In this document: piece by piece, positions 1-64,000 of the stretch
How positions within the stretch are numbered: position 1 is the stretch's first letter
Layout of the letters: each line of letters starts with the position of its first letter
NCBI GenBank assembly: GCA_002104935.1
Contig: MCGT01000035.1
Location: 186,001-250,000, forward strand
Direction: 5' to 3'
DNA from: Hesseltinella vesiculosa
Taxonomy: Eukaryota > Mucoromycota > Mucoromycetes > Mucorales > Cunninghamellaceae
Length of the DNA: 64,000 nucleotides
The notes under the pieces: generated by a model
Told to the model about the DNA's origin: nothing
Database searches by the model: none
The model's input: the letters and a program-made list of their open reading frames with translations, nothing else
Made by a program: the position numbers and the translations under genes

Positions 1-2249
1 AGGTTGAAAAAAGACGGAAAAGAAACGGGACCAAATAGCTTGAATTGCCCAAAGAAAAAGATTATGGGCCGACACGCATCGCTTTTTTTTTTTTTTTTTT
101 TTTTTTTTGCCGACAGCATCGCATGACCCTTTGACTGGAATGATGAAACGCTTTAAACCAAAACCGAAAAGGAGAAGTGAAGGAGAGAATCATATCATAG
201 GTCACAAAATAGTCGAGGAGGGGAAGTGTTTGCGGTGTACCTGACCTTGGCCATGAATAAATTTCAGTGGATGAACCAAATCGGACGAGCCACTGACACA
301 CGCTAGGCAATCAATGATCTGTTGGTCGAGTTGGCTTGCCTTCATCATCTGTGACATTGATTAATGTGTTCACGACATAGAGAAGGCTGGACTATGGATT
401 ACTCACAACCCATTGTCTTCGGCCAGGAATCGAAGGTAGGCTCAGAAATTAATATTTTTCTTCATTTTGATAAAAAAAAAATCAAATGCTCATAGTATCT
501 TTGGTTGATCAGATCGTTTTCAAATTTTGTATGGGTGTGCAAATGTGTGAATGACGATGGTGTATTTTGAAAATAATCAATCGGTTCAACCGATTGGTTT
601 GCCCACTAAATAAATATTTATCTATGGCTCAAAAAATAAACGGGCTTGCCCCAAATGTTCGATTATTGTCATTAACTTCCTCACTGGCTGTCAGTCTGGG
701 AGTTATAATAAGCTTCGCATGCCTCTCTCACTCTTTATCAGAATGACCTGTGAATTTGCATTTTTAATGAATCAATGTTCTGGTTTTGTACTACGGTAAC
801 TTTCTGAAAAGTCAGAGATGGAGCAGTGACGGCTGGACTTGGATTTTCCATTTGGACACGTTAAAGTGAAGGGATCCCCTAGAGAGAAATCTACCACCAC
901 GCTAAAAAAAAACTGATACCTAATCCACTGAAATTTGAACTCTCTGCCAATATGAATACAATTTTTCTGGTTTTTTTTTTTTTTTGTCATAACAGGTTGG
1001 CGACAAGCGAAGGAAACTACCCCTATCATGAAGGCCCTCCATAGGCAATTCAAGAAAGGATTGGTGTTCACGGTTTCATCAGTGATGCCTTATCCAGGGG
1101 GTATCTTAATCCAAGTCCTGGAGCAGATGATGACAAATTTCATGGATAATGCACCGATGACAAAGAGTTCATTCTGGTTATGGTGGTACAAAATCACGAG
1201 AGTAAAAATGAATAAAAGGTCAACGAGGGTAGCTTATAAAATAAACAGTCGATGTCAACAAGTCTCTTCTCCCTAAAAAAAAAACAGCAATGAACTTTTC
1301 TTTTTGCAAGCCACGCAAACACACAAACTCTGAAAACATCTCACCGTCGCAATGCACAACCCAAGATTCTTTGAGAGTGCGCATTTTCAACCGAGCTCTC
1401 CGCGAATGTGCAATTTTCCTTGATTCCAACACCACCCGACATAACCTTTAATCCACTTTGATTTTTCTACCTGCCAAATATCCTTCTAGAATATTACGTT
1501 GGGCTTTACCCCATTTTTATAAGCGGTTCCAGAATAAATCACAAGTGTCGCACAAGAACGCAAAACGTCGCCGTTTTCAAAAATAAAAGCGCCATGAAAA
1601 GCAAAAATTAAATGGAGTACAGAAATACCATTATAAAGCAGTCATTCTTCAGCTAAAGTGATCAAACGTCGAGCAAAAACAATCAATGGGACTACAATTT
1701 CATTAGTTTCAACTTGATGTAATAAGATGTATGGGAAATGAGATAGTGTATTGTGTGAAAGTTTGGGCTTATAACTAGGCTCTTAGTCTTAGTCGACAAA
1801 TACTTCTGCTTCCTCGGAGGCTGTGCGAAAAGGAGTCACTAACTGAAAACTTCAGTGTCTCATAAAAAAAAGCTGGAGTCTTGATGATTACATACAAACC
1901 GTAACTTAATTCTCAATTATTTTTTTTACCTGTTCCCCCCCTTTTTTTTATTTCTCTTCCAAAGATTTACTGTTTGAGTGGCCACTGCCAGTGACATCGA
2001 TCTCCGCTAACGCCGCTTATAAAAAAAAAAAAAAAAAAAAAACTGCGGTAGCCGTCTTTTGTGGTGATCCATGGACTCATGATTTTGGTGTAAATGAATT
2101 TATTGGTATAGAAATGAGAAGAACTAATGAAGGTGCGAATGTAAGCTAGCTTATGGTGGTTGGTGAATCTTCCGATGTACTGTAAATATGAGAGAGAGGG
2201 TATTCTTTGCGATTATACAAAACAAGGACAGAGTATGAAGCAGCTATAC
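1..2249. other. Left flank without a supported gene
   Basis: I see no convincing complete gene here. It holds homopolymer runs (poly-T near 84-108, poly-A near 2020-2041), one diverged copy of the dispersed GTTGCCCAGCC-type module at about 521-612, and two heat-shock-element-like inverted pairs (TTCTAGAA near 1483, TTCCAGAA near 1527). An open stretch from about 1008 follows a plausible 3' splice site (ATAACAG) and reads like a protein exon up to about 1230, but nothing joins to it and I do not recognise it. The 3' flank of the minus-strand gene at 2250-2432 ends here, with an AATAAA-like signal (complement) near 2099-2104. Confidence 0.4.
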
Positions 2250-2432
2250 TTAAAAACGTAGGGTAGAGAACGAAGCACGGTCAAACAGCGCCTGGATAGC
2301 ATTGCCCTTGGGGATCTTTTCTTCAACCTTCTTGGATCGAATGGGTTCCCTTGGAGCCTTCTCAGACGGAGCAGTAGGAGCTTTGGGAGCGACACGATTA
2401 GCAAAAATATTTAAAGAGTTCTTGAATGACAT
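2250..2432 (-). CDS. Small amphipathic-N-terminus protein (singleton, 60 aa)
   Basis: Intronless gene of 60 aa. It starts MSFKNSLNIFANRV, which keeps the hydrophobic positions 3, 7 and 10 and a basic residue at 13 as in the rest of the locus. It ends NAIQALFDRASFSTLRF, a diverged type 1 tail (compare VQDALVGRVSYFTLRA). The linker is rich in Pro, Lys and Glu rather than Ser. A TATA-like element (complement of TTTTATAT) lies near 2490-2497, about 60 bp upstream of the ATG, the usual spacing in this cluster. It lies just outside the large inverted repeat, so it is single copy here. Function unknown. That it is coding is supported by both conserved ends. Confidence 0.7.
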   Translation of the reverse strand: MSFKNSLNIFANRVAPKAPTAPSEKAPREPIRSKKVEEKIPKGNAIQALFDRASFSTLRF

Positions 2433-3734
2433 TATTATTTTAGGTGAGTTGAATTGATATTTTTTTTGGATTCAGGTTCCTCGCCTCCCTTTTTATATGT
2501 TTTGAGAGATCGATTTGCTGCCATTGTCTTGGTGCAACCAGTCGAGTTTGTCATCCGCCGAGATTCCCCCAGTCATTTGTCAGCCAGCACAGCCCCGCGG
2601 TGACCTCATTGGCCGATGCGTGAGTCAGCATAGAAACGCATCCAAGAGCTTCGTTTTCTCTAACAGTGATAGACAGAGTATTATTTGTGCTTGCAATTTA
2701 TCATCATTCACTTTATTCAACTCTATGATTTTTGCACTGATTATCTTACCTGACATCGAGTTTGAAAAAAAACGAACGCTGTGTAACGTCTTTGAACCGG
2801 GTTGATGAGAAATTTTGTATCAGTTCTCAACATGAACGATGATGATGCTCATAAGTAATCGATCAGTGAAGGACAGCCAGCCAACTTGGCATCCATAAGC
2901 TGAGAATAAAACAGGGCTCTTCACCTGTTGGATAAGGACCTAAAAATTATGCAAAAATTCAACTCTCCATCGATCCTCACCAAATTTTGCATGGCACTTG
3001 TATATGATATATACTGTCCTTGGCTAAGCTCCTAGACTTCTATCCTTACTTTCTGCTGGCCTACGCTCCGATAAAATCATACCTTCCCTGCTAAAATCTG
3101 ACTGGATAGGAGTAAATGCAGCAATGCTGACCAATTCCTGGAGCGTCTACTTGACGTCAAATTTTGCATGATGGTAATAGATCGTGGACAATGATATTAG
3201 GTAAAATATTAGCTGTGTTGGATCACAAGGTGGAGAATTAGAGATATGGCGAGTTGCACTGTCGGCAGTCAAATTTTGGCTGGATCGACTCTGTTGACGT
3301 CGTGGGATTTCACGCTTCAAAATGCTGGATTTCTAGGGTTCTTTTTTTTATACCTTGGATTTACCGGTATGAATGCTTTTATTGAGGGGGAGGTGTTCCT
3401 GGTGATTTTGCTAGTCTCAACTGCATGGTTCAAACAGTTTCACAACATCTCTCTTGTGACCCTTATTTTTTTTTTTTTTTGCGGAAACTTGCACGTTTTC
3501 CACATAAAAACCGCTGGCTCTTCCAAGGTGTAATACTTCTGAAAGAAAACCTGCTCACTCACTCTCTCGCACATATTGCGGGGTTTGCATTCACCTGAAT
3601 TTATTGATGTAAAGATGGGAAATCAATGAAGGGTACTAGGGTACTAGTAAAGGTATGATTGATCTGGTGGTATGAGATGAAATAAGCACGTTGGGAATGG
3701 ATGCTTGTATGAAGCTCGGGAGAGTCAAAAAAAA
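2433..3734. other. Promoter of the 60-aa gene, dispersed module and R repeat
   Basis: The first 200 bases are the upstream region of the minus-strand gene at 2250-2432 and contain the triplet-rich element CTCGGCGG (complement, near 2558). A copy of the dispersed module lies at about 2807-2890. From about 2930 to 3600 runs the R repeat, also found at about 9960-10640 and inverted at about 22000-22650 and 29040-29690. It ends in the 3' flank of the group B gene. Open frames inside R are not preserved in a gene-like way and I call none. Confidence 0.5.
2930..3600 (+). repeat. R repeat, copy 1
   Basis: First of four copies of a noncoding block of about 650 bp that sits downstream of each group B gene. 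The others are at about 9960-10640 (same orientation), 22000-22650 and 29040-29690 (inverted). Recurring landmarks are CAAATTTTGCATGGCAC, CAAATTTTGCATGATGG and a 13-16 base poly-T run before a GCGGAAAC motif. It travels with the B-A-C block, so it may simply be amplified intergenic DNA rather than a mobile element. I see no terminal repeats or transposase. Confidence 0.7.
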
Positions 3735-3926
3735 TCAAATGCGTTGGATGTAGAAGGACACTTGCTCGATCATGGCTTCCTGTACATCAGGGATTTGCTT
3801 GTCTTGAGCGGTTTCCTTGGAGCCCTTTTTGGATAGGGCATCTGGGCTGTTGTAAGAGGCAGCGGAAGCAGATGCCTCGGGGCTGATACGCTTAGAGAAA
3901 ATTTTGACGATCTTGTTTAAAGCCAT
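3735..3926 (-). CDS. Small protein, group B copy 1 (63 aa)
   Basis: Intronless, 63 aa. N-terminus MALNKIVKIFSKR puts L3, I6, V7 and F10 on one helix face and K5, K8, K12 and R13 on the other. A Ser/Ala-rich linker follows, then a charged stretch and the type 1 tail PDVQEAMIEQVSFYIQRI. The start is fixed by conservation of MALN across the cluster. It is divergent from the group A gene at 4610 with a 683 bp shared upstream region. The protein is identical to the copies at 21608 and 28673. Function unknown; an amphipathic membrane-binding helix is inference only. Confidence 0.8.
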   Translation of the reverse strand: MALNKIVKIFSKRISPEASASAASYNSPDALSKKGSKETAQDKQIPDVQEAMIEQVSFYIQRI

Positions 3927-4609
3927 TTCGTTTGATGGAAAGAGAGTCTTGGATTGATTGAAGAGATGAGTACTTGATATATTATATTTTTTTATCCAGA
4001 AGATCAGGCCCCTCTTTTAAACGAATCTGGACTGTGTTGCAACTGCGGCACAGCCAAGCAAAATTGGCTCAACTCAGACTCCGCCAAACGTTTGGCATCT
4101 AGCGATTTTTTTTTCAGGGACGAAGCTCTGGAGCAAATCAACACAGAAACAAACACTTTTGAGCGCCATCAGCTCCTAGTAATGAGGAAAACATACAATT
4201 TCTTTTAATTTGTATCAATTCCTCGATCTATGACGCCCTGGGGCCCCTGGCTGACATTGTTCTTCTCTCTAAGAAAGGCGCGGCAGCCAAGCGAATGGCT
4301 TCTTGGAAAATGTCATCACGGCCAAGTCAAATTGATTGCTTGAATGGTCATTGCATGTCAACTTTATTTTTTGTCCATTTTCAATGCCACCTCAGTTGTG
4401 GAGAACAATTTTTTTTCCAAGCATGCCAAGCATGCCGAGGTAGGACAAACAAGTCGGATCGGAGTTCAGCCAAGGCCAGGGTCGCCACACTTCGTCACAC
4501 AAGCACAAACCTCGGGTAGAAAAAAAAAAGTATAAAAGAAACTGGATCGAGTGACGAAGAAAGTAAAGAACATCATCTCAATACTTCAATTCAAGATACT
4601 TCTAAGAAA
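3927..4609. promoter_or_regulatory. Divergent B/A promoter region (4 copies in window)
   Basis: Shared upstream region of group B (leftward here) and group A (rightward). Further copies are at 10994-11660, 20941-21607 and 28006-28672. On the B side there is a GGCGGAGT box (complement; 21449-21456 in the third copy, 159 bp before the B start). On the A side are the tandem AAGCATGCCAAGCATGCCGAGG-like repeat (about 22 bases, two GCATGCC units), then CGGATCGGAGTTCAGCC, and TATAAAAG at 4531-4538, 79 bp before the A start. Protein factors are unknown. Confidence 0.6.
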
Positions 4610-4774
4610 ATGGCTCTGAACGATTTCGTTAACAGACTTACCAAGCGCTCTGGCTCTGCCTCTTCTGCCTCTTCTACCAAGACCAACAAGGACTCTGACA
4701 GCTCCACACGAGTCAAGAAGACATCCAAGCAACCTGCTTTGCTAGTCCATGTGCCTCTTCATACTCTCCACTAG
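4610..4774 (+). CDS. Small protein, group A copy 1 (54 aa)
   Basis: Intronless, 54 aa. It starts MALNDFVNRLTKR with L3, F6, V7 and L10 on the predicted hydrophobic face. The linker is Ser/Thr/Lys-rich, and the tail is QPALLVHVPLHTLH, which aligns without gaps to the type 1 tail QDALVGRVSYFTLR. This copy differs from the others by Ala for Gly near residue 17 and Asn for Lys near residue 26. TATAAAAG is at 4531-4538. An upstream in-frame extension seen in some copies is not conserved, so the MALN start is chosen. Function unknown. Confidence 0.75.
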   Translation: MALNDFVNRLTKRSGSASSASSTKTNKDSDSSTRVKKTSKQPALLVHVPLHTLH

Positions 4775-5388
4775 TCTCATTCTAACCAAAGTGCTATATC
4801 TCGGCACCAATGCCAAATCATCCTGACATACCCTCCCCCACGCATCACATCACATCATCAATCCTAATTTAATGACATTGCATCTTACCATCATAAATCC
4901 AAATAGACATGAACAATAAACTTCATAATAACGATTTTGATTAAAAAAAAAAGGAGTGTATAGGCAAACCAAAAAATGGATGCTGTCATTTTCCAGCACG
5001 CCGAGTAAAATGAAAGCGCAGCCTTTGAGAAGTCTACCTTCCTCTAGCATTGTAGCACCTTATATTGGAACCTTGATATTATATCTATTGAAACACCTCA
5101 ACATCCATCAGTTGTCTGCTATTCTTGACAGCAAGGGAGACATGTCATGATGACGTTTACGCGCAAACCAAAGACGCTTGTCTCTGAAAAAACTGGCTTT
5201 GATGGGCAAATGTGATTGAATCTCCGGTCTGAATCATTTAATAAGAAGCACCTTTCGGTTTTTCACGTATAGAATTAATGACATTGATTTATTTAAATGC
5301 AATGAATGAGATGATTGATGCAGTCATGATTGTTATGATGGTATGGAATGAATGCATGTGGTGATCTGTTTGCGACGAGGCAAAAAAA
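4775..5388. repeat. Convergent A/C 3' spacer (7 copies)
   Basis: Noncoding spacer of about 610-645 bp between the 3' ends of a group A and a group C gene. Other copies are 11826-12470, 13511-14155, 16781-17425, 18466-19096, 20131-20775 and 27210-27840. AATAAA signals serve each gene (on the A side AACAATAAACTTCAT near 4913; on the C side AAATAAAT in complement near 5290). Copies differ by small substitutions and indels, including a roughly 13-20 bp insertion around ATGCATGCAGTGG near the C gene in some copies. I see no further gene. Confidence 0.6.
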
Positions 5389-5553
5389 TTAAATGCGAGA
5401 GATGAAGTAAGGAACTTTGCCGACCAAGGCATCTTGCACTACAGGCGTTTTCTTGCCATGGTTGGAACTGCCAGAGTCTTTCTTGGGGGCAGAGGATGCA
5501 GACAAAGTGCTAGCGCGCTTGGCAAAGCTGTTCATGATCTTGTTCAAAGCCAT
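5389..5553 (-). CDS. Small protein, group C copy 1 (54 aa)
   Basis: Intronless, 54 aa. N-terminus MALNKIMNSFAKR, linker STLSASSAPKKDSGSSNHGK, tail PVVQDALVGKVPYFISRI (type 1). The TATATAAA box (complement) is at 5634-5641, 81 bp upstream. About 170 bp upstream lies GGCGGAGT followed by a CCG-N6-CGG element, both conserved in group C. It diverges from the group D gene at 6266 (712 bp apart). It is identical in its coding part to the mirror copy at 27045-27209. Function unknown. Confidence 0.8.
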   Translation of the reverse strand: MALNKIMNSFAKRASTLSASSAPKKDSGSSNHGKKTPVVQDALVGKVPYFISRI

Positions 5554-6265
5554 TTTTTGTTATGTCCTGAGTTGATTTCTTGAGTGGATGAGTGAATAAC
5601 GAATAAAAAAAGTAAACACCTCCTGCCAGCCTTTTTATATATTTTTGGAATTTTGTGATCCGCGACCTCGGCAGTTGGTTACGCTCAGACAAGACAAGCC
5701 GAAATCGCTCACTCTGAACTCCGCCAAAAATTTATAAGCTGGCAGAATTTTTTTTTCAGGGACTGAATCAGCATTAAAAACAAGTCAACGTGTTTACGCG
5801 TATTCTCAATGTTACCAATCTCGCATCTGCAAGCCTTCATGGATTTGGATTGGAAAAGCGAAACGAACACTGTCTTTGGGGTTTCTAATTTTCACATCAC
5901 AGGTCGGACTCATGGACAGATAAGGTCATATTCGAAAGTGCTAGTATTGCCCGGAAAATTCCCCCTTGATACCATTCTGTTTGAGCATGGGCTGCGTTGT
6001 TTTTGTTCATTGGCGTTGCTTCCGCACGGTTCTTTTTTCACCCAAGCATGCCGCAGGTGAGGCAAAACTCGGATCGGAGCTAAATCTGACAAATGCAATT
6101 CTCATTGGCGGAAACCAGCCAGGGCCACCGCAACTCGGGTGACACGAAAGCAAATTCCAAAAATATACATGGGCCGAGTGATATAAAAGAACATCCGATC
6201 GAAAAAAAAAAATTCTTCAACTCAATCATCTCAAGAACTCACATCAATACCCTCAGATATCAAAA
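5554..6265. promoter_or_regulatory. Divergent C/D promoter region (3 copies)
   Basis: Shared upstream region of group C (leftward) and group D (rightward). The inverted copies are 15906-16615 and 26333-27044. The C side holds TATATAAA, CCG-N6-CGG and GGCGGAGT. The D side holds a GCATGCCGCAGGTGAGGC element near 6047, CGGATCGGAG near 6071, ATTGGCGG and TATAAAAG at 6182-6189. In the 15.9 kb copy the D-side TATA is changed to TATAGAAG. Confidence 0.6.
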
Positions 6266-6424
6266 ATGGCTTTGATCAAGATCTTTAACAAGTCCTCCAA
6301 GCGTGCCAGCACTTTGTCTGCTGCCTCTTCATCCAAGAAAAGCTCTTCAAAGAATGCTCTGAAGCGCCCAGAGGTCCAAGATGCCATGATCGGTCAAGTT
6401 TCTTATTTCATCCTCCGCATTTAA
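6266..6424 (+). CDS. Small protein, group D copy 1 (52 aa)
   Basis: Intronless, 52 aa. It starts MALIKIFNKSSKR (hydrophobic L3, I4, I6, F7), has a very Ser/Lys-rich linker, and ends PEVQDAMIGQVSYFILRI (type 1 tail). TATAAAAG at 6182-6189 lies 77 bp upstream. Inverted copies are 15747-15905 and 26174-26332. The high Lys/Arg content makes the product strongly basic. Function unknown. Confidence 0.78.
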   Translation: MALIKIFNKSSKRASTLSAASSSKKSSSKNALKRPEVQDAMIGQVSYFILRI

Positions 6425-6718
6425 TGTCTTCACCCTCTTGACGTCTCCAATCTCGGTCTGTTTGGCAGGCTCATCACCCTCTCATACACTCAGCCATACA
6501 CAGGCACATCTCTTTTGTTCATAGCATTGCATTTATACACCCAAACCACATTGTATAGATAAATATCATCATTATTTTATTTTTGAACGCATGAAATAAG
6601 CATAGACGACAGTGACGCGGCTCATTTGCTTGACTTGGAAAAAGAAGGAAGCTAATGTAATTTTTTTAACGCGCTAAGCGAGACATCAAAGCGAATCTGG
6701 TGGTCATCAGCTTGTTTC

Positions 6719-6763
6719 AAGGACGCTTTAGTTGGTCGCGTCTCCTATTTCACGCTCCAAGCT
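6719..6763 (+). pseudogene. C-terminal remnant of a group G-like gene
   Basis: The 15 codons read KDALVGRVSYFTLQA, matching the end of the group G gene at 15041 (QDALVGRVSYFTLQA), but no start codon, N-terminal half or promoter precedes them and the stop codon is replaced by a poly-T run. DNA directly upstream (CAAGCTGATGACCACCAGAT in complement) is the same junction found at about 15459-15480. So a gene was cut by a rearrangement. A 3' flank with AATAAA near 6861 follows. Confidence 0.75.
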
Positions 6764-7747
6764 TTTTTTTTTTTTTTGATACCACTCTGCCTCGGCAGCT
6801 ATTCCTACAACATATCATCAGCTTGCCTTTACATACACATTCTTTGGACAACGTCATCTCAATAAAACGCACGCAAACATCTCTGATCATGTGCTACCTT
6901 TGTACAAAATTTGATGTGAACGGATGGCAATCGGGGGTTTGATGATTCTTTTGAGTATTTCTTTGGTACACGTTTGCTCCCTGAATCAAATTCTGACAAT
7001 CAAGAATACTAAAACAAACATTTGGGGCTGCTATTGGCGCGATCTGCAGAACGTATTTTGATCTGGTGCGAAGGTCAAGACCATCTTTGGCTTGAGAAAC
7101 TCGCCTTATGTTGTACCAAATTGACAAAAAAAAAAAAAAAGTGATGGCTTTGAGCAAAGCAAAAGAATGAACAATTACGGCACTCGGTATTCCCGCGTGA
7201 TCTCTCACCGCAGTACTAACCAAGCCGTACGCTGCTTATCTGCAGAGATCGAACGGGATCTGGATTTTTCAACGTCGTATGGCCGTAACATAAAAGTAAA
7301 AGTCACGTGACTTCCGCAATCTAATTCGGATGTTTTCGGCAACTGCGGCGGCCGAAATGCCGGAAGGATTGGGCCAATAGAATTATGCTAGTGAAGCAGA
7401 GCCATTCCTTTTTTGGTCTTGCCAACACTTTTCACTTCACAACCAAAGCATTCAGTAGCATAACCAATTGCTTCGGTTAGAAACCTTGTGCATAGACACT
7501 CATACGTACACGCATACACACACACACAAAGAAGGGAGACAATAGTTCCAGGAAGAGCTCTATCTGCTCTTGCGCCCACTTGTTTTTTTTTCTTAGTTTT
7601 TTTGCCTTTATTTAGATTGAAAATGTATATGCGATGAAGAATGGATGTGATGAAGTACTGTATATTTGATCTAAATATACGAGCAGGTAAAAGAAGGTGG
7701 GATGTGAATGGATACCATAGGCAATACGTCCTCTTTAAAATAAAAGA
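6764..7747. other. Intergenic DNA in the left arm, no gene called
   Basis: It contains the 3' flank of the truncated G-like gene, a poly-A run near 7126-7140 and a CA-rich run near 7500-7526 (mirror at about 24851-25834). A short frame at 7144-7170 begins MALSKAKE and stops after 8 codons. It resembles a family start but is too short to call. Confidence 0.4.
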
Positions 7748-7906
7748 CTAAGCACGCAGGGTAAAGTATGACACGCGCCCAGCCAAGGCATCTTGCACCA
7801 CAGGTCGATTGACTTGCTTGGCTTTGTTGGTGTTCTTATTGATGGATCCAGACACAGCTGATTCTGCAGCCTTGGTAAGCTTGTTAGAGACAGCGTTCAA
7901 AGGCAT
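7748..7906 (-). CDS. Small protein, group E copy 1 (52 aa)
   Basis: Intronless, 52 aa. It starts MPLNAVSNKLTK rather than MALN, keeps L3, V6 and L10, and lacks the Arg after Lys12. The linker is Asn/Lys-rich and the tail is PVVQDALAGRVSYFTLRA. TATAAAAG (complement) at 7977-7984 is 71 bp upstream. An in-frame upstream ATG extending the frame lies between the TATA box and this start, so the MPLN start is chosen on conservation. Divergent partner is the group F gene at 8527. Identical mirror copy at 24692. Confidence 0.75.
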   Translation of the reverse strand: MPLNAVSNKLTKAAESAVSGSINKNTNKAKQVNRPVVQDALAGRVSYFTLRA

Positions 7907-8526
7907 TTTGTTTTGTGATGGTGTTTTGAATATGAGGCAGGAATGTTTTTTTTTTTCGTGGCTAATCGTATGCCACCTTTTATACACTTTCCTTGTTTTA
8001 CAATTTTATGATCCTGTGTTACCTTTATTCATTCTCCATTTGTCATCTAGGCTCTTTGCCTTCACATTTGTCATCTGGGGTAGAAGAAAAAAAAACGCGA
8101 AGAAAAATGCTCGATACCAATGTTATTAAAAAGCACTAAAGTCATACCAAGTGCAACAGTAACAGCGTCAAACACCCCGCTATATCGAAGAAAATGATTG
8201 TTCTAGTTTAGATGAGTGTTTATGATGGAGTGGTGTTTTTTTTAAAAAAAAAAGAAGGATGATTTGGAATTTTATGAATATCGTCTTGCTCCTGTTTATT
8301 CAAAGGAAACATGATTTAATTACTCTGATCCCTTAAGCTTGTGAGTAGGCTGTGCCAGCTTACAAATAGGCGCTGTCCAAGTGACATAACAAATTTGGCT
8401 AGTTACACCGAGGTTCGGGATCGTATCAACCACCAAATATAAAAGAGAGATGATCAGCTCTTCCTGAAAAAAAAAACGCCCCAATTCATCCTCTCAACTT
8501 CAATAAATCAAGAATCTCTAAAAAAA
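7907..8526. promoter_or_regulatory. Divergent E/F promoter region (2 copies)
   Basis: 620 bp between group E (leftward) and F (rightward); the inverted copy is 24072-24691. E side: TATAAAAG in complement at 7977-7984. F side: TGTGCCAGCTTACAAATAGG near 8353, CCG-N5-CGG at 8408-8418 and TATAAAAG at 8438-8445. The TGTGCCAGCTTA element recurs upstream of group C and of the gene at 33709. Confidence 0.6.
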
Positions 8527-8697
8527 ATGGCATTGATCAAGATCATCAGCAAGTTCTCTAAGAATGGTAGCTCCAGCATTGTCACTTCTTCCAAGAATGA
8601 CTCAAACAATCTCACTCGACCCAACAACACGTCCAAAAAGCAAGTTAAAGAATCCCTAGAGGCTCGCTATCACTACTTTTCCATTGGGCGCATGTGA
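8527..8697 (+). CDS. Small protein, group F copy 1 (56 aa)
   Basis: Intronless, 56 aa. N-terminus MALIKIISKFSKN with L3, I6, I7 and F10; Ser/Asn-rich linker; type 2 tail LEARYHYFSIGRM, which keeps the R-x-x-YF spacing of type 1 tails. TATAAAAG at 8438-8445. The gene at 33709 shares the tail almost exactly but has a different linker. Mirror copy 23901-24071. Function unknown. Confidence 0.78.
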   Translation: MALIKIISKFSKNGSSSIVTSSKNDSNNLTRPNNTSKKQVKESLEARYHYFSIGRM

Positions 8698-10801
8698 TTA
8701 TTCTCATTTTTCAGCATACTCTGACCCAAGCTCTGCCATCCTTTTTAACATATACCACAAAACTCTGTCATACTTTTTACACTTGCATCCATAACAATAA
8801 ATAAGCTCAGCTACCGGTACATCAGTGATGATTTAAATCATAATCGCCCATGAGTGTGAGAGAAGGGAAGAGTTTTTTTTTTTATTACGAAATACAGCCC
8901 GTTAACACCCTTTACAAAATCAGACCATCAAGATACGGCACCATTAGCATTGGCGTTTTATCTCTCGTGAAAAAGATCGCAGGGAGTGAGAACGAATGTC
9001 GCTCAAGCCAAGGCATGCTTGGCTTTCTATTTGAGCTGTGAGTATTTTGCGCTGAGTTATGTTTAAGCTGTTGGGAGACATGCAATTTCAACCATTGCGT
9101 CACTTGTCACCTTTTTTACTCGTAATGGAAATTTGGGATGCATTGATTGTGAGCAAAATTGTGCACAGGGATTTTGATCATATCGCCTGGGGTCCGGTAC
9201 TGATGAAAATAGACATTTTTCGTTTTTTATTGAGAATCCAGATGATGTTCAAAATAACATGGCAAAATTTGCTGGGCAACATTCACCAATTTTTTCAGCA
9301 CCATCATCATTCAAACTGGTGCGTTCCCCGTACAAATTTTCACACTGATCCAATCATTCGTAAAGATGGTATGCTAGTATTGCTTTGCTTTACTTTTTTT
9401 TTGAAAGTGAAAAAGAATTATAGACTGATATATCAACCCCCACAATGCACCCATCGTCAGACGGGCACGCCAGGTAAATTTAGTATCAGAATCAGCAAAA
9501 AGTTAAGCTCGATATTAAGAAAATTAATTGCATGAAGCTTAAAGTCCATCCACCTCCAAAACATTTCAAAGGTCCAAATCCCTTTAGATCACCGATTAAG
9601 TCATCAAGGCTTGAATTCACCATGGACATCGCTCATCAAACCACAATTTCAAATTTGAGGCCGATCGGGGAGGTGTGAATATGGCCTGGTTTTTCGCTGG
9701 AATCGCTTTTTTCGTCCGTTTTCTCTCCGTTTTGGACGTGTTTTTAGCTGGGGATTCGGAATTTAAATCAATGATCTTCAAACTTTGGCTGGGCAACATT
9801 ACTCAAATCGATTGATTTTTTTCAGTATCATTAGCTTTGTCATTTTCCTGTGTTAAACAAATTTATGAGCTGGATCCTGTTAAGTTAATACTCGACTATG
9901 ACGTTTTTTGAATTTTTCAAAATCCCTGGTCCCCTTTGGGCATTTTTGGTCGAGAACACAGGGACCCGAAAATTAAGCAAAAAATCAAATCTCCATCAAT
10001 CCTCACCAAATTTTGCATGGCACTTGTATATGATATATACTGTCCTTGGCTAAGCTCCTAGACTTCTATCCTTACTTTCTGCTGGCCGACGCTCCGATAA
10101 AATCATACCTTCCCTGCTAAAATCTGACTGGATAGGAGTAAATGCAGCAATGCTGGCCGATGCCTGGAGCGTCTACTTGACGTCAAATTTTGCATGATGG
10201 TAATAGATCGTGGACAATGATATTAGGCAAAATATTAGCTGTGTTGGATCACAAGGTGGAGAATTAGAGATATGGCGAGTTGCAATGTCGGCAGTCAAAT
10301 TTTGGCTGGATCGACTATGTTGTAGCCCCCGTCTCACTCATTCCTTAATTCATGCTTTCCACGTCGTGGGATTTCACGCTTCAAAATGCTGGATTTCTAA
10401 CGTTCGTTATTTTATACCTTGGATTTACCGGTATGATTGCTTTTATTGAGGGGGAGGTGTTTCCTGGTGATTTGTTAGCCTCAACTGCATGGGGCGAAAC
10501 AATTTCACAACATCTCGGTTGTGACCCTTATTTTTTTTTTTTTTTTGCGGAAACCTGCACGTTTTCCACATAAAAACCGCTGGCTCTTCCAAAGTGTAAT
10601 ACTTCAGAAAGAAAACATGCTCACGCACTCTCTCGCACATATTGCGGGGTTTGCATTCACCTGAATTTATTGATGTAAAGATGGGAAATCAATGAAGGGT
10701 ACTAGGGTACTAGTAAAGGTATGATTGATCTGGTGGTATGAGATGAAATAAGCACGTTGGGAATGGATGCTTGTATGAAGCTCGGGAGAGTCAAAAAAAA
10801 A
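8698..10801. other. Intergenic block: F 3' flank, dispersed modules, R repeat copy 2
   Basis: 8698-9050 is the 3' flank of group F (AATAAATAA near 8796) and mirrors 23556-23900 closely. 9060-9950 holds two minus-oriented copies of the dispersed module (about 9220-9345 and 9738-9830) and is visibly diverged from its mirror at 22.65-23.55 kb. 9960-10640 is R repeat copy 2, nearly identical to 22.0-22.65 kb. The longest frame (plus strand, 9059 on) has no family resemblance and is not kept in the mirror, so I do not call it. Confidence 0.5.
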
Positions 10802-10993
10802 TCAAATGCGTTGGATGTAGAAGGACACTTGCTCGATCATGGCTTCCTGTACATCAGGGGATTTGCTTGTCTTGAGCGGTTTCCTTGGAGCCCTTTTTGG
10901 ATAGGGCATCTGGCTGTTGTAAGAGGCAGCGGAAGCAGATGCCTCGGGGCTGATACGCTTAGAGAAAATTTTGACGATCTTGTTTAAAGCCAT
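10802..10993 (-). CDS. Small protein, group B copy 2 with doubly shifted linker (63 aa)
   Basis: Intronless, 63 aa. It has the same N-terminus (MALNKIVKIFSKR) and tail (PDVQEAMIEQVSFYIQRI) as the other group B genes, but residues about 28-46 differ completely. One G is missing at the CATCTGGCTG site (near 10910) and one G is gained in the CAGGGG run (near 10857), so only the linker is read in another frame and the end is restored. The alternate frame has no stop. The mirror at 21608 is unshifted. It diverges from group A at 11661. See findings. Confidence 0.75.
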   Translation of the reverse strand: MALNKIVKIFSKRISPEASASAASYNSQMPYPKRAPRKPLKTSKSPDVQEAMIEQVSFYIQRI

Positions 10994-11660
10994 TTCGTTT
11001 GATGGAAAGAGAGTCTTGGATTGATTGAAGAGATGAGTACTTTGATATATTATATTTTTTATCCAGAAGATCAAGCCCCTCTTTTAAACGAATCTGGACT
11101 GTGTTGCAACTGCGGCACAGCCAAGCAAAATTGGCTCAACTCAGACTCCGCCAAACGTTTGGCATCTAGCGATTTTTTTTCAGGGACGAAGCTCTGGAGC
11201 AAATGAACACAGAAACAAACACTTTTGAGCGCCATCAGCTGCTATTAATAAGGAAAACATACAATTTCTTTTAATTTGTATCATCTATGACGCCCTGGCT
11301 GACATTGTTCTTCTCCCTAAGAAAGGCGCGGCAGCCAAGCGAATGGCTTCTTGGAAAAAGTCATCACGGTCAAGTCAAAGTTGAATGCTTAAATGGTCAT
11401 TGCGTGTCAACTTTATTTTTTGTCCATTTTCAATGCCACCGCAGTTGTGGAGAGCAATTTTTTTTTCCAAGCATGCCAAGCATGCCGAGGTAGGACAAAC
11501 AAGTCGGATCGGAGTTCAGCCAAGGCCAGGGTCGCCACACTTCGTCACACGAGCACAAACCTCAGGTAGAAAAAAAAAAAGTATAAAAGAAACTGGATCG
11601 AGTGACGAAGAAAGTAAAGAACATCATCTCAATACTTCAATTCAAGATACTTCTAAGAAA

Positions 11661-11825
11661 ATGGCTCTGAACGATTTCGTTAACAGACTTACCAAGCGCT
11701 CTGGCTCTGGCTCTTCTGCCTCTTCTACCAAGACCAAGAAGGACTCTGACAGCTCCACACGAGTCAAGAAAGCATCCAAGCAACCTGCTTTGCTAGTCCA
11801 TGTGCCTCTCCATACTCTCCACTAG
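11661..11825 (+). CDS. Small protein, group A copy 2 (54 aa)
   Basis: Intronless, 54 aa, start MALNDFVNRLTKR, tail QPALLVHVPLHTLH, with KKASKQ before the tail (other copies have KKTSKQ). TATAAAAG at 11582-11589. The frame happens to stay open upstream as far as 11385, but that extension runs through the TATA box and promoter, so it is not taken as coding. Mirror copy 20776-20940 shares the Ala variant. Function unknown. Confidence 0.75.
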   Translation: MALNDFVNRLTKRSGSGSSASSTKTKKDSDSSTRVKKASKQPALLVHVPLHTLH

Positions 11826-12470
11826 TCTCATTCTAACCAAAGTGCTATATCTCGGCACCAATGCCAAATCATCCTGACATACCCTCCTCCACACATCACA
11901 TCACATCATCAATCCTAATTTAATGACATTGCATCTTACCATCATAAATCCAAACAGACATGAACAATAAACTTCATAATAACGATTTTGATTAAAAAAA
12001 AAAAAGGAGTGTATAGGCAAATCAAAAAATGGATGCTGTCATTTTCCAGCACGCCGAGTAAAATGAAAGCGCAGCCTTTGAGAAGTCTACCTTCCTCTGC
12101 ATTGTAGCACCTTATATTGGAACTTTGATATTATATCTATTGAAACACCTCAATATTCATCAGTTGTCTGCTATTCTTGACAGCAAGGGAGACATGTCAT
12201 GATGACGTTTACGCGCAAACCAAAGACGCTTGTCTCTGAACAAATAGCTTTGATGGGCAAATATGATTGAATCTCCGGTCTGCTCTCATTTAATTTTGAA
12301 TCATTTAATAAGAAGCACCTCTCGATTTTTCACGTATAGAATTAATGACATTGAATTTATTTAAATGCAATGAATGAGATGATTGATGCAGTCATGATTG
12401 TTATGATGGTATGGAATGCATGCAGTGGTATGAATGCATGTGGTGATCTGTTTGCAACGAGGCAACAAAA

Positions 12471-12635
12471 TTAAATGCGAGAGATGAAGTAAGGAACTTT
12501 GCCGACCAAGGCATCTTGCACTACAGGTGTTTTCTTGCCATGGTTGGAACTGCCAGAGTCTTTCTTGGGGGCAGAGGATGCAGACAAAGTGCTAGCGCGC
12601 TTGGCAAAGCTGTTCATGATCTTGTTCAAAGCCAT
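12471..12635 (-). CDS. Small protein, group C copy 2 (54 aa)
   Basis: Intronless, 54 aa, MALNKIMNSFAKR start and DALVGKVPYFISRI end. TATATAAA in complement at 12716-12723. It diverges from group A at 13340 through the C/A promoter. It differs from copy 1 by silent changes such as the codon in the KKTP stretch. Mirror copy 19966-20130. Confidence 0.78.
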   Translation of the reverse strand: MALNKIMNSFAKRASTLSASSAPKKDSGSSNHGKKTPVVQDALVGKVPYFISRI

Positions 12636-13339
12636 TTTTTGTTATGTCCTGAGTTGATTTCTTGAGTGGATGAGTGAATAACGAATAAAAAAAGTAAACA
12701 CCTCCTGCCAGCCTTTTTATATATTTTTGGAATTTTGTGATCCGCAACCTCGGCAGTTGGTTACGCTCAGACTAGACAAACCAAAATCGCCCACTCTGAA
12801 CTCCGCCAAAAATTTATAAGCTGGCACAGTTTTTGTTTTTGACAAATCTCTTCACCGGATCTGCACGGAAAGAAAGATGTTCACGTCAGCATTTGTCTAA
12901 AGTTGAGAATTGCGCTCGTCTTGTTTACTTTTTTTATAAATCTCATGAGCATGTTATATGCGCTTTTGGCCAGCAGTGCCTCGTTTTTTTTTCTCTTGCT
13001 AAGAAAGGCGCGGCAGCCAAGCGAATGGCTTCTTGGAAAATGTCATCACGGCCAAGTCAAATTGATTGCTTGAATGGTCATTGCGTGTCAACTTTATTTT
13101 TTGTCCATTTTCAATGCCACCGCAGTTGTGGAGAACAATTTTTTTTTCCAAGCATGCCAAGCATGCCGAGGTAGGACAAACAAGTCGGATCGGAGTTCAG
13201 CCAAGGCCAGGGTCGCCACACTTCGTCACACGAGCACAAACCTCGGGTAGAAAAAAAAAGTATAAAAGAAACTGGATCGAGTGACGAAGAAAATAAAGAA
13301 CATCATCTCAATACTTCAATTCAAGATACTTCTAAGAAA
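12636..13339. promoter_or_regulatory. Divergent C/A promoter region (3 copies)
   Basis: 704 bp shared by group C (leftward) and group A (rightward). Inverted copies are 17597-18300 and 19262-19965. C side, seen best in the 17.6-18.3 kb copy: GGCGGAGT at 18129-18136, CCG-N6-CGG at 18183-18194 and TATATAAA at 18213-18220. A side: two GCATGCC units followed by CCGAGG near 13155-13171, CGGATCGGAGTTCAGCC near 13186 and TATAAAAG at 13261-13268. It appears to be a fusion of the C half of the C/D promoter with the A half of the B/A promoter. Confidence 0.6.
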
Positions 13340-13510
13340 ATGGCTCTGAACGATTTCGTTAACAGACTTACCAAGCGCTCTGGCTCTGGCTCTGCCTCTT
13401 CTGCCTCTTCTACCAAGACCAAGAAGGACTCTGACAGCTCCACACGAGTCAAGAAGACATCCAAGCAACCTGCTTTGCTAGTCCATGTGCCTCTCCATAC
13501 TCTCCACTAG
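13340..13510 (+). CDS. Small protein, group A copy 3 (56 aa)
   Basis: Intronless, 56 aa. As the other group A genes but with two extra residues in the Ser-rich linker (RSGSGSASSASS), from a 6-base repeat-unit gain. TATAAAAG at 13261-13268. Tail QPALLVHVPLHTLH unchanged. The 17426 copy carries the same two-residue insertion, while the mirror-arm copy at 19097 does not. Function unknown. Confidence 0.75.
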   Translation: MALNDFVNRLTKRSGSGSASSASSTKTKKDSDSSTRVKKTSKQPALLVHVPLHTLH

Positions 13511-14155
13511 TCTCATTCTGACCAACGTGCTACATCTCGGTACCAATGCCAAATCATCCTGACATACCCTCCTCCACACATCACATCACATCATCAATCC
13601 TAATTTAATGACATTGCATCTTACCATCATAAATCCAAATAGACATGAACAATAAACTTCATAATAACGATTTTGATTAAAAAAAAGGAGTGTATAGGCA
13701 AACCAAAAAATGGATGCTGTCATTTTCCAGCACGCCGAGTAAAATGAAAGCGCAGCCTTTGAGAAGTCTACCTTCCTCTAGCATCATTGTAGCACCTTAT
13801 ATCGGAACCTTGATATTATATCCATTGCAACACCTCAACATCCATCAGTTGTCTGCTATTCTTGACAGCAAGGGAGACATGTCATGGTGGCGTTTACGCG
13901 CAAACCAAAAACGCTTGTCTCTGAAAAAATTAGCTTGATGGGCAAATATGATTGAATCTCCGGTCTGCTCTCATTTAACTTTGAATCATTTAATAAGAAG
14001 CACCTCTCGATTTTTCACGTATAGAATTAATGACATTGAATTTATTTAAATGCAATGAATGAGATGATTGATGCAGTCATGATTGTTATGATGGTATGGA
14101 ATGCATGCAGTGGTATGAATGTATGTGGTGGTCTGTTTGCAACGAGGCAACAAAA

Positions 14156-14320
14156 TTAAATGCGAGAGATGAAGTAAGGAACTTTGCCGACCAAGGCATC
14201 TTGCACTACAGGTGTTTTCTTGCCATGGTTGGAACTGCCAGAGTCATTCTTGGGGGCAGAGGATGCAGACAAAGTGCTAGCGCGCTTGGCAAAGCTGTTC
14301 ATGATCTTGTTCAAAGCCAT
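14156..14320 (-). CDS. Small protein, group C copy 3 with replaced promoter (54 aa)
   Basis: Intronless, 54 aa, like other group C genes but with Asn for one Lys in the linker (APKNDSG), a variant shared only with 16616. Homology to other C loci stops about 5 bases before the ATG. The upstream DNA is unrelated to the normal C promoter but still offers TATAAAAG (complement, 14402-14409) 82 bp away and a CCGAGG element (complement) near 14537. So the coding region was joined to a different promoter of the same style. Confidence 0.75.
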   Translation of the reverse strand: MALNKIMNSFAKRASTLSASSAPKNDSGSSNHGKKTPVVQDALVGKVPYFISRI

Positions 14321-15040
14321 TTTTCTGAGAGAATCTTATTGAAGTGGTCACTTGGGAGATATGGTTGGTGGCTCTTCCAACGCCTTCCTTTTCATTGTCT
14401 TCTTTTATACCAGTCTTTGGTTGACTTGTGCTCTCGTATCACTCGAAAAGATCCGCACCTTCGGTCACTTTCTGCCAATCAAAATCCCGTTTGTCATACT
14501 AGACCATACTTTCCTTTCCACGTATTTGTCATCCCTCGGCTGGCTGGGCATTCTACCTTGGCGAGCTCGGAAGAAAAAATTGTCTGCAGATCATTCATAG
14601 AAACACGTTAAAAATCACTATATCACCTGTCAAATACCAGTGCTGCTTATCATTGACAAAAAGAAGCTTTCAAGGAGGAAAAAAATCAGACAGAGGAGAA
14701 ATGACGATGAGACTCGCTGCAGATATTAGAATCATCAATTTTTAAATCATTTGATATCGCGAGGTGCCAAGACGCAACTACAGATCTGAATGCTGAATCA
14801 GTAAAGTCAAAGACCATGACATTACGCATTGCGAGATGTTGCCCAGCCACGCTGACAAGCTGACAAATTGCGGCGGAGTCTCATATAAGCAGCTTTTGCC
14901 CAGCACGCGGTGTTCCGAGGCACGGATCAAAACTCTATAAAAGAGAGGATGCTTTTCCGCTGATCTAGAAAATAACATCAACTTCACATCTCATCCCAAG
15001 TAACCACTCTCAGCAAAAATAATAATAATAATAATCAAAA
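14321..15040. promoter_or_regulatory. Divergent C/G promoter region (unique)
   Basis: 720 bp present once, inside the spacer of the inverted repeat. G side: GTTGCCCAGCC near 14838, GGCGGAGT at 14872-14879, CCG-N5-CGG at 14915-14925 and TATAAAAG at 14936-14943. C side: TATAAAAG in complement at 14402-14409. The long plus-strand frame crossing 14096-14611 runs antisense through the C gene and is not credible. Confidence 0.6.
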
Positions 15041-15205
15041 ATGGCTTTGAACAAGATCTTTAACAAGTCCTCCAAGCATGCCAGTACTTTGTCTTTTGCC
15101 TCATCCTCCAAGAACGCGACAGAAAAAAACGCATCAGTCAAAAAGGCACCTGTTGTTCAAGATGCTTTGGTGGGCCGCGTCTCGTACTTTACCCTCCAAG
15201 CCTAA
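15041..15205 (+). CDS. Small protein, group G (54 aa, single intact copy)
   Basis: Intronless, 54 aa. It starts MALNKIFNKSSKH, linker Ser/Ala/Asn-rich, tail PVVQDALVGRVSYFTLQA, the best match to the type 1 consensus. The N-terminal half resembles group D (KIFNKSSK..STLS) and the tail resembles group E. TATAAAAG at 14936-14943, about 100 bp upstream; AATAATAATAATAATAA just before the start is the 5' leader. Truncated relatives survive at 6719 and 25835. Function unknown. Confidence 0.8.
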   Translation: MALNKIFNKSSKHASTLSFASSSKNATEKNASVKKAPVVQDALVGRVSYFTLQA

Positions 15206-15746
15206 TTTCTCTTTTCTACACGAAGTAATTCCGCATTCCCTTCTTAATCTCAGCCTGTGCCATCCATCCAATCATATCTGCATCAACTTTTTCATATCCT
15301 CATCTATGCTATTACTGTACCAATAAACATTTTAATATATGTTTGAAACTATGAAGGTTGTTACCGTCTCGAGCTGCAGATCAGGCGTCCTTTTATTTTC
15401 TGGTGAGCTTGACGGCTGAGGATGGTAGGTGTCGGCAACAAGTTGCTAGGCAAATAACAAGCTGATGACCACCAGATTCGATTTGATGTCTCGCTTAGCG
15501 CGTTAAAAAATTACATTAGCTTCCCTCTTTTTCCAAGTCAAGCAAATGAGCCGCGTCACTGTCGTCTATGCTTATTTCATGCGTTCAAAAATAAAATAAT
15601 GATGATATTTATTTATACAATGTGGTTTGGGTGTATAAATGCAATGCTATGAACAAAAGAGATGTGCCTGTGTAGGGCTGATTGTATGAGAGGGTGATGA
15701 GCCTGCCAAACAGACCGAGATTGGAGACGTCAAGAGGGTGGAGACA
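15206..15746. other. Convergent G/D spacer with rearrangement junction
   Basis: 3' flank of G (AATAAA near 15322) and of D. From about 15459 the sequence is the same as at about 25885 onward, i.e. the D gene 3' flank including the junction seen beside the truncated G-like gene. No gene seen. Confidence 0.5.
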
Positions 15747-15905
15747 TTAAATGCGGAGGATGAAATAAGAAACTTGACCGATCATGGCATCTTGGACCTC
15801 TGGGCGCTTCAGAGCATTCTTTGAAGAGCTTTTCTTGGATGAAGAGGCAGCAGACAAAGTGCTGGCACGCTTGGAGGACTTGTTAAAGATCTTGATCAAA
15901 GCCAT
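15747..15905 (-). CDS. Small protein, group D copy 2 (52 aa)
   Basis: Intronless, 52 aa, same product as the copies at 6266 and 26174 (MALIKIFNKSSKR start, PEVQDAMIGQVSYFILRI end). Its TATA element reads TATAGAAG (complement, 15981-15988) instead of TATAAAAG, so expression may be weaker. It diverges from group C at 16616. Confidence 0.75.
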   Translation of the reverse strand: MALIKIFNKSSKRASTLSAASSSKKSSSKNALKRPEVQDAMIGQVSYFILRI

Positions 15906-16615
15906 TTTTGATATCTGAGGGTATTGATGTGAGTTCTTGAGATGATTGAGTTGAAGATTTTTTTTTTTCGACCGGATGTTCTTCTATATCACTCGGCCCA
16001 TGTATATTTTTGGAATTTGCTTTCGTGTCACCCGAGTTGCGGTGGCCCTGGCTGGTTTCCGCCAATGAGAATTGCATTTGTCAGATTTAGCTCCGATCCG
16101 AGTTTTGCCTCACCTGCGGCATGCTTGGGTGAAAAAAGAACCGTGCGGAAGCAACGCCAATGAACAAAAACAACACAACCCATGCTCAAACAGAATGGTA
16201 TCAAGGGGGAATTTTCCGAGTAATACTAGCACTTTCGAATATGACCTTATCTGTCCATGAGCCCGACCTGTGATATGAAAAATAGAAACCCCAAAGACAG
16301 TGTTCGTTTCACTTTTCCAATCCAAATCCATGAAGGCTTGCAGATTCGAGATTGGTAACATTGAGAATGCACGTATACACGTTGACTTGTTTTTAATGCT
16401 GATTCAGTCCCTGAAAAAAAAATTCTGCCAGCTTATAAATTTTTGGCGGAGTTCAGAGTGAGCGATTTCGGCTTGTCTAGTCTGAGCGTACCAACTGCCG
16501 AGGTCGCGGATCACAAAATTCCAAAAATATATAAAAAGGCTGGCAGGAGGTGTTTACTTTTTTTATTCTTCATTCACTCATCCACTCAAGAAATCAACTC
16601 AGGACATAACAAAAA

Positions 16616-16780
16616 ATGGCTTTGAACAAGATCATGAACAGCTTTGCCAAGCGCGCTAGCACTTTGTCTGCATCCTCTGCCCCCAAGAATGACTCTGGCA
16701 GTTCCAACCATGGCAAGAAAACACCTGTAGTGCAAGATGCCTTGGTCGGCAAAGTTCCTTACTTCATCTCTCGCATTTAA
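16616..16780 (+). CDS. Small protein, group C copy 4 (54 aa)
   Basis: Intronless, 54 aa, with the APKNDSG variant shared with 14156. Standard group C promoter: CCG-N6-CGG at 16498-16509 and TATATAAA at 16528-16535. Convergent with group A at 17426. Lies in the spacer between the two arms. Confidence 0.78.
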   Translation: MALNKIMNSFAKRASTLSASSAPKNDSGSSNHGKKTPVVQDALVGKVPYFISRI

Positions 16781-17425
16781 TTTTGTTGCCTCGTTGCAAA
16801 CAGACCACCACATACATTCATACCACTGCATGCATTCCATACCATCATAACAATCATGACTGCATCAATCATCTCATTCATTGCATTTAAATAAATTCAA
16901 TGTCATTAATTCTATACGTGAAAAATCGAGAGGTGCTTCTTATTAAATGATTCAAAGTTAAATGAGAGCAGACCGGAGATTCAATCATATTTGCCCATCA
17001 AGCTAATTTTTTCAGAGACAAGCGTTTTTGGTTTGCGCGTAAACGCCACCATGACATGTCTCCCTTGCTGTCAAGAATAGCAGACAACTGATGGATGTTG
17101 AGGTGTTGCAATGGATATAATATCAAGGTTCCGATATAAGGTGCTACAATGATGCTAGAGGAAGGTAGACTTCTCAAAGGCTGCGCTTTCATTTTACTCG
17201 GCGTGCTGGAAAATGACAGCATCCATTTTTTGGTTTGCCTATACACTCCTTTTTTTTAATCAAAATCGTTATTATGAAGTTTATTGTTCATGTCTATTTG
17301 GATTTATGATGGTAAGATGCAATGTCATTAAATTAGGATTGATGATGTGATGTGATGTGTGGAGGAGGGTATGTCAGGATGATTTGGCATTGGTACCGAG
17401 ATGTAGCACGTTGGTCAGAATGAGA

Positions 17426-17596
17426 CTAGTGGAGAGTATGGAGAGGCACATGGACTAGCAAAGCAGGTTGCTTGGATGTCTTCTTGACTCGTGTGGAGCT
17501 GTCAGAGTCCTTCTTGGTCTTGGTAGAAGAGGCAGAAGAGGCAGAGCCAGAGCCAGAGCGCTTGGTAAGTCTGTTAACGAAATCGTTCAGAGCCAT
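17426..17596 (-). CDS. Small protein, group A copy 4 (56 aa)
   Basis: Intronless, 56 aa, with the two-residue linker insertion also found at 13340. TATAAAAG (complement) 17668-17675. The unit 16.6-18.3 kb is a reverse-complement match to 12.6-14.3 kb (paired positions add to 30936), which explains the shared variants at both genes. Confidence 0.75.
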   Translation of the reverse strand: MALNDFVNRLTKRSGSGSASSASSTKTKKDSDSSTRVKKTSKQPALLVHVPLHTLH

Positions 17597-18300
17597 TTTC
17601 TTAGAAGTATCTTGAATTGAAGTATTGAGATGATGTTCTTTATTTTCTTCGTCACTCGATCCAGTTTCTTTTATACTTTTTTTTTCTACCCGAGGTTTGT
17701 GCTCGTGTGACGAAGTGTGGCGACCCTGGCCTTGGCTGAACTCCGATCCGACTTGTTTGTCCTACCTCGGCATGCTTGGCATGCTTGGAAAAAAAAATTG
17801 TTCTCCACAACTGCGGTGGCATTGAAAATGGACAAAAAATAAAGTTGACACGCAATGACCATTCAAGCAATCAATTTGACTTGGCCGTGATGACATTTTC
17901 CAAGAAGCCATTCGCTTGGCTGCCGCGCCTTTCTTAGCAAGAGAAAAAAAAACGAGGCACTGCTGGCCAAAAGCGCATATAACATGCTCATGAGATTTAT
18001 AAAAAAAGTAAACAAGACGAGCGCAATTCTCAACTTTAGACAAATGCTGACGTGAACATCTTTCTTTCCGTGCAGATCCGGTGAAGAGATTTGTCAAAAA
18101 CAAAAACTGTGCCAGCTTATAAATTTTTGGCGGAGTTCAGAGTGGGCGATTTTGGTTTGTCTAGTCTGAGCGTAACCAACTGCCGAGGTTGCGGATCACA
18201 AAATTCCAAAAATATATAAAAAGGCTGGCAGGAGGTGTTTACTTTTTTTATTCGTTATTCACTCATCCACTCAAGAAATCAACTCAGGACATAACAAAAA

Positions 18301-18465
18301 ATGGCTTTGAACAAGATCATGAACAGCTTTGCCAAGCGCGCTAGCACTTTGTCTGCATCCTCTGCCCCCAAGAAAGACTCTGGCAGTTCCAACCATGGCA
18401 AGAAAACGCCTGTAGTGCAAGATGCCTTGGTCGGCAAAGTTCCTTACTTCATCTCTCGCATTTAA
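18301..18465 (+). CDS. Small protein, group C copy 5 (54 aa)
   Basis: Intronless, 54 aa, APKKDSG form. GGCGGAGT at 18129-18136, CCG-N6-CGG at 18183-18194 and TATATAAA at 18213-18220. It is the first gene of the right arm and mirrors 14156, yet keeps the standard promoter that 14156 has lost. Convergent with group A at 19097. Confidence 0.78.
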   Translation: MALNKIMNSFAKRASTLSASSAPKKDSGSSNHGKKTPVVQDALVGKVPYFISRI

Positions 18466-19096
18466 TTTTTTTGCCTCGTCGCAAACAGATCACCACATGC
18501 ATTCATTCCATACCATCATAACAATCATGACTGCATCAATCATCTCATTCATTGCATTTAAATAAATCAATGTCATTAATTCTATACATGAAAAACCGAG
18601 AGGTGCTTCTTATTATATGATTCAAAATTAAATGAGAGCAGACCGGAGATTCAATCATATTTGCCCATCAAAGCCAATTTTTTCAGAGACAAGCGCCTTT
18701 GGTTTGCGCGTAAACGCCACCATGACATGTCTCCCTTGCTGTCAAGAATAGCAGACAACTGATGGATGTTGAGGTGTTTCAATGGATATAATATCAAAGT
18801 TCCAATATAAGGTGCTACAATGCAGAGGAAGGTAGACTTCTCAAAGGCTGCGCTTTCATTTTACTCGGCGTGCTGGAAAATGACAGCATCCATTTTTTGA
18901 TTTGCCTATACACTCCTTTTTTTTTTTTAATCAAAATCGTTATTATAAAGTTTATTGTTCATGTCTGTTTGGATTTATGATGGTAAGATGCAATGTCATT
19001 AAATTAGCATTGATGATGTGATGTGATGCGTGGGGGAGGGTATGTCAGGATATCTTGGCATTGGTACCGAGATGTAGCACGTTGGTCAGAATGAGA

Positions 19097-19261
19097 CTAG
19101 TGGAGAGTATGGAGAGGCACATGGACTAGCAAAGCAGGTTGCTTGGATGTCTTCTTGACTCGTGTGGAGCTGTCAGAGTCCTTCTTGGTCTTGGTAGAAG
19201 AGGCAGAAGAGCCAGAGCCAGAGCGCTTGGTAAGTCTGTTAACGAAATCGTTCAGAGCCAT
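19097..19261 (-). CDS. Small protein, group A copy 5 (54 aa)
   Basis: Intronless, 54 aa, RSGSGSSASS linker without the extra residues, KKTSKQ before the tail. TATAAAAG (complement) 19333-19340. Its upstream region from 19262 is a near-identical tandem copy of that of the 17426 gene. Function unknown. Confidence 0.75.
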   Translation of the reverse strand: MALNDFVNRLTKRSGSGSSASSTKTKKDSDSSTRVKKTSKQPALLVHVPLHTLH

Positions 19262-19965
19262 TTTCTTAGAAGTATCTTGAATTGAAGTATTGAGATGATG
19301 TTCTTTATTTTCTTCGTCACTCGATCCAGTTTCTTTTATACTTTTTTTTTCTACCCGAGGTTTGTGCTCGTGTGACGAAGTGTGGCGACCCTGGCCTTGG
19401 CTGAACTCCGATCCGACTTGTTTGTCCTACCTCGGCATGCTTGGCATGCTTGGAAAAAAAAATTGTTCTCCACAACTGCGGTGGCATTGAAAATGGACAA
19501 AAAATAAAGTTGACACGCAATGACCATTCAAGCAATCAATTTGACTTGGCCGTGATGACATTTTCCAAGAAGCCATTCGCTTGGCTGCCGCGCCTTTCTT
19601 AGCAAGAGAAAAAAAAACGAGGCACTGCTGGCCAAAAGCGCATATAACATGCTCATGAGATTTATAAAAAAAGTAAACAAGACGAGCGCAATTCTCAACT
19701 TTAGACAAATGCTGACGTGAACATCTTTCTTTCCGTGCAGATCCGGTGAAGAGATTTGTCAAAAACAAAAACTGTGCCAGCTTATAAATTTTTGGCGGAG
19801 TTCAGAGTGGGCGATTTTGGTTTGTCTAGTCTGAGCGTAACCAACTGCCGAGGTTGCGGATCACAAAATTCCAAAAATATATAAAAAGGCTGGCAGGAGG
19901 TGTTTACTTTTTTTATTCGTTATTCACTCATCCACTCAAGAAATCAACTCAGGACATAACAAAAA

Positions 19966-20130
19966 ATGGCTTTGAACAAGATCATGAACAGCTTTGCCAA
20001 GCGCGCTAGCACTTTGTCTGCATCCTCTGCCCCCAAGAAAGACTCTGGCAGTTCCAACCATGGCAAGAAAACACCTGTAGTGCAAGATGCCTTGGTCGGC
20101 AAAGTTCCTTACTTCATCTCTCGCATTTAA
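19966..20130 (+). CDS. Small protein, group C copy 6 (54 aa)
   Basis: Intronless, 54 aa, APKKDSG form; TATATAAA 19878-19885. Third consecutive plus-strand C gene after 16616 and 18301, spaced 1685 and 1665 bp, showing tandem C-A unit duplication. Mirror of 12471. Confidence 0.78.
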   Translation: MALNKIMNSFAKRASTLSASSAPKKDSGSSNHGKKTPVVQDALVGKVPYFISRI

Positions 20131-20775
20131 TTTTGTTGCCTCGTTGCAAACAGATCACCACATGCATTCATACCACTGCATGCATTCCATACCATCATAA
20201 CAATCATGACTGCATCAATCATCTCATTCATTGCATTTAAATAAATTCAATGTCATTAATTCTATACGTGAAAAATCGAGAGGTGCTTCTTATTAAATGA
20301 TTCAAAATTAAATGAGAGCAGACCGGAGATTCAATCATATTTGCCCATCAAAGCTATTTGTTCAGAGACAAGCGTCTTTGGTTTGCGCGTAAACGCCACC
20401 ATGACATGTCTCCCTTGCTGTCAAGAATAGCAGACAACTGATGAATATTGAGGTGTTTCAATAGATATAATATCAAAGTTCCAATATAAGGTGCTACAAT
20501 GCAGAGGAAGGTAGACTTCTCAAAGGCTGCGCTTTCATTTTACTCGGCGTGCTGGAAAATGACAGCATCCATTTTTTGATTTGCCTATACACTCCTTTTT
20601 TTTTTTTAATCAAAATCGTTATTATGAAGTTTATTGTTCATGTCTGTTTGGATTTATGATGGTAAGATGCAATGTCATTAAATTAGGATTGATGATGTGA
20701 TGTGATGTGTGGAGGAGGGTATGTCAGGATGATTTGGCATTGGTGCCGAGATATAGCACTTTGGTTAGAATGAGA

Positions 20776-20940
20776 CTAGTGGAGAGTATGGAGAGGCACA
20801 TGGACTAGCAAAGCAGGTTGCTTGGATGCTTTCTTGACTCGTGTGGAGCTGTCAGAGTCCTTCTTGGTCTTGGTAGAAGAGGCAGAAGAGCCAGAGCCAG
20901 AGCGCTTGGTAAGTCTGTTAACGAAATCGTTCAGAGCCAT
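20776..20940 (-). CDS. Small protein, group A copy 6 (54 aa)
   Basis: Intronless, 54 aa, with the KKASKQ variant shared with its mirror at 11661. TATAAAAG (complement) 21012-21019. Diverges from group B at 21608. Function unknown. Confidence 0.75.
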   Translation of the reverse strand: MALNDFVNRLTKRSGSGSSASSTKTKKDSDSSTRVKKASKQPALLVHVPLHTLH

Positions 20941-21607
20941 TTTCTTAGAAGTATCTTGAATTGAAGTATTGAGATGATGTTCTTTACTTTCTTCGTCACT
21001 CGATCCAGTTTCTTTTATACTTTTTTTTTTTCTACCTGAGGTTTGTGCTCGTGTGACGAAGTGTGGCGACCCTGGCCTTGGCTGAACTCCGATCCGACTT
21101 GTTTGTCCTACCTCGGCATGCTTGGCATGCTTGGAAAAAAAAATTGCTCTCCACAACTGCGGTGGCATTGAAAATGGACAAAAAATAAAGTTGACACGCA
21201 ATGACCATTTAAGCATTCAACTTTGACTTGACCGTGATGACTTTTTCCAAGAAGCCATTCGCTTGGCTGCCGCGCCTTTCTTAGGGAGAAGAACAATGTC
21301 AGCCAGGGCGTCATAGATGATACAAATTAAAAGAAATTGTATGTTTTCCTTATTAATAGCAGCTGATGGCGCTCAAAAGTGTTTGTTTCTGTGTTCATTT
21401 GCTCCAGAGCTTCGTCCCTGAAAAAAAATCGCTAGATGCCAAACGTTTGGCGGAGTCTGAGTTGAGCCAATTTTGCTTGGCTGTGCCGCAGTTGCAACAC
21501 AGTCCAGATTCGTTTAAAAGAGGGGCTTGATCTTCTGGATAAAAAATATAATATATCAAAGTACTCATCTCTTCAATCAATCCAAGACTCTCTTTCCATC
21601 AAACGAA

Positions 21608-21799
21608 ATGGCTTTAAACAAGATCGTCAAAATTTTCTCTAAGCGTATCAGCCCCGAGGCATCTGCTTCCGCTGCCTCTTACAACAGCCCAGATGCCCTA
21701 TCCAAAAAGGGCTCCAAGGAAACCGCTCAAGACAAGCAAATCCCTGATGTACAGGAAGCCATGATCGAGCAAGTGTCCTTCTACATCCAACGCATTTGA
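21608..21799 (+). CDS. Small protein, group B copy 3 (63 aa)
   Basis: Intronless, 63 aa, the unshifted form (SPDALSKKGSKE linker, PDVQEAMIEQVSFYIQRI end). An in-frame ATG at 21527 would add 27 residues through the leader and TATA-like region. The MALN start is preferred because it matches every other member. GGCGGAGT at 21449-21456. Mirror of the shifted copy at 10802. Confidence 0.8.
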   Translation: MALNKIVKIFSKRISPEASASAASYNSPDALSKKGSKETAQDKQIPDVQEAMIEQVSFYIQRI

Positions 21800-23900
21800 T
21801 TTTTTTTTGACTCTCCCGAGCTTCATACAAGCATCCATTCCCAACGTGCTTATTTCATCTCATACCACCAGATCAATCATACCTTTACTAGTACCCTAGT
21901 ACCCTTCATTGATTTCCCATCTTTACATCAATAAATTCAGGTGAATGCAAACCCCGCAATATGTGCGAGAGAGTGCGTGAGCATGTTTTCTTTCTGAAGT
22001 ATTACACTTTGGAAGAGCCAGCGGTTTTTATGTGGAAAACGTGCAGGTTTCCGCAAAAAAAAAAAAAAAATAAGGGTCACAACCGAGATGTTGTGAAATT
22101 GTTTCGCCCCATGCAGTTGAGGCTAACAAATCACCAGGAAACACCTCCCCCTCAATAAAAGCAATCATACCGGTAAATCCAAGGTATAAAATAACGAACG
22201 TTAGAAATCCAGCATTTTGAAGCGTGAAATCCCACGACGTGGAAAGCATGAATTAAGGAATGAGTGAGACGGGGGCTACAACATAGTCGATCCAGCCAAA
22301 ATTTGACTGCCGACATTGCAACTCGCCATATCTCTAATTCTCCACCTTGTGATCCAACACAGCTAATATTTTGCCTAATATCATTGTCCACGATCTATTA
22401 CCATCATGCAAAATTTGACGTCAAGTAGACGCTCCAGGCATCGGCCAGCATTGCTGCATTTACTCCTATCCAGTCAGATTTTAGCAGGGAAGGTATGATT
22501 TTATCGGAGCGTCGGCCAGCAGAAAGTAAGGATAGAAGTCTAGGAGCTTAGCCAAGGACAGTATATATCATATACAAGTGCCATGCAAAATTTGGTGAGG
22601 ATTGATGGAGATTTGATTTTTTGCTTAATTTTCGGGTCCCTGTGTTCTCGACCAAAAATGCCCAGGGGACCCCCAGGGATTTTGAAAAATTCAAAAACCG
22701 TCATAGATCGAGTTTAATCTAACGGATCCAGCTCATAATTTGTTTAACAACAGAAAATGACAAAAGCTAATGATACTGAAAAAATCACATCGATTGAGTA
22801 AGGTTGCCCAGCCAAAGTTTGACGAATCATGATTTACAATCTCCGAATCCCCAGCTAAAAACACGTCAAAAACGAGAAAAACGACGAAAAAAGCGATTCC
22901 AGCGAAAAACCAGGCCATATTCAACCTCCGCCGATCGGCCTCAAATTTGACATTGTGGTTGATGAGCGATGTCCATGGTGAAATCTCAGCCTTGATGACT
23001 TAATGGTGATCTAAAGGGAATTTGGACCTTTGAAATGTTTTGGAGGTGGATGGACTTTAAGCTTCATGAATTAATTTTTTAATATCGAGGCTTACTTTTG
23101 CTGATTCTGATACTAATTACCCTGCGTGCACCGTCTGGGATCGATGGGTGCATTGTGGGGATTGAATATATCAGTACTAATTCTTTTTCTCATTTCAAAA
23201 AAAAAAAGTAAAAGCAAAAGCAAATACTACATACCATTTTCGAATGATTGGATCAGTGTGAAAATTTGTACGGGGACGCAAGTGTGTGAATGATGATGGT
23301 GCTGAAAAAATTGGTGAAGGTTGCCCAGCAAACTTTTGCCATGTTCATTTTGACATCTCTGATTCTCCAACTAAAAAAACGAAAAATGACTATTTTTATC
23401 AGTGGACCGACCCCCAGGCGATCTGATCAAAAATCCCTGTGCAAATTTGCTCAAAATCAATGCATCCCAAATTTTGCATACGAGTAAAAAATGGTGACAA
23501 GTGACCATGGTTGAAATTGCATGTCTCCCAAACAGCATAACTCAGCGCAAAATACTCACAGCTCAAATAGAAAGCCAAGCATGCCTTGGCTTGAGCGACA
23601 TTCGTTCTCACTCCCTGCGATCTTTTTCACGAGAGATAAAACGCCAATGCTAATGGTGCCGTATCTTGATGGTCTGATTTTGTAAAGGGTGTTAACGGGC
23701 TGTATTTCGTAATAAAAAAAAAAACTCTTCCCTTCTCTCACACTCATGGGCGATTATGATTTAAATCATCACTGATGTACCGGTAGCTGAGCTTATTTAT
23801 TGTTATGGATGCAAGTGTAAAAAAGTATGACAGAGTTTTGTGGTATATGTTAAAAAGGATGGCAGAGCTTGGGTCAGAGTATGCTGAAAAATGAGAATAA
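21800..23900. other. Intergenic block: R repeat copy 3 and dispersed modules
   Basis: B-gene 3' flank (AATAAA near 21930), R repeat (about 22000-22650, inverted relative to 2.9 kb), then two plus-oriented dispersed modules (about 22770-22865 and 23260-23375) and the F-gene 3' flank. Part of 22.65-23.5 kb is almost identical to 29.7-30.4 kb but diverged from the mirror at 9.06-9.95 kb. No gene called. Confidence 0.5.
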
Positions 23901-24071
23901 TCACATGCGCCCAATGGAAAAGTAGTGATAGCGAGCCTCTAGGGATTCTTTAACTTGCTTTTTGGACGTGTTGTTGGGTCGAGTGAGATTGTTTGAGTCA
24001 TTCTTGGAAGAAGTGACAATGCTGGAGCTACCATTCTTAGAGAACTTGCTGATGATCTTGATCAATGCCAT
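23901..24071 (-). CDS. Small protein, group F copy 2 (56 aa)
   Basis: Intronless, 56 aa, same product as 8527 (MALIKIISKFSKN start, LEARYHYFSIGRM end). TATAAAAG (complement) 24153-24160. Diverges from group E at 24692. Function unknown. Confidence 0.78.
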   Translation of the reverse strand: MALIKIISKFSKNGSSSIVTSSKNDSNNLTRPNNTSKKQVKESLEARYHYFSIGRM

Positions 24072-24691
24072 TTTTTTTAGAGATTCTTGATTTATTGAAG
24101 TTGAGAGGATGAATTGGGGCGTTTTTTTTTTCAGGAAGAGCTGATCATCTCTCTTTTATATTTGGTGGTTGATACGATCCCGAACCTCGGTGTAACTAGC
24201 CAAATTTGTTATGTCACTTGGACAGCGCCTATTTGTAAGCTGGCACAGCCTACTCACAAGCTTAAGGGATCAGAGTAATTAAATCATGTTTCCTTTGAAT
24301 AAACAGGAGCAAGACGATATTCATAAAATTCCAAATCATCCTTCTTTTTTTTTTAAAAAAAACACCACTCCATCATAAACACTCATCTAAACTAGAACAA
24401 TCATTTTCTTCGATATAGCGGGGTGTTTGACGCTGTTACTGTTGCACTTGGTATGACTTTAGTGCTTTTTAATAACATTGGTATCGAGCATTTTTCTTCG
24501 CGTTTTTTTTTCTTCTACCCCAGATGACAAATGTGAAGGCAAAGAGCCTAGATGACAAATGGAGAATGAATAAAGGTAACACAGGATCATAAAATTGTAA
24601 AACAAGGAAAGTGTATAAAAGGTGGCATACGATTAGCCACGAAAAAAAAAAACATTCCTGCCTCATATTCAAAACACCATCACAAAACAAA

Positions 24692-24850
24692 ATGCCTTTG
24701 AACGCTGTCTCTAACAAGCTTACCAAGGCTGCAGAATCAGCTGTGTCTGGATCCATCAATAAGAACACCAACAAAGCCAAGCAAGTCAATCGACCTGTGG
24801 TGCAAGATGCCTTGGCTGGGCGCGTGTCATACTTTACCCTGCGTGCTTAG
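24692..24850 (+). CDS. Small protein, group E copy 2 (52 aa)
   Basis: Intronless, 52 aa, identical protein to 7748. TATAAAAG 24614-24621. The frame is open from 24611, but that extension overlaps the TATA box, so the MPLN start at 24692 is used. Confidence 0.75.
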   Translation: MPLNAVSNKLTKAAESAVSGSINKNTNKAKQVNRPVVQDALAGRVSYFTLRA

Positions 24851-26173
24851 TCTTTTATTTTAAAGAGGACGTATTGCCTATGGTATCCATTCACATCCCA
24901 CCTTCTTTTACCTGCTCGTATATTTAGATCAAATATACAGTACTTCATCACATCCATTCTTCATCGCATATACATTTTCAATCTAAATAAAGGCCAAAAA
25001 AACTAAGAAAAAAAAACAAGTGGGCGCAAGAGCAGATAGAGCTCTTCCTGGAACTATTGTCTCCCTTCTTTGTGTGTGTGTGTATGCGTGTACGTATGAG
25101 TGTCTATGCACAAGGTTTCTAACCGAAGCAATTGGTTATGCTACTGAATGCTTTGGTTGTGAAGTGAAAAGTGTTGGCAAGACCAAAAAAGGAATGGCTC
25201 TGCTTCACTAGCATAATTCTATTGGCCCAATCCTTCCGGCATTTCGGCCGCCGCAGTTGCCGAAAACATCCGAATTAGATTGCGGAAGTCACGTGACTTT
25301 TACTTTTATGTTACGGCCATACGACGTTGAAAAATCCAGATCCCGTTCGATCTCTGCAGATAAGCAGCGTACGGCTTGGTTAGTACTGCGGTGAGAGATC
25401 ACGCGGGAATACCGAGTGCCGTAATTGTTCATTCTTTTGCTTTGCTCAAAGCCATCACTTTTTTTTTTTTTTGTCAATTTGGTACAACATAAGGCGAGTT
25501 TCTCAAGCCAAAGATGGTCTTGACCTTCGCACCAGATCAAAATACGTTCTGCAGATCGCGCCAATAGCAGCCCCAAATGTTTGTTTTAGTATTCTTGATT
25601 GTCAGAATTTGATTCAGGGAGCAAACGTGTACCAAAGAAATACTCAAAAGAATCATCAAACCCCCGATTGCCATCCGTTCACATCAAATTTTGTACAAAG
25701 GTAGCACATGATCAGAGATGTTTGCGTGCGTTTTATTGAGATGACGTTGTCCAAAGAATGTGTATGTAAAGGCAAGCTGATGATATGTTGTAGGAATAGC
25801 TGCCGAGGCAGAGTGGTATCAAAAAAAAAAAAAAAGCTTGGAGCGTGAAATAGGAGACGCGACCAACTAAAGCGTCCTTGAAACAAGCTGATGACCACCA
25901 GATTCGCTTTGATGTCTCGCTTAGCGCGTTAAAAAAATTACATTAGCTTCCTTCTTTTTCCAAGTCAAGCAAATGAGCCGCGTCACTGTCGTCTATGCTT
26001 ATTTCATGCGTTCAAAAATAAAATAATGATGATATTTATCTATACAATGTGGTTTGGGTGTATAAATGCAATGCTATGAACAAAAGAGATGTGCCTGTGT
26101 ATGGCTGAGTGTATGAGAGGGTGATGAGCCTGCCAAACAGACCGAGATTGGAGACGTCAAGAGGGTGAAGACA
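24851..26173. other. Intergenic DNA in the right arm with a truncated G-like gene
   Basis: Mirror of about 6425-7747. It includes the GT-rich run near 25072-25090, a poly-T run near 25458-25472 and the minus-strand remnant at 25835-25879. No intact gene seen. Confidence 0.45.
25835..25879 (-). pseudogene. C-terminal remnant of a group G-like gene (mirror)
   Basis: Mirror of 6719-6763: 15 codons KDALVGRVSYFTLQA followed by a poly-A/T run instead of a stop, with no N-terminal part. Both arms carry the same truncation, so it arose before the arm duplication or was homogenised afterwards. Confidence 0.75.
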
Positions 26174-26332
26174 TTAAATGCGGAGGATGAAATAAGAAAC
26201 TTGACCGATCATGGCATCTTGGACCTCTGGGCGCTTCAGAGCATTCTTTGAAGAGCTTTTCTTGGATGAAGAGGCAGCAGACAAAGTGCTGGCACGCTTG
26301 GAGGACTTGTTAAAGATCTTGATCAAAGCCAT
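26174..26332 (-). CDS. Small protein, group D copy 3 (52 aa)
   Basis: Intronless, 52 aa, as 6266. The TATA element is the normal TATAAAAG (complement, 26409-26416), unlike the 15747 copy. Diverges from group C at 27045. Confidence 0.78.
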   Translation of the reverse strand: MALIKIFNKSSKRASTLSAASSSKKSSSKNALKRPEVQDAMIGQVSYFILRI

Positions 26333-27044
26333 TTTTGATATCTGAGGGTATTGATGTGAGTTCTTGAGATGATTGAGTTGAAGAATTTTTTTTTTTCGAT
26401 CGGATGTTCTTTTATATCACTCGGCCCATGTATATTTTTGGAATTTGCTTTCGTGTCACCCGAGTTGCGGTGGCCCTGGCTGGTTTCCGCCAATGAGAAT
26501 TGCATTTGTCAGATTTAGCTCCGATCCGAGTTTTGCCTCACCTGCGGCATGCTTGGGTGAAAAAAGAACCGTGCGGAAGCAACGCCAATGAACAAAAACA
26601 ACGCAGCCCATGCTCAAACAGAATGGTATCAAGGGGGAATTTTCCGGGCAATACTAGCACTTTCGAATATGACCTTATCTGTCCATGAGTCCGACCTGTG
26701 ATGTGAAAATTAGAAACCCCAAAGACAGTGTTCGTTTCGCTTTTCCAATCCAAATCCATGAAGGCTTGCAGATGCGAGATTGGTAACATTGAGAATACGC
26801 GTAAACACGTTGACTTGTTTTTAATGCTGATTCAGTCCCTGAAAAAAAAATTCTGCCAGCTTATAAATTTTTGGCGGAGTTCAGAGTGAGCGATTTCGGC
26901 TTGTCTTGTCTGAGCGTAACCAACTGCCGAGGTCGCGGATCACAAAATTCCAAAAATATATAAAAAGGCTGGCAGGAGGTGTTTACTTTTTTTATTCGTT
27001 ATTCACTCATCCACTCAAGAAATCAACTCAGGACATAACAAAAA

Positions 27045-27209
27045 ATGGCTTTGAACAAGATCATGAACAGCTTTGCCAAGCGCGCTAGCACTTTGTCTGC
27101 ATCCTCTGCCCCCAAGAAAGACTCTGGCAGTTCCAACCATGGCAAGAAAACGCCTGTAGTGCAAGATGCCTTGGTCGGCAAAGTTCCTTACTTCATCTCT
27201 CGCATTTAA
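27045..27209 (+). CDS. Small protein, group C copy 7 (54 aa)
   Basis: Intronless, 54 aa, mirror of 5389. TATATAAA 26957-26964 with the upstream GGCGGAGT and CCG-N6-CGG elements kept. Convergent with group A at 27841. Confidence 0.78.
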   Translation: MALNKIMNSFAKRASTLSASSAPKKDSGSSNHGKKTPVVQDALVGKVPYFISRI

Positions 27210-27840
27210 TTTTTTTGCCTCGTCGCAAACAGATCACCACATGCATTCATTCCATACCATCATAACAATCATGACTGCATCAATCATCTCATTCATTGCA
27301 TTTAAATAAATCAATGTCATTAATTCTATACATGAAAAACCGAGAGGTGCTTCTTATTATATGATTCAAAATTAAATGAGAGCAGACCGGAGATTCAATC
27401 ATATTTGCCCATCAAAGCCAATTTTTTCAGAGACAAGCGCCTTTGGTTTGCGCGTAAACGCCACCATGACATGTCTCCCTTGCTGTCAAGAATAGCAGAC
27501 AACTGATGGATGTTGAGGTGTTTCAATGGATATAATATCAAAGTTCCAATATAAGGTGCTACAATGCAGAGGAAGGTAGACTTCTCAAAGGCTGCGCTTT
27601 CATTTTACTCGGCGTGCTGGAAAATGACAGCATCCATTTTTTGATTTGCCTATACACTCCTTTTTTTTTTTTAATCAAAATCGTTATTATAAAGTTTATT
27701 GTTCATGTCTGTTTGGATTTATGATGGTAAGATGCAATGTCATTAAATTAGCATTGATGATGTGATGTGATGCGTGGGGGAGGGTATGTCAGGATATCTT
27801 GGCATTGGTACCGAGATGTAGCACGTTGGTCAGAATGAGA

Positions 27841-28005
27841 CTAGTGGAGAGTATGGAGAGGCACATGGACTAGCAAAGCAGGTTGCTTGGATGTCTTCTT
27901 GACTCGTGTGGAGCTGTCAGAGTCCTTCTTGGTCTTGGTAGAAGAGGCAGAAGAGCCAGAGCCAGAGCGCTTGGTAAGTCTGTTAACGAAATCGTTCAGA
28001 GCCAT
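27841..28005 (-). CDS. Small protein, group A copy 7 (54 aa)
   Basis: Intronless, 54 aa, KKTSKQ form. Mirror of 4610 by position but lacking its two substitutions, so the arms are not identical here. TATAAAAG (complement) 28077-28084. Diverges from group B at 28673. Confidence 0.75.
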   Translation of the reverse strand: MALNDFVNRLTKRSGSGSSASSTKTKKDSDSSTRVKKTSKQPALLVHVPLHTLH

Positions 28006-28672
28006 TTTCTTAGAAGTATCTTGAATTGAAGTATTGAGATGATGTTCTTTACTTTCTTCGTCACTCGATCCAGTTTCTTTTATACTTTTTTTTTTTCTAC
28101 CTGAGGTTTGTGCTCGTGTGACGAAGTGTGGCGACCCTGGCCTTGGCTGAACTCCGATCCGACTTGTTTGTCCTACCTCGGCATGCTTGGCATGCTTGGA
28201 AAAAAAAATTGTTCTCCACAACTGCGGTGGCATTGAAAATGGACAAAAAATAAAGTTGACATGCAATGACCATTTAAGCATTCAACTTTGACTTGGCCGT
28301 GATGACTTTTTCCAAGAAGCCATTCGCTTGGCTGCCGCGCCTTTCTTAGGGAGAAGAACAATGTCAGCCAGGGCGTCATAGATGATACAAATTAAAAGAA
28401 ATTGTATGTTTTCCTTATTAATAGCAGCTGATGGCGCTCAAAAGTGTTTGTTTCTGTGTTCATTTGCTCCAGAGCTTCGTCCCTGAAAAAAAATCGCTAG
28501 ATGCCAAACGTTTGGCGGAGTCTGAGTTGAGCCAATTTTGCTTGGCTGTGCCGCAGTTGCAACACAGTCCAGATTCGTTTAAAAGAGGGGCTTGATCTTC
28601 TGGATAAAAAATATAATATATCAAAGTACTCATCTCTTCAATCAATCCAAGACTCTCTTTCCATCAAACGAA

Positions 28673-28864
28673 ATGGCTTTAAACAAGATCGTCAAAATTT
28701 TCTCTAAGCGTATCAGCCCCGAGGCATCTGCTTCCGCTGCCTCTTACAACAGCCCAGATGCCCTATCCAAAAAGGGCTCCAAGGAAACCGCTCAAGACAA
28801 GCAAATCCCTGATGTACAGGAAGCCATGATCGAGCAAGTGTCCTTCTACATCCAACGCATTTGA
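28673..28864 (+). CDS. Small protein, group B copy 4 (63 aa)
   Basis: Intronless, 63 aa, identical protein to 3735 and 21608. MALN start chosen over the in-frame upstream ATG at 28592. It is the outermost gene of the right arm. Confidence 0.8.
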   Translation: MALNKIVKIFSKRISPEASASAASYNSPDALSKKGSKETAQDKQIPDVQEAMIEQVSFYIQRI

Positions 28865-31254
28865 TTTTTTTTTGACTCTCCCGAGCTTCATACAAGCATC
28901 CATTCCCAACGTGCTTATTTCATCTCATACCACCAGATCAATCATACCTTTACTAGTACCCTAGTACCCTTCATTGATTTCCCATCTTTACATCAATAAA
29001 TTCAGGTGAATGCATACCCTGCAATATGTGCGAGAGAGTGAGTGAGCAGGTTTTCTTTCTGAAGTATTACACCTTGGAAGAGCCAGCGGTTTTTATGTGG
29101 AAAACGTGCAGGTTTCCGCAAAAAAAAAAAAAAAAATAAGGGTCACAAGAGAGATGTTGTGCAACTGTTTGAACCATGCAGTTGAGGCTAGCAAAATCAC
29201 CAGGAAACGCCTCCCCCTCAATAAAAGCATTCATACCGGTAAATCCAAGGTATAAAATAACGAACGTTAGAAATCCAGCATTTTGAAGCGTGAAATCCCA
29301 CGACGTCAACAGAGTCGATCCAGCCAAAATTTGACTGCCGACACTGCAACTCGCCATATCTCTAATTCTCCACCTTGTGATCCAACACAGCTAATATTTT
29401 GCCTAATATCATTGTCCACGATCTATTACCATCATGCAAAATTTGACATCAAGTAGACGCTCCAGGCATCGGTCAGTATTGCTGCATTTACTCCTATCCA
29501 GTCAGATATTAGCAGGGAAGGTATGATTTTATCGGAGCGTAGGCCAGCATAAAGTAAGGATAGAAGTCTAGGAGCTTAGCCAAAGACAGGATATATCATA
29601 TACAAGTGCCATGCAAAATTTGGTGAGGATTGATGGAGATTTGATTTTTTGCTTAATTTTCGGGTCCCTGTGTTCTCGACCAAAAATGCCCAGGGACCGC
29701 CAGGGATTTTGAAAATTCAAAAACCGTCATAGATCGAGGTTAATCTAACAGATCCAGCTCATAATTTGTTTAACTACAGAAAATGACAAAAGCTAATGAT
29801 ACTGAAAAAATCACATCGATTGAGTAAGGTTGCCCAGCCAAAGTTTGACGAATCATGATTTACAATCTCCGAATCCCCAGCTAAAAACACGTCAAAACGA
29901 GAAAAACGACGAAAAAAGCGATTCCAGCGAAAAACCAGGCCATATTCAACCTCCGCCGATCGGCCTCAAATTTGACATTGTGGTTGATGAGCGATGTCCA
30001 TGGTGAAATCTCAGCCTTGATAACTTAATGGTGATCTAAAGGGAATTTGGACCTTTGAAATGTTTTGGAGGTGGATGGACTTTAAGCTTCATGAATTGAT
30101 TTTTAATATCGAGGCTTGCTTTTGCTGATTCTGATGCTAATTACCCTGCGTGCACCGTCTGGAATCGATGGGTGCATTGTGGGGATCGAATATATCAGTA
30201 CTAATTCTTTTTCTCATTTCAAAAAAAAAAAGCAAAAGCAAATACTACATACCATTTTTGAGTGATTGGATCATTGAGAAATTTTGCACGGAGCCTAAGT
30301 GTGTGATAGATGACAATGCTGAAAAAATCAGGTCGATGGTGAAGGTTGCCCAGCCAATTTGTTATCAGTTTTGTTATGATGCGTCAGAGTCTCCAGCTAA
30401 ACAAATGTAAAAAACAGAATATCCCCAGGGGACCCAAGGCGATTCTGATAGAAAATCACTGTGCAAGATTGGTCTAGCCAATTCATCAAAATTGTAAACT
30501 ATTTTTTTGCAAAAATATCCCAGTGGGCAGCTTGTGGGCCGGTCGGAGTTGGTGGTTTGCACCTAGAGGGCAGCAGTGGCTCGGATCAAAATGGGATTTG
30601 ACATGGGTGCAAGATGATATGAAGAGATAGATACTAAAATTTCATACTAAAAGCACAAACATGTCAGGGTCACCAGCCAAAAAAAAACAAACTGGGAGTT
30701 GAGCTCACAAACGGAAAAACGATTTTCATTGGTTGATTCATCTTTTTTTTTTTTTGGAATTCTTCGTTTTCCTGGCTTCCATTTTTATTCAGGTTCGTGT
30801 CCTTGTGTTACCTGTGAAAGTGCCATTGGCTCTAGGATCTACCCCGATATTGACTATCCCTGGAATTTGCTTGGCACCATGGAATCTTTCTTTGATGCTA
30901 ATCATCAAAAAATATCTCATCTTGGGAGTAGCTTTATCGTTTGGTACATTCCTCATTGAAGAAAATACGTCCGAGGAAGCGGACATGTGCAAGTCTATTT
31001 TTACTATTACGCTGCTTGCACTTTTTTTCTGTCACCGTGAATGCATTGTGACCCTTATTCCTGGATCCACTGCGCCAGCTGATAATGCTTGGCGGAGTCT
31101 GAGATGCGGTGTTTCCGCTTGGCTAGAGTGTCGCAGTACTGCCCAGACTTGGTTAGAGGGGTTTTCGTCATTGTATAAAAGATAATGTGCTAAAACGAGA
31201 TTCCAGAAAAAAATAATTTCAATCCATTTACAAGTCCAGAATTTGAAAGCAATT
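28865..31254. other. Arm end: R repeat copy 4, dispersed modules, promoter of the 31255 gene
   Basis: B 3' flank, R repeat (about 29040-29690), dispersed modules at about 29790-29890 and 30280-30410, then unique DNA. Upstream of the next gene are GGCGGAGT at 31091-31098, CGCAGTACTGCCCAG near 31131 and TATAAAAG at 31174-31181. A 150-codon plus-strand frame at 30733-31185 covers this promoter and looks spurious. Confidence 0.5.
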
Positions 31255-31425
31255 ATGGCATTGAACAAGGTCGTTAACAAATTTGCCAAACGTGTCAACC
31301 CCCAGCCTGCAACCTCCTCCGACGACAAGGTACTTCGCAAGTCAGTCGAAGGCAAAAAGGAACCCAGCGTACCAGTGGTCCAAGATGCCCTGCTTGTCCG
31401 CTCTGCGTGCAACACTCCCCATTGA
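31255..31425 (+). CDS. Small protein, type 3 tail (singleton, 56 aa)
   Basis: Intronless, 56 aa. N-terminus MALNKVVNKFAKR (L3, V6, V7, F10), linker with Pro and Asp/Glu, tail PVVQDALLVRSACNTPH. The tail has the QxALLV start, the 14-residue length and the terminal His of the group A tail (QPALLVHVPLHTLH). TATAAAAG at 31174-31181, 81 bp upstream. Function unknown. Confidence 0.75.
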   Translation: MALNKVVNKFAKRVNPQPATSSDDKVLRKSVEGKKEPSVPVVQDALLVRSACNTPH

Positions 31426-32293
31426 TGCAGTGCACTCCCCCTAGCGGCCGTTTGCCACGGGCGCCAAACCGTATCTCCCAGCATTTGAATATACCTCACC
31501 ATACTTACATTCCTAATTCTAATAAACTAATTGTATGTTTATCTTCCATATAATGATCATGCGAAAGAGCAGATTCTTTTCTTCGAATTTAGTCCGCGAG
31601 GACGGAATTTTTTCCATTTTCAGCCTCCAGTGCAGAGGCGTTATCACTGATGCCGTCGATGTTATAATTTTATAATTTTTACTATTCATAATGTTGGACC
31701 CAATGGCGAGACAATATGTCCTAGCTTGAAACAAACTGGAATTAATCAAGAGATAAAAACAACACGCGGCGTGGCGACAATTCCCCCGCCTGTTCGCACC
31801 CAGACGGCCGGCCATGGCGGGCTTGTGAAAGAATGGGTCCAGGACAACAAGGTGAAATTTAAAAATAAACAAAAGCTGAGGTATGCCAAGTTGTCTTTTA
31901 ATTGTAATGAATGCTCTTTTCCAAGATCTCTTCTCTTGGCTGGCCGCGCTTTTCTTAAGCTGAGCAAAAAAATGAGAAGGGGCTGAATTGTTTGCCTGTG
32001 CCCTTCCCTCAAGCTGTGGTTATTGACTGCGTGTGCAATATCCATTTCATCGTGCTATATGGAGAAGAGAGAGGGCCCATGATGTAGTTAATGGTACAAC
32101 GAAACGTCAATGCTGTTACCATGCAGCAAATGATGCCCATTTTTGGAGTGGCGGAACATGAATTGATTTTGCTTGGTTTTGTTCTTAGGATTGCCAAGAG
32201 AGAAAGGTCAGAGCATATAAAAGTAGGGAGATAAACAAGGATCCACAGAAAAAAAATCCCCTCAAGAAAAAAAACTCTCTTCAAATAACAAAA
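31426..32293. other. Spacer with a relic of the group A promoter
   Basis: AATAAA for the preceding gene lies near 31521. On the minus strand, 31770-31960 resembles a decayed group A promoter: CTTAAGAAAAGCGCGGCCAG near 31941-31960 and a GTCGCCACGCC stretch near 31777 match the AAGAAAGGCGCGGCAGCCAA and GGTCGCCACACTTC parts of that promoter. The minus frame downstream (31519-31689, 56 codons) lacks the conserved tail and is not called. TATAAAAG for the next gene is at 32216-32223. Confidence 0.4.
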
Positions 32294-32464
32294 ATGCCCA
32301 TGAACAAGTTTATCCAAAAGTTTACCAGACGTGTCGGTCCCGAGAGCGTTGTGACTTCCAAGGGGGAACCAAGCAAACCTGCTCAAGTCAAGAAGGCCGC
32401 CAGTCAAAATGTTGTCATTCAAAATGCGGTGTTTTACCATATCCCTCGTCAAAATTACCATTAA
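32294..32464 (+). CDS. Small protein, type 3-like tail (singleton, 56 aa)
   Basis: Intronless, 56 aa. It starts MPMNKFIQKFTRRV (M3, F6, I7, F10 hydrophobic; K5, K9, R12, R13 basic). Linker Pro/Lys/Gln-rich. Tail VVIQNAVFYHIPRQNYH is a diverged version of QxAxxVHxPxxxxH. TATAAAAG 32216-32223, 71 bp upstream. Convergent with the 32797 gene (332 bp apart, no gene between). Function unknown. Confidence 0.72.
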   Translation: MPMNKFIQKFTRRVGPESVVTSKGEPSKPAQVKKAASQNVVIQNAVFYHIPRQNYH

Positions 32465-32796
32465 TGCGACACTTTTTTTTTGCGACCGACTCCATATTGT
32501 CTAGCTGTGAATGTCGCGTGCAGCTTCCTCCACTCATCCAATACCATCATTCAAGTCATTTATGCATTTCATAATTTCAAACTGCAGTAAAATTACTCCA
32601 TTTTTATGTGTATATGCGTTGCGGTATCTATGCTAGGAAATGCTGCAAACTTGCAGCGGCTCTAATAATAATAAAGAGCTCTAGTCAAAAAAGTATAGGG
32701 TCTTCGGCTGCAGTGCATTGTAGGTGTTCGTGGCGGAACCAATTGCAGCGGAATGAGATATATACGAGGCTTTGGAGTCGAATTTTGAAATTCCAA

Positions 32797-32958
32797 TCAA
32801 GCACGGAGTGTAAAGTATTCTATGCGACCAACCAAGGCGTCTTGGATGACGACTTTCTTGGTTTTTGATGCAGCTTTGTTATCCTTGTTATCCTTGGAGG
32901 AAGTAAGCTTGGGGAAGACACGCTTGGAGGATTTGCTAAAGATGTTTTTGAAAGCCAT
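32797..32958 (-). CDS. Small protein, type 1 tail (singleton, 53 aa)
   Basis: Intronless, 53 aa. It starts MAFKNIFSKSSKRV (F3, I6, F7), linker Lys/Asp/Asn-rich, tail VVIQDALVGRIEYFTLRA. TATA element (complement of TTTTTATAG) near 33029-33036, about 70 bp upstream. Closest in the N-terminal half to groups D and G. Diverges from the gene at 33709. Function unknown. Confidence 0.75.
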   Translation of the reverse strand: MAFKNIFSKSSKRVFPKLTSSKDNKDNKAASKTKKVVIQDALVGRIEYFTLRA

Positions 32959-33708
32959 GGTCAGAGGGAGGAGACTTTGAGATTCTTAAAGAGAGGATTG
33001 GATCTTGCTTTTCTCAATCCCTGACAGGCTTTTTATAGCACTTTTTTTTTTTTTTTTTTTTTTTTGACAATGAGTGATTTCGTGTTACCTGTAACTCGAC
33101 CGTAACCTCGGATGGGATGGTCCGCCAATCAGGATATCTTTGTCATCTCATCTCCACACTTCCCTAAAATATTTGTCATCTTTGGGCACGCGCCTGCATT
33201 GCTGTGGGGCATGCGCCACAAATCACGTATCTTTTTTGTTTGTTTGTGCTTCTGCGGTTGCCAGCCACGTTATTCGTTTGATGTGCATACCCTTATCAGC
33301 AAGATTAGATTGGCTGCGATTGGTAACCATTGCGTTGCTGTCATGGCCAAAAAAACAGTTATGTGTTGGGATGCAATAGTATGGCAATGAACTTCAGTAG
33401 ACGCAGGTCAAGGTCTAAGTCGACAAGAGCGACACGCTCGGTTCTTTTTCGCGTTTGGATCATGAAGAACAAAATGAAAATTAAGGTTCAAATTATGACT
33501 GACTGCCCAAAGAACTGTGCCAGGCTTACAAATGCTAGCGGAGATCAAGTGGAAGTTGCCCAGTTGGCGATCTCACCTTCCGAGGTCGCGGTCAACGAAG
33601 GGGGCTTGAAGTGGTTTAAAAACATATAAAAGAGGGGTGTCCGACTCGGTGTAAAAGGAATCAGCTAACTCCCCTCAAGAAATGCATTCCCAAGAATCTC
33701 TAAAGAAA
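32959..33708. promoter_or_regulatory. Divergent promoter, 32797 gene / 33709 gene
   Basis: 750 bp. Leftward side: TATA near 33029-33036 followed by a 25-base poly-T run near 33041-33065. Rightward side: TGTGCCAGGCTTACAAATG near 33517, GCGGAGAT near 33538, GTTGCCCAG near 33555, CCG-N6-CGG at 33580-33591 and TATAAAAG at 33625-33632. The element order matches the group F and C promoters. Confidence 0.6.
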
Positions 33709-33876
33709 ATGGTTTTTAAGGTCTTCCACAGTGGCAAACGTGTCAGTCCTCAAGCTGCCCTTAGTTCTTCCAAGGATACTTGCAAAACAAAAGTAGCCAA
33801 GAAGTTGACCAGAGAAGAAGACTCAGCACTTTACTTGGAAGCTCGTTACCATTACTTTTCCGTGGGTCGCATGTGA
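33709..33876 (+). CDS. Small protein, type 2 tail (singleton, 55 aa)
   Basis: Intronless, 55 aa from MVFKVFHSGKRVSPQAA to LEARYHYFSVGRM, nearly the same tail as group F. An in-frame ATG at 33682 would add nine residues. The second ATG is preferred because the leader CAAGAATCTCTAAA just before it matches the leader of the group F gene directly before its ATG. TATAAAAG 33625-33632. Function unknown. Confidence 0.75.
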   Translation: MVFKVFHSGKRVSPQAALSSSKDTCKTKVAKKLTREEDSALYLEARYHYFSVGRM

Positions 33877-34234
33877 TTTTTTTTTCACCGTCGTTTACAT
33901 GGCTCCATTCATCTGCATTTCCATCGTACATAGCCTTGCCTTTGTCGATTCATTTCCTTCTATCATAAATACCAATAAAGTGATCGCATCATCAACAATT
34001 AGATCAAGAATGAAGCGGTGAGAGGCGCATGATCTGTCATTTCTTTTTTACTGCCAATGATTCTCTCGCTGGTAAGCTGCAAACCAATTTTTTTCCAGCT
34101 AGCACGTGTCATTTGACAGCAAGTCATAGGGTTTATTGAGAGGAAACACTGGTGGGGAAGAAAAAAAGTGTACAATGAGCCAAATGCAGCAGAGGGTACA
34201 GGCAAGTGGTAGAAGGTTGATCGCACACGCAGAC
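33877..34234. other. Convergent spacer, no gene seen
   Basis: 3' flanks of the 33709 gene (AATAAA near 33973) and of the 34235 gene (TTTATT, complement of AATAAA, near 34133). Nothing else recognised. Confidence 0.4.
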
Positions 34235-34579
34235 TTAAGCACCGGTGTTGGTAGCATCCTTGCCACCACGTTGATGGGAGGCTTCAGGACCCATGGGATC
34301 AATGGAATGGTCAGGCACGCCGTGGGTATTGTTCATGGGGTCTTTGTAGGGACGGGTGGGTTGATGGTGGGTGTTGCTCATAGGGTCAACAGAGGGGCTA
34401 GGAGGGCCATGATTGTTGCTCATGGGATCGTTAAATCGACCTTCAACATCGGCATGGCTGCTGGTGCGCATGGGATCATTCATGTACCTTGGTGATTCTC
34501 CATTGTTGGCTGCTCCATGCTGTCCATCAGTGGAAGAGTGCTTACCAAACAATTTGGCCAAAGGGTTATGGATGGTCAT
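34235..34579 (-). CDS. DPM-repeat small protein, NTGA tail (114 aa)
   Basis: Intronless, 114 aa, the longest member of the locus. N-terminus MTIHNPLAKLFGKH keeps I3, L7, L10 and K13. The body carries five DPM units (NDPMRTS, NDPMSNN, VDPMSNT, KDPMNNT, IDPMGPE) and ends GGKDATNTGA. It forms a same-strand trio with 35287 and 36178, which share the DPMR/DPFR unit and NTGA end. The repeat count (five versus two) suggests internal repeat expansion. A typical TATAAAAG is not obvious in the 70 bp upstream. Function unknown. Confidence 0.72.
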   Translation of the reverse strand: MTIHNPLAKLFGKHSSTDGQHGAANNGESPRYMNDPMRTSSHADVEGRFNDPMSNNHGPPSPSVDPMSNTHHQPTRPYKDPMNNTHGVPDHSIDPMGPEASHQRGGKDATNTGA

Positions 34580-35286
34580 ATTCTTGGAAGAAAAAGACTG
34601 CTGTAAAAAATTGACCGATCAGGTTATGTACTTTTCATGTCCGAAACGTTTTTCCGCCACCAACGGCTGAAGGGATCAAAGAAAGAAAGTGACACCTGCG
34701 GGGGTTGCCTTTTTTGCAAGCGAGTCACATGCCACTGGAACAACGTTTTAGAGCCTCCTTTTTTATTTTTTGTTTTTTAGTTTTAGATTTCATTGATCGT
34801 GATGCAAAGAACGATGATGCAAACTGGCCTGGCTTGGGGATGGTTTATCACTTATCATGTACTCAGTTCATCTATGATCTCGCGTCAGAAGGAAGGAAAA
34901 AATACCCATGGTCAGGGTGCAAAGATAAGAGGGCCAAGCCAGGTTGAGATTTTACTCTTTTTAATCGTTACAGTATTTGATTTTGGACCGTCATTTCACC
35001 AATGAGATAAAGTAAAACCGAGCACGTCAGTGTTGATGCCATTGCCATGGAAGCCGAAAAAGCTAACAATGCGGCCATGAAAGAGCACCACAGACGCCTT
35101 TCTTTTTCCTTAGGCTTTCGAATCACTTGCGTGAAAAGGCTTCTTTCCAGACGTCCGCCAAACGTGGCAACCAGTGAATAAATACAGGAAGAATAATTGA
35201 GGGAATTTATTTAATGGGTATGTTATAGAGTGTCTATGTAGCGATAAGTGATAGGAAATCTGATACGACGTTGATAGGCAAACTTT
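34580..35286. other. Upstream region of 34235 gene and 3' flank of 35287 gene
   Basis: It contains CACATGCCACTGG near 34727 and a TTTATT (complement AATAAA) near 35209. No gene supported; frames at 34705-35005 have no family features. Confidence 0.35.
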
Positions 35287-35505
35287 TTAAGCACCAGTGT
35301 TGGTTACGTCCTTGCCGGGATTTCGGTAGTAGAGGCGAGCACCCATGGGGTCAAGGTACTGACCGACAGTATCAGGGTGACGGGTGGTGCGCATGGGGTC
35401 TTTCAGAAACTTGGTTTCGGCCAAACGGTCGTTGACTTGAGAGCCATTGCTATGGGCAGGAGTGACACGCTTGGTCCATTTGTTCAAGAGGGATTCAAAG
35501 GCCAT
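35287..35505 (-). CDS. DPM-repeat small protein, NTGA tail (72 aa)
   Basis: Intronless, 72 aa. N-terminus MAFESLLNKWTKRVTP matches the common amphipathic motif (F3, L6, L7, W10, K12, R13). Then FLKDPMRTTRHPD, VGQYLDPMGA and a PGKDVTNTGA end. TATAAAAG (complement) 35590-35597, 85 bp upstream. It links the NTGA genes to the rest of the cluster by its N-terminus. Function unknown. Confidence 0.75.
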   Translation of the reverse strand: MAFESLLNKWTKRVTPAHSNGSQVNDRLAETKFLKDPMRTTRHPDTVGQYLDPMGARLYYRNPGKDVTNTGA

Positions 35506-36177
35506 GGTAGAAATTTAGAAGTTCTTCTTGGAAGAGAGGAGGGTAGATCGAATTGATTTGGTTTTTTTTTCATGTCGCAACAAGATGCGCTTTTATACAG
35601 AGGAAAATGGGATCGCAGCAGAAACGTTTATCCGGAAAGAAGGAGTGCAGAAAATGAGCCAAGCCCGCTGGTGGATCAACGTTTTTTCGACACCCTTTGT
35701 GATACCTATATTTTCTTTGTCATGCAATTGCCGTGCATCATTCCTCGCAAAATAATGCGCAGATGACTACTCATTGGGCGGCCAATGAAGGCTTGGTGAC
35801 AAAGATTCGCGACAAGGAACATCATCTATTGATATTAAGCAGCATTGGCGCAGCTGGCCGACTTTTTCATACTCTCTTTATTATTTCATACTGAGCAGCA
35901 ACATGCCTTTTTATGGTCAATACTGCTATGTCTTTTTATTGTTTTGTGATTTCCGTAACAATTCTACCAAGCCATTAGAACGCCCGGGAAGGGAAGCGGC
36001 AACGAAAAAAAAAAAAAAAAAAATAGACCGAAAAATTAGCGCAAAATTAAAAATAGGAAAGCAAGGTAAGATCTAGTTTATTGGTATCGATGGATAAGAA
36101 TATTAGAATAGATAGTGGTTAAGTAATGAAGGATGGAGATATGTGATATGCAGTGTGGTTTTTAAAAGTGAAACGCT
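35506..36177. other. Upstream region of 35287 gene and 3' flank of 36178 gene
   Basis: TATAAAAG (complement) at 35590-35597 serves the 35287 gene. A poly-A run lies near 36005-36023. TTTATTGG (complement of AATAAA) near 36078 marks the 3' flank of the 36178 gene. No gene supported. Confidence 0.4.
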
Positions 36178-36411
36178 TTAGGCGCCAGTGTTGGTGCAGT
36201 CATAGCCAGAGTGATATGATGTGCGAGCACCCATGGGATCCACAAATCGGCCAACGACGTCAGGGCTTCGGCTTGTGCGGAAAGGGTCCTTCAAAAACTT
36301 GGTGTTAGCAGACATGGGAGCAATGCCTTGGGATTCGTGAGTGGAATTGCTGGGAGAAGAGTTGGGAGTCATGCGTTTGGCAAGCTTCTTGAAAAAGGTG
36401 TTGATGGCCAT
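36178..36411 (-). CDS. DPM-repeat small protein, NTGA tail (77 aa)
   Basis: Intronless, 77 aa. It starts MAINTFFKKLAKRMTP (I3, F6, F7, L10, K12, R13), has a Ser/Asn-rich linker, then FLKDPFRTSRSPDVVGRF, VDPMGART and the end YDCTNTGA. TATAAAAG (complement) 36488-36495, 77 bp upstream. Upstream lies CCTCGGTTAAAGG (complement, near 36520). Last small gene of the locus before housekeeping genes begin. Function unknown. Confidence 0.75.
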   Translation of the reverse strand: MAINTFFKKLAKRMTPNSSPSNSTHESQGIAPMSANTKFLKDPFRTSRSPDVVGRFVDPMGARTSYHSGYDCTNTGA

Positions 36412-37623
36412 TGTTAAGATAAATTTGTATTTAAGATGAGAAGTGGATTGGTATTTTTTTTTTTTTTTTCATTTGGGCATTGGGTTGCTTTTATACATTT
36501 TTCATTTTCTAACCCAGAACCTTTAACCGAGAGGCTGACACACCCCTTTTAGAAACACCTCTTGGAATCGCTTCAATGTTGAAGCGATGTCGGGGATTCA
36601 ATACCGATCCGTTGCATAATGACCATCCAAACAAGAAAAGGTGTCAGAACTTGCGTAGCCATGGGTGATTTTTTGATTATTTCATTTTATTATTTATTTA
36701 ATTATATTTTAGCATGTCGCCCATAGCTCCCACTGTAAAAAAAAATCGAGACACAGGCATGGAGTGATCCGTGGTGGACGTCCTCCCTTGAAAAAAATTC
36801 TCGTTCTCGGCAAATGGTTTTGTAGAGCCAATCGTATTGCTCCGCCTAATCGTTGTTACCAATCTGATTTGCTCATCGCTTGGGTTTTTTTCGCGATTGA
36901 CACACAGTGACAAATCAGTTGGCTGCGGGTAAGCACGGTTGTTTTTAACTAGGGTCGCGGGCGTTTTTTTTTTTTTTTTTCATTACCGGGCTCGTGGTCT
37001 CGTTGAATCTCAACTTTTTGGTTTATTTGATTCGGGAGGATATGGCAGGGAATAGCAGAAGGCACGTGCTAATTCGGAGTGATCAACCGTACAGTGGTGA
37101 ATTGGTACTGGAAGGTCGAGTGAAGTATCGATGAGGCGTGAATTAAAGAGGTAAGGTTCTCTTGGCTTTGATAAAAAAAAAGTAGATCGTTGTCAGTCAT
37201 TTTTGAGCGACCATTCTGGAATTTTGCATGGTTCAAACATTCACAAGAGATACGATGCTGAATACATCGAGCCCATCTGTGAAGATCACCAAGCCAGATA
37301 ACGTTTTGACACCACCAATCCGCCAGCCAAAACCGAAGAAGTCCGACATCGATGTCATTCCGTGCAGTAGGGCACATTCACGCCAGTGCTGATAGTGACA
37401 AGGCTTACTTAATTTTCTTTTCTTTTTTTTTTTTTTTACTAGTGCAGAGTTGTCTTAGCTTTCTTCGTAGATAATGCCTGGTCTAAAAAACAACCGTGTA
37501 GCAAGGGTACAAGCTTCAGTTAACATGGGCTCCACTGAAAAAATATGCAATAGGCTACTTGTTTTATTTTTCACAAGAAAGTCGCTAATAAAAACAAATA
37601 AAAAATAAAAAAAAAAGAGTGGC
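36412..37623. other. Boundary between microprotein locus and housekeeping genes
   Basis: It holds the promoter of the 36178 gene, a short inverted repeat GCTTCAA-TGTTGAAGC near 36569, poly-T runs and a diverged plus-oriented copy of the dispersed module at about 37205-37315 (GGAATTTTGCATGG, GATGCTGAATACATCGA, GTGAAGATCACCAAGCCA in order). No gene called. Confidence 0.45.
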
Positions 37624-40355
37624 CTAGTCAGCAGTGGATGTTGATCCATTGCCAAGGGCTGTCTTGTCGACTTTCCAGATGCGAGAAGCATACTGACCAA
37701 TGGAGCGATCGGAGGAGAAGAAACCCATGCCGGCGGTGCAACGAATGGATTTGGCAGCCCAGGCGGCTTTTTGCAAGAAGAGAGCATCAACGTCGTTCTG
37801 ACGTTTGATGTAGGCATCAAAGTCTTCAGAGATCAAGTAAAAGTCGCCACCGTACGTCAAGGTGTCAATGAGTGGGTTGAAAATCGAGGCGTCGCCAAAG
37901 ACGCCGGCTTGGATGGCATCCAACACTGATTGCAGGTTGGCATCCAGCAGCACGCCATGGTATTTCTGAGCATGGCGAATGTCGGCCACTTGGTCAGCGA
38001 GGGTACCGAACAAGAAGATGTTGTCTTCACCAATCTCATCGCGAATTTCAATGTTGGCGCCATCGACGGTACCGAGGATCAGGCCACCGTTGATAACGAA
38101 CTTCATGTTAGAGGTGCCCGAAGCTTCGGTGCCAGCGGTGGAGATGTGTTGGGAAATGTCGCTGGCAGGCACGATTTTTTCGGCAAGGGACACGTTGTAG
38201 TCGGGTAGGTAGACCACCTTGAGATGGTCGTCGATCACAGGGTCGTTGTTGACCACGTCAGCGACGCTGTTGATGAGCTTGATGACCAGCTTCGCAATAG
38301 CATAGCCGGGCGCGGCCTTGCCGCCAAAGATGACCACGCGAGGGGGTACACGGCGACGAGCTTCAGGCGACATTTGCAGAAGCACACGGTAGCGGTGGAT
38401 CACACCCAGGATGTTGAGGAACTGGCGCTTGTATTCATGCATGCGCTTGACTTGGATGTCAAACAGGGCGCGCGGGTCGACAGTCAGGCCGCAGTCGTCG
38501 CGGATCCATTGCGTCAAGCGCACCTTGTTGGCGTACTTGATGGCCATCCATTGCTGCTGGAATTCGAGATTGTCGGCAAATGGCGCAAGTTTCTGGAGCT
38601 GAGGAAGATCAGCCACCCAGTCCTCGGAGCCAAGGGTATGGGTGATTAGGTCGCGCAGGCCCGGGTTAGCCTGGTACAGCCATCGGCGAGGAGAGATGCC
38701 GTTGGTGATGTTGATGAACTTGTCTTTACCATAGTACAGGCTAAAGTCGTTGAACAGCTCCTTGACAACAAGTTCCGAGTGAAGGGCTGCCACTCCATTG
38801 ACCGAATGGGAGCCCACGACTGCGAGAAACGCCATCCGTACCTGCTGGGGACTGGCTTCTTCAATGATGGACACCCGGTTGAGCAGATCTCGATCACCAG
38901 GGAATTTTTCCTCGACTTTTTGCAAAAAGAACAAGTTCAGGTCATAGATAATCTGCATATGTCGAGGCAACACCTGTATGCCACCCGTAAAAAAAAAAAA
39001 AGGTGTCAGGGTTGACTCTTTTCTATTCGTAGCCGAGGGTTTACCTTTTCCATGACGTAGATGGGCCATTTTTCCAAGGCTTCGGGTAGGACGGTGTGGT
39101 TGGTAAAGGCAAAGGTGCGGGTGACGATGTCCCAGGCGTCGTCCCAGGCCAAGCCCTCGACATCGACCAAAATGCGCTGCAGTTCAGGAATGGCCAGGGT
39201 AGGGTGGGTGTCGTTGAGCTGAAAGGCAACCTTGTTTGGGAATTCCGACCATGGGCAGCGGTAGCGTTTGAAGCGATGGACCACGTCTTGTACACTGGCG
39301 CTGACAAAGAAGTACTCTTGCTTGAGGCGCAATTCCTTGCCGGCTTGGTGGTTATCGTTCGGGTAGAGCACCGACGTCAGCAAGAAGGCATCCTTGAGAC
39401 TGGCAATGGATTGGTCATAGTTGCCTTGGTTGAAGGCATCCAGGTCAAAGCCGCCATGGTGGGGTGGCTGGCTGGCCCAGAGCCGGATGTTGCCACAAAA
39501 GCCATCTTTCCCCGGCACCGGAACGTCGTAGGCGACAGCGCGGATCTTGTGATCGCTTTCCCAAAAGAGGCGGGATTCGCCCTTGTCGTTCATCTTGGTG
39601 GCGACATAGCCATAGAATTGCACGTCGTATTTGATGTCACGAGGGAATTCCCAGGGATGGTGGCGCATCAGCCAGTCGTCGGGGGCTTCGACCTGGAATC
39701 CTTGTTGCACAGATTGGCGGAAGAGACCGTATTGATAGCGCAGGCCATAGCCCCACATTGGCAAATCCAATGCAGCGGCGGCGTCCATATAACAGGCAGC
39801 AAGACGGCCCAGACCACCGTTGCCTAGGGCAGGGTCGCGTTCTTGTTCCAGAAGATCTTCGAGACGGAAGCCAAGGCCCTGGACGGCTTCTTGGTACGCG
39901 GTCTTCATGTGCAGCGCCAGCATGGCATTGTCCAAGGCGCGGCCAAGTAGAAATTCCATCGAAAGGTAGTAGACCCGCTTGGGGTTATCTTTGCGGTAGC
40001 GCTGTTGAGTGCGGTTCCAGTCGAGGAGCAGTTTGTCGGCCATGGAGTGGGCTAGGGCTTGATAGACAGCGACCTTTTCCAAGTTATGCTGGGTCCGGAA
40101 CAGGCTGGCGTTCATATGGTAGGCAATCGAGGCTTGCAAGGACGCAACATCCGTCTGTTGATTGGCCAGAGGCGATTGTTCCAGGGCTTTACCCCATTGA
40201 TCGAGGTATTCGTCCTGGAGCTTTTCATGCGTGGGCGTGGACGGCACGGTGCTGGCAGGCACAAGTTCTAGGTCGTCGTCATGAATCACAATGTTGGTTA
40301 GTCGCCTTGTCAGCTTGGGCATGGACAGGCGCCTTTGTGGCGTGGGGCGGGTCAT
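37624..40355 (-). CDS. GPH1: Glycogen phosphorylase
   Basis: Glycosyltransferase family 35 enzyme that releases glucose 1-phosphate from glycogen in the cytosol using pyridoxal phosphate. Two exons: 40355-39045 and 38973-37624, with a 71 bp intron after ATGGAAAAG that joins YVMEK to VLPRHMQIIYDLN. Product 886 aa, close to yeast Gph1 (about 900). Visible features: SMEFLLGRALDNAM near residue 130, ALGNGGLGRLAACY, and the PLP-lysine signature EASGTSNMKFVINGG in the C-terminal half. The start ATG begins MTRPTPQRRLSMPKL, a basic Ser-containing N-terminus where family members can be phosphorylated (inferred). It diverges from the pseudouridine synthase gene with 343 bp between starts. Confidence 0.95.
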
Positions 40356-40698
40356 TCTTGTACAAAAGAGTCAAATAAAGCAGTGGGAAAAAGAAAAAGG
40401 GCAAGAAGAAAGCGAGTAAAAAAAAAAAAAAAGCGGGTCGCCTTTTTTTTATGTGCTTTTTTTTTTCACAGACCCAACAAAAGATTTGTTGTTGCCCCTT
40501 TCTCCTTATATTATAATTTGACACAGGGTTTATTTTTATTGTTTTTATTTTATTCACACACAAAAACAAGATCGGCACTCCCATACATTAAAAACAGTTG
40601 ATCTAGTTATTCCATTTCTCCTGCCCTTTGCATTTTGTACGTTTTGGTCTTTTCTTTTTTTTTTTTTTTGGTCCTAGGACTTGATTGATACCGAGGGA
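40356..40698. promoter_or_regulatory. Divergent upstream region, GPH1 / pseudouridine synthase
   Basis: 343 bp of AT- and poly-T/poly-A-rich DNA between the two start codons. No specific site recognised. Confidence 0.35.
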
Positions 40699-41889
40699 AT
40701 GCTTCGTTCCTTGTTTCAACGGATATGGAAATCTAACGAAAAGTATGACACGTGGACACGCCAACAACTGATTGACCGACTCACGTTACTTGAAACGAGA
40801 TCGACGACAACTTCAAAGCATTTGCCCCGGCGATGGATTGATCCGTCACAGTACCCTCAGCAGCGAGTCGCTTTCAAGGTGGCGTACATTGGCTGGCGTT
40901 ATTTTGGCTTTGCTGCCCTCAAGGAAACTCAACAGACAGTCGAGGGCCAGCTGTTCCAGGCGCTGCAGAAGAGCCAGTTGATCCAAGATCCAGACTCGTG
41001 CAGGTTTACTCGGTGTGGTCGTACGGATCGTGGGGTCAGTGGTCTTGGTCAGGTGATTGCCCTGGATGTGCGTCAAAGTAAGGATCCGCTCAAACCTATC
41101 CCGTACTTGGAAACCGTCAACGGGCTATTGCCGCCCGACATTCGGCTCTGGGCCTGGTCGCCTGTAGCTACCGACTTTCATGCTCGCTTCGATTGCCGGT
41201 CACGCACCTACAAGTATTTTTTCCAGCGTCAGGGTCTCGACATCGAAGCTATGCAGCTGGCCGCCAATGCCATGTTGGGGTCACACGACTTTCGGCATTT
41301 TTGCAAACTCGATCCGGCCAAACAAACCAGCTACCAGCGCCGTCTGCTGTCATTGACACTGCAGCCCATCACCTCCGGTGGCTCCCAAACCGATGCGTAT
41401 GAAGCTGTGATTCAGGGCTCGGCCTTTTTGTGGCATCAAGTTCGGTGCATCATGTCGATCTTGTTTTTGGTGGGGCAACGCTTGGAATCACCCGACATTG
41501 TACGACAATTGCTAAACACAGACCGCCTGGCTGGTAGACCCGACTATCCGTTGGCCAGTGAGCTACCATTGCTGTTGTATGATTGCCAATTTGATGACCT
41601 GCCGTGGCAACATAGTCCGAAGCCCGAGCGACTGGAGCAGCATTGGCAGGACCTGTGGCAAGACCAATGGACCCGTGCTCAACTGTATGACACATTTGCC
41701 TCGACGATCACCCAGCCATCCACACATACCGCCAGACCATCTTCGACTGTTGTCCTTGGCGCTGGCAAATCCCTTCGTACATCACGTTATCGTCCCTTGA
41801 TGGAACGGTCTCTTGCTGACTCGGAGCAAGTCAAGCGCGCAAAATATGAAGCCAAAAAACGACTCAAACAGCAAGGTGTCACATTGTAG
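40699..41889 (+). CDS. DEG1: tRNA pseudouridine(38/39) synthase
   Basis: TruA-family enzyme that converts U38/U39 in the tRNA anticodon stem-loop. Single exon, 396 aa (yeast Deg1/Pus3 is about 440). Visible: FKVAYIGWRYFGFA near residue 60, the catalytic-Asp motif GRTDRGVSGLGQVIALD, and the later GSAFLWHQVRCIM segment typical of TruA proteins. Spacing before GRTDRGVS and the region LETRSTTTSKHL fit the Pus3 subgroup more than Pus1. The ATG at 40699 is used; the frame is open a few codons upstream without an ATG. Convergent with the carrier gene (206 bp). Confidence 0.9.
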   Translation: MLRSLFQRIWKSNEKYDTWTRQQLIDRLTLLETRSTTTSKHLPRRWIDPSQYPQQRVAFKVAYIGWRYFGFAALKETQQTVEGQLFQALQKSQLIQDPDSCRFTRCGRTDRGVSGLGQVIALDVRQSKDPLKPIPYLETVNGLLPPDIRLWAWSPVATDFHARFDCRSRTYKYFFQRQGLDIEAMQLAANAMLGSHDFRHFCKLDPAKQTSYQRRLLSLTLQPITSGGSQTDAYEAVIQGSAFLWHQVRCIMSILFLVGQRLESPDIVRQLLNTDRLAGRPDYPLASELPLLLYDCQFDDLPWQHSPKPERLEQHWQDLWQDQWTRAQLYDTFASTITQPSTHTARPSSTVVLGAGKSLRTSRYRPLMERSLADSEQVKRAKYEAKKRLKQQGVTL

Positions 41890-42095
41890 ATTTTTTTGTA
41901 TATATTTCAACTGCCAATCCTAGATTCTCATGGAGAAAAAAAAAATTTATTTACAAATGCTTGGCAATTATTGTAGAGAATGAGGGGGTGCGGGGAAGAG
42001 CAAAGGTGATGTGAATGATATATATATTTTTTTTTTTGAATATTTGATATTTGTTACGTCTAAAATAGTCAAGGGCAATTGGATAAAAAAAAGTT

Positions 42096-44003
42096 CTATG
42101 AGATGCCGAGGGACCGTTTGCTAAGTTCATAAATAGCATAACTGATACTGACCGAGGGCACGACCTGGATGACAAAAAATAGGTGAGATGCTGGGCGCGA
42201 TGTTTGAATGGTTTACCTTGAAGAGAGTCGGCCCAAGACCACGGTAAAATCCTCGAACACCATCTAATTGGTAAGTCTTTCTTGCTGCATCAAAAGCAGA
42301 GGTATAACGATAAGGGTGGCCTGGGGTTCCTTGAGCTTGAAGTCTAAAAAAAAAAAAAAAAAGATGAGCTGGCGTCAATAGAGCCGGGTCACTTCGTTTA
42401 CCTTGTGCGGATCATATTTAAAGGATACACGCTGGTAGCACCAATGCAGCCACTGACCATACCACAGGACCAAAGGACCAAAATGTTAGGTTGAGGGGCT
42501 ACGTCTCCAGGCCTAGATTGTTGTTTCATGTATTGAAGATATGTCACTTTTAGAGTTTCATAAATCCCCATATCCAGTGCTTGATATGGAAACACGCCCA
42601 ACAACCCTGGCAAATGACATCGCCGGTAATGAAAAAAAAAAAAAAAAAGATGAGGAGATCTTTCACAGCCTTTGTAAAATGCTTACCCAATGTCAGGCCG
42701 GGCCAGAAGGCGCGGATGCCTTGGGAGCGATACATTTGACGAGCGGTCGACAAGACGACGGAGCGACCAATGAATTTGGACGAGGCAGATGTACAGTTGG
42801 CATTGACTTGGGCTGGGGTGGTATTGGCGGCGGCAGCGGCGGTGGCAGCCGCAGACAGGGGTTTGCCCGCAGTGGTGGACATGATGCGGGTTTTCAGTGT
42901 TTCGACGGGGTAAATGCAAAATTGAGAACATAGACCAGCCACGCCACCAGCTATAAACCGTGCTCCAACGGGAATGGCGTTCTTGTCCTCTGAGTGGGTT
43001 AATTCCGCAAGCACTGTCTTGGCAGTTTCAAACACGTAGAACTTGATGCTAACCAAAAAAAAAAAAAAAGGTGTTTAGAGCGTTTAGAGCAAGTGATAGA
43101 AGTGCCTACGAAGATTCAGGGACGATCTTGAACACGTTCAAGCCGTTGCCAACAAAAAAGGCGCGAAAGCCACCTTGGCCATAAATGTTCTTGACAGCCT
43201 GAAGGATGGTGGAGCCAGAAGAAGCACGGGCGGCTGCACAGGTAGCAGAGGCGGCTGATGGGCCTTTGTAGGCGGTTTGGGTAATCAGGTACACTTTCAG
43301 ACGATCAAAGGGGGCAGTGCAGGTTCTTGAGACAGCACCTGCGATACCACCGGCAGCCAAGTACTTGTAGGCATTGTGTGCGGCTTCATCGGTATGAGGA
43401 AAGACAACTTCGGCATCGTGGGTCAGTTGTGTTGATGTTTGATAGTAGCGATAGATCTCGGTGATGGTGGTTTCTCTAGGCAACAGCAGCAAAAAATCAC
43501 GCCAATCTCGAAAATCGATATAACCATGACGATCTAATAGGGAGTGAGCGCTTCCTTCCTTTTATCCAACAGGGACTCTTACCGGTGTCAATCAGTTGAA
43601 TGAAATCTTCCAAATCGTCCTTTGTCACACGAATGCCAGCTGATTTCAAAGCATTTTCCAGTTCTTCTGGGTGCAAACGATGGTCGCCTGATTTGTTGAT
43701 TTGTGCGAAGAGGTTCCAGAGGTCCCGCTCCTTTTCGAGGACATAGGCTCTGAATTCATTATAGTCGATCAGGCCATCACGGGCCGTATCGCACATGGCC
43801 AGGAGGTCGGTGGCATAGCGGGTGTGGGCCGGAAGGTGTGTGAGTTTGAGAAAGCCGCCGAGGATGCATTCGGCATCGAGAACGCCGGTGCCATGCTGGT
43901 CCAAGGAATCAAAGAGGCTGCGGATGCGCTCTTCTCGTTCGTTGGCCTTTTCATCGTAGTAAGGATGTCGTTCCGGAGGAGGATCGGTAGGGCTGTCCAT
44001 CAT
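42096..44003 (-). CDS. SAL1: Calcium-dependent mitochondrial carrier (ATP-Mg/Pi type)
   Basis: Mitochondrial inner-membrane carrier of the SCaMC/Sal1 type, exchanging adenine nucleotides for phosphate under calcium control (family knowledge). Six exons: 44003-43583, 43533-43110, 43048-42687, 42606-42402, 42343-42217, 42164-42096; total 1608 nt, 535 aa. The N-terminal half has four EF-hand-like loops starting at about residues 35, 72, 103 and 139 (the second, DTARDGLIDYNE, and the fourth, DTDRHGYIDFRD, are the best). Three carrier repeats carry APFDRLKV, YPVETLKTR and YPLNMIRTR, the P-x-[DE]-x-x-[KR] signatures; the third is degenerate at the acidic position. Several introns end in 13-17 base poly-T tracts. 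It ends SKRSLGIS. Confidence 0.92.
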
Positions 44004-44773
44004 CAAAATAAAAACAAGGGTAAGTGGGGCTGGTCAATCAATCTAAAAAGGAGCGATCAGTTATATAATGACGAAGTCGATGATCTGAGATTTACCAAGA
44101 AAAAAAAAAGGAATGGGAGCGATTAATACATGTAATCAATAAAACAAGCACGAACGACAACTGGACCTTTTTTTTTTTAAAAAAAAAAAGTGTAGCAATG
44201 AGAGAGGGGAGGTGAAGAGAGGGAGGGTAAAAGAAATAGAAAGAGATGTCAAACGTGCTAGTTCAATAAGACGTAAGGCAGTTCAATGGGGGTAGGGGGA
44301 GGTTGAAAAGGTCCCAATGGCGAAAAGGTGGAGAACAACAGAGAAAAAAAGAGAAAAAGGGGGGGGTTCAACAAAAAGCTGCCAGTGTTTTTTTTTGGCT
44401 GACTTTGAATAACCGCCGGACATCGGGTTTGTGCAGTTTGTCAAAAAAAGTGGTCATTTCCCGTTCTGGGATTGGCTCGTTTCTTAAGCTCATTTTTCCA
44501 AGGATGTCCTTGTGACATGTTTTATTTATGAACTTGGTCCACATATACCGCCTAGGTAAACAATGTCTGATGTGAAGAAAGAGCTGAGAGGGTGACTCAT
44601 TCTCTCAAGGCTGGCGGCTTGATCTTTCATTTTATTTTTTTCCATCTTTGGGTAATCCATCGCCACTGCTCGTGTTCCAGAGAAGGATAAATGCAAATGG
44701 CAGAGATAGTTTACTAGGTGGGGTCATGGTGGTCTATGGAAAGGTGGTCTATAGGAAAAAGGGAGGGGGAAGT
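44004..44773. other. Spacer between two minus-strand genes
   Basis: 5' side of the carrier gene and 3' side of the 44774 gene. AATAAA-like sites, a TTTTTTTTTTAAAAAAAAAA palindromic run near 44168-44189 and G-rich runs near 44288-44302 and 44358. No gene supported. Confidence 0.4.
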
Positions 44774-46231
44774 CTAGATGGGGTAAGGTGCCGACTGGCT
44801 ACGATGGACAGGGTCTGGGTATTCTAGACCCAAGGTATATTGAGCCTGTGTTCGTTGCCATTGACGTTCGAGAACCAAATCGAGAACGCTGTTGCTTTGG
44901 ATAGGGTGTAGCGTGTTGGGAAAGGGTGTCGCAGAGACAGAGGCGGCAGAGTGCATGTCGCCGTTGGGCAGGGAGGTGAGTGGCGATGGAACGGATGAAT
45001 CAGAGGGAGAAGACGACCAGTCATCGGCAGGGGCAAGCAAAAGATGCCGGGGTCGAGGCTGAGCTATAGGTTCCACTGGTTGACCAGGGCAGTAATTGGG
45101 CGGTGGCGGAAGAAGCGTGACGACAGGGTGGACATGGTTAGGGCGGTTGTGCTCAATGACAAAGTAATGGTCATCGGGCAAGGTCATGTTCCTAAGAAGC
45201 TCGTGCAGACGACGGCGGCGCGCAACCTCGACTTGCATTTCCAAATGGTGTATACGTGTGGACTTGCGCATGCGGTACCAATGATACACAATCACAGCAA
45301 TCACATACAACGCCAAAGGAACCCACAGTAGCTTGGCGACCGGCGGCAGATCCGGCACAAACACCGAGACTGTGCCCACAAACACAAACGACATGACGTA
45401 AAATGCCAAGCAGATGCCATGGAACTGGTGTTGAACGCAGCCGACAACCTGTTTACGTGAGAGCAAAGACGGCCACGAGACTAAAAAGTCGATGCAGCCG
45501 GTGTCGCACTCTTCCTCGTCGCGGTACATTTGCTCTAGCCGGCGTAGATTGGCCATGTCATGCTGTAGGCGAGCCTCCATCAATGGATCCTCGTAGCGCT
45601 TGTAAGAAGGTGGCCGGGAAAGCGTTGGATGGAGGTCGATGGAAGTGGGCTGACGTGATAGGCTGTCGAAGGCAGTGTCTACGTAGGAGAATTGTGATGG
45701 TGTATGACTGCACAGAGTATGGTGGGAGAGAGTGCGGTTGGAGGGCGACCAAGGGTTGTTGGAGGGCAGGGCAGACGGTGGCGTATGAGGCGCTTGGATG
45801 GGCTGGGGCATTGAAGAAACAGACGGTTGACGGGCTCGAGCACAGCTGTCTTGGTCCGTTGTGGGTAGAAATGGGAGGCTTCGATGGGGGCGCCAGCAGC
45901 TTGGGCGGTGAGGTAATGCCGACAGCTGTGCAGTGACGTCCGTGGACCGGCTGGTGTGGAGATGATGCATGATGAGATCTTCATTGTCGGCCGTGCGAGT
46001 TAGGGTATCCGTGGGCATCGTTTGTGTCGATCCAAAGTCGTCACGGGCATCGTTGGGGGCTATGATTAGGGCTGTCATAGTGGAATGCTGCGCAATTGCG
46101 GGAGGAAAAGATGGGCTTGAGGTGGCTCGCGGTGAAAATGAACCAGAAAAAGAATTTGTGACGGACGAGGTCGGATGGTGATTGTGTTCAGAGTATATCT
46201 TTGCTACAATGGCTTGCTTTTGCAATGGCAT
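44774..46231 (-). CDS. Predicted two-helix membrane protein, function unknown
   Basis: Single-exon frame of 485 aa. The first 260 residues are low complexity, rich in Ser, Pro, Thr and His. Then come two hydrophobic segments, around residues 270-293 (ICLAFYVMSFVFVGTVSVFV) and 300-323 (LLWVPLALYVIAVIVYHWYR), separated by a short PDLPPVAK loop. A basic, helix-prone stretch (MQVEVARRRRLHELLRNM) follows and a second disordered Pro/Ser-rich tail. This suggests a hairpin in a membrane with both long tails on the same side (inference). I do not recognise the family. Start ATG begins MPLQKQAIVAKIYSEH; no introns needed. Confidence 0.75.
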   Translation of the reverse strand: MPLQKQAIVAKIYSEHNHHPTSSVTNSFSGSFSPRATSSPSFPPAIAQHSTMTALIIAPNDARDDFGSTQTMPTDTLTRTADNEDLIMHHLHTSRSTDVTAQLSALPHRPSCWRPHRSLPFLPTTDQDSCARARQPSVSSMPQPIQAPHTPPSALPSNNPWSPSNRTLSHHTLCSHTPSQFSYVDTAFDSLSRQPTSIDLHPTLSRPPSYKRYEDPLMEARLQHDMANLRRLEQMYRDEEECDTGCIDFLVSWPSLLSRKQVVGCVQHQFHGICLAFYVMSFVFVGTVSVFVPDLPPVAKLLWVPLALYVIAVIVYHWYRMRKSTRIHHLEMQVEVARRRRLHELLRNMTLPDDHYFVIEHNRPNHVHPVVTLLPPPPNYCPGQPVEPIAQPRPRHLLLAPADDWSSSPSDSSVPSPLTSLPNGDMHSAASVSATPFPNTLHPIQSNSVLDLVLERQWQRTQAQYTLGLEYPDPVHRSQSAPYPI

Positions 46232-46382
46232 GATATGTCGAAAGGAAGGGTATGGAAGAGAGGCTAGACCGAGTGAAAAAAAAAAAAAAGGCCGAAATTG
46301 AAAAAGCTAGAAGCTTTCCAGCTGAAACCTTGGCCATGCCGGTGGGTTTCAGCGGCGATTCATTTGAATGAGAAAAGGCCAG

Positions 46383-47629
46383 CTAGACGATGGTTTGCGG
46401 TTGGCATTGGTGTGCAAGCTTGGAGAGCTGCAAAGGGATGTCTTGCCGATGGTCACGACACAAAATCATGGTTTTCATGACCTCACTGGGAGGAATGACG
46501 AATTCAGGAATGGTGTCGGCCAGGGTAGGGTCAATATCGTCAAGTTTTGTCGGGTCGTCCAAGTCCATACGAGCCATCCTGAACATTTGGCGCATTTGGT
46601 AGTGGGTAGCCAGGGTCAATTCCATATGTACATCCATGCGACCTAAAATGTGAAAGTTGAGCAAGGCGGAAGTCATGCCAGACATTTTTTACCTGAGCGG
46701 ATGACGGCGGGATCTAGTTTGAGTTTGTGGTTGGTGGTCATGATGAAAAGGATGCCATCCGCCATGGTATGTCCGTCCAAAATGCTGAGGAATGTGCTGA
46801 GGTTGAAACCTTCACCATCGTCGTCTTGATCGCTCGTATTGGTCATGACACGCTGAGATCGGCGATGAAGGACCTGGAAGAGAAGTGAGTTGGGTTGGAA
46901 GATGCATTAGAGGTGACGCAGACTTACGGTGGTTTGAGCATCGACATCTTCAAAAACGACAACGGCATTGGTTGGTATAGAGACAAAGGCGTCCAGGAGC
47001 TCGGCATCGGAGCGGATGTAGCCCAGGTTGATAAAGTAGAGAGATCGGCCCAGATAAGACGCAATGGCCAGCACCAGACTCGTTTTGCCGGTGCCAGGAG
47101 AGCCATAGAGCAAGTAGCCTCGTTGGTAGGCAAGACCAACGCGCTTGTAAAAATCGCGATTGTCAACAAATGCATCAAGATCCTGCTTGACCAAGCGTTC
47201 GTTCTTGGGGCACAGCGCCACCGTGGCCAAGCCAAGGTTGTCGTGGAGCGAACATACTTGGACCCATTTGGCTTGCGTGCCAGAATACTCGTACCGAGCC
47301 CGTGCACGCTTCGCTTGTTCGGCAGCCACGTGCAAAAGATACGCTTTGGCGCTGTGGTCCAAAAAGGCCGCCAGAGTTGCCACCGTTGCTGTCTTGTCCG
47401 CCGTTGACACACGGATGGGTGGTTCGTGGGTGGCCTGTTGCAGCTGGAACCGCAGCATCGATGGTGGTAGCCCAGGCATCCACTCGGAGCCAGATGGCAT
47501 GGACGGGTGTTGTTGCATAGCTGTCTGATTGTTGGAAGCATTGGATTCAAACATGACCTTTAGTAAATAGCCTTCATAATTGATTGCAGTCACTAGAAAA
47601 AAACACGCATGAGCTGATCCTGCTGCCAT

Positions 47630-47668
<39 letters not shown>

Positions 47669-48177
47669 TTGGTGAGACTGAGGCACAATGTCATAGGGAG
47701 GCGGTTCATCAGCAGATCGCTCCAATTGTAAATTAGGTCTGAGGTGAAAGACACCTGCCGATCGATGTTGGGTTTCCTGCGATAGGAAATGGCAAAGAGC
47801 TTGATGGTACAGATTGCGATCTGGGCAACAGAAGAAAAAGCGTGTGAATAGCAGGGCTGCATAAGACATTGGGATTTACTTGAGCGATAATCGTCAGGCA
47901 CATCAGGATCAATCAGGAGGGCGATTTCCTTGCGGGCATGTGGCCGCATATGAGCCAAGGAATGGCTCAACCGGATGGATGCGTAGATGGTGAGCTTGAT
48001 CAAAACTAGGAACAGCGTGATGACCGTGGTGACCAGAAATGTGTCGACAGCGTAGATGCCAGTGCGTTGCACATATCGATCCAGGCGACCAGGTAGATAA
48101 GCATAGAGTATCGATTCCAATTGTGTAAACGAAAATAGATTGGTTAATGATGCAACAATGGTATTGAAGTCATCCAT
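46383..48177 (-). CDS. BCS1-like AAA ATPase
   Basis: AAA+ ATPase of the BCS1 group; in yeast Bcs1 sits in the mitochondrial inner membrane and inserts the Rieske protein into complex III. Five exons: 48177-47880, 47820-47668, 47592-46928, 46873-46693, 46642-46383; total 1557 nt, 518 aa (yeast Bcs1 456). An N-terminal hydrophobic helix spans about residues 44-66 (TFLVTTVITLFLVLIKLTIY). Walker A is YGSPGTGKTS and Walker B VVVFEDVDAQ, then FLSILDG, TTNHKLKLDPAVIRSGRMDV. The N-terminal BCS1-specific region and the arginine-finger segment are present. Divergent sequence and a long C-terminal part mean it may be a paralogue rather than the Rieske chaperone. The second intron begins with a poly-A run of about 26 bases. 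Confidence 0.85.
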
Positions 48178-48261
48178 GCCATTTAAAAAAGGAAAAAGGG
48201 AGGCAAAAGATTTGAAGAATTTTTTTTAATTTAATTTTAGGGGAAATCTAGGCAACGCTAT

Positions 48262-49625
48262 TTACAATTTGGATTCCATCGAGCTCTTTTCGAAAAACGA
48301 GTGAATGGTGTCGACCAAGAGGTTCACCTGATCCAAGGTATTATGACCGTGGAAACAAATGCGTACGCGCTCTTGGCCTCTGGGTACAGTAGGGGAGCAG
48401 ATGGGTTTGACAATGAAGCCCCGCTCGTTGAGAAAGCCGGCCAGCGCTCGGACCGGTCGATTGCCATTCAGCACCACACCTTGAATAGGGCTGGTGGACG
48501 GTAGCAACTCACCTGTCGGCAGCTGTACTTTGCTTCGAAACCGCTCAATCAACTGTTGCAAGTGTGACTGAATCTACAGCAAGAACTCCTTGGTGAGTTC
48601 TCTCTCATGCCCATGGCTCCTCTTGACAAGCCTACCTTGTTGATGTTGTCGGAAGCCAGCTGTCGGTACGCTGATTGGATAAGGGCGAGGCTGCTGAATG
48701 GCATGAATGTGGAGTAAATGAGCGGTCGTGCATAGTTGATGAGATATTGTCGTAATGTGTCACTGCCGAGAATCGCCGCTGGGGAAAGCAAAGGTCGCGT
48801 TAGTCATCCTGAATACGTTTCCCCCAAACGATTTTTATCCGTTTACCTCCATTGCCGGCCAAGGCCTTGCTGAATGTATGGATCCGAGCAAACACTCTAT
48901 TTTCTAGCCCTAATTGACACACCACGCCTTTGCCATGGTCACCAAAGACACCTGTGGCATGTGCCTGTTCAAAAAAAAAGTTGGCCGAGCCATTGGACGA
49001 TACCTTTCCTTACCTCATCTACAATCAAAAAACCATTGGAGCCGTCGGGCCAGTACTTCAGCAACAGATCCGACATTTCCCTCAGCGGTGCCACATCCCC
49101 ATCCATCGAGTACACCGATTCGATGGCCACAAAGACGTTTTGCTTGGTATGTTTCACCATGTCTAGCTTGACAGCCAGGTCGTTGACGTTGGAGTGCTGG
49201 AAAGCGATGCGTTGGGTGTTCCGGGACAGGCGCATGCCTTCATGTGAGCTGGCGTGGATCAGTTCGTCATAGAGGATAATGTCTCCCTTTTGCGGCACGG
49301 AGCTGAGCAACCCAACATTAGCATCGAACCCAGAATTGAAGATCAAGCCAGAAGGGGCGCCGTGGAAGTCGGCAATGGTGCGCTCCAAATCCTCGGCATA
49401 CTTGGAATTACCATCGAGTAATCGTGAGCCAGTAGAGCCTAGGATAGTGGTCATGGATTGCAATTCTTGTAAGTAGTCGTCTCGCATAGCATCGCTGGCA
49501 GCAAGGCCCAGAAAGTCATTGGATGAGAAATCAAGCGCCTTTGGATCATTCACCACCAGACGTCGCAGCTTTGCAATCTTTTGTCGTCGTTGCAACAATG
49601 CATCTAGCTGGGCTGTGAGATCCAT
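48262..49625 (-). CDS. bioF: 8-amino-7-oxononanoate synthase (BioF-like), probable peroxisomal
   Basis: PLP enzyme of the alpha-oxoamine synthase family, joining pimeloyl-CoA and alanine in biotin synthesis. Four exons: 49625-49014, 48964-48847, 48778-48636, 48573-48262; 1185 nt, 394 aa (E. coli BioF 384). Visible: LDFSSNDFLGLA near residue 32, GSTGSRLLDGN, VDEAHATGVFG across the first splice, the PLP-lysine motif HTFSKALAGNG, and SPTVPRGQERVRICFHG near the end. The protein ends ESKL, a perfect SKL peroxisomal signal, fitting the known peroxisomal site of this step in other fungi. Other members of the family (5-aminolevulinate synthase, serine palmitoyltransferase) are longer and fit less well. 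BCS1-like gene lies just downstream on the same strand. Confidence 0.88.
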
Positions 49626-50661
49626 ACTACAGAAATAAAGTGGGGTTGGCTGAGAAATAGAGAGGAAAAGGGAGGGGAAACAGCAAAAAACTTGTTGGGC
49701 GAAAAAAAAAAAAAAAAGGAACCCCAACCCAACTCTGTCCGAGCCAATGTGAAATTCATGATCTTGCAATTCTGCTACGTTTTCCTGGACCTGTTTTAGC
49801 CTTTTTGGTGTGACCACTTTGACATCCAAGCGAACCGTTTTTTTGACAGGGTATGCGCAGTCATGCTGGGCATATCAGTTTTTCCCACGATCCCCTTGTT
49901 TTGCACCCTCGTGTCTGCGCCCAGCTCTTTTCACCAATAGACCCATTCTCCTCCTATCAAACAATCCCTACGGAGATCCATCAGACAAATGAAAGCAAAA
50001 CAAGGAAAATAATCGGCTGAGGAGGATGAAAACACACTGCTCGTGGAAATCATCGTTAGCCAAGCGCATCTCCGTATGCTTGAATCTGTCAAAAATCTTC
50101 GATTTCACCTCCGATCTCCAGTTGAATGAACGATCAGAGCTGGACGGGAACCGGTAGCAGGTGAGGAGCAGGTGCGAAGAAGCCACCGCAGCTACAGGCG
50201 ATGAAGCAGGACCAGGAGAAGCCCCAGACAAAGAACGGCACAGGTGGCTGTGAAATACGTTTGGAATAATCGGGCCAAGGATAAAGGATAGCTATTGTAA
50301 AATAGATGATGAAGAAAAGAAGCGAAGATTCAAAGCAAGGCCTGGAATGACATTCGAGGAAGAAGTCTGAGCGCCAACTTCCTAGCCAGGAATCGAAGCA
50401 GGCTAAATATGGTACTTTTTTTTCAAAATGAATAAAAGGAAATGCTGCACAGCACTTTTGAGTGATCGAATCGATTTGAGGTTTTGTCCTTGTCTATTGT
50501 GAAAAAAAAAAAAAGAAAGCTTGACCAAATCGAAGCGTTGTTGTTGCTGACGCCAAAAAAGGCAACTGCGCTGCATAAAAACGAAAAAAAATAAAAGCGT
50601 GCCTCTTTCATTCTTTTTTCATTGTCATATTTTTTTGTTTTTTATTTAAAAAAAAAAGGCA
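49626..50661. other. Divergent upstream region, bioF / PH-domain gene
   Basis: About 1 kb. Poly-A near 49700-49716, a short stretch GCCAGGAATCGAAG-AGGCT near 50388 that recurs near 423 in this window, and long poly-T/poly-A runs near the plus-strand start. I find no supported gene. Confidence 0.4.
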
Positions 50662-53600
50662 ATGTACAAGAGACACAGTGGAAGAAGATCGGTGTCTCCT
50701 CAAGATACCCAATCGTCCGATGGTTCGCAATTTCGTCGCTCAGGCGCTGGCAACAAGGTCGCTTCCCTGAAAAACCAATGGCTGGCGGTCGAGCAAGAAC
50801 AACAACAAGCCGCTGCTCAATCTTACCATGGAAGCGTCCGGTCCACCACTTCCTCGGCTTCAGGAGGCAGCCACCGTGCACCTTCCCCCATGGCTATTCG
50901 CTCACGATTATCTTTTGAGCCCGGTAACGATTCTGAAGAAGAAGAAGACGAAGAAGATTTGGACCTGCAAGATCAAAGCAATGACCAAGTCATCCTGGAG
51001 AATGACCATCAAGCCTACTATGAGCCCAAACCTTCTACCTATACCAACTCAACTCCAACTTCCATGGCTATTCCTAGCCCATCTGCACACTTTGGCTCAT
51101 CCCAAGAGTTCAAGGTAAAAAAAAAAAAAAAAAGAGCTTGGGTGGTGCAGACATTTCATTTTTTTTTTCTTTTTACCAGGTGGCAAAGGAAGGTTGGATT
51201 TACAAACGCAACAGCCTCATGGTAAGTTTTTTGTCTCTGGCTTGGTTTTTGTAAACTCATTTCCTTTTTTAGCAATGGCGACAAGTGTATGCAGTGGCAA
51301 AGCATGGGAATGCGGTCAAGCCGGGCTCATTGTATCTTTACAAAGATGACAAGGTAAGCAACGCAGTGCAAAAAAGAAGCTCATAGAGTAACGGTTTTTT
51401 TTTTTTTCGTGCTATACTTGGATCTAGTTTGCAAATCATATTCACACCTACGATATGAGCGAAGTGGTGCAGGTGGAGCCACGGAACCAAGACTACCGGG
51501 CAGGAATCAAATGGGAGTTCCGGCTGTTGGTGAAGAAAGAAGACGTGATTCTGGCCACCGAAGACATGAGCAGCCGCCAAGCCTGGATCAACTCGCTCAC
51601 CTCGATCATGGGCAAAGTGTCACTTGCCAGCCACAGCGAATTACAGTCCAAAACGTATATGATGGAACAAGCCAATCGCCAGATGCGCATGGACAATGCT
51701 GCCCTCGAGACCGACAATGCCCGCCTGCGCCAAGAACTGCTCGATGTCCAAAAGCGCGAACGCTCGCTTGCCAGTGAACATGCCGCACGCGAATCCGGGC
51801 TGAACACCGAGCTGGAGCATGTGCGCCAAACCCTGGACGAGACGGAGCTGGAGCTGGTGGCGCTCCGCGAAAAGACAGAAACCCTCGAGCAGCAGAAGAT
51901 GACCTGGCAAGCCCGTACCCAGGAAATGCAGGCAGCCCTACAAGAATCCCGCGACAAGCTGGCTTACATGGAAGAACAACACGGCTATCTGGTGGAGGAC
52001 TTGGAGCAGCTCCGTGAAGAAAAAAAGGAATGGCAAATGGCAAGATCGTCTACACCTCCCCGACGCCAATTCAGTAGCGGTCCGCCCCCCTCAGCTGCGT
52101 ACCGTCATGGCCGCCGGGGCCCTCCTGCGCACGATGGCATGGCCTATGGTGACCTGTATGAACCAACTGACGATGTTGCTGGCCTCCGTCACATCAAGTC
52201 TCAGCTACAATCGCTCGTCGACCATATCAAGGACCCGGCCCTGTTGGCTCATGTAGAGGACGTCAAGGCGGGCGTCGATAAGCTTGACGACAGCCTGAGT
52301 GATGCCAAAGAAGGCTGGGCAGATCTCCAGGACAACCTGGTCAAACTACTGGCAAAAGAACAGCAGGACAAGGATGAACTGTGGACGTCGGTGCGTGAAG
52401 GCCTCGACAAGTGGCAAGGAGACGGTGAAAAGGTCGACCATATGCTGCAAGATATCCAAGCCTCGCAGACCTCTCTGCTCACGATGCTCAGGGACCAGTC
52501 AGCCAACCAAGGCCCCCTCGACCTCGCCCCGGTCATGGAGCAATGGCAAGCTGAACAAAAGAAATTCTTGCAGCAGCTCCAGGACCAATTTGGCGTGTCT
52601 GCCGTCGCCCAGCCTGCATCGGCTCGTCAAGACCAGCACCTCGAAAAACAGTTCCTGCAAGCCCTCGACAGCCTCAGGGAGAACGTTGACCAAGGCCGAA
52701 CCGATTCCGAAAAGAGTTTCAAGGTGCTTGGACAGCTCTTCCAGCATGTGCTTCATCAGTTGGACGACTTGGACGTGCCTGACCTGGCCAAGCCCCTGGA
52801 CGATGTCATGGAGCGCCTCTTGACCATGGACGAGCGCCTTCATCGCCTGCAAGTCTACACCCACAAGGATGCTGGAGCTGCTGACGACCAGATCCATGGG
52901 GATGACGTGCGCGACATGCTGGTCGACACCCGTAGCTTTATGGCCCACATTGAACAGGTACTGGACCAGTTTGGCGGCAACCAGGCCGGCTTGGAAGCTA
53001 CCGTCAGACGCGCCGTCAAAACAGCCCTCAATACTCACACCGAGCGACAACAAGCCCAGGGACAGGACGCCACCGACCAGCTACAGCGCTATGAAGACAG
53101 AGCCCGTGACTACATGGATCGATCCATGAAGGACATGCGCACGCATCTTGAAGACTGCACCACTGAGCAGTACAAGATGACGGAGGAGCTGATCCTGCGC
53201 GCCGTCCAGCACCTACAGCAAATCACTTCCGAGCACCAGCCCTTGACCAACAACGAAGGCAATGATACCAAGGCCCTGCAAGCCCAGCGCCAGGACCTCG
53301 AAAACGCCATTGATCGCCTTTTAAAGGAAAAGCGCCAGCTAGAGGCCGACAGCAAGCAGCTGGGCAAGGATAATCAGCAATTGGAAGTTGCCCTGCATAA
53401 GAAGCAAGCCGAGCTGCAAGTTGCCCAGGACGAATACAGCCGCCTGAAACAGCAGATCGACCACGATCGCCAAGCCGCCGTGACTCATCTTGCCCGTGAC
53501 CTCGAGCCCTTGCTGCGACAGATTCAACAATTCAAACAGTCGCCCCCCTCACCTCAAGAAGATCTCTTTTCCGACGACAGTGGCGAATACATTGATCTTG

Positions 53601-53743
53601 GTCGGGTAAATTTCCTTTTTGCTCTCATAAGCTGGTCCTCACTTTTTTTTTTTTTTTCGTACCGCTAGGGATCTCGTAACAGGAAACCAAACAAGGACAA
53701 GCGCCAATCCCCATTAGCAAATTATCTTCACCAGCCTCGTTAG
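50662..53743 (+). CDS. PH-domain protein with long coiled coil
   Basis: Five exons: 50662-51114, 51180-51221, 51273-51353, 51428-53605, 53669-53743; 942 aa. Residues 1-150 are disordered and Ser-rich with an acidic run EEEEDEEDLDLQ. A PH domain spans about 152-245, assembled over four exons (VAKEGWIYKRNSLM, QWRQVYAVAKHG, LYLYKDD, then FANHIHTYDMSEVVQVE and QAWINSLTSIM as the C-terminal helix). Long heptad-rich coiled coils follow (about 255-380 and much of 420-900), broken by an Arg/Pro/Gly-rich stretch near 390-420. PH domains bind phosphoinositides or proteins at membranes, so a membrane- or cortex-attached scaffold is likely (inference). Ortholog not recognised. Confidence 0.85.
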
Positions 53744-54224
53744 GCTACCATATACCATCTGACTCCGGACCTTGAAAGACAGAATAATAAAAAAAAAACC
53801 CTGCATCGGAGGGAAGAGTTGAAAGCAGTGGACTGCACAGGGAAACTCCAAGGAGCCAATAAAAAGCATACAAGCGGCGGTTTTCTAAAATGAGGAGAGG
53901 AGAATGCCAGTGCCAGTGTCTTCCAGCATATTCACCCATATTGCTTGTCGCTTCTTTGGCCCACCATCGACTCCTTTCATCCCCTGACCTTTGATTTGAA
54001 CATAACTATTTATAGTCTGAGCAACTGAAAAAGTCTTAAGTGACGGTATCGAAGCTTCGGTTAGGATAGGGGACGTAAGCGACGTTTTTTTTTTCCCGTG
54101 GTGCTGTTGCATTTTGCCATTGTGCGACCTGGTGAAAAATCCAAAAAAAGTGAGCGTTTTTTTTTCTGCCTCCTCTTCTTCTTTCCATTGGACTTTTTTT
54201 TCTTCTTCTTTTTTTATAACTTCC
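53744..54224. other. Spacer, PH-domain gene to F-box gene
   Basis: 481 bp with AATAATAAAAAAAAAC near 53784 as a likely polyadenylation region and pyrimidine-rich DNA (TTCTTCTTC) just before the F-box gene start, as in many fungal promoters. No gene seen. Confidence 0.4.
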
Positions 54225-55478
54225 ATGGCAAATTCTCTGTTAGATTTGCCAAATGAATTATTGCTACAGGTGGCCTTGCACCTGTCGTTTTCAGACCTGT
54301 GGTACTTTCGCACCTGCTCAAAATCAACACGACGGCTGGGACAAGAGCTGATATTAAGCAAATATGGCATCGACTTGCTGGACCCACAGCTCCATCCCTT
54401 TGCGTATCTGGTCTATTCTGCAACAGCCTTTTTAGAACGCAACAGCCAGGATCCTTCGACATGTCAGTGGATAGCGAATCATCTTGCCATTGCTATCCAT
54501 GACCGCCTACCCAAAGTGTTTGGCATCCCTTCCACCTTGGATTATTTCATGGATGTGTACATTGGCATTTTTATGGACTCACTCTTCCTCGATCTGCCTT
54601 ATTGTTCTCCATGCCAGCTTCGGGAATGGAACCAGCTGCAGCCTTACACACCCCAAGCCTCCTTGTCTTCTGCCCCACCGCACGACACACCCGAGCCAAC
54701 GGACCCCCTGTCTTCGCTGGCCACCCCATCCTCTGCCTTCCCATCCCCTCCGTCACCTTCCTCTTCTTCCTCCAGCAGCAATTTGGCCCTGTTCACCATC
54801 TCCACCGTCAGCGATACCTCGGCCTCCCTCTACACAGCCACCATCCACGTTGCTGATCTCCTGTCCACCCTGGACAATGTCCTGTCGATCTTGTTCAGCT
54901 CCAATCGCCAGAAATCCTTTATTGTCGCTCACCTTCACCGCATGGTGCTGCAGCTTACCCACCAATATCGACGCATCGACGAACATGACCGAGCTTGCTG
55001 CGGTCTGCGCATCTGTGTGCTGCTGGTCTGCCGCCTCGTCGACCAAGGGCTGCTGTCGATTGCTGAAGTCAATTCATTCGCTGGCCTGCTTCCGGGCTTT
55101 TTTATCACGGCTCCCTCGGATGTCCACATGAGCTGGAACGCCACGCCGCGACCATCACCGCCGCCTTCACGGTCGCCGTCTCTTGGCACGCTGCTGTCCC
55201 AACGCCTGCGTCAACAACAACGTCTAACATACCCCCCAACCCAGCCCGACTTGACCTCGTCCGACGACCGTCTGTCCCGTGACCCATTATCGCTCTACAT
55301 CAATCACCCGCACTGGCCTCTGTGGCTTCAAGAAACAAAGCTGCGCATGATGATCGTGCTGGATCTGGCACGGGGCCTGATTGCCCAGTACCATGCAAGG
55401 AAAATCGCCCGCCTTGATATCCAGTACCTTACCAATATGCTGCAAGAAACCGTCTCTGCATTTAATGTATTCAAGTAG
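54225..55478 (+). CDS. F-box protein
   Basis: Single exon, 417 aa. An F-box-like motif lies at residues 5-45 (LLDLPNELLLQVALHLSFSD then LWYFRTCSKSTRRLGQELIL). F-box proteins are substrate adaptors of SCF ubiquitin ligases through Skp1 (family knowledge). The middle has a low-complexity Ser/Pro stretch (about 150-190) and the rest is helical without recognised repeats, so the substrate cannot be guessed. Start ATG at 54225; a longer frame open upstream begins inside the pyrimidine-rich promoter. Convergent with the 55661 gene (182 bp). Confidence 0.8.
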   Translation: MANSLLDLPNELLLQVALHLSFSDLWYFRTCSKSTRRLGQELILSKYGIDLLDPQLHPFAYLVYSATAFLERNSQDPSTCQWIANHLAIAIHDRLPKVFGIPSTLDYFMDVYIGIFMDSLFLDLPYCSPCQLREWNQLQPYTPQASLSSAPPHDTPEPTDPLSSLATPSSAFPSPPSPSSSSSSSNLALFTISTVSDTSASLYTATIHVADLLSTLDNVLSILFSSNRQKSFIVAHLHRMVLQLTHQYRRIDEHDRACCGLRICVLLVCRLVDQGLLSIAEVNSFAGLLPGFFITAPSDVHMSWNATPRPSPPPSRSPSLGTLLSQRLRQQQRLTYPPTQPDLTSSDDRLSRDPLSLYINHPHWPLWLQETKLRMMIVLDLARGLIAQYHARKIARLDIQYLTNMLQETVSAFNVFK

Positions 55479-55660
55479 ACCCTTTCTTCATCTTCTGTAC
55501 CATATGTTGATACCTCGCTTCTTGTTCCTCCGCCTCTAAAAAAAAAAACCGCCGTCGTGCCATGTCTTTTTTAAACAAAGTTTGTTTTATAATAATTGGT
55601 ATGGACATGGATGAGGATGATGAGGGATATGGAAGAGAAGGAATGTAAAAGAGGAAAGAA

Positions 55661-57272
55661 TTAAGTGGTGGGTTGGAGCATACTTTGCCAGCGACAGACG
55701 GCTTGGAAAACCTTGTGACTCTGCAGCATGCCTTGTTCCGCTTGAAAGGCAACCACCAGCTGGCGTAGACTCTGCTGGGCTTGTAAAGCCATTTGGGTAT
55801 CACTGGACATCTTCTCGCCAAAGTACAACAGCGTGCATGCTGACGTCAAAGTATCAATCAGCTAAGGAAAAAAAAAAAAAAAAAAAAAAAGGGTGTGAAA
55901 TGACAAGACGGGAGGTGGTTCAGGCTCCTACCTCGGGAAGGATACATCGATGGTGAATAGAAAAGAGACGAAAGACCGATTGGATGAGTTGAAAGGCAAT
56001 CATGATGCCGTTGTTGAGCACTTGCTCGAGACGGTCACGGGCGTTGCTGGAAAAGGTAAAGTAGTCGGCCGACGACTGTTCTTGAGCGCGGTCGTTCTCG
56101 GCCAGAGCCAGAATCAGTTCGCGCTGATACCAATGCAGGAGACCGGACAGATACAGCACCTGCAGTCGCAGCTGCTGCCAGAGCGGAAGCGTAGCTTGCT
56201 CAACTTGCATGGCTTTGGTGCTGTCCTGGAACCAGGCATCCAGCTGGCCGATGGAAGTGGCCTCGTCTCGGAGCAGAGCCCAGCCACGGATCTCGTAGTA
56301 CACCCAGAGTCGCTGCAGATAATGCGGGTGGTCGTACGAGGCAGAGGAGTAGCGTGCCATCAGCTCAGGACTCTGGAGGTGGGCGTTGGAAGGTGCTTGT
56401 TGAGGCTTGGTCATGGTGGGCGTGCCGTCTTCGGGGCCCGAGGCATTGGTGGCGAATTTAATGCGTTGAAACCAGGCGCGGAAATTCCACCACTTGGTGT
56501 AGTCGAGGTACTGGATCTGGCGCTTGGCTACCCACAAAAAGTGATCTTCATGCTGCATGACAAGATTGGCGTACAGATGTAACAAAACGAGGGCTTCGAC
56601 ATTGCTGGTGGAGATATCGTCAAACTCGACGGCTTCGCAGGCCAGTGTGTAGCAGTCCTGGGCCAAGGGTAGCAGTGTCGGCAGTGTCGAGGGCGGGAAG
56701 CTGTCAGGGTGGCACATCACTCCATGCAAGGCACTGTATGCACAGAGCGCGTACAGCAAGCCACGATGGAGGGTGCCTTGGTGAAACATCTGCAGAAACT
56801 GAGCAGGGTCTCGCCACGTCGGGCTGGACGATGTGCAGGATAAGTGCAGACGGACCAATCGGTCAAACAGTTCATACGGATACGGAGCCAGCGAAGGATG
56901 GTCGTGCCAGACCCGAGGATTGCCGCCACCCAGTTTGCTGAAGCTGCGTTTGCTGACGGGCGTCACCGGCAACCACCCCATGCTGCTGTTGCGTTTCTTG
57001 GCCAGGAATGGTGGTGTGGCCGGCTGCTCAGCATCTGCCACAACCGGTGACGGTAGCTGTTTCTTCATGTCACTGAGTGTCCGGTACAATTGACCTAGCG
57101 TGCGGATGTTGGTCTCGACTTCCACGAGCGATCGTTTGCGTTCCTTCATCACCCAGCCTTCCGGCAACGTCCAGTCTTCTTCCTTTTGAATGGGTAAGAA
57201 TGACACATCCAGCGGCACTGGCAGTACTGGTCGTACGATTTCGCTGGTCCCATTTGCTTGCGGTTGGTACAT
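55661..57272 (-). CDS. Fungal transcription-factor-like protein without zinc cluster
   Basis: Two exons: 57272-55932 and 55861-55661, joined LPE to LIDTLTSACTLLYFGEKM; 513 aa. The region from about residue 115 (PYPYELFDRLVRLHLSC, then HRGLLYALCAYSALHG and VEALVLLHLYANLVM) resembles the middle-homology region of fungal Zn2Cys6 regulators. No Cys6 DNA-binding motif is seen in the N-terminal 110 residues or in the 630 bp upstream. Either the protein works without it or an upstream exon is missed. The intron has a poly-T tract of about 24 bases on the coding strand. It diverges from the dienelactone hydrolase gene. Confidence 0.7.
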
Positions 57273-57904
57273 TACGAAAAAAAAAAAACCGTTGTTGAAT
57301 TGAAAAAAAAAGAGTGAGAATCAAAATAAAAATCGAGCCTCCTTTTTCCTCCCCTAGCGTGCCTTTTTTTTTTTTTTTTGCCCCACCATTTTTCATCTGC
57401 TCGATCACAGGCTCACCTAAAATGTGGCCAACCAACGTGGCCGTAGCAAAAAACCAAGTTGGCCAAAGCAAAAGATGAACAAGGTTTTCATGCTGATCCC
57501 CAATGCACGTGTATCCTCCCAAATCAATCCCATGCTTACGTTTGTGAGAAAAGGAACCTCGTTGACAGGACTGAGCACCGAATGAAAGGAAGAACAGTGC
57601 AGCCAGTCATAAACGCAGAGGCAAAAAGGCGCTAAATGCACTAACCTGGCCCCCATGCAGAAACGTAAAAGACATGCTATTTCCTCCGTTGAAGCCTTTT
57701 ATCTACACCCCATGGCATGATTTGGTCCCCTGGCCAACAACTGATTTCCTCCAATTGGCAACGGAGTTTTTTTGCTAATGTGGCATCAGTTGTTGACATT
57801 GGCGCCATTTTATTGGCTCGGAGAAGGGTAAAGAATAAAAAAAATTTCAGGGCGCACCTCTCTTTCCTCTTTCTTTCAATATTCGTCACCTACCTCTTTG
57901 GAAG
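57273..57904. other. Divergent upstream region with a possible small spliced frame
   Basis: 632 bp between start codons. On the minus strand an ATG at 57675 gives MSFTFLHGGQ, with GTTAGT at the boundary, and a second open stretch from 57570 contains a hydrophobic segment LLLWPTWFFATATLVGHIL. This could be a small membrane protein or chance. A poly-T run of 16 lies near 57364-57379. Confidence 0.25.
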
Positions 57905-58949
57905 ATGACGCCCTTGCCTGTAAAAGCTTGTTGTACAGTTAAGCCTGTTGAATCCGACTATGAGCCTGTAGGTGCCTTGGTTCAAATAGATGATTATTCT
58001 GCTTATGTGGTTGGTCCTGAAGTAATAGTCACAGACTAAATGAAACGTGCGCAGGCACCTAAAACCCATTTCTTCCTCGCTCTCTTTTATTGATAAGGAG
58101 GCCAAGAAAGCGATCATTGTCCTTTATGATATTTTTGGATTCCAGTAAGTGGGAAGATAGCAAGACTTGTCTCAGCTTTCTTTCCAGCGCCAATACCAAG
58201 CAATTCTGTGATGCCCTCGCTCGAGAACGGGATTACAAGGTGGTGATGCCCGACTTCTTCATGGGCGACTACTTTTCTCAAGACCATGTGCCTTCAGGCC
58301 ATGGCTTTCTTGTCAACTCCATCAACTGGGTCCGCTTGATCTCTTACATCATTGGCCATGCCACTTTTTCAAAGGTAGGGTGTGTGTGTGTGGAGGGGGG
58401 GAGGTCTGCAGAAATTCATTGGTTTGTCAAAAGACCGAGCCGTGCTTGGACAAGACGTACGCCTGGCTGAAAAACCAGGGCCATGACACCGTTGGCCTGG
58501 TTGGTTTTTGCTGGGGAGGAAAGCGGTCCATTGAATATGCAGCCAAGCATGATTTTGTCGTGGGCGCCGCGCTGATCCATCCCTCCATGATGACCCTGGG
58601 AGACTTCAAAATGGCCAAATCGCCTCTTCTCTTGATCCCCACCAAGGATGAGCCTGACTTGGTAAGCAACAGCGAGAGACGGAGATTGTGTCACGCTGAT
58701 CTTTCTTCCATCCAGACGCCACATTTTGAGTTGCTCAAGACCAAGCCTTTCTTTGACAAGTGCAAACATGTCCGTTATCAAGGTAAACTCCTCCGGCTGT
58801 TGAGTCACCCATTTCACTCTTTCTTTTTAGATATCAACCATGGCTTTGCCTCTGCACGCGGCGACTGGACGGATGAACACGTCCGAAGCCGGGTGAATGA
58901 CGCCATCCAGGAAACCGTCACCTTTTTCGACGGTCTGTTCGACGTGTAA
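57905..58949 (+). CDS. Dienelactone hydrolase family protein
   Basis: Alpha/beta-hydrolase of the dienelactone hydrolase family (carboxymethylenebutenolidase-like). Six exons: 57905-58021, 58098-58144, 58188-58374, 58434-58661, 58716-58782, 58831-58949; 765 nt, 254 aa, the normal size. It starts MTPLPVKACCTVKPVESDYE as in fungal members. Visible: KKAIIVLYDIFGF, the nucleophile motif GFCWGGK (Cys), Asp in PTKDEPDL and His in INHGFASARGDW, giving the Cys-Asp-His triad. Natural substrate in fungi is uncertain; a cytosolic hydrolase without signal peptide. The same strand as the acyltransferase gene that follows. Confidence 0.9.
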
Positions 58950-59151
58950 CCGACGCTTTTCTGTTGGTATCCTTATCACGCTTTCAAGAATAAACGGGGG
59001 AAAACCGAAGAACGTGTTTGGCCAGCGGGAAAAACATTAGCGAACCACGCTGGCCATTGGCTGGGATCCTTTTTTTTTTTTTATCAGCTTGGCTCTTTCA
59101 CCCTTTCATTTTATTTTATTTTATTTTTTTTTTCGTTCAGGGCAGAAGCTA

Positions 59152-60350
59152 ATGGCCGATTATTTTGTCTTATTTCGGCTACCACCAGCAGTGGTGGTGT
59201 CGCCGGTGGTGGTGTTTCCCATCTACATGGCAGCGCTGTTAATGGACTATTTAATCATCAGCTACATTCGCCTGCATCGATCGTCTGCAGTGTCCAGCAC
59301 CGGCTTTTTTATCATTGTCATTGCGTATCACATCTTGATCCCTCTGTCCATCGTTTCGACCTCGCCTGGCCTGAATGTGTTCTTTACTGCAGCTCCATTG
59401 TACATGGCCATGTTCACAGCCAGCCTTCCGCCCAACGAACTTGCCAGTATCCGCCGTTGGGGCTATCGCCTCAGCACCGACCTTGTCGACCCAGATCAGG
59501 GCGGCCGGGTGCGGCTCCACGGCCTTGCCAAGGTGTTCCGTGGACTGTTCAAGTTGATATTTAATCAGGCCATTGTCAATCCCTATGGCCTAGGCGACAT
59601 GAACAACGACCTGAAGCAGATCCTGACGCAGCCTTGGTATGAGCCCCAAGCTGTACTGTACCATCTGGTACTTGGGATCAAAGCTTATTGCTTACTTGGC
59701 ATTGTCGATATGTGGCTGGGAGCTGAACAAGCCTTGTTTGGTGTGCGCTACATCGATATCTTCAACTCACCTATCCTGTCCTCTAGGTAAGTCTGTTGTG
59801 TAAACCGGTGCATACTGATCTGTTCTTTTTTTTTTTTTTTAAAGTCCTCGAGATTTCTGGAGGTAACACGAAAGCCTAAAGGGCGATCATCAAAATCATC
59901 TTGAACCGTCCTCTTTTTTTTTTTTTTTTGCCCAGCCGCCGATGGAACATGGTGATGCACAATACATTCCATGACAAGGTGTTTCTGAAAGAGTCGGACA
60001 AGTCTCCCATCGACAAGAAGCGCAAGGCCACTTCGTCCTTTTGGTCGTCGAACAATGGCCGGGGCTTGCTGGTGTTCATCTTGAGCGGGGTGCTCCATGA
60101 GATGATTGTGTGTGCCAACAGCCGCGAAGTCACGCTGGAAAACACTGCCTTTTTTCTCGTCCATGGGGTTGTCGTCATGCTGGAGGCCAACCTGCTGCGG
60201 AAACAACCTCCTGCCCATTGGCTGACCTGGACGCTGTGTGTGCTTGCTCATCTCGTCTTCATCAGTCTAACCGCTCGCCTCTTCTTGGCTCCCTTTATCC
60301 GTTATGATTTCCTTTCCCCCTTGCTCGCTACCCATACGTTTCTCGTCTGA
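59152..60350 (+). CDS. Wax synthase / MBOAT-like acyltransferase
   Basis: Multi-pass membrane protein resembling the wax-synthase-domain family, which transfers acyl chains to alcohols or sugars in the ER. Three exons: 59152-59786, an 18-nt microexon 59845-59862, and 59936-60350; total 1068 nt, 355 aa. The microexon supplies PRDFW, completing SPRDFWSRRWNMVMHNTF, the conserved family motif; skipping it keeps the frame but removes the motif. The catalytic-type His is in FILSGVLHEMIV. About 7-8 hydrophobic segments are visible, starting with VVVFPIYMAALLMDYLIISY. Many fungal relatives act in secondary metabolism, but no such cluster is seen here. Convergent with ILV6 (97 bp). Confidence 0.82.
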
Positions 60351-60447
60351 CCTCGTCTCCTCCAATGCCATAGAGCTTACATAGACAGTTAAAAAAATAA
60401 ACTTGTTTTTAATGAACGTCTGGGTGCAATAGCTCTAGAAGGATGGT

Positions 60448-61648
60448 TTAACCAGGAGGCAACAAGCTGGCATCGACAGCCTCGTCTTCTTCATAAGAAT
60501 GTTCTGTTTGGGCTTCATAATGGTCATGCACAGGCGAGCGAGGCATGGCCATCACACCTACAACGAAAAAACCGTTAGATAAACTCTCTCTCTCTCCCCC
60601 GCGCGCGCCTGTTCTTTACCTGTTCTTGAGGCTTCCAAGATGCCAAACGGTTTCACGAGTTTCATAAAGGAATCAATGCGACCAGGCTTGGCACACATTT
60701 CCACCACCACCGAGTCTGACGACACATCCACCACCTTGCCATCAAACAAACGAGTCAGTTCGGTCAAGGCACGTAAATGAGAAAAGGTTTCACGCAGGGT
60801 TTCTGAAGGCGTGGCAACGGCCGTGCTCTGCAGATAAAAAAAAAGTGGGGTGAGCCTGGCTGCTGTCATTACCGCTCCTTACTGCTTACGTGATGGCCAA
60901 GTATTTGTTGAGCCAAGTTTTCGTCTTCAAACTCAACTTGATCGTCAAGCTTGGCTGTTGGCAGTTGTTCATGAAGATGTTCTGGGCCCAAGATCGACAC
61001 CTTGATCAACAGCAATTCTCGTTCAATCAATTTGGTCTTGGTGTAATCCAACACAGCCCACACAGGCACCTGCCATCGTCCAAGAAAAACCGTAAGTCAT
61101 TGCCTTTTTTTTTTTTTTTAGCACTTACCAAATCTTCCAATTGACGACGGGCTTGTTCGATTTGGACGTTGCGGCCGTTGAAGACAACCGTCATGCGGCT
61201 GAGATCTGGCACTTCGGTATTAGCAACCACCAAGGATTCAATGTTGAAACCACGGGCAGCCAATACTCCCGACAAGCGGCTCAACACGCCGGGTTCGTTT
61301 TGAACAAGACAGTTGAGAATATGGCGAGTTTCTGGTGCCTTGGAAGGGGCGGGGGTATTGTACAAGATGTTGGTGACGGCATCTTCGACAGAGGGTTCAG
61401 GCACAGCCGGTACAGGGCCGAATCGCCGTTGACGAAGATGCTTTTTGAATGACATTGCACTGGTGGCACTGGTAGGTTGTGTGGATTTGAGTCGCATCAC
61501 CTGAGACACGGTGGATCGCAATGGCTAATAAAAAAAATGACAACATATAAAAAATAGGTAAGAACGCGCGAATCCATGGCCATCCACTTGCCTGAGTTTG
61601 AACTCTGCCACTTACCGTACGTCCAATGGATGTCACTGCACGAAACAT
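60448..61648 (-). CDS. ILV6: Acetolactate synthase regulatory subunit
   Basis: Regulatory (small) subunit of acetohydroxyacid synthase, which carries out the first common step of valine and isoleucine synthesis in mitochondria and gives feedback inhibition. Five exons: 61648-61616, 61524-61129, 61069-60890, 60827-60620, 60557-60448; 927 nt, 308 aa (yeast Ilv6 309). The basic, Ser/Thr-rich N-terminus (MFRAVTSIGRT..) fits a mitochondrial targeting signal. The ACT domain begins at about residue 80 with LNCLVQNEPGVLSRLSGVLA and RGFNIESLVV. The C-terminal domain contains LTRLFDGKVVDVSSDSVVVE and KPFGILEASRTG. Confidence 0.93.
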
Positions 61649-61863
61649 GATTAAGAAAAGAGAAATGCAATAAAGTTTGAAAAAAAAAAGAAGAGCAAGA
61701 AAAAAGAAAAAAGTGGAGAAAAAGGCTTTCTTATCTCACAACAAAAAGCCAGCTACAGATTCTCATTGGTCAACTGGACGACATGTCATTCCATGTCTCA
61801 TTGTGGAACGGTGCTTGTCAAAAAACAAACTTGTTGTTTATTCAAAATAGAGAGGCAGGATCT

Positions 61864-62516
61864 CTAAAGGAAGGAATGAGTCTCACGAGGCCCATATTTT
61901 GTTCCTGGCCTACCATTATAGATGGCAATGTCCTCAGTGTTGAACAGGCAAAACACAACTTGACCCACCTTGATCAAAAAAGGAAAAAAAATATGAATTG
62001 TCAAAAGCCCAGCACAGCCAATCCCCCTTCCAATCATGTACCATCTGACTCATCGTTACTTACCTGCTCTGGATGGCGTTCTAAAAACTGTCGAACGGTA
62101 CTCAAAGCGACATTTGCTGCTCGCTCCTTGTTGTACCCATATACTCCCGTACTGACACATGGGAATGCAATCGACCGAAGCTGGTTCTCCACGAGCACTT
62201 CCATACATCGCCGGTAGCAGCTCTCCAGCATCTTTGGCTGCTCTGGTGGAGCGATCGGTCCCACCGTGTGGATCACATCTGCGTTATCAAAATAAATATC
62301 AAATGGTCTGTCTTTTCCTCATGACAATCATACGCACGTTTGGCTGGCAGCCGATATCCTAAACAGACGAGGTTCGTTCAGCGACTTGCATTCTTATTTT
62401 AGTTGACGTTTACCCTTGGTGATTTTAGCATCGCCAGTAGCACAGCCTTCCAATGAACGGCATTCGTTCAGCAGCCCTGACCCGGCTGCTCTGTGGATCG
62501 CTCCATCAACACCACT

Positions 62517-62548
<32 letters not shown>

Positions 62549-62872
62549 GCGTGGGTACCCGAAATATCAGCCGTTTACCGTGCTTCTATTCTTTCGTTAC
62601 CCTCCACCAAGAAGTGAATTGTTGGCCGCATTGACTAGAGCACAAGTAAGCAATGTCAGTGATGATCACAGCTCATGTCTTTCATTCATTACCAATGGCA
62701 TCTACTTCAAGGGTAGTGATGCTGTCTTGGCTGTTGCAAAAATAAATAAATGGAGTGCATTTTTTTATGAAGAGTCATACGTGAGAAGGACCTTGCTTCT
62801 CAAGGCCGGATTGGTAGCCGTTTGGAAATGCTGCTTGATATGTTCCAATGCTCGAGCACGGATCGTTGACAT
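61864..62872 (-). CDS. Macro-domain protein (ADP-ribose hydrolase-like)
   Basis: Small macro-domain protein related to bacterial YmdB and MACROD enzymes that remove ADP-ribose from proteins or deacetylate O-acetyl-ADP-ribose. Seven exons, several tiny: 62872-62781, 62730-62693, 62634-62601, 62514-62414, 62358-62338 (21 nt), 62278-62064, 61968-61864; 606 nt, 201 aa. Visible: [20 protein letters not shown] then [12 protein letters not shown] (ADP-ribose loop with the Asn and Asp used in catalysis), [40 protein letters not shown] and [14 protein letters not shown]. One intron holds a poly-T tract of about 28 bases. 215 bp downstream on the same strand lies ILV6. Confidence 0.9.
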
Positions 62873-63831
62873 GATGGAAAGAGTTGAAAAAAAAAAATCA
62901 AAACTAAACCGGCGGAGAAGCCGCTTTTTGATACGAGCGAGTCGTTTCGATATAAAACTACCAGGGTTGACAGTGACAGCAGAACCGTCAAGATTAGCCC
63001 TTTGACAGAGAATATACCACGCTGTATAAAAATGAAGGCTGCCTCTTTCTGCTTCGTAGAGGTCCAGGCGGCGAGTTTGAGCATGCCAAGCAACTGCGGA
63101 ACGACATGCTCACAGACGCCTGCCCTAGTGGGCGGATGTTTAATTTTGACAATCCATTTTTCGATTTTTTTTTAGCTGGGGAATGGGTGTGCAAGAAGTC
63201 GACGTTCTCAAATTGGCTGGGCAACCACCGCCGATCGACATGGTTTTTTCACCGTCTATCTCTTTCACAGGCACTTGCACTTATGCGAAATGCCAGTTAA
63301 ATCCATCCACTCAACAGCGACTTGCAAGCGTTCTCTTTTCTTTCTTTTTTTTTTTTCCCAAAGCCAAGGACCCTGAGGATTTGGTCAAACCGCAACAGAG
63401 GATTCTCAAAAAAGAGACTTCATCGATTTGCCTTAAACTTTGCAACATGTGTGCCGCATGAAGTGCACTAAAGTCAACTGGCAACGGAACAAAAAGGGGC
63501 AAGCGTAGGCAACGAGAAAAGGAATAGCTCCGCCGGCCCGTTCGATTCCACACCTGGGCGCCATCTCTTTTTTTAATACTACTCCATTCATCTTTTTGAG
63601 TACAAAACGAAATGGCCGAGTCCAGAGGACATTTCGAACTGACGTATTTTTTTTTTACGCATGATCAGGCGATCAAGAACACAGCAAGGAGCGTCGGAGA
63701 AGGGTAAATCAGTGCCGTCAAGATGGCGCCACAGCACGCAAATAAGAAGCGTTTTGATTTGCCCATTCGGCATTCGACGCACATCTCTTTTCTCCCCCGA
63801 CTTTTTTTTTTTTCAAGAATAGCATTAGACC
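62873..63831. other. Divergent upstream region, macro-domain gene / bisphosphate nucleotidase gene
   Basis: 959 bp. A minus-oriented copy of the dispersed module lies at about 63165-63290 (TTAGCTGGGGAATGGG, AAATTGGCTGGGCAACC, GCCGATCGACATGG in order). Poly-T runs near 63345-63357 and 63801-63813. No gene supported. Confidence 0.45.
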
Positions 63832-64000
63832 ATGGCCTGTAAGTCTTAATGACACTATGCTTCATCCCAATGGCTCATTGAATCTATAGTATACGCAAAA
63901 GAACGAGCCGTAGCTATCCAAGCCGTGCTTCAAGCCAGCAAAGTCTGTCAATCGGTTTTCCAACACCTCGTCGCCAATGAGACCCTGACCAAAAACGACA
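63832..64000 (+). CDS. MET22: 3'(2'),5'-bisphosphate nucleotidase, 5' end only
   Basis: First 39 codons of a gene that runs off the window. Exon 1 is 7 nt (63832-63838, ATGGCCT), then a 51 bp intron ending CTATAG and exon 2 from 63890. Reading: MALYAKERAVAIQAVLQASK followed by VCQSVFQHLVANETLTKND. This matches the N-terminus of Hal2/Met22 phosphatases, where ET-x-TK-x-DKSPVT is typical. The enzyme hydrolyses PAP to AMP in sulfate assimilation and is a salt-sensitive magnesium-dependent phosphatase. The 7-nt first exon is inferred by frame and splice signals. Confidence 0.8.

What the first reader, a model, noticed from the sequence alone, without database searches (positions are those of the whole stretch)
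2250..36411. Amplified locus of at least 34 microprotein genes of an unrecognised family
Thirty-four intronless genes of 52-114 codons lie in 34 kb, each with conserved start and tail, most with a TATA box 60-105 bp upstream. Most are too short for usual gene finders. I recognise no named family. The products are basic, Ser/Lys-rich and lack a signal peptide or Cys pattern, unlike known secreted effectors or hydrophobins. That the family is new is inference; the gene structure is seen directly.
Basis: partly seen in the sequence, partly recalled or inferred. Interest (0 to 1): 0.93.

Follow-up and report, generated by a model that had tools for sequence, protein, structure and literature searches.

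The report
Mirror-image array of fungal microprotein genes
A stretch of a mould's genome holds 34 copies of tiny, apparently working protein genes of a family without a name, multiplied as back-to-back pairs and then mirrored; three of them belong to a small-protein family found across its order of fungi, and what any of them do is unknown.

Summary
Window 2250-36411 carries 34 intact small ORFs of 52-114 codons. The contig is from the Mucorales fungus Hesseltinella vesiculosa. The 34 are 15 types and 20 distinct proteins. Most copies come from an inverted repeat (2936-14324 against 29667-18297, 97.5% identical) built of divergent gene pairs, 620-750 bp between start codons (14 of 14). Twelve more genes were found elsewhere in the genome: 46 in all, a lower bound.

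They look real and translated. The mirror arms differ at 0.27% of coding and 1.38% of non-coding sites (p=6e-6). Codon usage leans toward TEF1/histone genes without reaching them.

"Unrecognised family" is partly right: no Pfam, NCBIfam or PDB relative, and the 31 'core' members were found only in Hesseltinella. But three edge genes belong to an unnamed Mucorales-wide family with tail DPMRT...DPMG...TNTGA. The core shares the head of that family; a shared tail failed its test.

Function is inferred: abundant, disordered, cationic microproteins whose amphipathic N-terminal helix binds membranes, amplified for dosage.

The parts
2250..2432 (-). type S gene, 60 aa
3735..3926 (-). type K gene, 63 aa (further copies 10802-10993 -, 21608-21799 +, 28673-28864 +; the copy at 10802 has two compensating 1-bp indels that replace 18 linker residues)
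4610..4774 (+). type D gene, 54 aa (further copies 11661 +, 13340 +, 17426 -, 19097 -, 20776 -, 27841 -)
5389..5553 (-). type M gene, 54 aa (further copies 12471 -, 14156 -, 16616 +, 18301 +, 19966 +, 27045 +)
6266..6424 (+). type I gene, 52 aa (further copies 15747 -, 26174 -)
6656..6865 (+). ORF with a tail-only family fragment, a decayed copy; its mirror is 25733-25942 -
   Evidence: E 3.6e-4 each
7748..7906 (-). type P gene, 52 aa (further copy 24692-24850 +)
8527..8697 (+). type Q gene, 56 aa (further copy 23901-24071 -)
15041..15205 (+). type F gene, 54 aa, single copy, in the spacer between the mirror arms
2936..14324 (+). left arm of the inverted repeat
   Evidence: 97.5% identical to the right arm over 11456 columns, 135 mismatches, 75 gap openings
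18297..29667 (-). right arm of the inverted repeat
31255..31425 (+). type V gene, 56 aa
32294..32464 (+). type N gene, 56 aa
32797..32958 (-). type A gene, 53 aa
33709..33876 (+). type B gene, 55 aa
34235..34579 (-). d3, 114 aa, DPM/TNTGA subfamily with extra DPM repeats; no TATA box found
35287..35505 (-). d1, 72 aa, DPM/TNTGA subfamily
36178..36411 (-). d2, 77 aa, DPM/TNTGA subfamily

Best explanation
SHOWN: a multi-copy gene family under protein-level selection. Its units are divergent pairs of intronless microprotein genes with start codons 620-750 bp apart; a block of such pairs was mirrored into an inverted repeat with arms of about 11.4 kb. PARTLY SHOWN: the core branched from the Mucorales-wide DPM/TNTGA small-protein family, keeping the N-terminal helix and ending in other tails. 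INFERRED: each core protein is an abundant cytosolic, mostly disordered, cationic polypeptide. Residues 2-15 form a basic amphipathic helix that lies on an acidic membrane; the Ser/Lys linker is a spacer; the short tail meets a partner. TATA promoters, a recurring GGCGGA element and high copy number supply dosage. My odds: real coding family about 0.95; descent from the DPM family about 0.7; membrane tether plus dosage about 0.35.
For: Selection: mirror arms differ at 5 of 1862 coding and 130 of 9442 non-coding sites (Fisher p 6e-6); 4 of the 5 coding changes are third-position; coding indels are one 6-bp event and one compensating 1-bp pair, against 72 non-coding events. The C4 pair is 81-87% identical to the window pair in coding parts, 74% in the shared promoter, 62-64% in the 3' flanks. 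Codon usage, one gene per type (25), is 16.3 sd above a base-composition null and 10.5 sd above a background-gene null. Promoters: GGCGGA in 11 of 26 types, shuffle mean 1.1, maximum 5. Helix: mean moment of residues 2-15 in 20 core types 0.547 against 0.295 +/- 0.032, 0 of 2000 shuffles; linker and tail show none. Link to DPM: hhalign P 2.9e-5 over 27 N-terminal columns, probability 74%; head score 16.2 against a maximum of 10.8 in 60 column shuffles; a core-only profile finds d2 at 6.4e-5 and d1 at 1.1e-3.
Against: No transcript, peptide or localisation data. Family scores stay well below the histone and TEF1 references in codon usage (-0.24 pooled against 0.34 to 0.46). The tail link between core and DPM failed: 0.6 against a shuffle mean of 1.8. 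The core profile reaches E<0.01 for 1 of 45 DPM proteins, and the head-only hhalign probability is 3.5%. Amphipathic heads of related proteins are not independent and could converge; several heads of other species are weak (0.12-0.29). AlphaFold models are low-confidence (mean pLDDT 57 and 58.5). Public models P0005 and P0006 give two members other tails.
Confidence: 0.4

Rival explanations
1. The basic amphipathic head is a mitochondrial targeting sequence, and the rest is a short peptide delivered into mitochondria.
For: Core heads are amphipathic and carry a net charge of +1 to +5 in the first 16 residues.
Against: No presequence predictor or cleavage-site test was run; Mucor-type heads (MGFMKRFF...) are short and less amphipathic.
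Confidence: 0.2
2. Released cationic peptides used against competitors or between hyphae, exported without a signal peptide or freed on lysis; copy number and variety reflect conflict.
For: Basic (net +2 to +11 in 20 core types), helical head, many copies, core found only in one species.
Against: No secretory core. Selection is mainly conserving, not diversifying; two of 14 pairs at 0.70-0.77 are the nearest to relaxed.
Confidence: 0.15
3. LEA-like or nucleic-acid-binding bulk proteins of spores or stress, in which the head is a weak-affinity basic segment and no membrane is involved.
For: Small, basic, Ser/Lys-rich, mostly disordered by low-confidence models; strong-looking promoters.
Against: Amphipathicity of the head is specific and beyond its composition; no Pfam match.
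Confidence: 0.2
4. Not genes: ORFs carried along in an amplified non-coding repeat, or an assembly artefact.
For: Copies lie in a nearly identical inverted repeat with a dispersed repeat inside beside DNA with transposon genes.
Against: Coding sites are conserved about five-fold over flanks; codon bias; nine single-copy types in the window, five more types to its left and members on five other contigs; the arms differ by 135 mismatches and 75 gap openings.
Confidence: 0.03

Closest known systems
Unnamed DPM/TNTGA small proteins of Mucorales (for example BCR42DRAFT_404996 of Absidia repens, BC940DRAFT_307793 of Gongronella butleri), all called hypothetical
   Same: d1, d2 and d3 are members by head, linker and tail. 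The 31 core proteins share the head (M..xxIxKKLxKRxSP-like) and the Ser-rich linker.
   Different: Core proteins lack the DPMRT...DPMG...TNTGA tail and are more basic; the amplified array was seen only in Hesseltinella, though unannotated ORFs of other species could not be searched.
Divergent pairs of small, highly expressed genes such as histone gene pairs (kind of arrangement, recalled)
   Same: Back-to-back small genes with one shared upstream region, in several near-identical copies.
   Different: Unrelated proteins, and whole pairs are mirrored in an 11-kb inverted repeat.
Lineage-specific tandem expansions of small secreted effectors and hydrophobins (recalled)
   Same: Clusters of small, fast-changing genes.
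   Different: No secretory hydrophobic core and no Cys pattern here.

Membership tests
Mucorales DPM/TNTGA family (d1, d2, d3) | tail K[YF]xxDPMRT..PDxVGx[FY]xDPM...DxTNTGA | tested here: met
   All three carry it, with small departures (d2 DPF for the first DPM; d3 extra DPM repeats)
Mucorales DPM/TNTGA family (31 core genes) | same tail | tested here: not met
   Absent by alignment; profile test of core tails against DPM tails failed, 0.6 against shuffle mean 1.8 and maximum 5.2
Mucorales DPM/TNTGA family (31 core genes) | homologous N-terminal head | tested here: inconclusive
   For: 16.2 against maximum 10.8 of 60 shuffles; d2 6.4e-5, d1 1.1e-3. Against: 1 of 45 DPM proteins at E<0.01 with the core profile, hhalign head probability 3.5%
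Any Pfam-A or NCBIfam family, or a protein of solved structure | significant match | tested here: not met
   Pfam best E 0.076 (A1, 15 proteins; A2, 17) and 0.0067 in 1 of 37 (A4); NCBIfam best 0.023 (A2) and 0.032 (A4); PDB none for A4, one at 0.96 for A2
Hydrophobins / cysteine-rich effectors | conserved Cys pattern | tested here: not met
   4 Cys in 20 core types, 2 in 6 DPM types
Secreted effectors | signal peptide | tested here: inconclusive
   Highest 10-residue hydrophobicity in the first 30 residues is 1.52 over 25 types; no predictor was available
Mitochondrial precursor proteins | basic amphipathic presequence with cleavage and import | tested here: inconclusive
   Amphipathic basic head met; cleavage and import not testable

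The most novel reading that the evidence does not exclude
An undescribed Mucorales-wide family of membrane-tethered, disordered microproteins, in which one lineage replaced the ancestral tail and then built a palindromic array of divergent pairs (34 genes in the window, 39 on the contig), so that a microprotein became a bulk component of the cell; the mirror lets copies stay alike while linkers drift.
Probability: 0.3. Interest if true: 0.75.

Novelty: new variant of a known kind. Interest (0 to 1): 0.56.

Why it matters
Few of these genes came back from the protein database under a public name, and those on this contig that did have altered starts or tails, so a class of fungal microproteins may be overlooked by gene finders. 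The order-wide DPM/TNTGA signature gives a clear handle for testing function in a tractable relative. The palindrome, with arms 2.5% apart and coding sequence held, is a natural system for how duplication, inversion and selection act on tiny genes, including one copy whose linker was swapped by two frame shifts while head and tail stayed.

Tried and rejected
(1) Assembly artefact: rejected because the arms differ. I recall that this genome was assembled from long reads; I did not see that paper. Passages of PMC8298701 only list the species, and passages of PMC8070225 name strain NRRL 3301 and GCA_002104935.

(2) Homology of the core tail QDALVGRVSYF with DPMGARxSYH looked good by eye and failed the profile test.

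(3) An RNA explanation: Rfam finds only two 5S rRNA genes in 1-37000.

(4) Structure: two low-confidence models; no fold search was made, since such models give meaningless matches.

(5) Literature, seen as search listings only: Hesseltinella, Mucorales small proteins (48), motif strings and locus tags (49), Mucor small ORFs (77), Mucoromycota microprotein (78, no paper). I saw nothing on this family in these listings, which cover open-licence PMC papers; one search listed 20 of 22 papers and 15 of 32.

(6) dN/dS: 16 hand-picked, non-independent pairs. Left out of the count: one with saturated dS and the frame-shifted K copy (0.77). One kept pair rests on two changes only, and many dS exceed 1.

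(7) Codon reference: three intended histone H4 frames were not found, and the GAPDH piece kept in the reference scores -0.37, no better than background.

(8) Eight promoter motifs were tried after looking at the sequences, so the GGCGGA result is post hoc; TATA-like anchors for the A-tract count were also chosen by eye.
Full report
ORIGIN. The window is G000:C29:186001-250000 of a 27.05-Mb, 85-contig genome. Database proteins named DM01DRAFT_... [Hesseltinella vesiculosa] lie on contigs of 282398 and 761110 bases, the lengths of C29 and C4. Hesseltinella vesiculosa is in Mucorales, Cunninghamellaceae.

OBSERVATION. Iterated profile search over 2127 window ORFs gives 33 full family ORFs and 2 tail-only fragments at E<0.01, none outside 2250-36468; with d3 there are 34. 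TATA[AT]A is present in 28 of 34 at -65 to -105, AATAAA in 31 of 34 within 206 bp. Type K has TTTAAAAG instead.

ARCHITECTURE. Order: S- K- D+ M- I+ P- Q+ K- D+ M- D+ M- F+ I- M+ D- M+ D- M+ D- K+ Q- P+ I- M+ D- K+ V+ N+ A- B+ d3- d1- d2-. From K at 3735 to K at 28673 the strands alternate strictly. All 14 divergent neighbours in the window have 620-750 bp between them; from the start positions the two divergent pairs left of the window have 689 and 754 bp and the C4 pair 577. The stretch 2936-14324 is 97.5% identical to the reverse complement of 18297-29667. The 34 genes are 15 types, 20 distinct proteins, 21 distinct DNA sequences; nine types (S, F, V, N, A, B, d1, d2, d3) are single-copy in the window. 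A dispersed repeat sits inside: query 9540-10330 matches itself, three other array places at 93-96%, and 40 places elsewhere at 68-79%, some of which may be pieces of one copy; only 40 of 85 candidates were scored.

MORE MEMBERS. Five further types lie at C29:171.8-179.9 kb, a P/Q-like divergent pair on C4:437.8-438.7 kb, two near-identical genes on C1:834.6 and 837.3 kb, and three DPM genes on C67, C2 and C45. Total 46, a lower bound, since the genome search scores only its best candidates and nine protein queries cannot reach every divergent member (protein queries on this genome: seven in all).

ARE THEY GENES? Between the mirror arms coding sites differ at 5 of 1862 and non-coding at 130 of 9442 (Fisher p 6e-6); four of the five coding changes are at third positions; coding indels are one 6-bp event and one compensating pair of 1-bp events in the K copy at 10802, against 72 non-coding events, 55 of these of length 1 modulo 3. 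Between the C4 pair and the window pair, coding parts are 81% and 87% identical, the shared promoter 74%, the 3' flanks 62% and 64%. Omega in 14 usable hand-picked pairs is 0.18-0.46 in 12 and 0.70 and 0.77 in two; the frame-shifted K pair (0.77) and a saturated pair are not counted. Codon usage, one gene per type (25 types), lies 16.3 sd above a base-composition null and 10.5 sd above a background-gene null in the direction of TEF1 and histones. Of 31 sequences scored singly, 30 have z above 1 against base composition and 27 reach 2; C67d is at -0.6; 27 score above the best of seven background genes (-0.38), but none comes near the histone and TEF1 references (0.34 to 0.46), and the GAPDH piece itself scores -0.37.

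PROMOTERS. GGCGGA occurs within 320 bp upstream in 11 of 26 types, 10 of them at -127 to -188, against a shuffle mean of 1.1 (maximum 5 in 300) and 6.5% of other window segments; eight motifs were tried. An A6 tract starts 20-34 nt after the TATA-like box in 16 of 26 types; 4.2% of background 20-mers hold one, and 0 of 5 TATAAAAG sites elsewhere have it, a small control. If transcription starts there, the mRNAs would have A-rich leaders; starts were not mapped.

PROTEIN. The core head (residues 2-15) is amphipathic: mean moment 0.547 in 20 types against 0.295 +/- 0.032, 0 of 2000 shuffles; linker p 0.14 and tail p 0.90 show none. Six DPM types of this genome (0.461, p 0.0005) and 17 relatives of other species (0.381 against 0.266, p 0.0005) also exceed shuffles on average, though several are as low as 0.12-0.29. 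Core net charge is +2 to +11. No strongly hydrophobic segment was found. AlphaFold is low-confidence, with helices at 4-9 and 39-53 in type F and at 3-12 in d2. The K copy at 10802 replaces 18 linker residues and keeps both ends: a hint, from one copy, that the linker is a spacer.

RELATIVES. The core profile finds 6 proteins at E<=1 among 5.8 billion, all on this genome's contigs. The DPM profile finds 37: 22 carry an organism name, 4 of them Hesseltinella and 18 from Absidia, Chlamydoabsidia, Gongronella, Mucor, Parasitella, Cunninghamella, Pilaira, Choanephora, Apophysomyces, Circinella and Lichtheimia; 15 carry none (one is the window's own d3). A second round adds Mucor hiemalis, Syncephalastrum, Mycotypha and a second Circinella umbellata protein. 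A species or genus of each of these genera was looked up and all lie in Mucorales. The search needs shared 5-residue words, so more distant relatives could be missed, and unannotated small ORFs of other Mucorales could not be searched.

LINK BETWEEN CORE AND DPM. Head: hhalign P 2.9e-5, probability 74%; head-only score 16.2 against at most 10.8 in 60 shuffles, though with probability 3.5%; core-only profile finds d2 at 6.4e-5 and d1 at 1.1e-3, not d3, and 1 of 45 database DPM proteins at E<0.01 against 0 of 900 shuffled ones. Tail: not supported. d1 and d2 have the TATA box plus A tract, d3 has no TATA box. I put common descent at about 0.7.

ANNOTATION. Three publicly named core proteins came back. 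Two, on this contig (P0005, P0006), keep the head but end in other tails, as if spliced across the tail; d2's model (P0009) has another start. The tail that P0005 loses is shared by Q, C4Q and B, so I think these models are wrong, but RNA data could show otherwise.

VERDICT. A real, selected microprotein array with a striking layout; only partly a new family; function open, with membrane-binding head, spacer and tail as my best guess.

Noticed in passing
window 7172-7290 (-) and 25309-25427 (+): Two 5S rRNA genes (98.5 bits each) lie inside the array and were copied with the mirror arms.
   Followed up: no
window 9540-10330 and its array copies: A dispersed repeat, with 40 further matches elsewhere in the genome at 68-79% identity, sits inside the array and was amplified with it; it might have mediated the duplications.
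   Followed up: partly
L010 4712-8545 (C29:154712-158545): Retroelement ORFs with reverse transcriptase (PF00078, E 1.3e-25) and a weak RNase H match; by eye the downstream ORF looks like a tyrosine recombinase.
   Followed up: partly
L011 8022-8525 and L013 1217-1804: ORFs that look like ends of TnpB/Fanzor-type nucleases: the first matches PF07282 at E 3.6e-4, below its cut-off; the second had no Pfam match and is judged by eye.
   Followed up: partly
promoters of 16 of 26 family types: An A tract starts 20-34 nt after the TATA-like box; if mRNAs start there they would have templated A-rich leaders.
   Followed up: partly
window 10802-10993: A K copy in which two compensating 1-bp indels replace 18 linker residues while head and tail stay in frame.
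   Followed up: yes
P0005 and P0006 (public models on this contig): Public gene models end in tails other than the conserved ones, as if an intron removed the true tail.
   Followed up: partly
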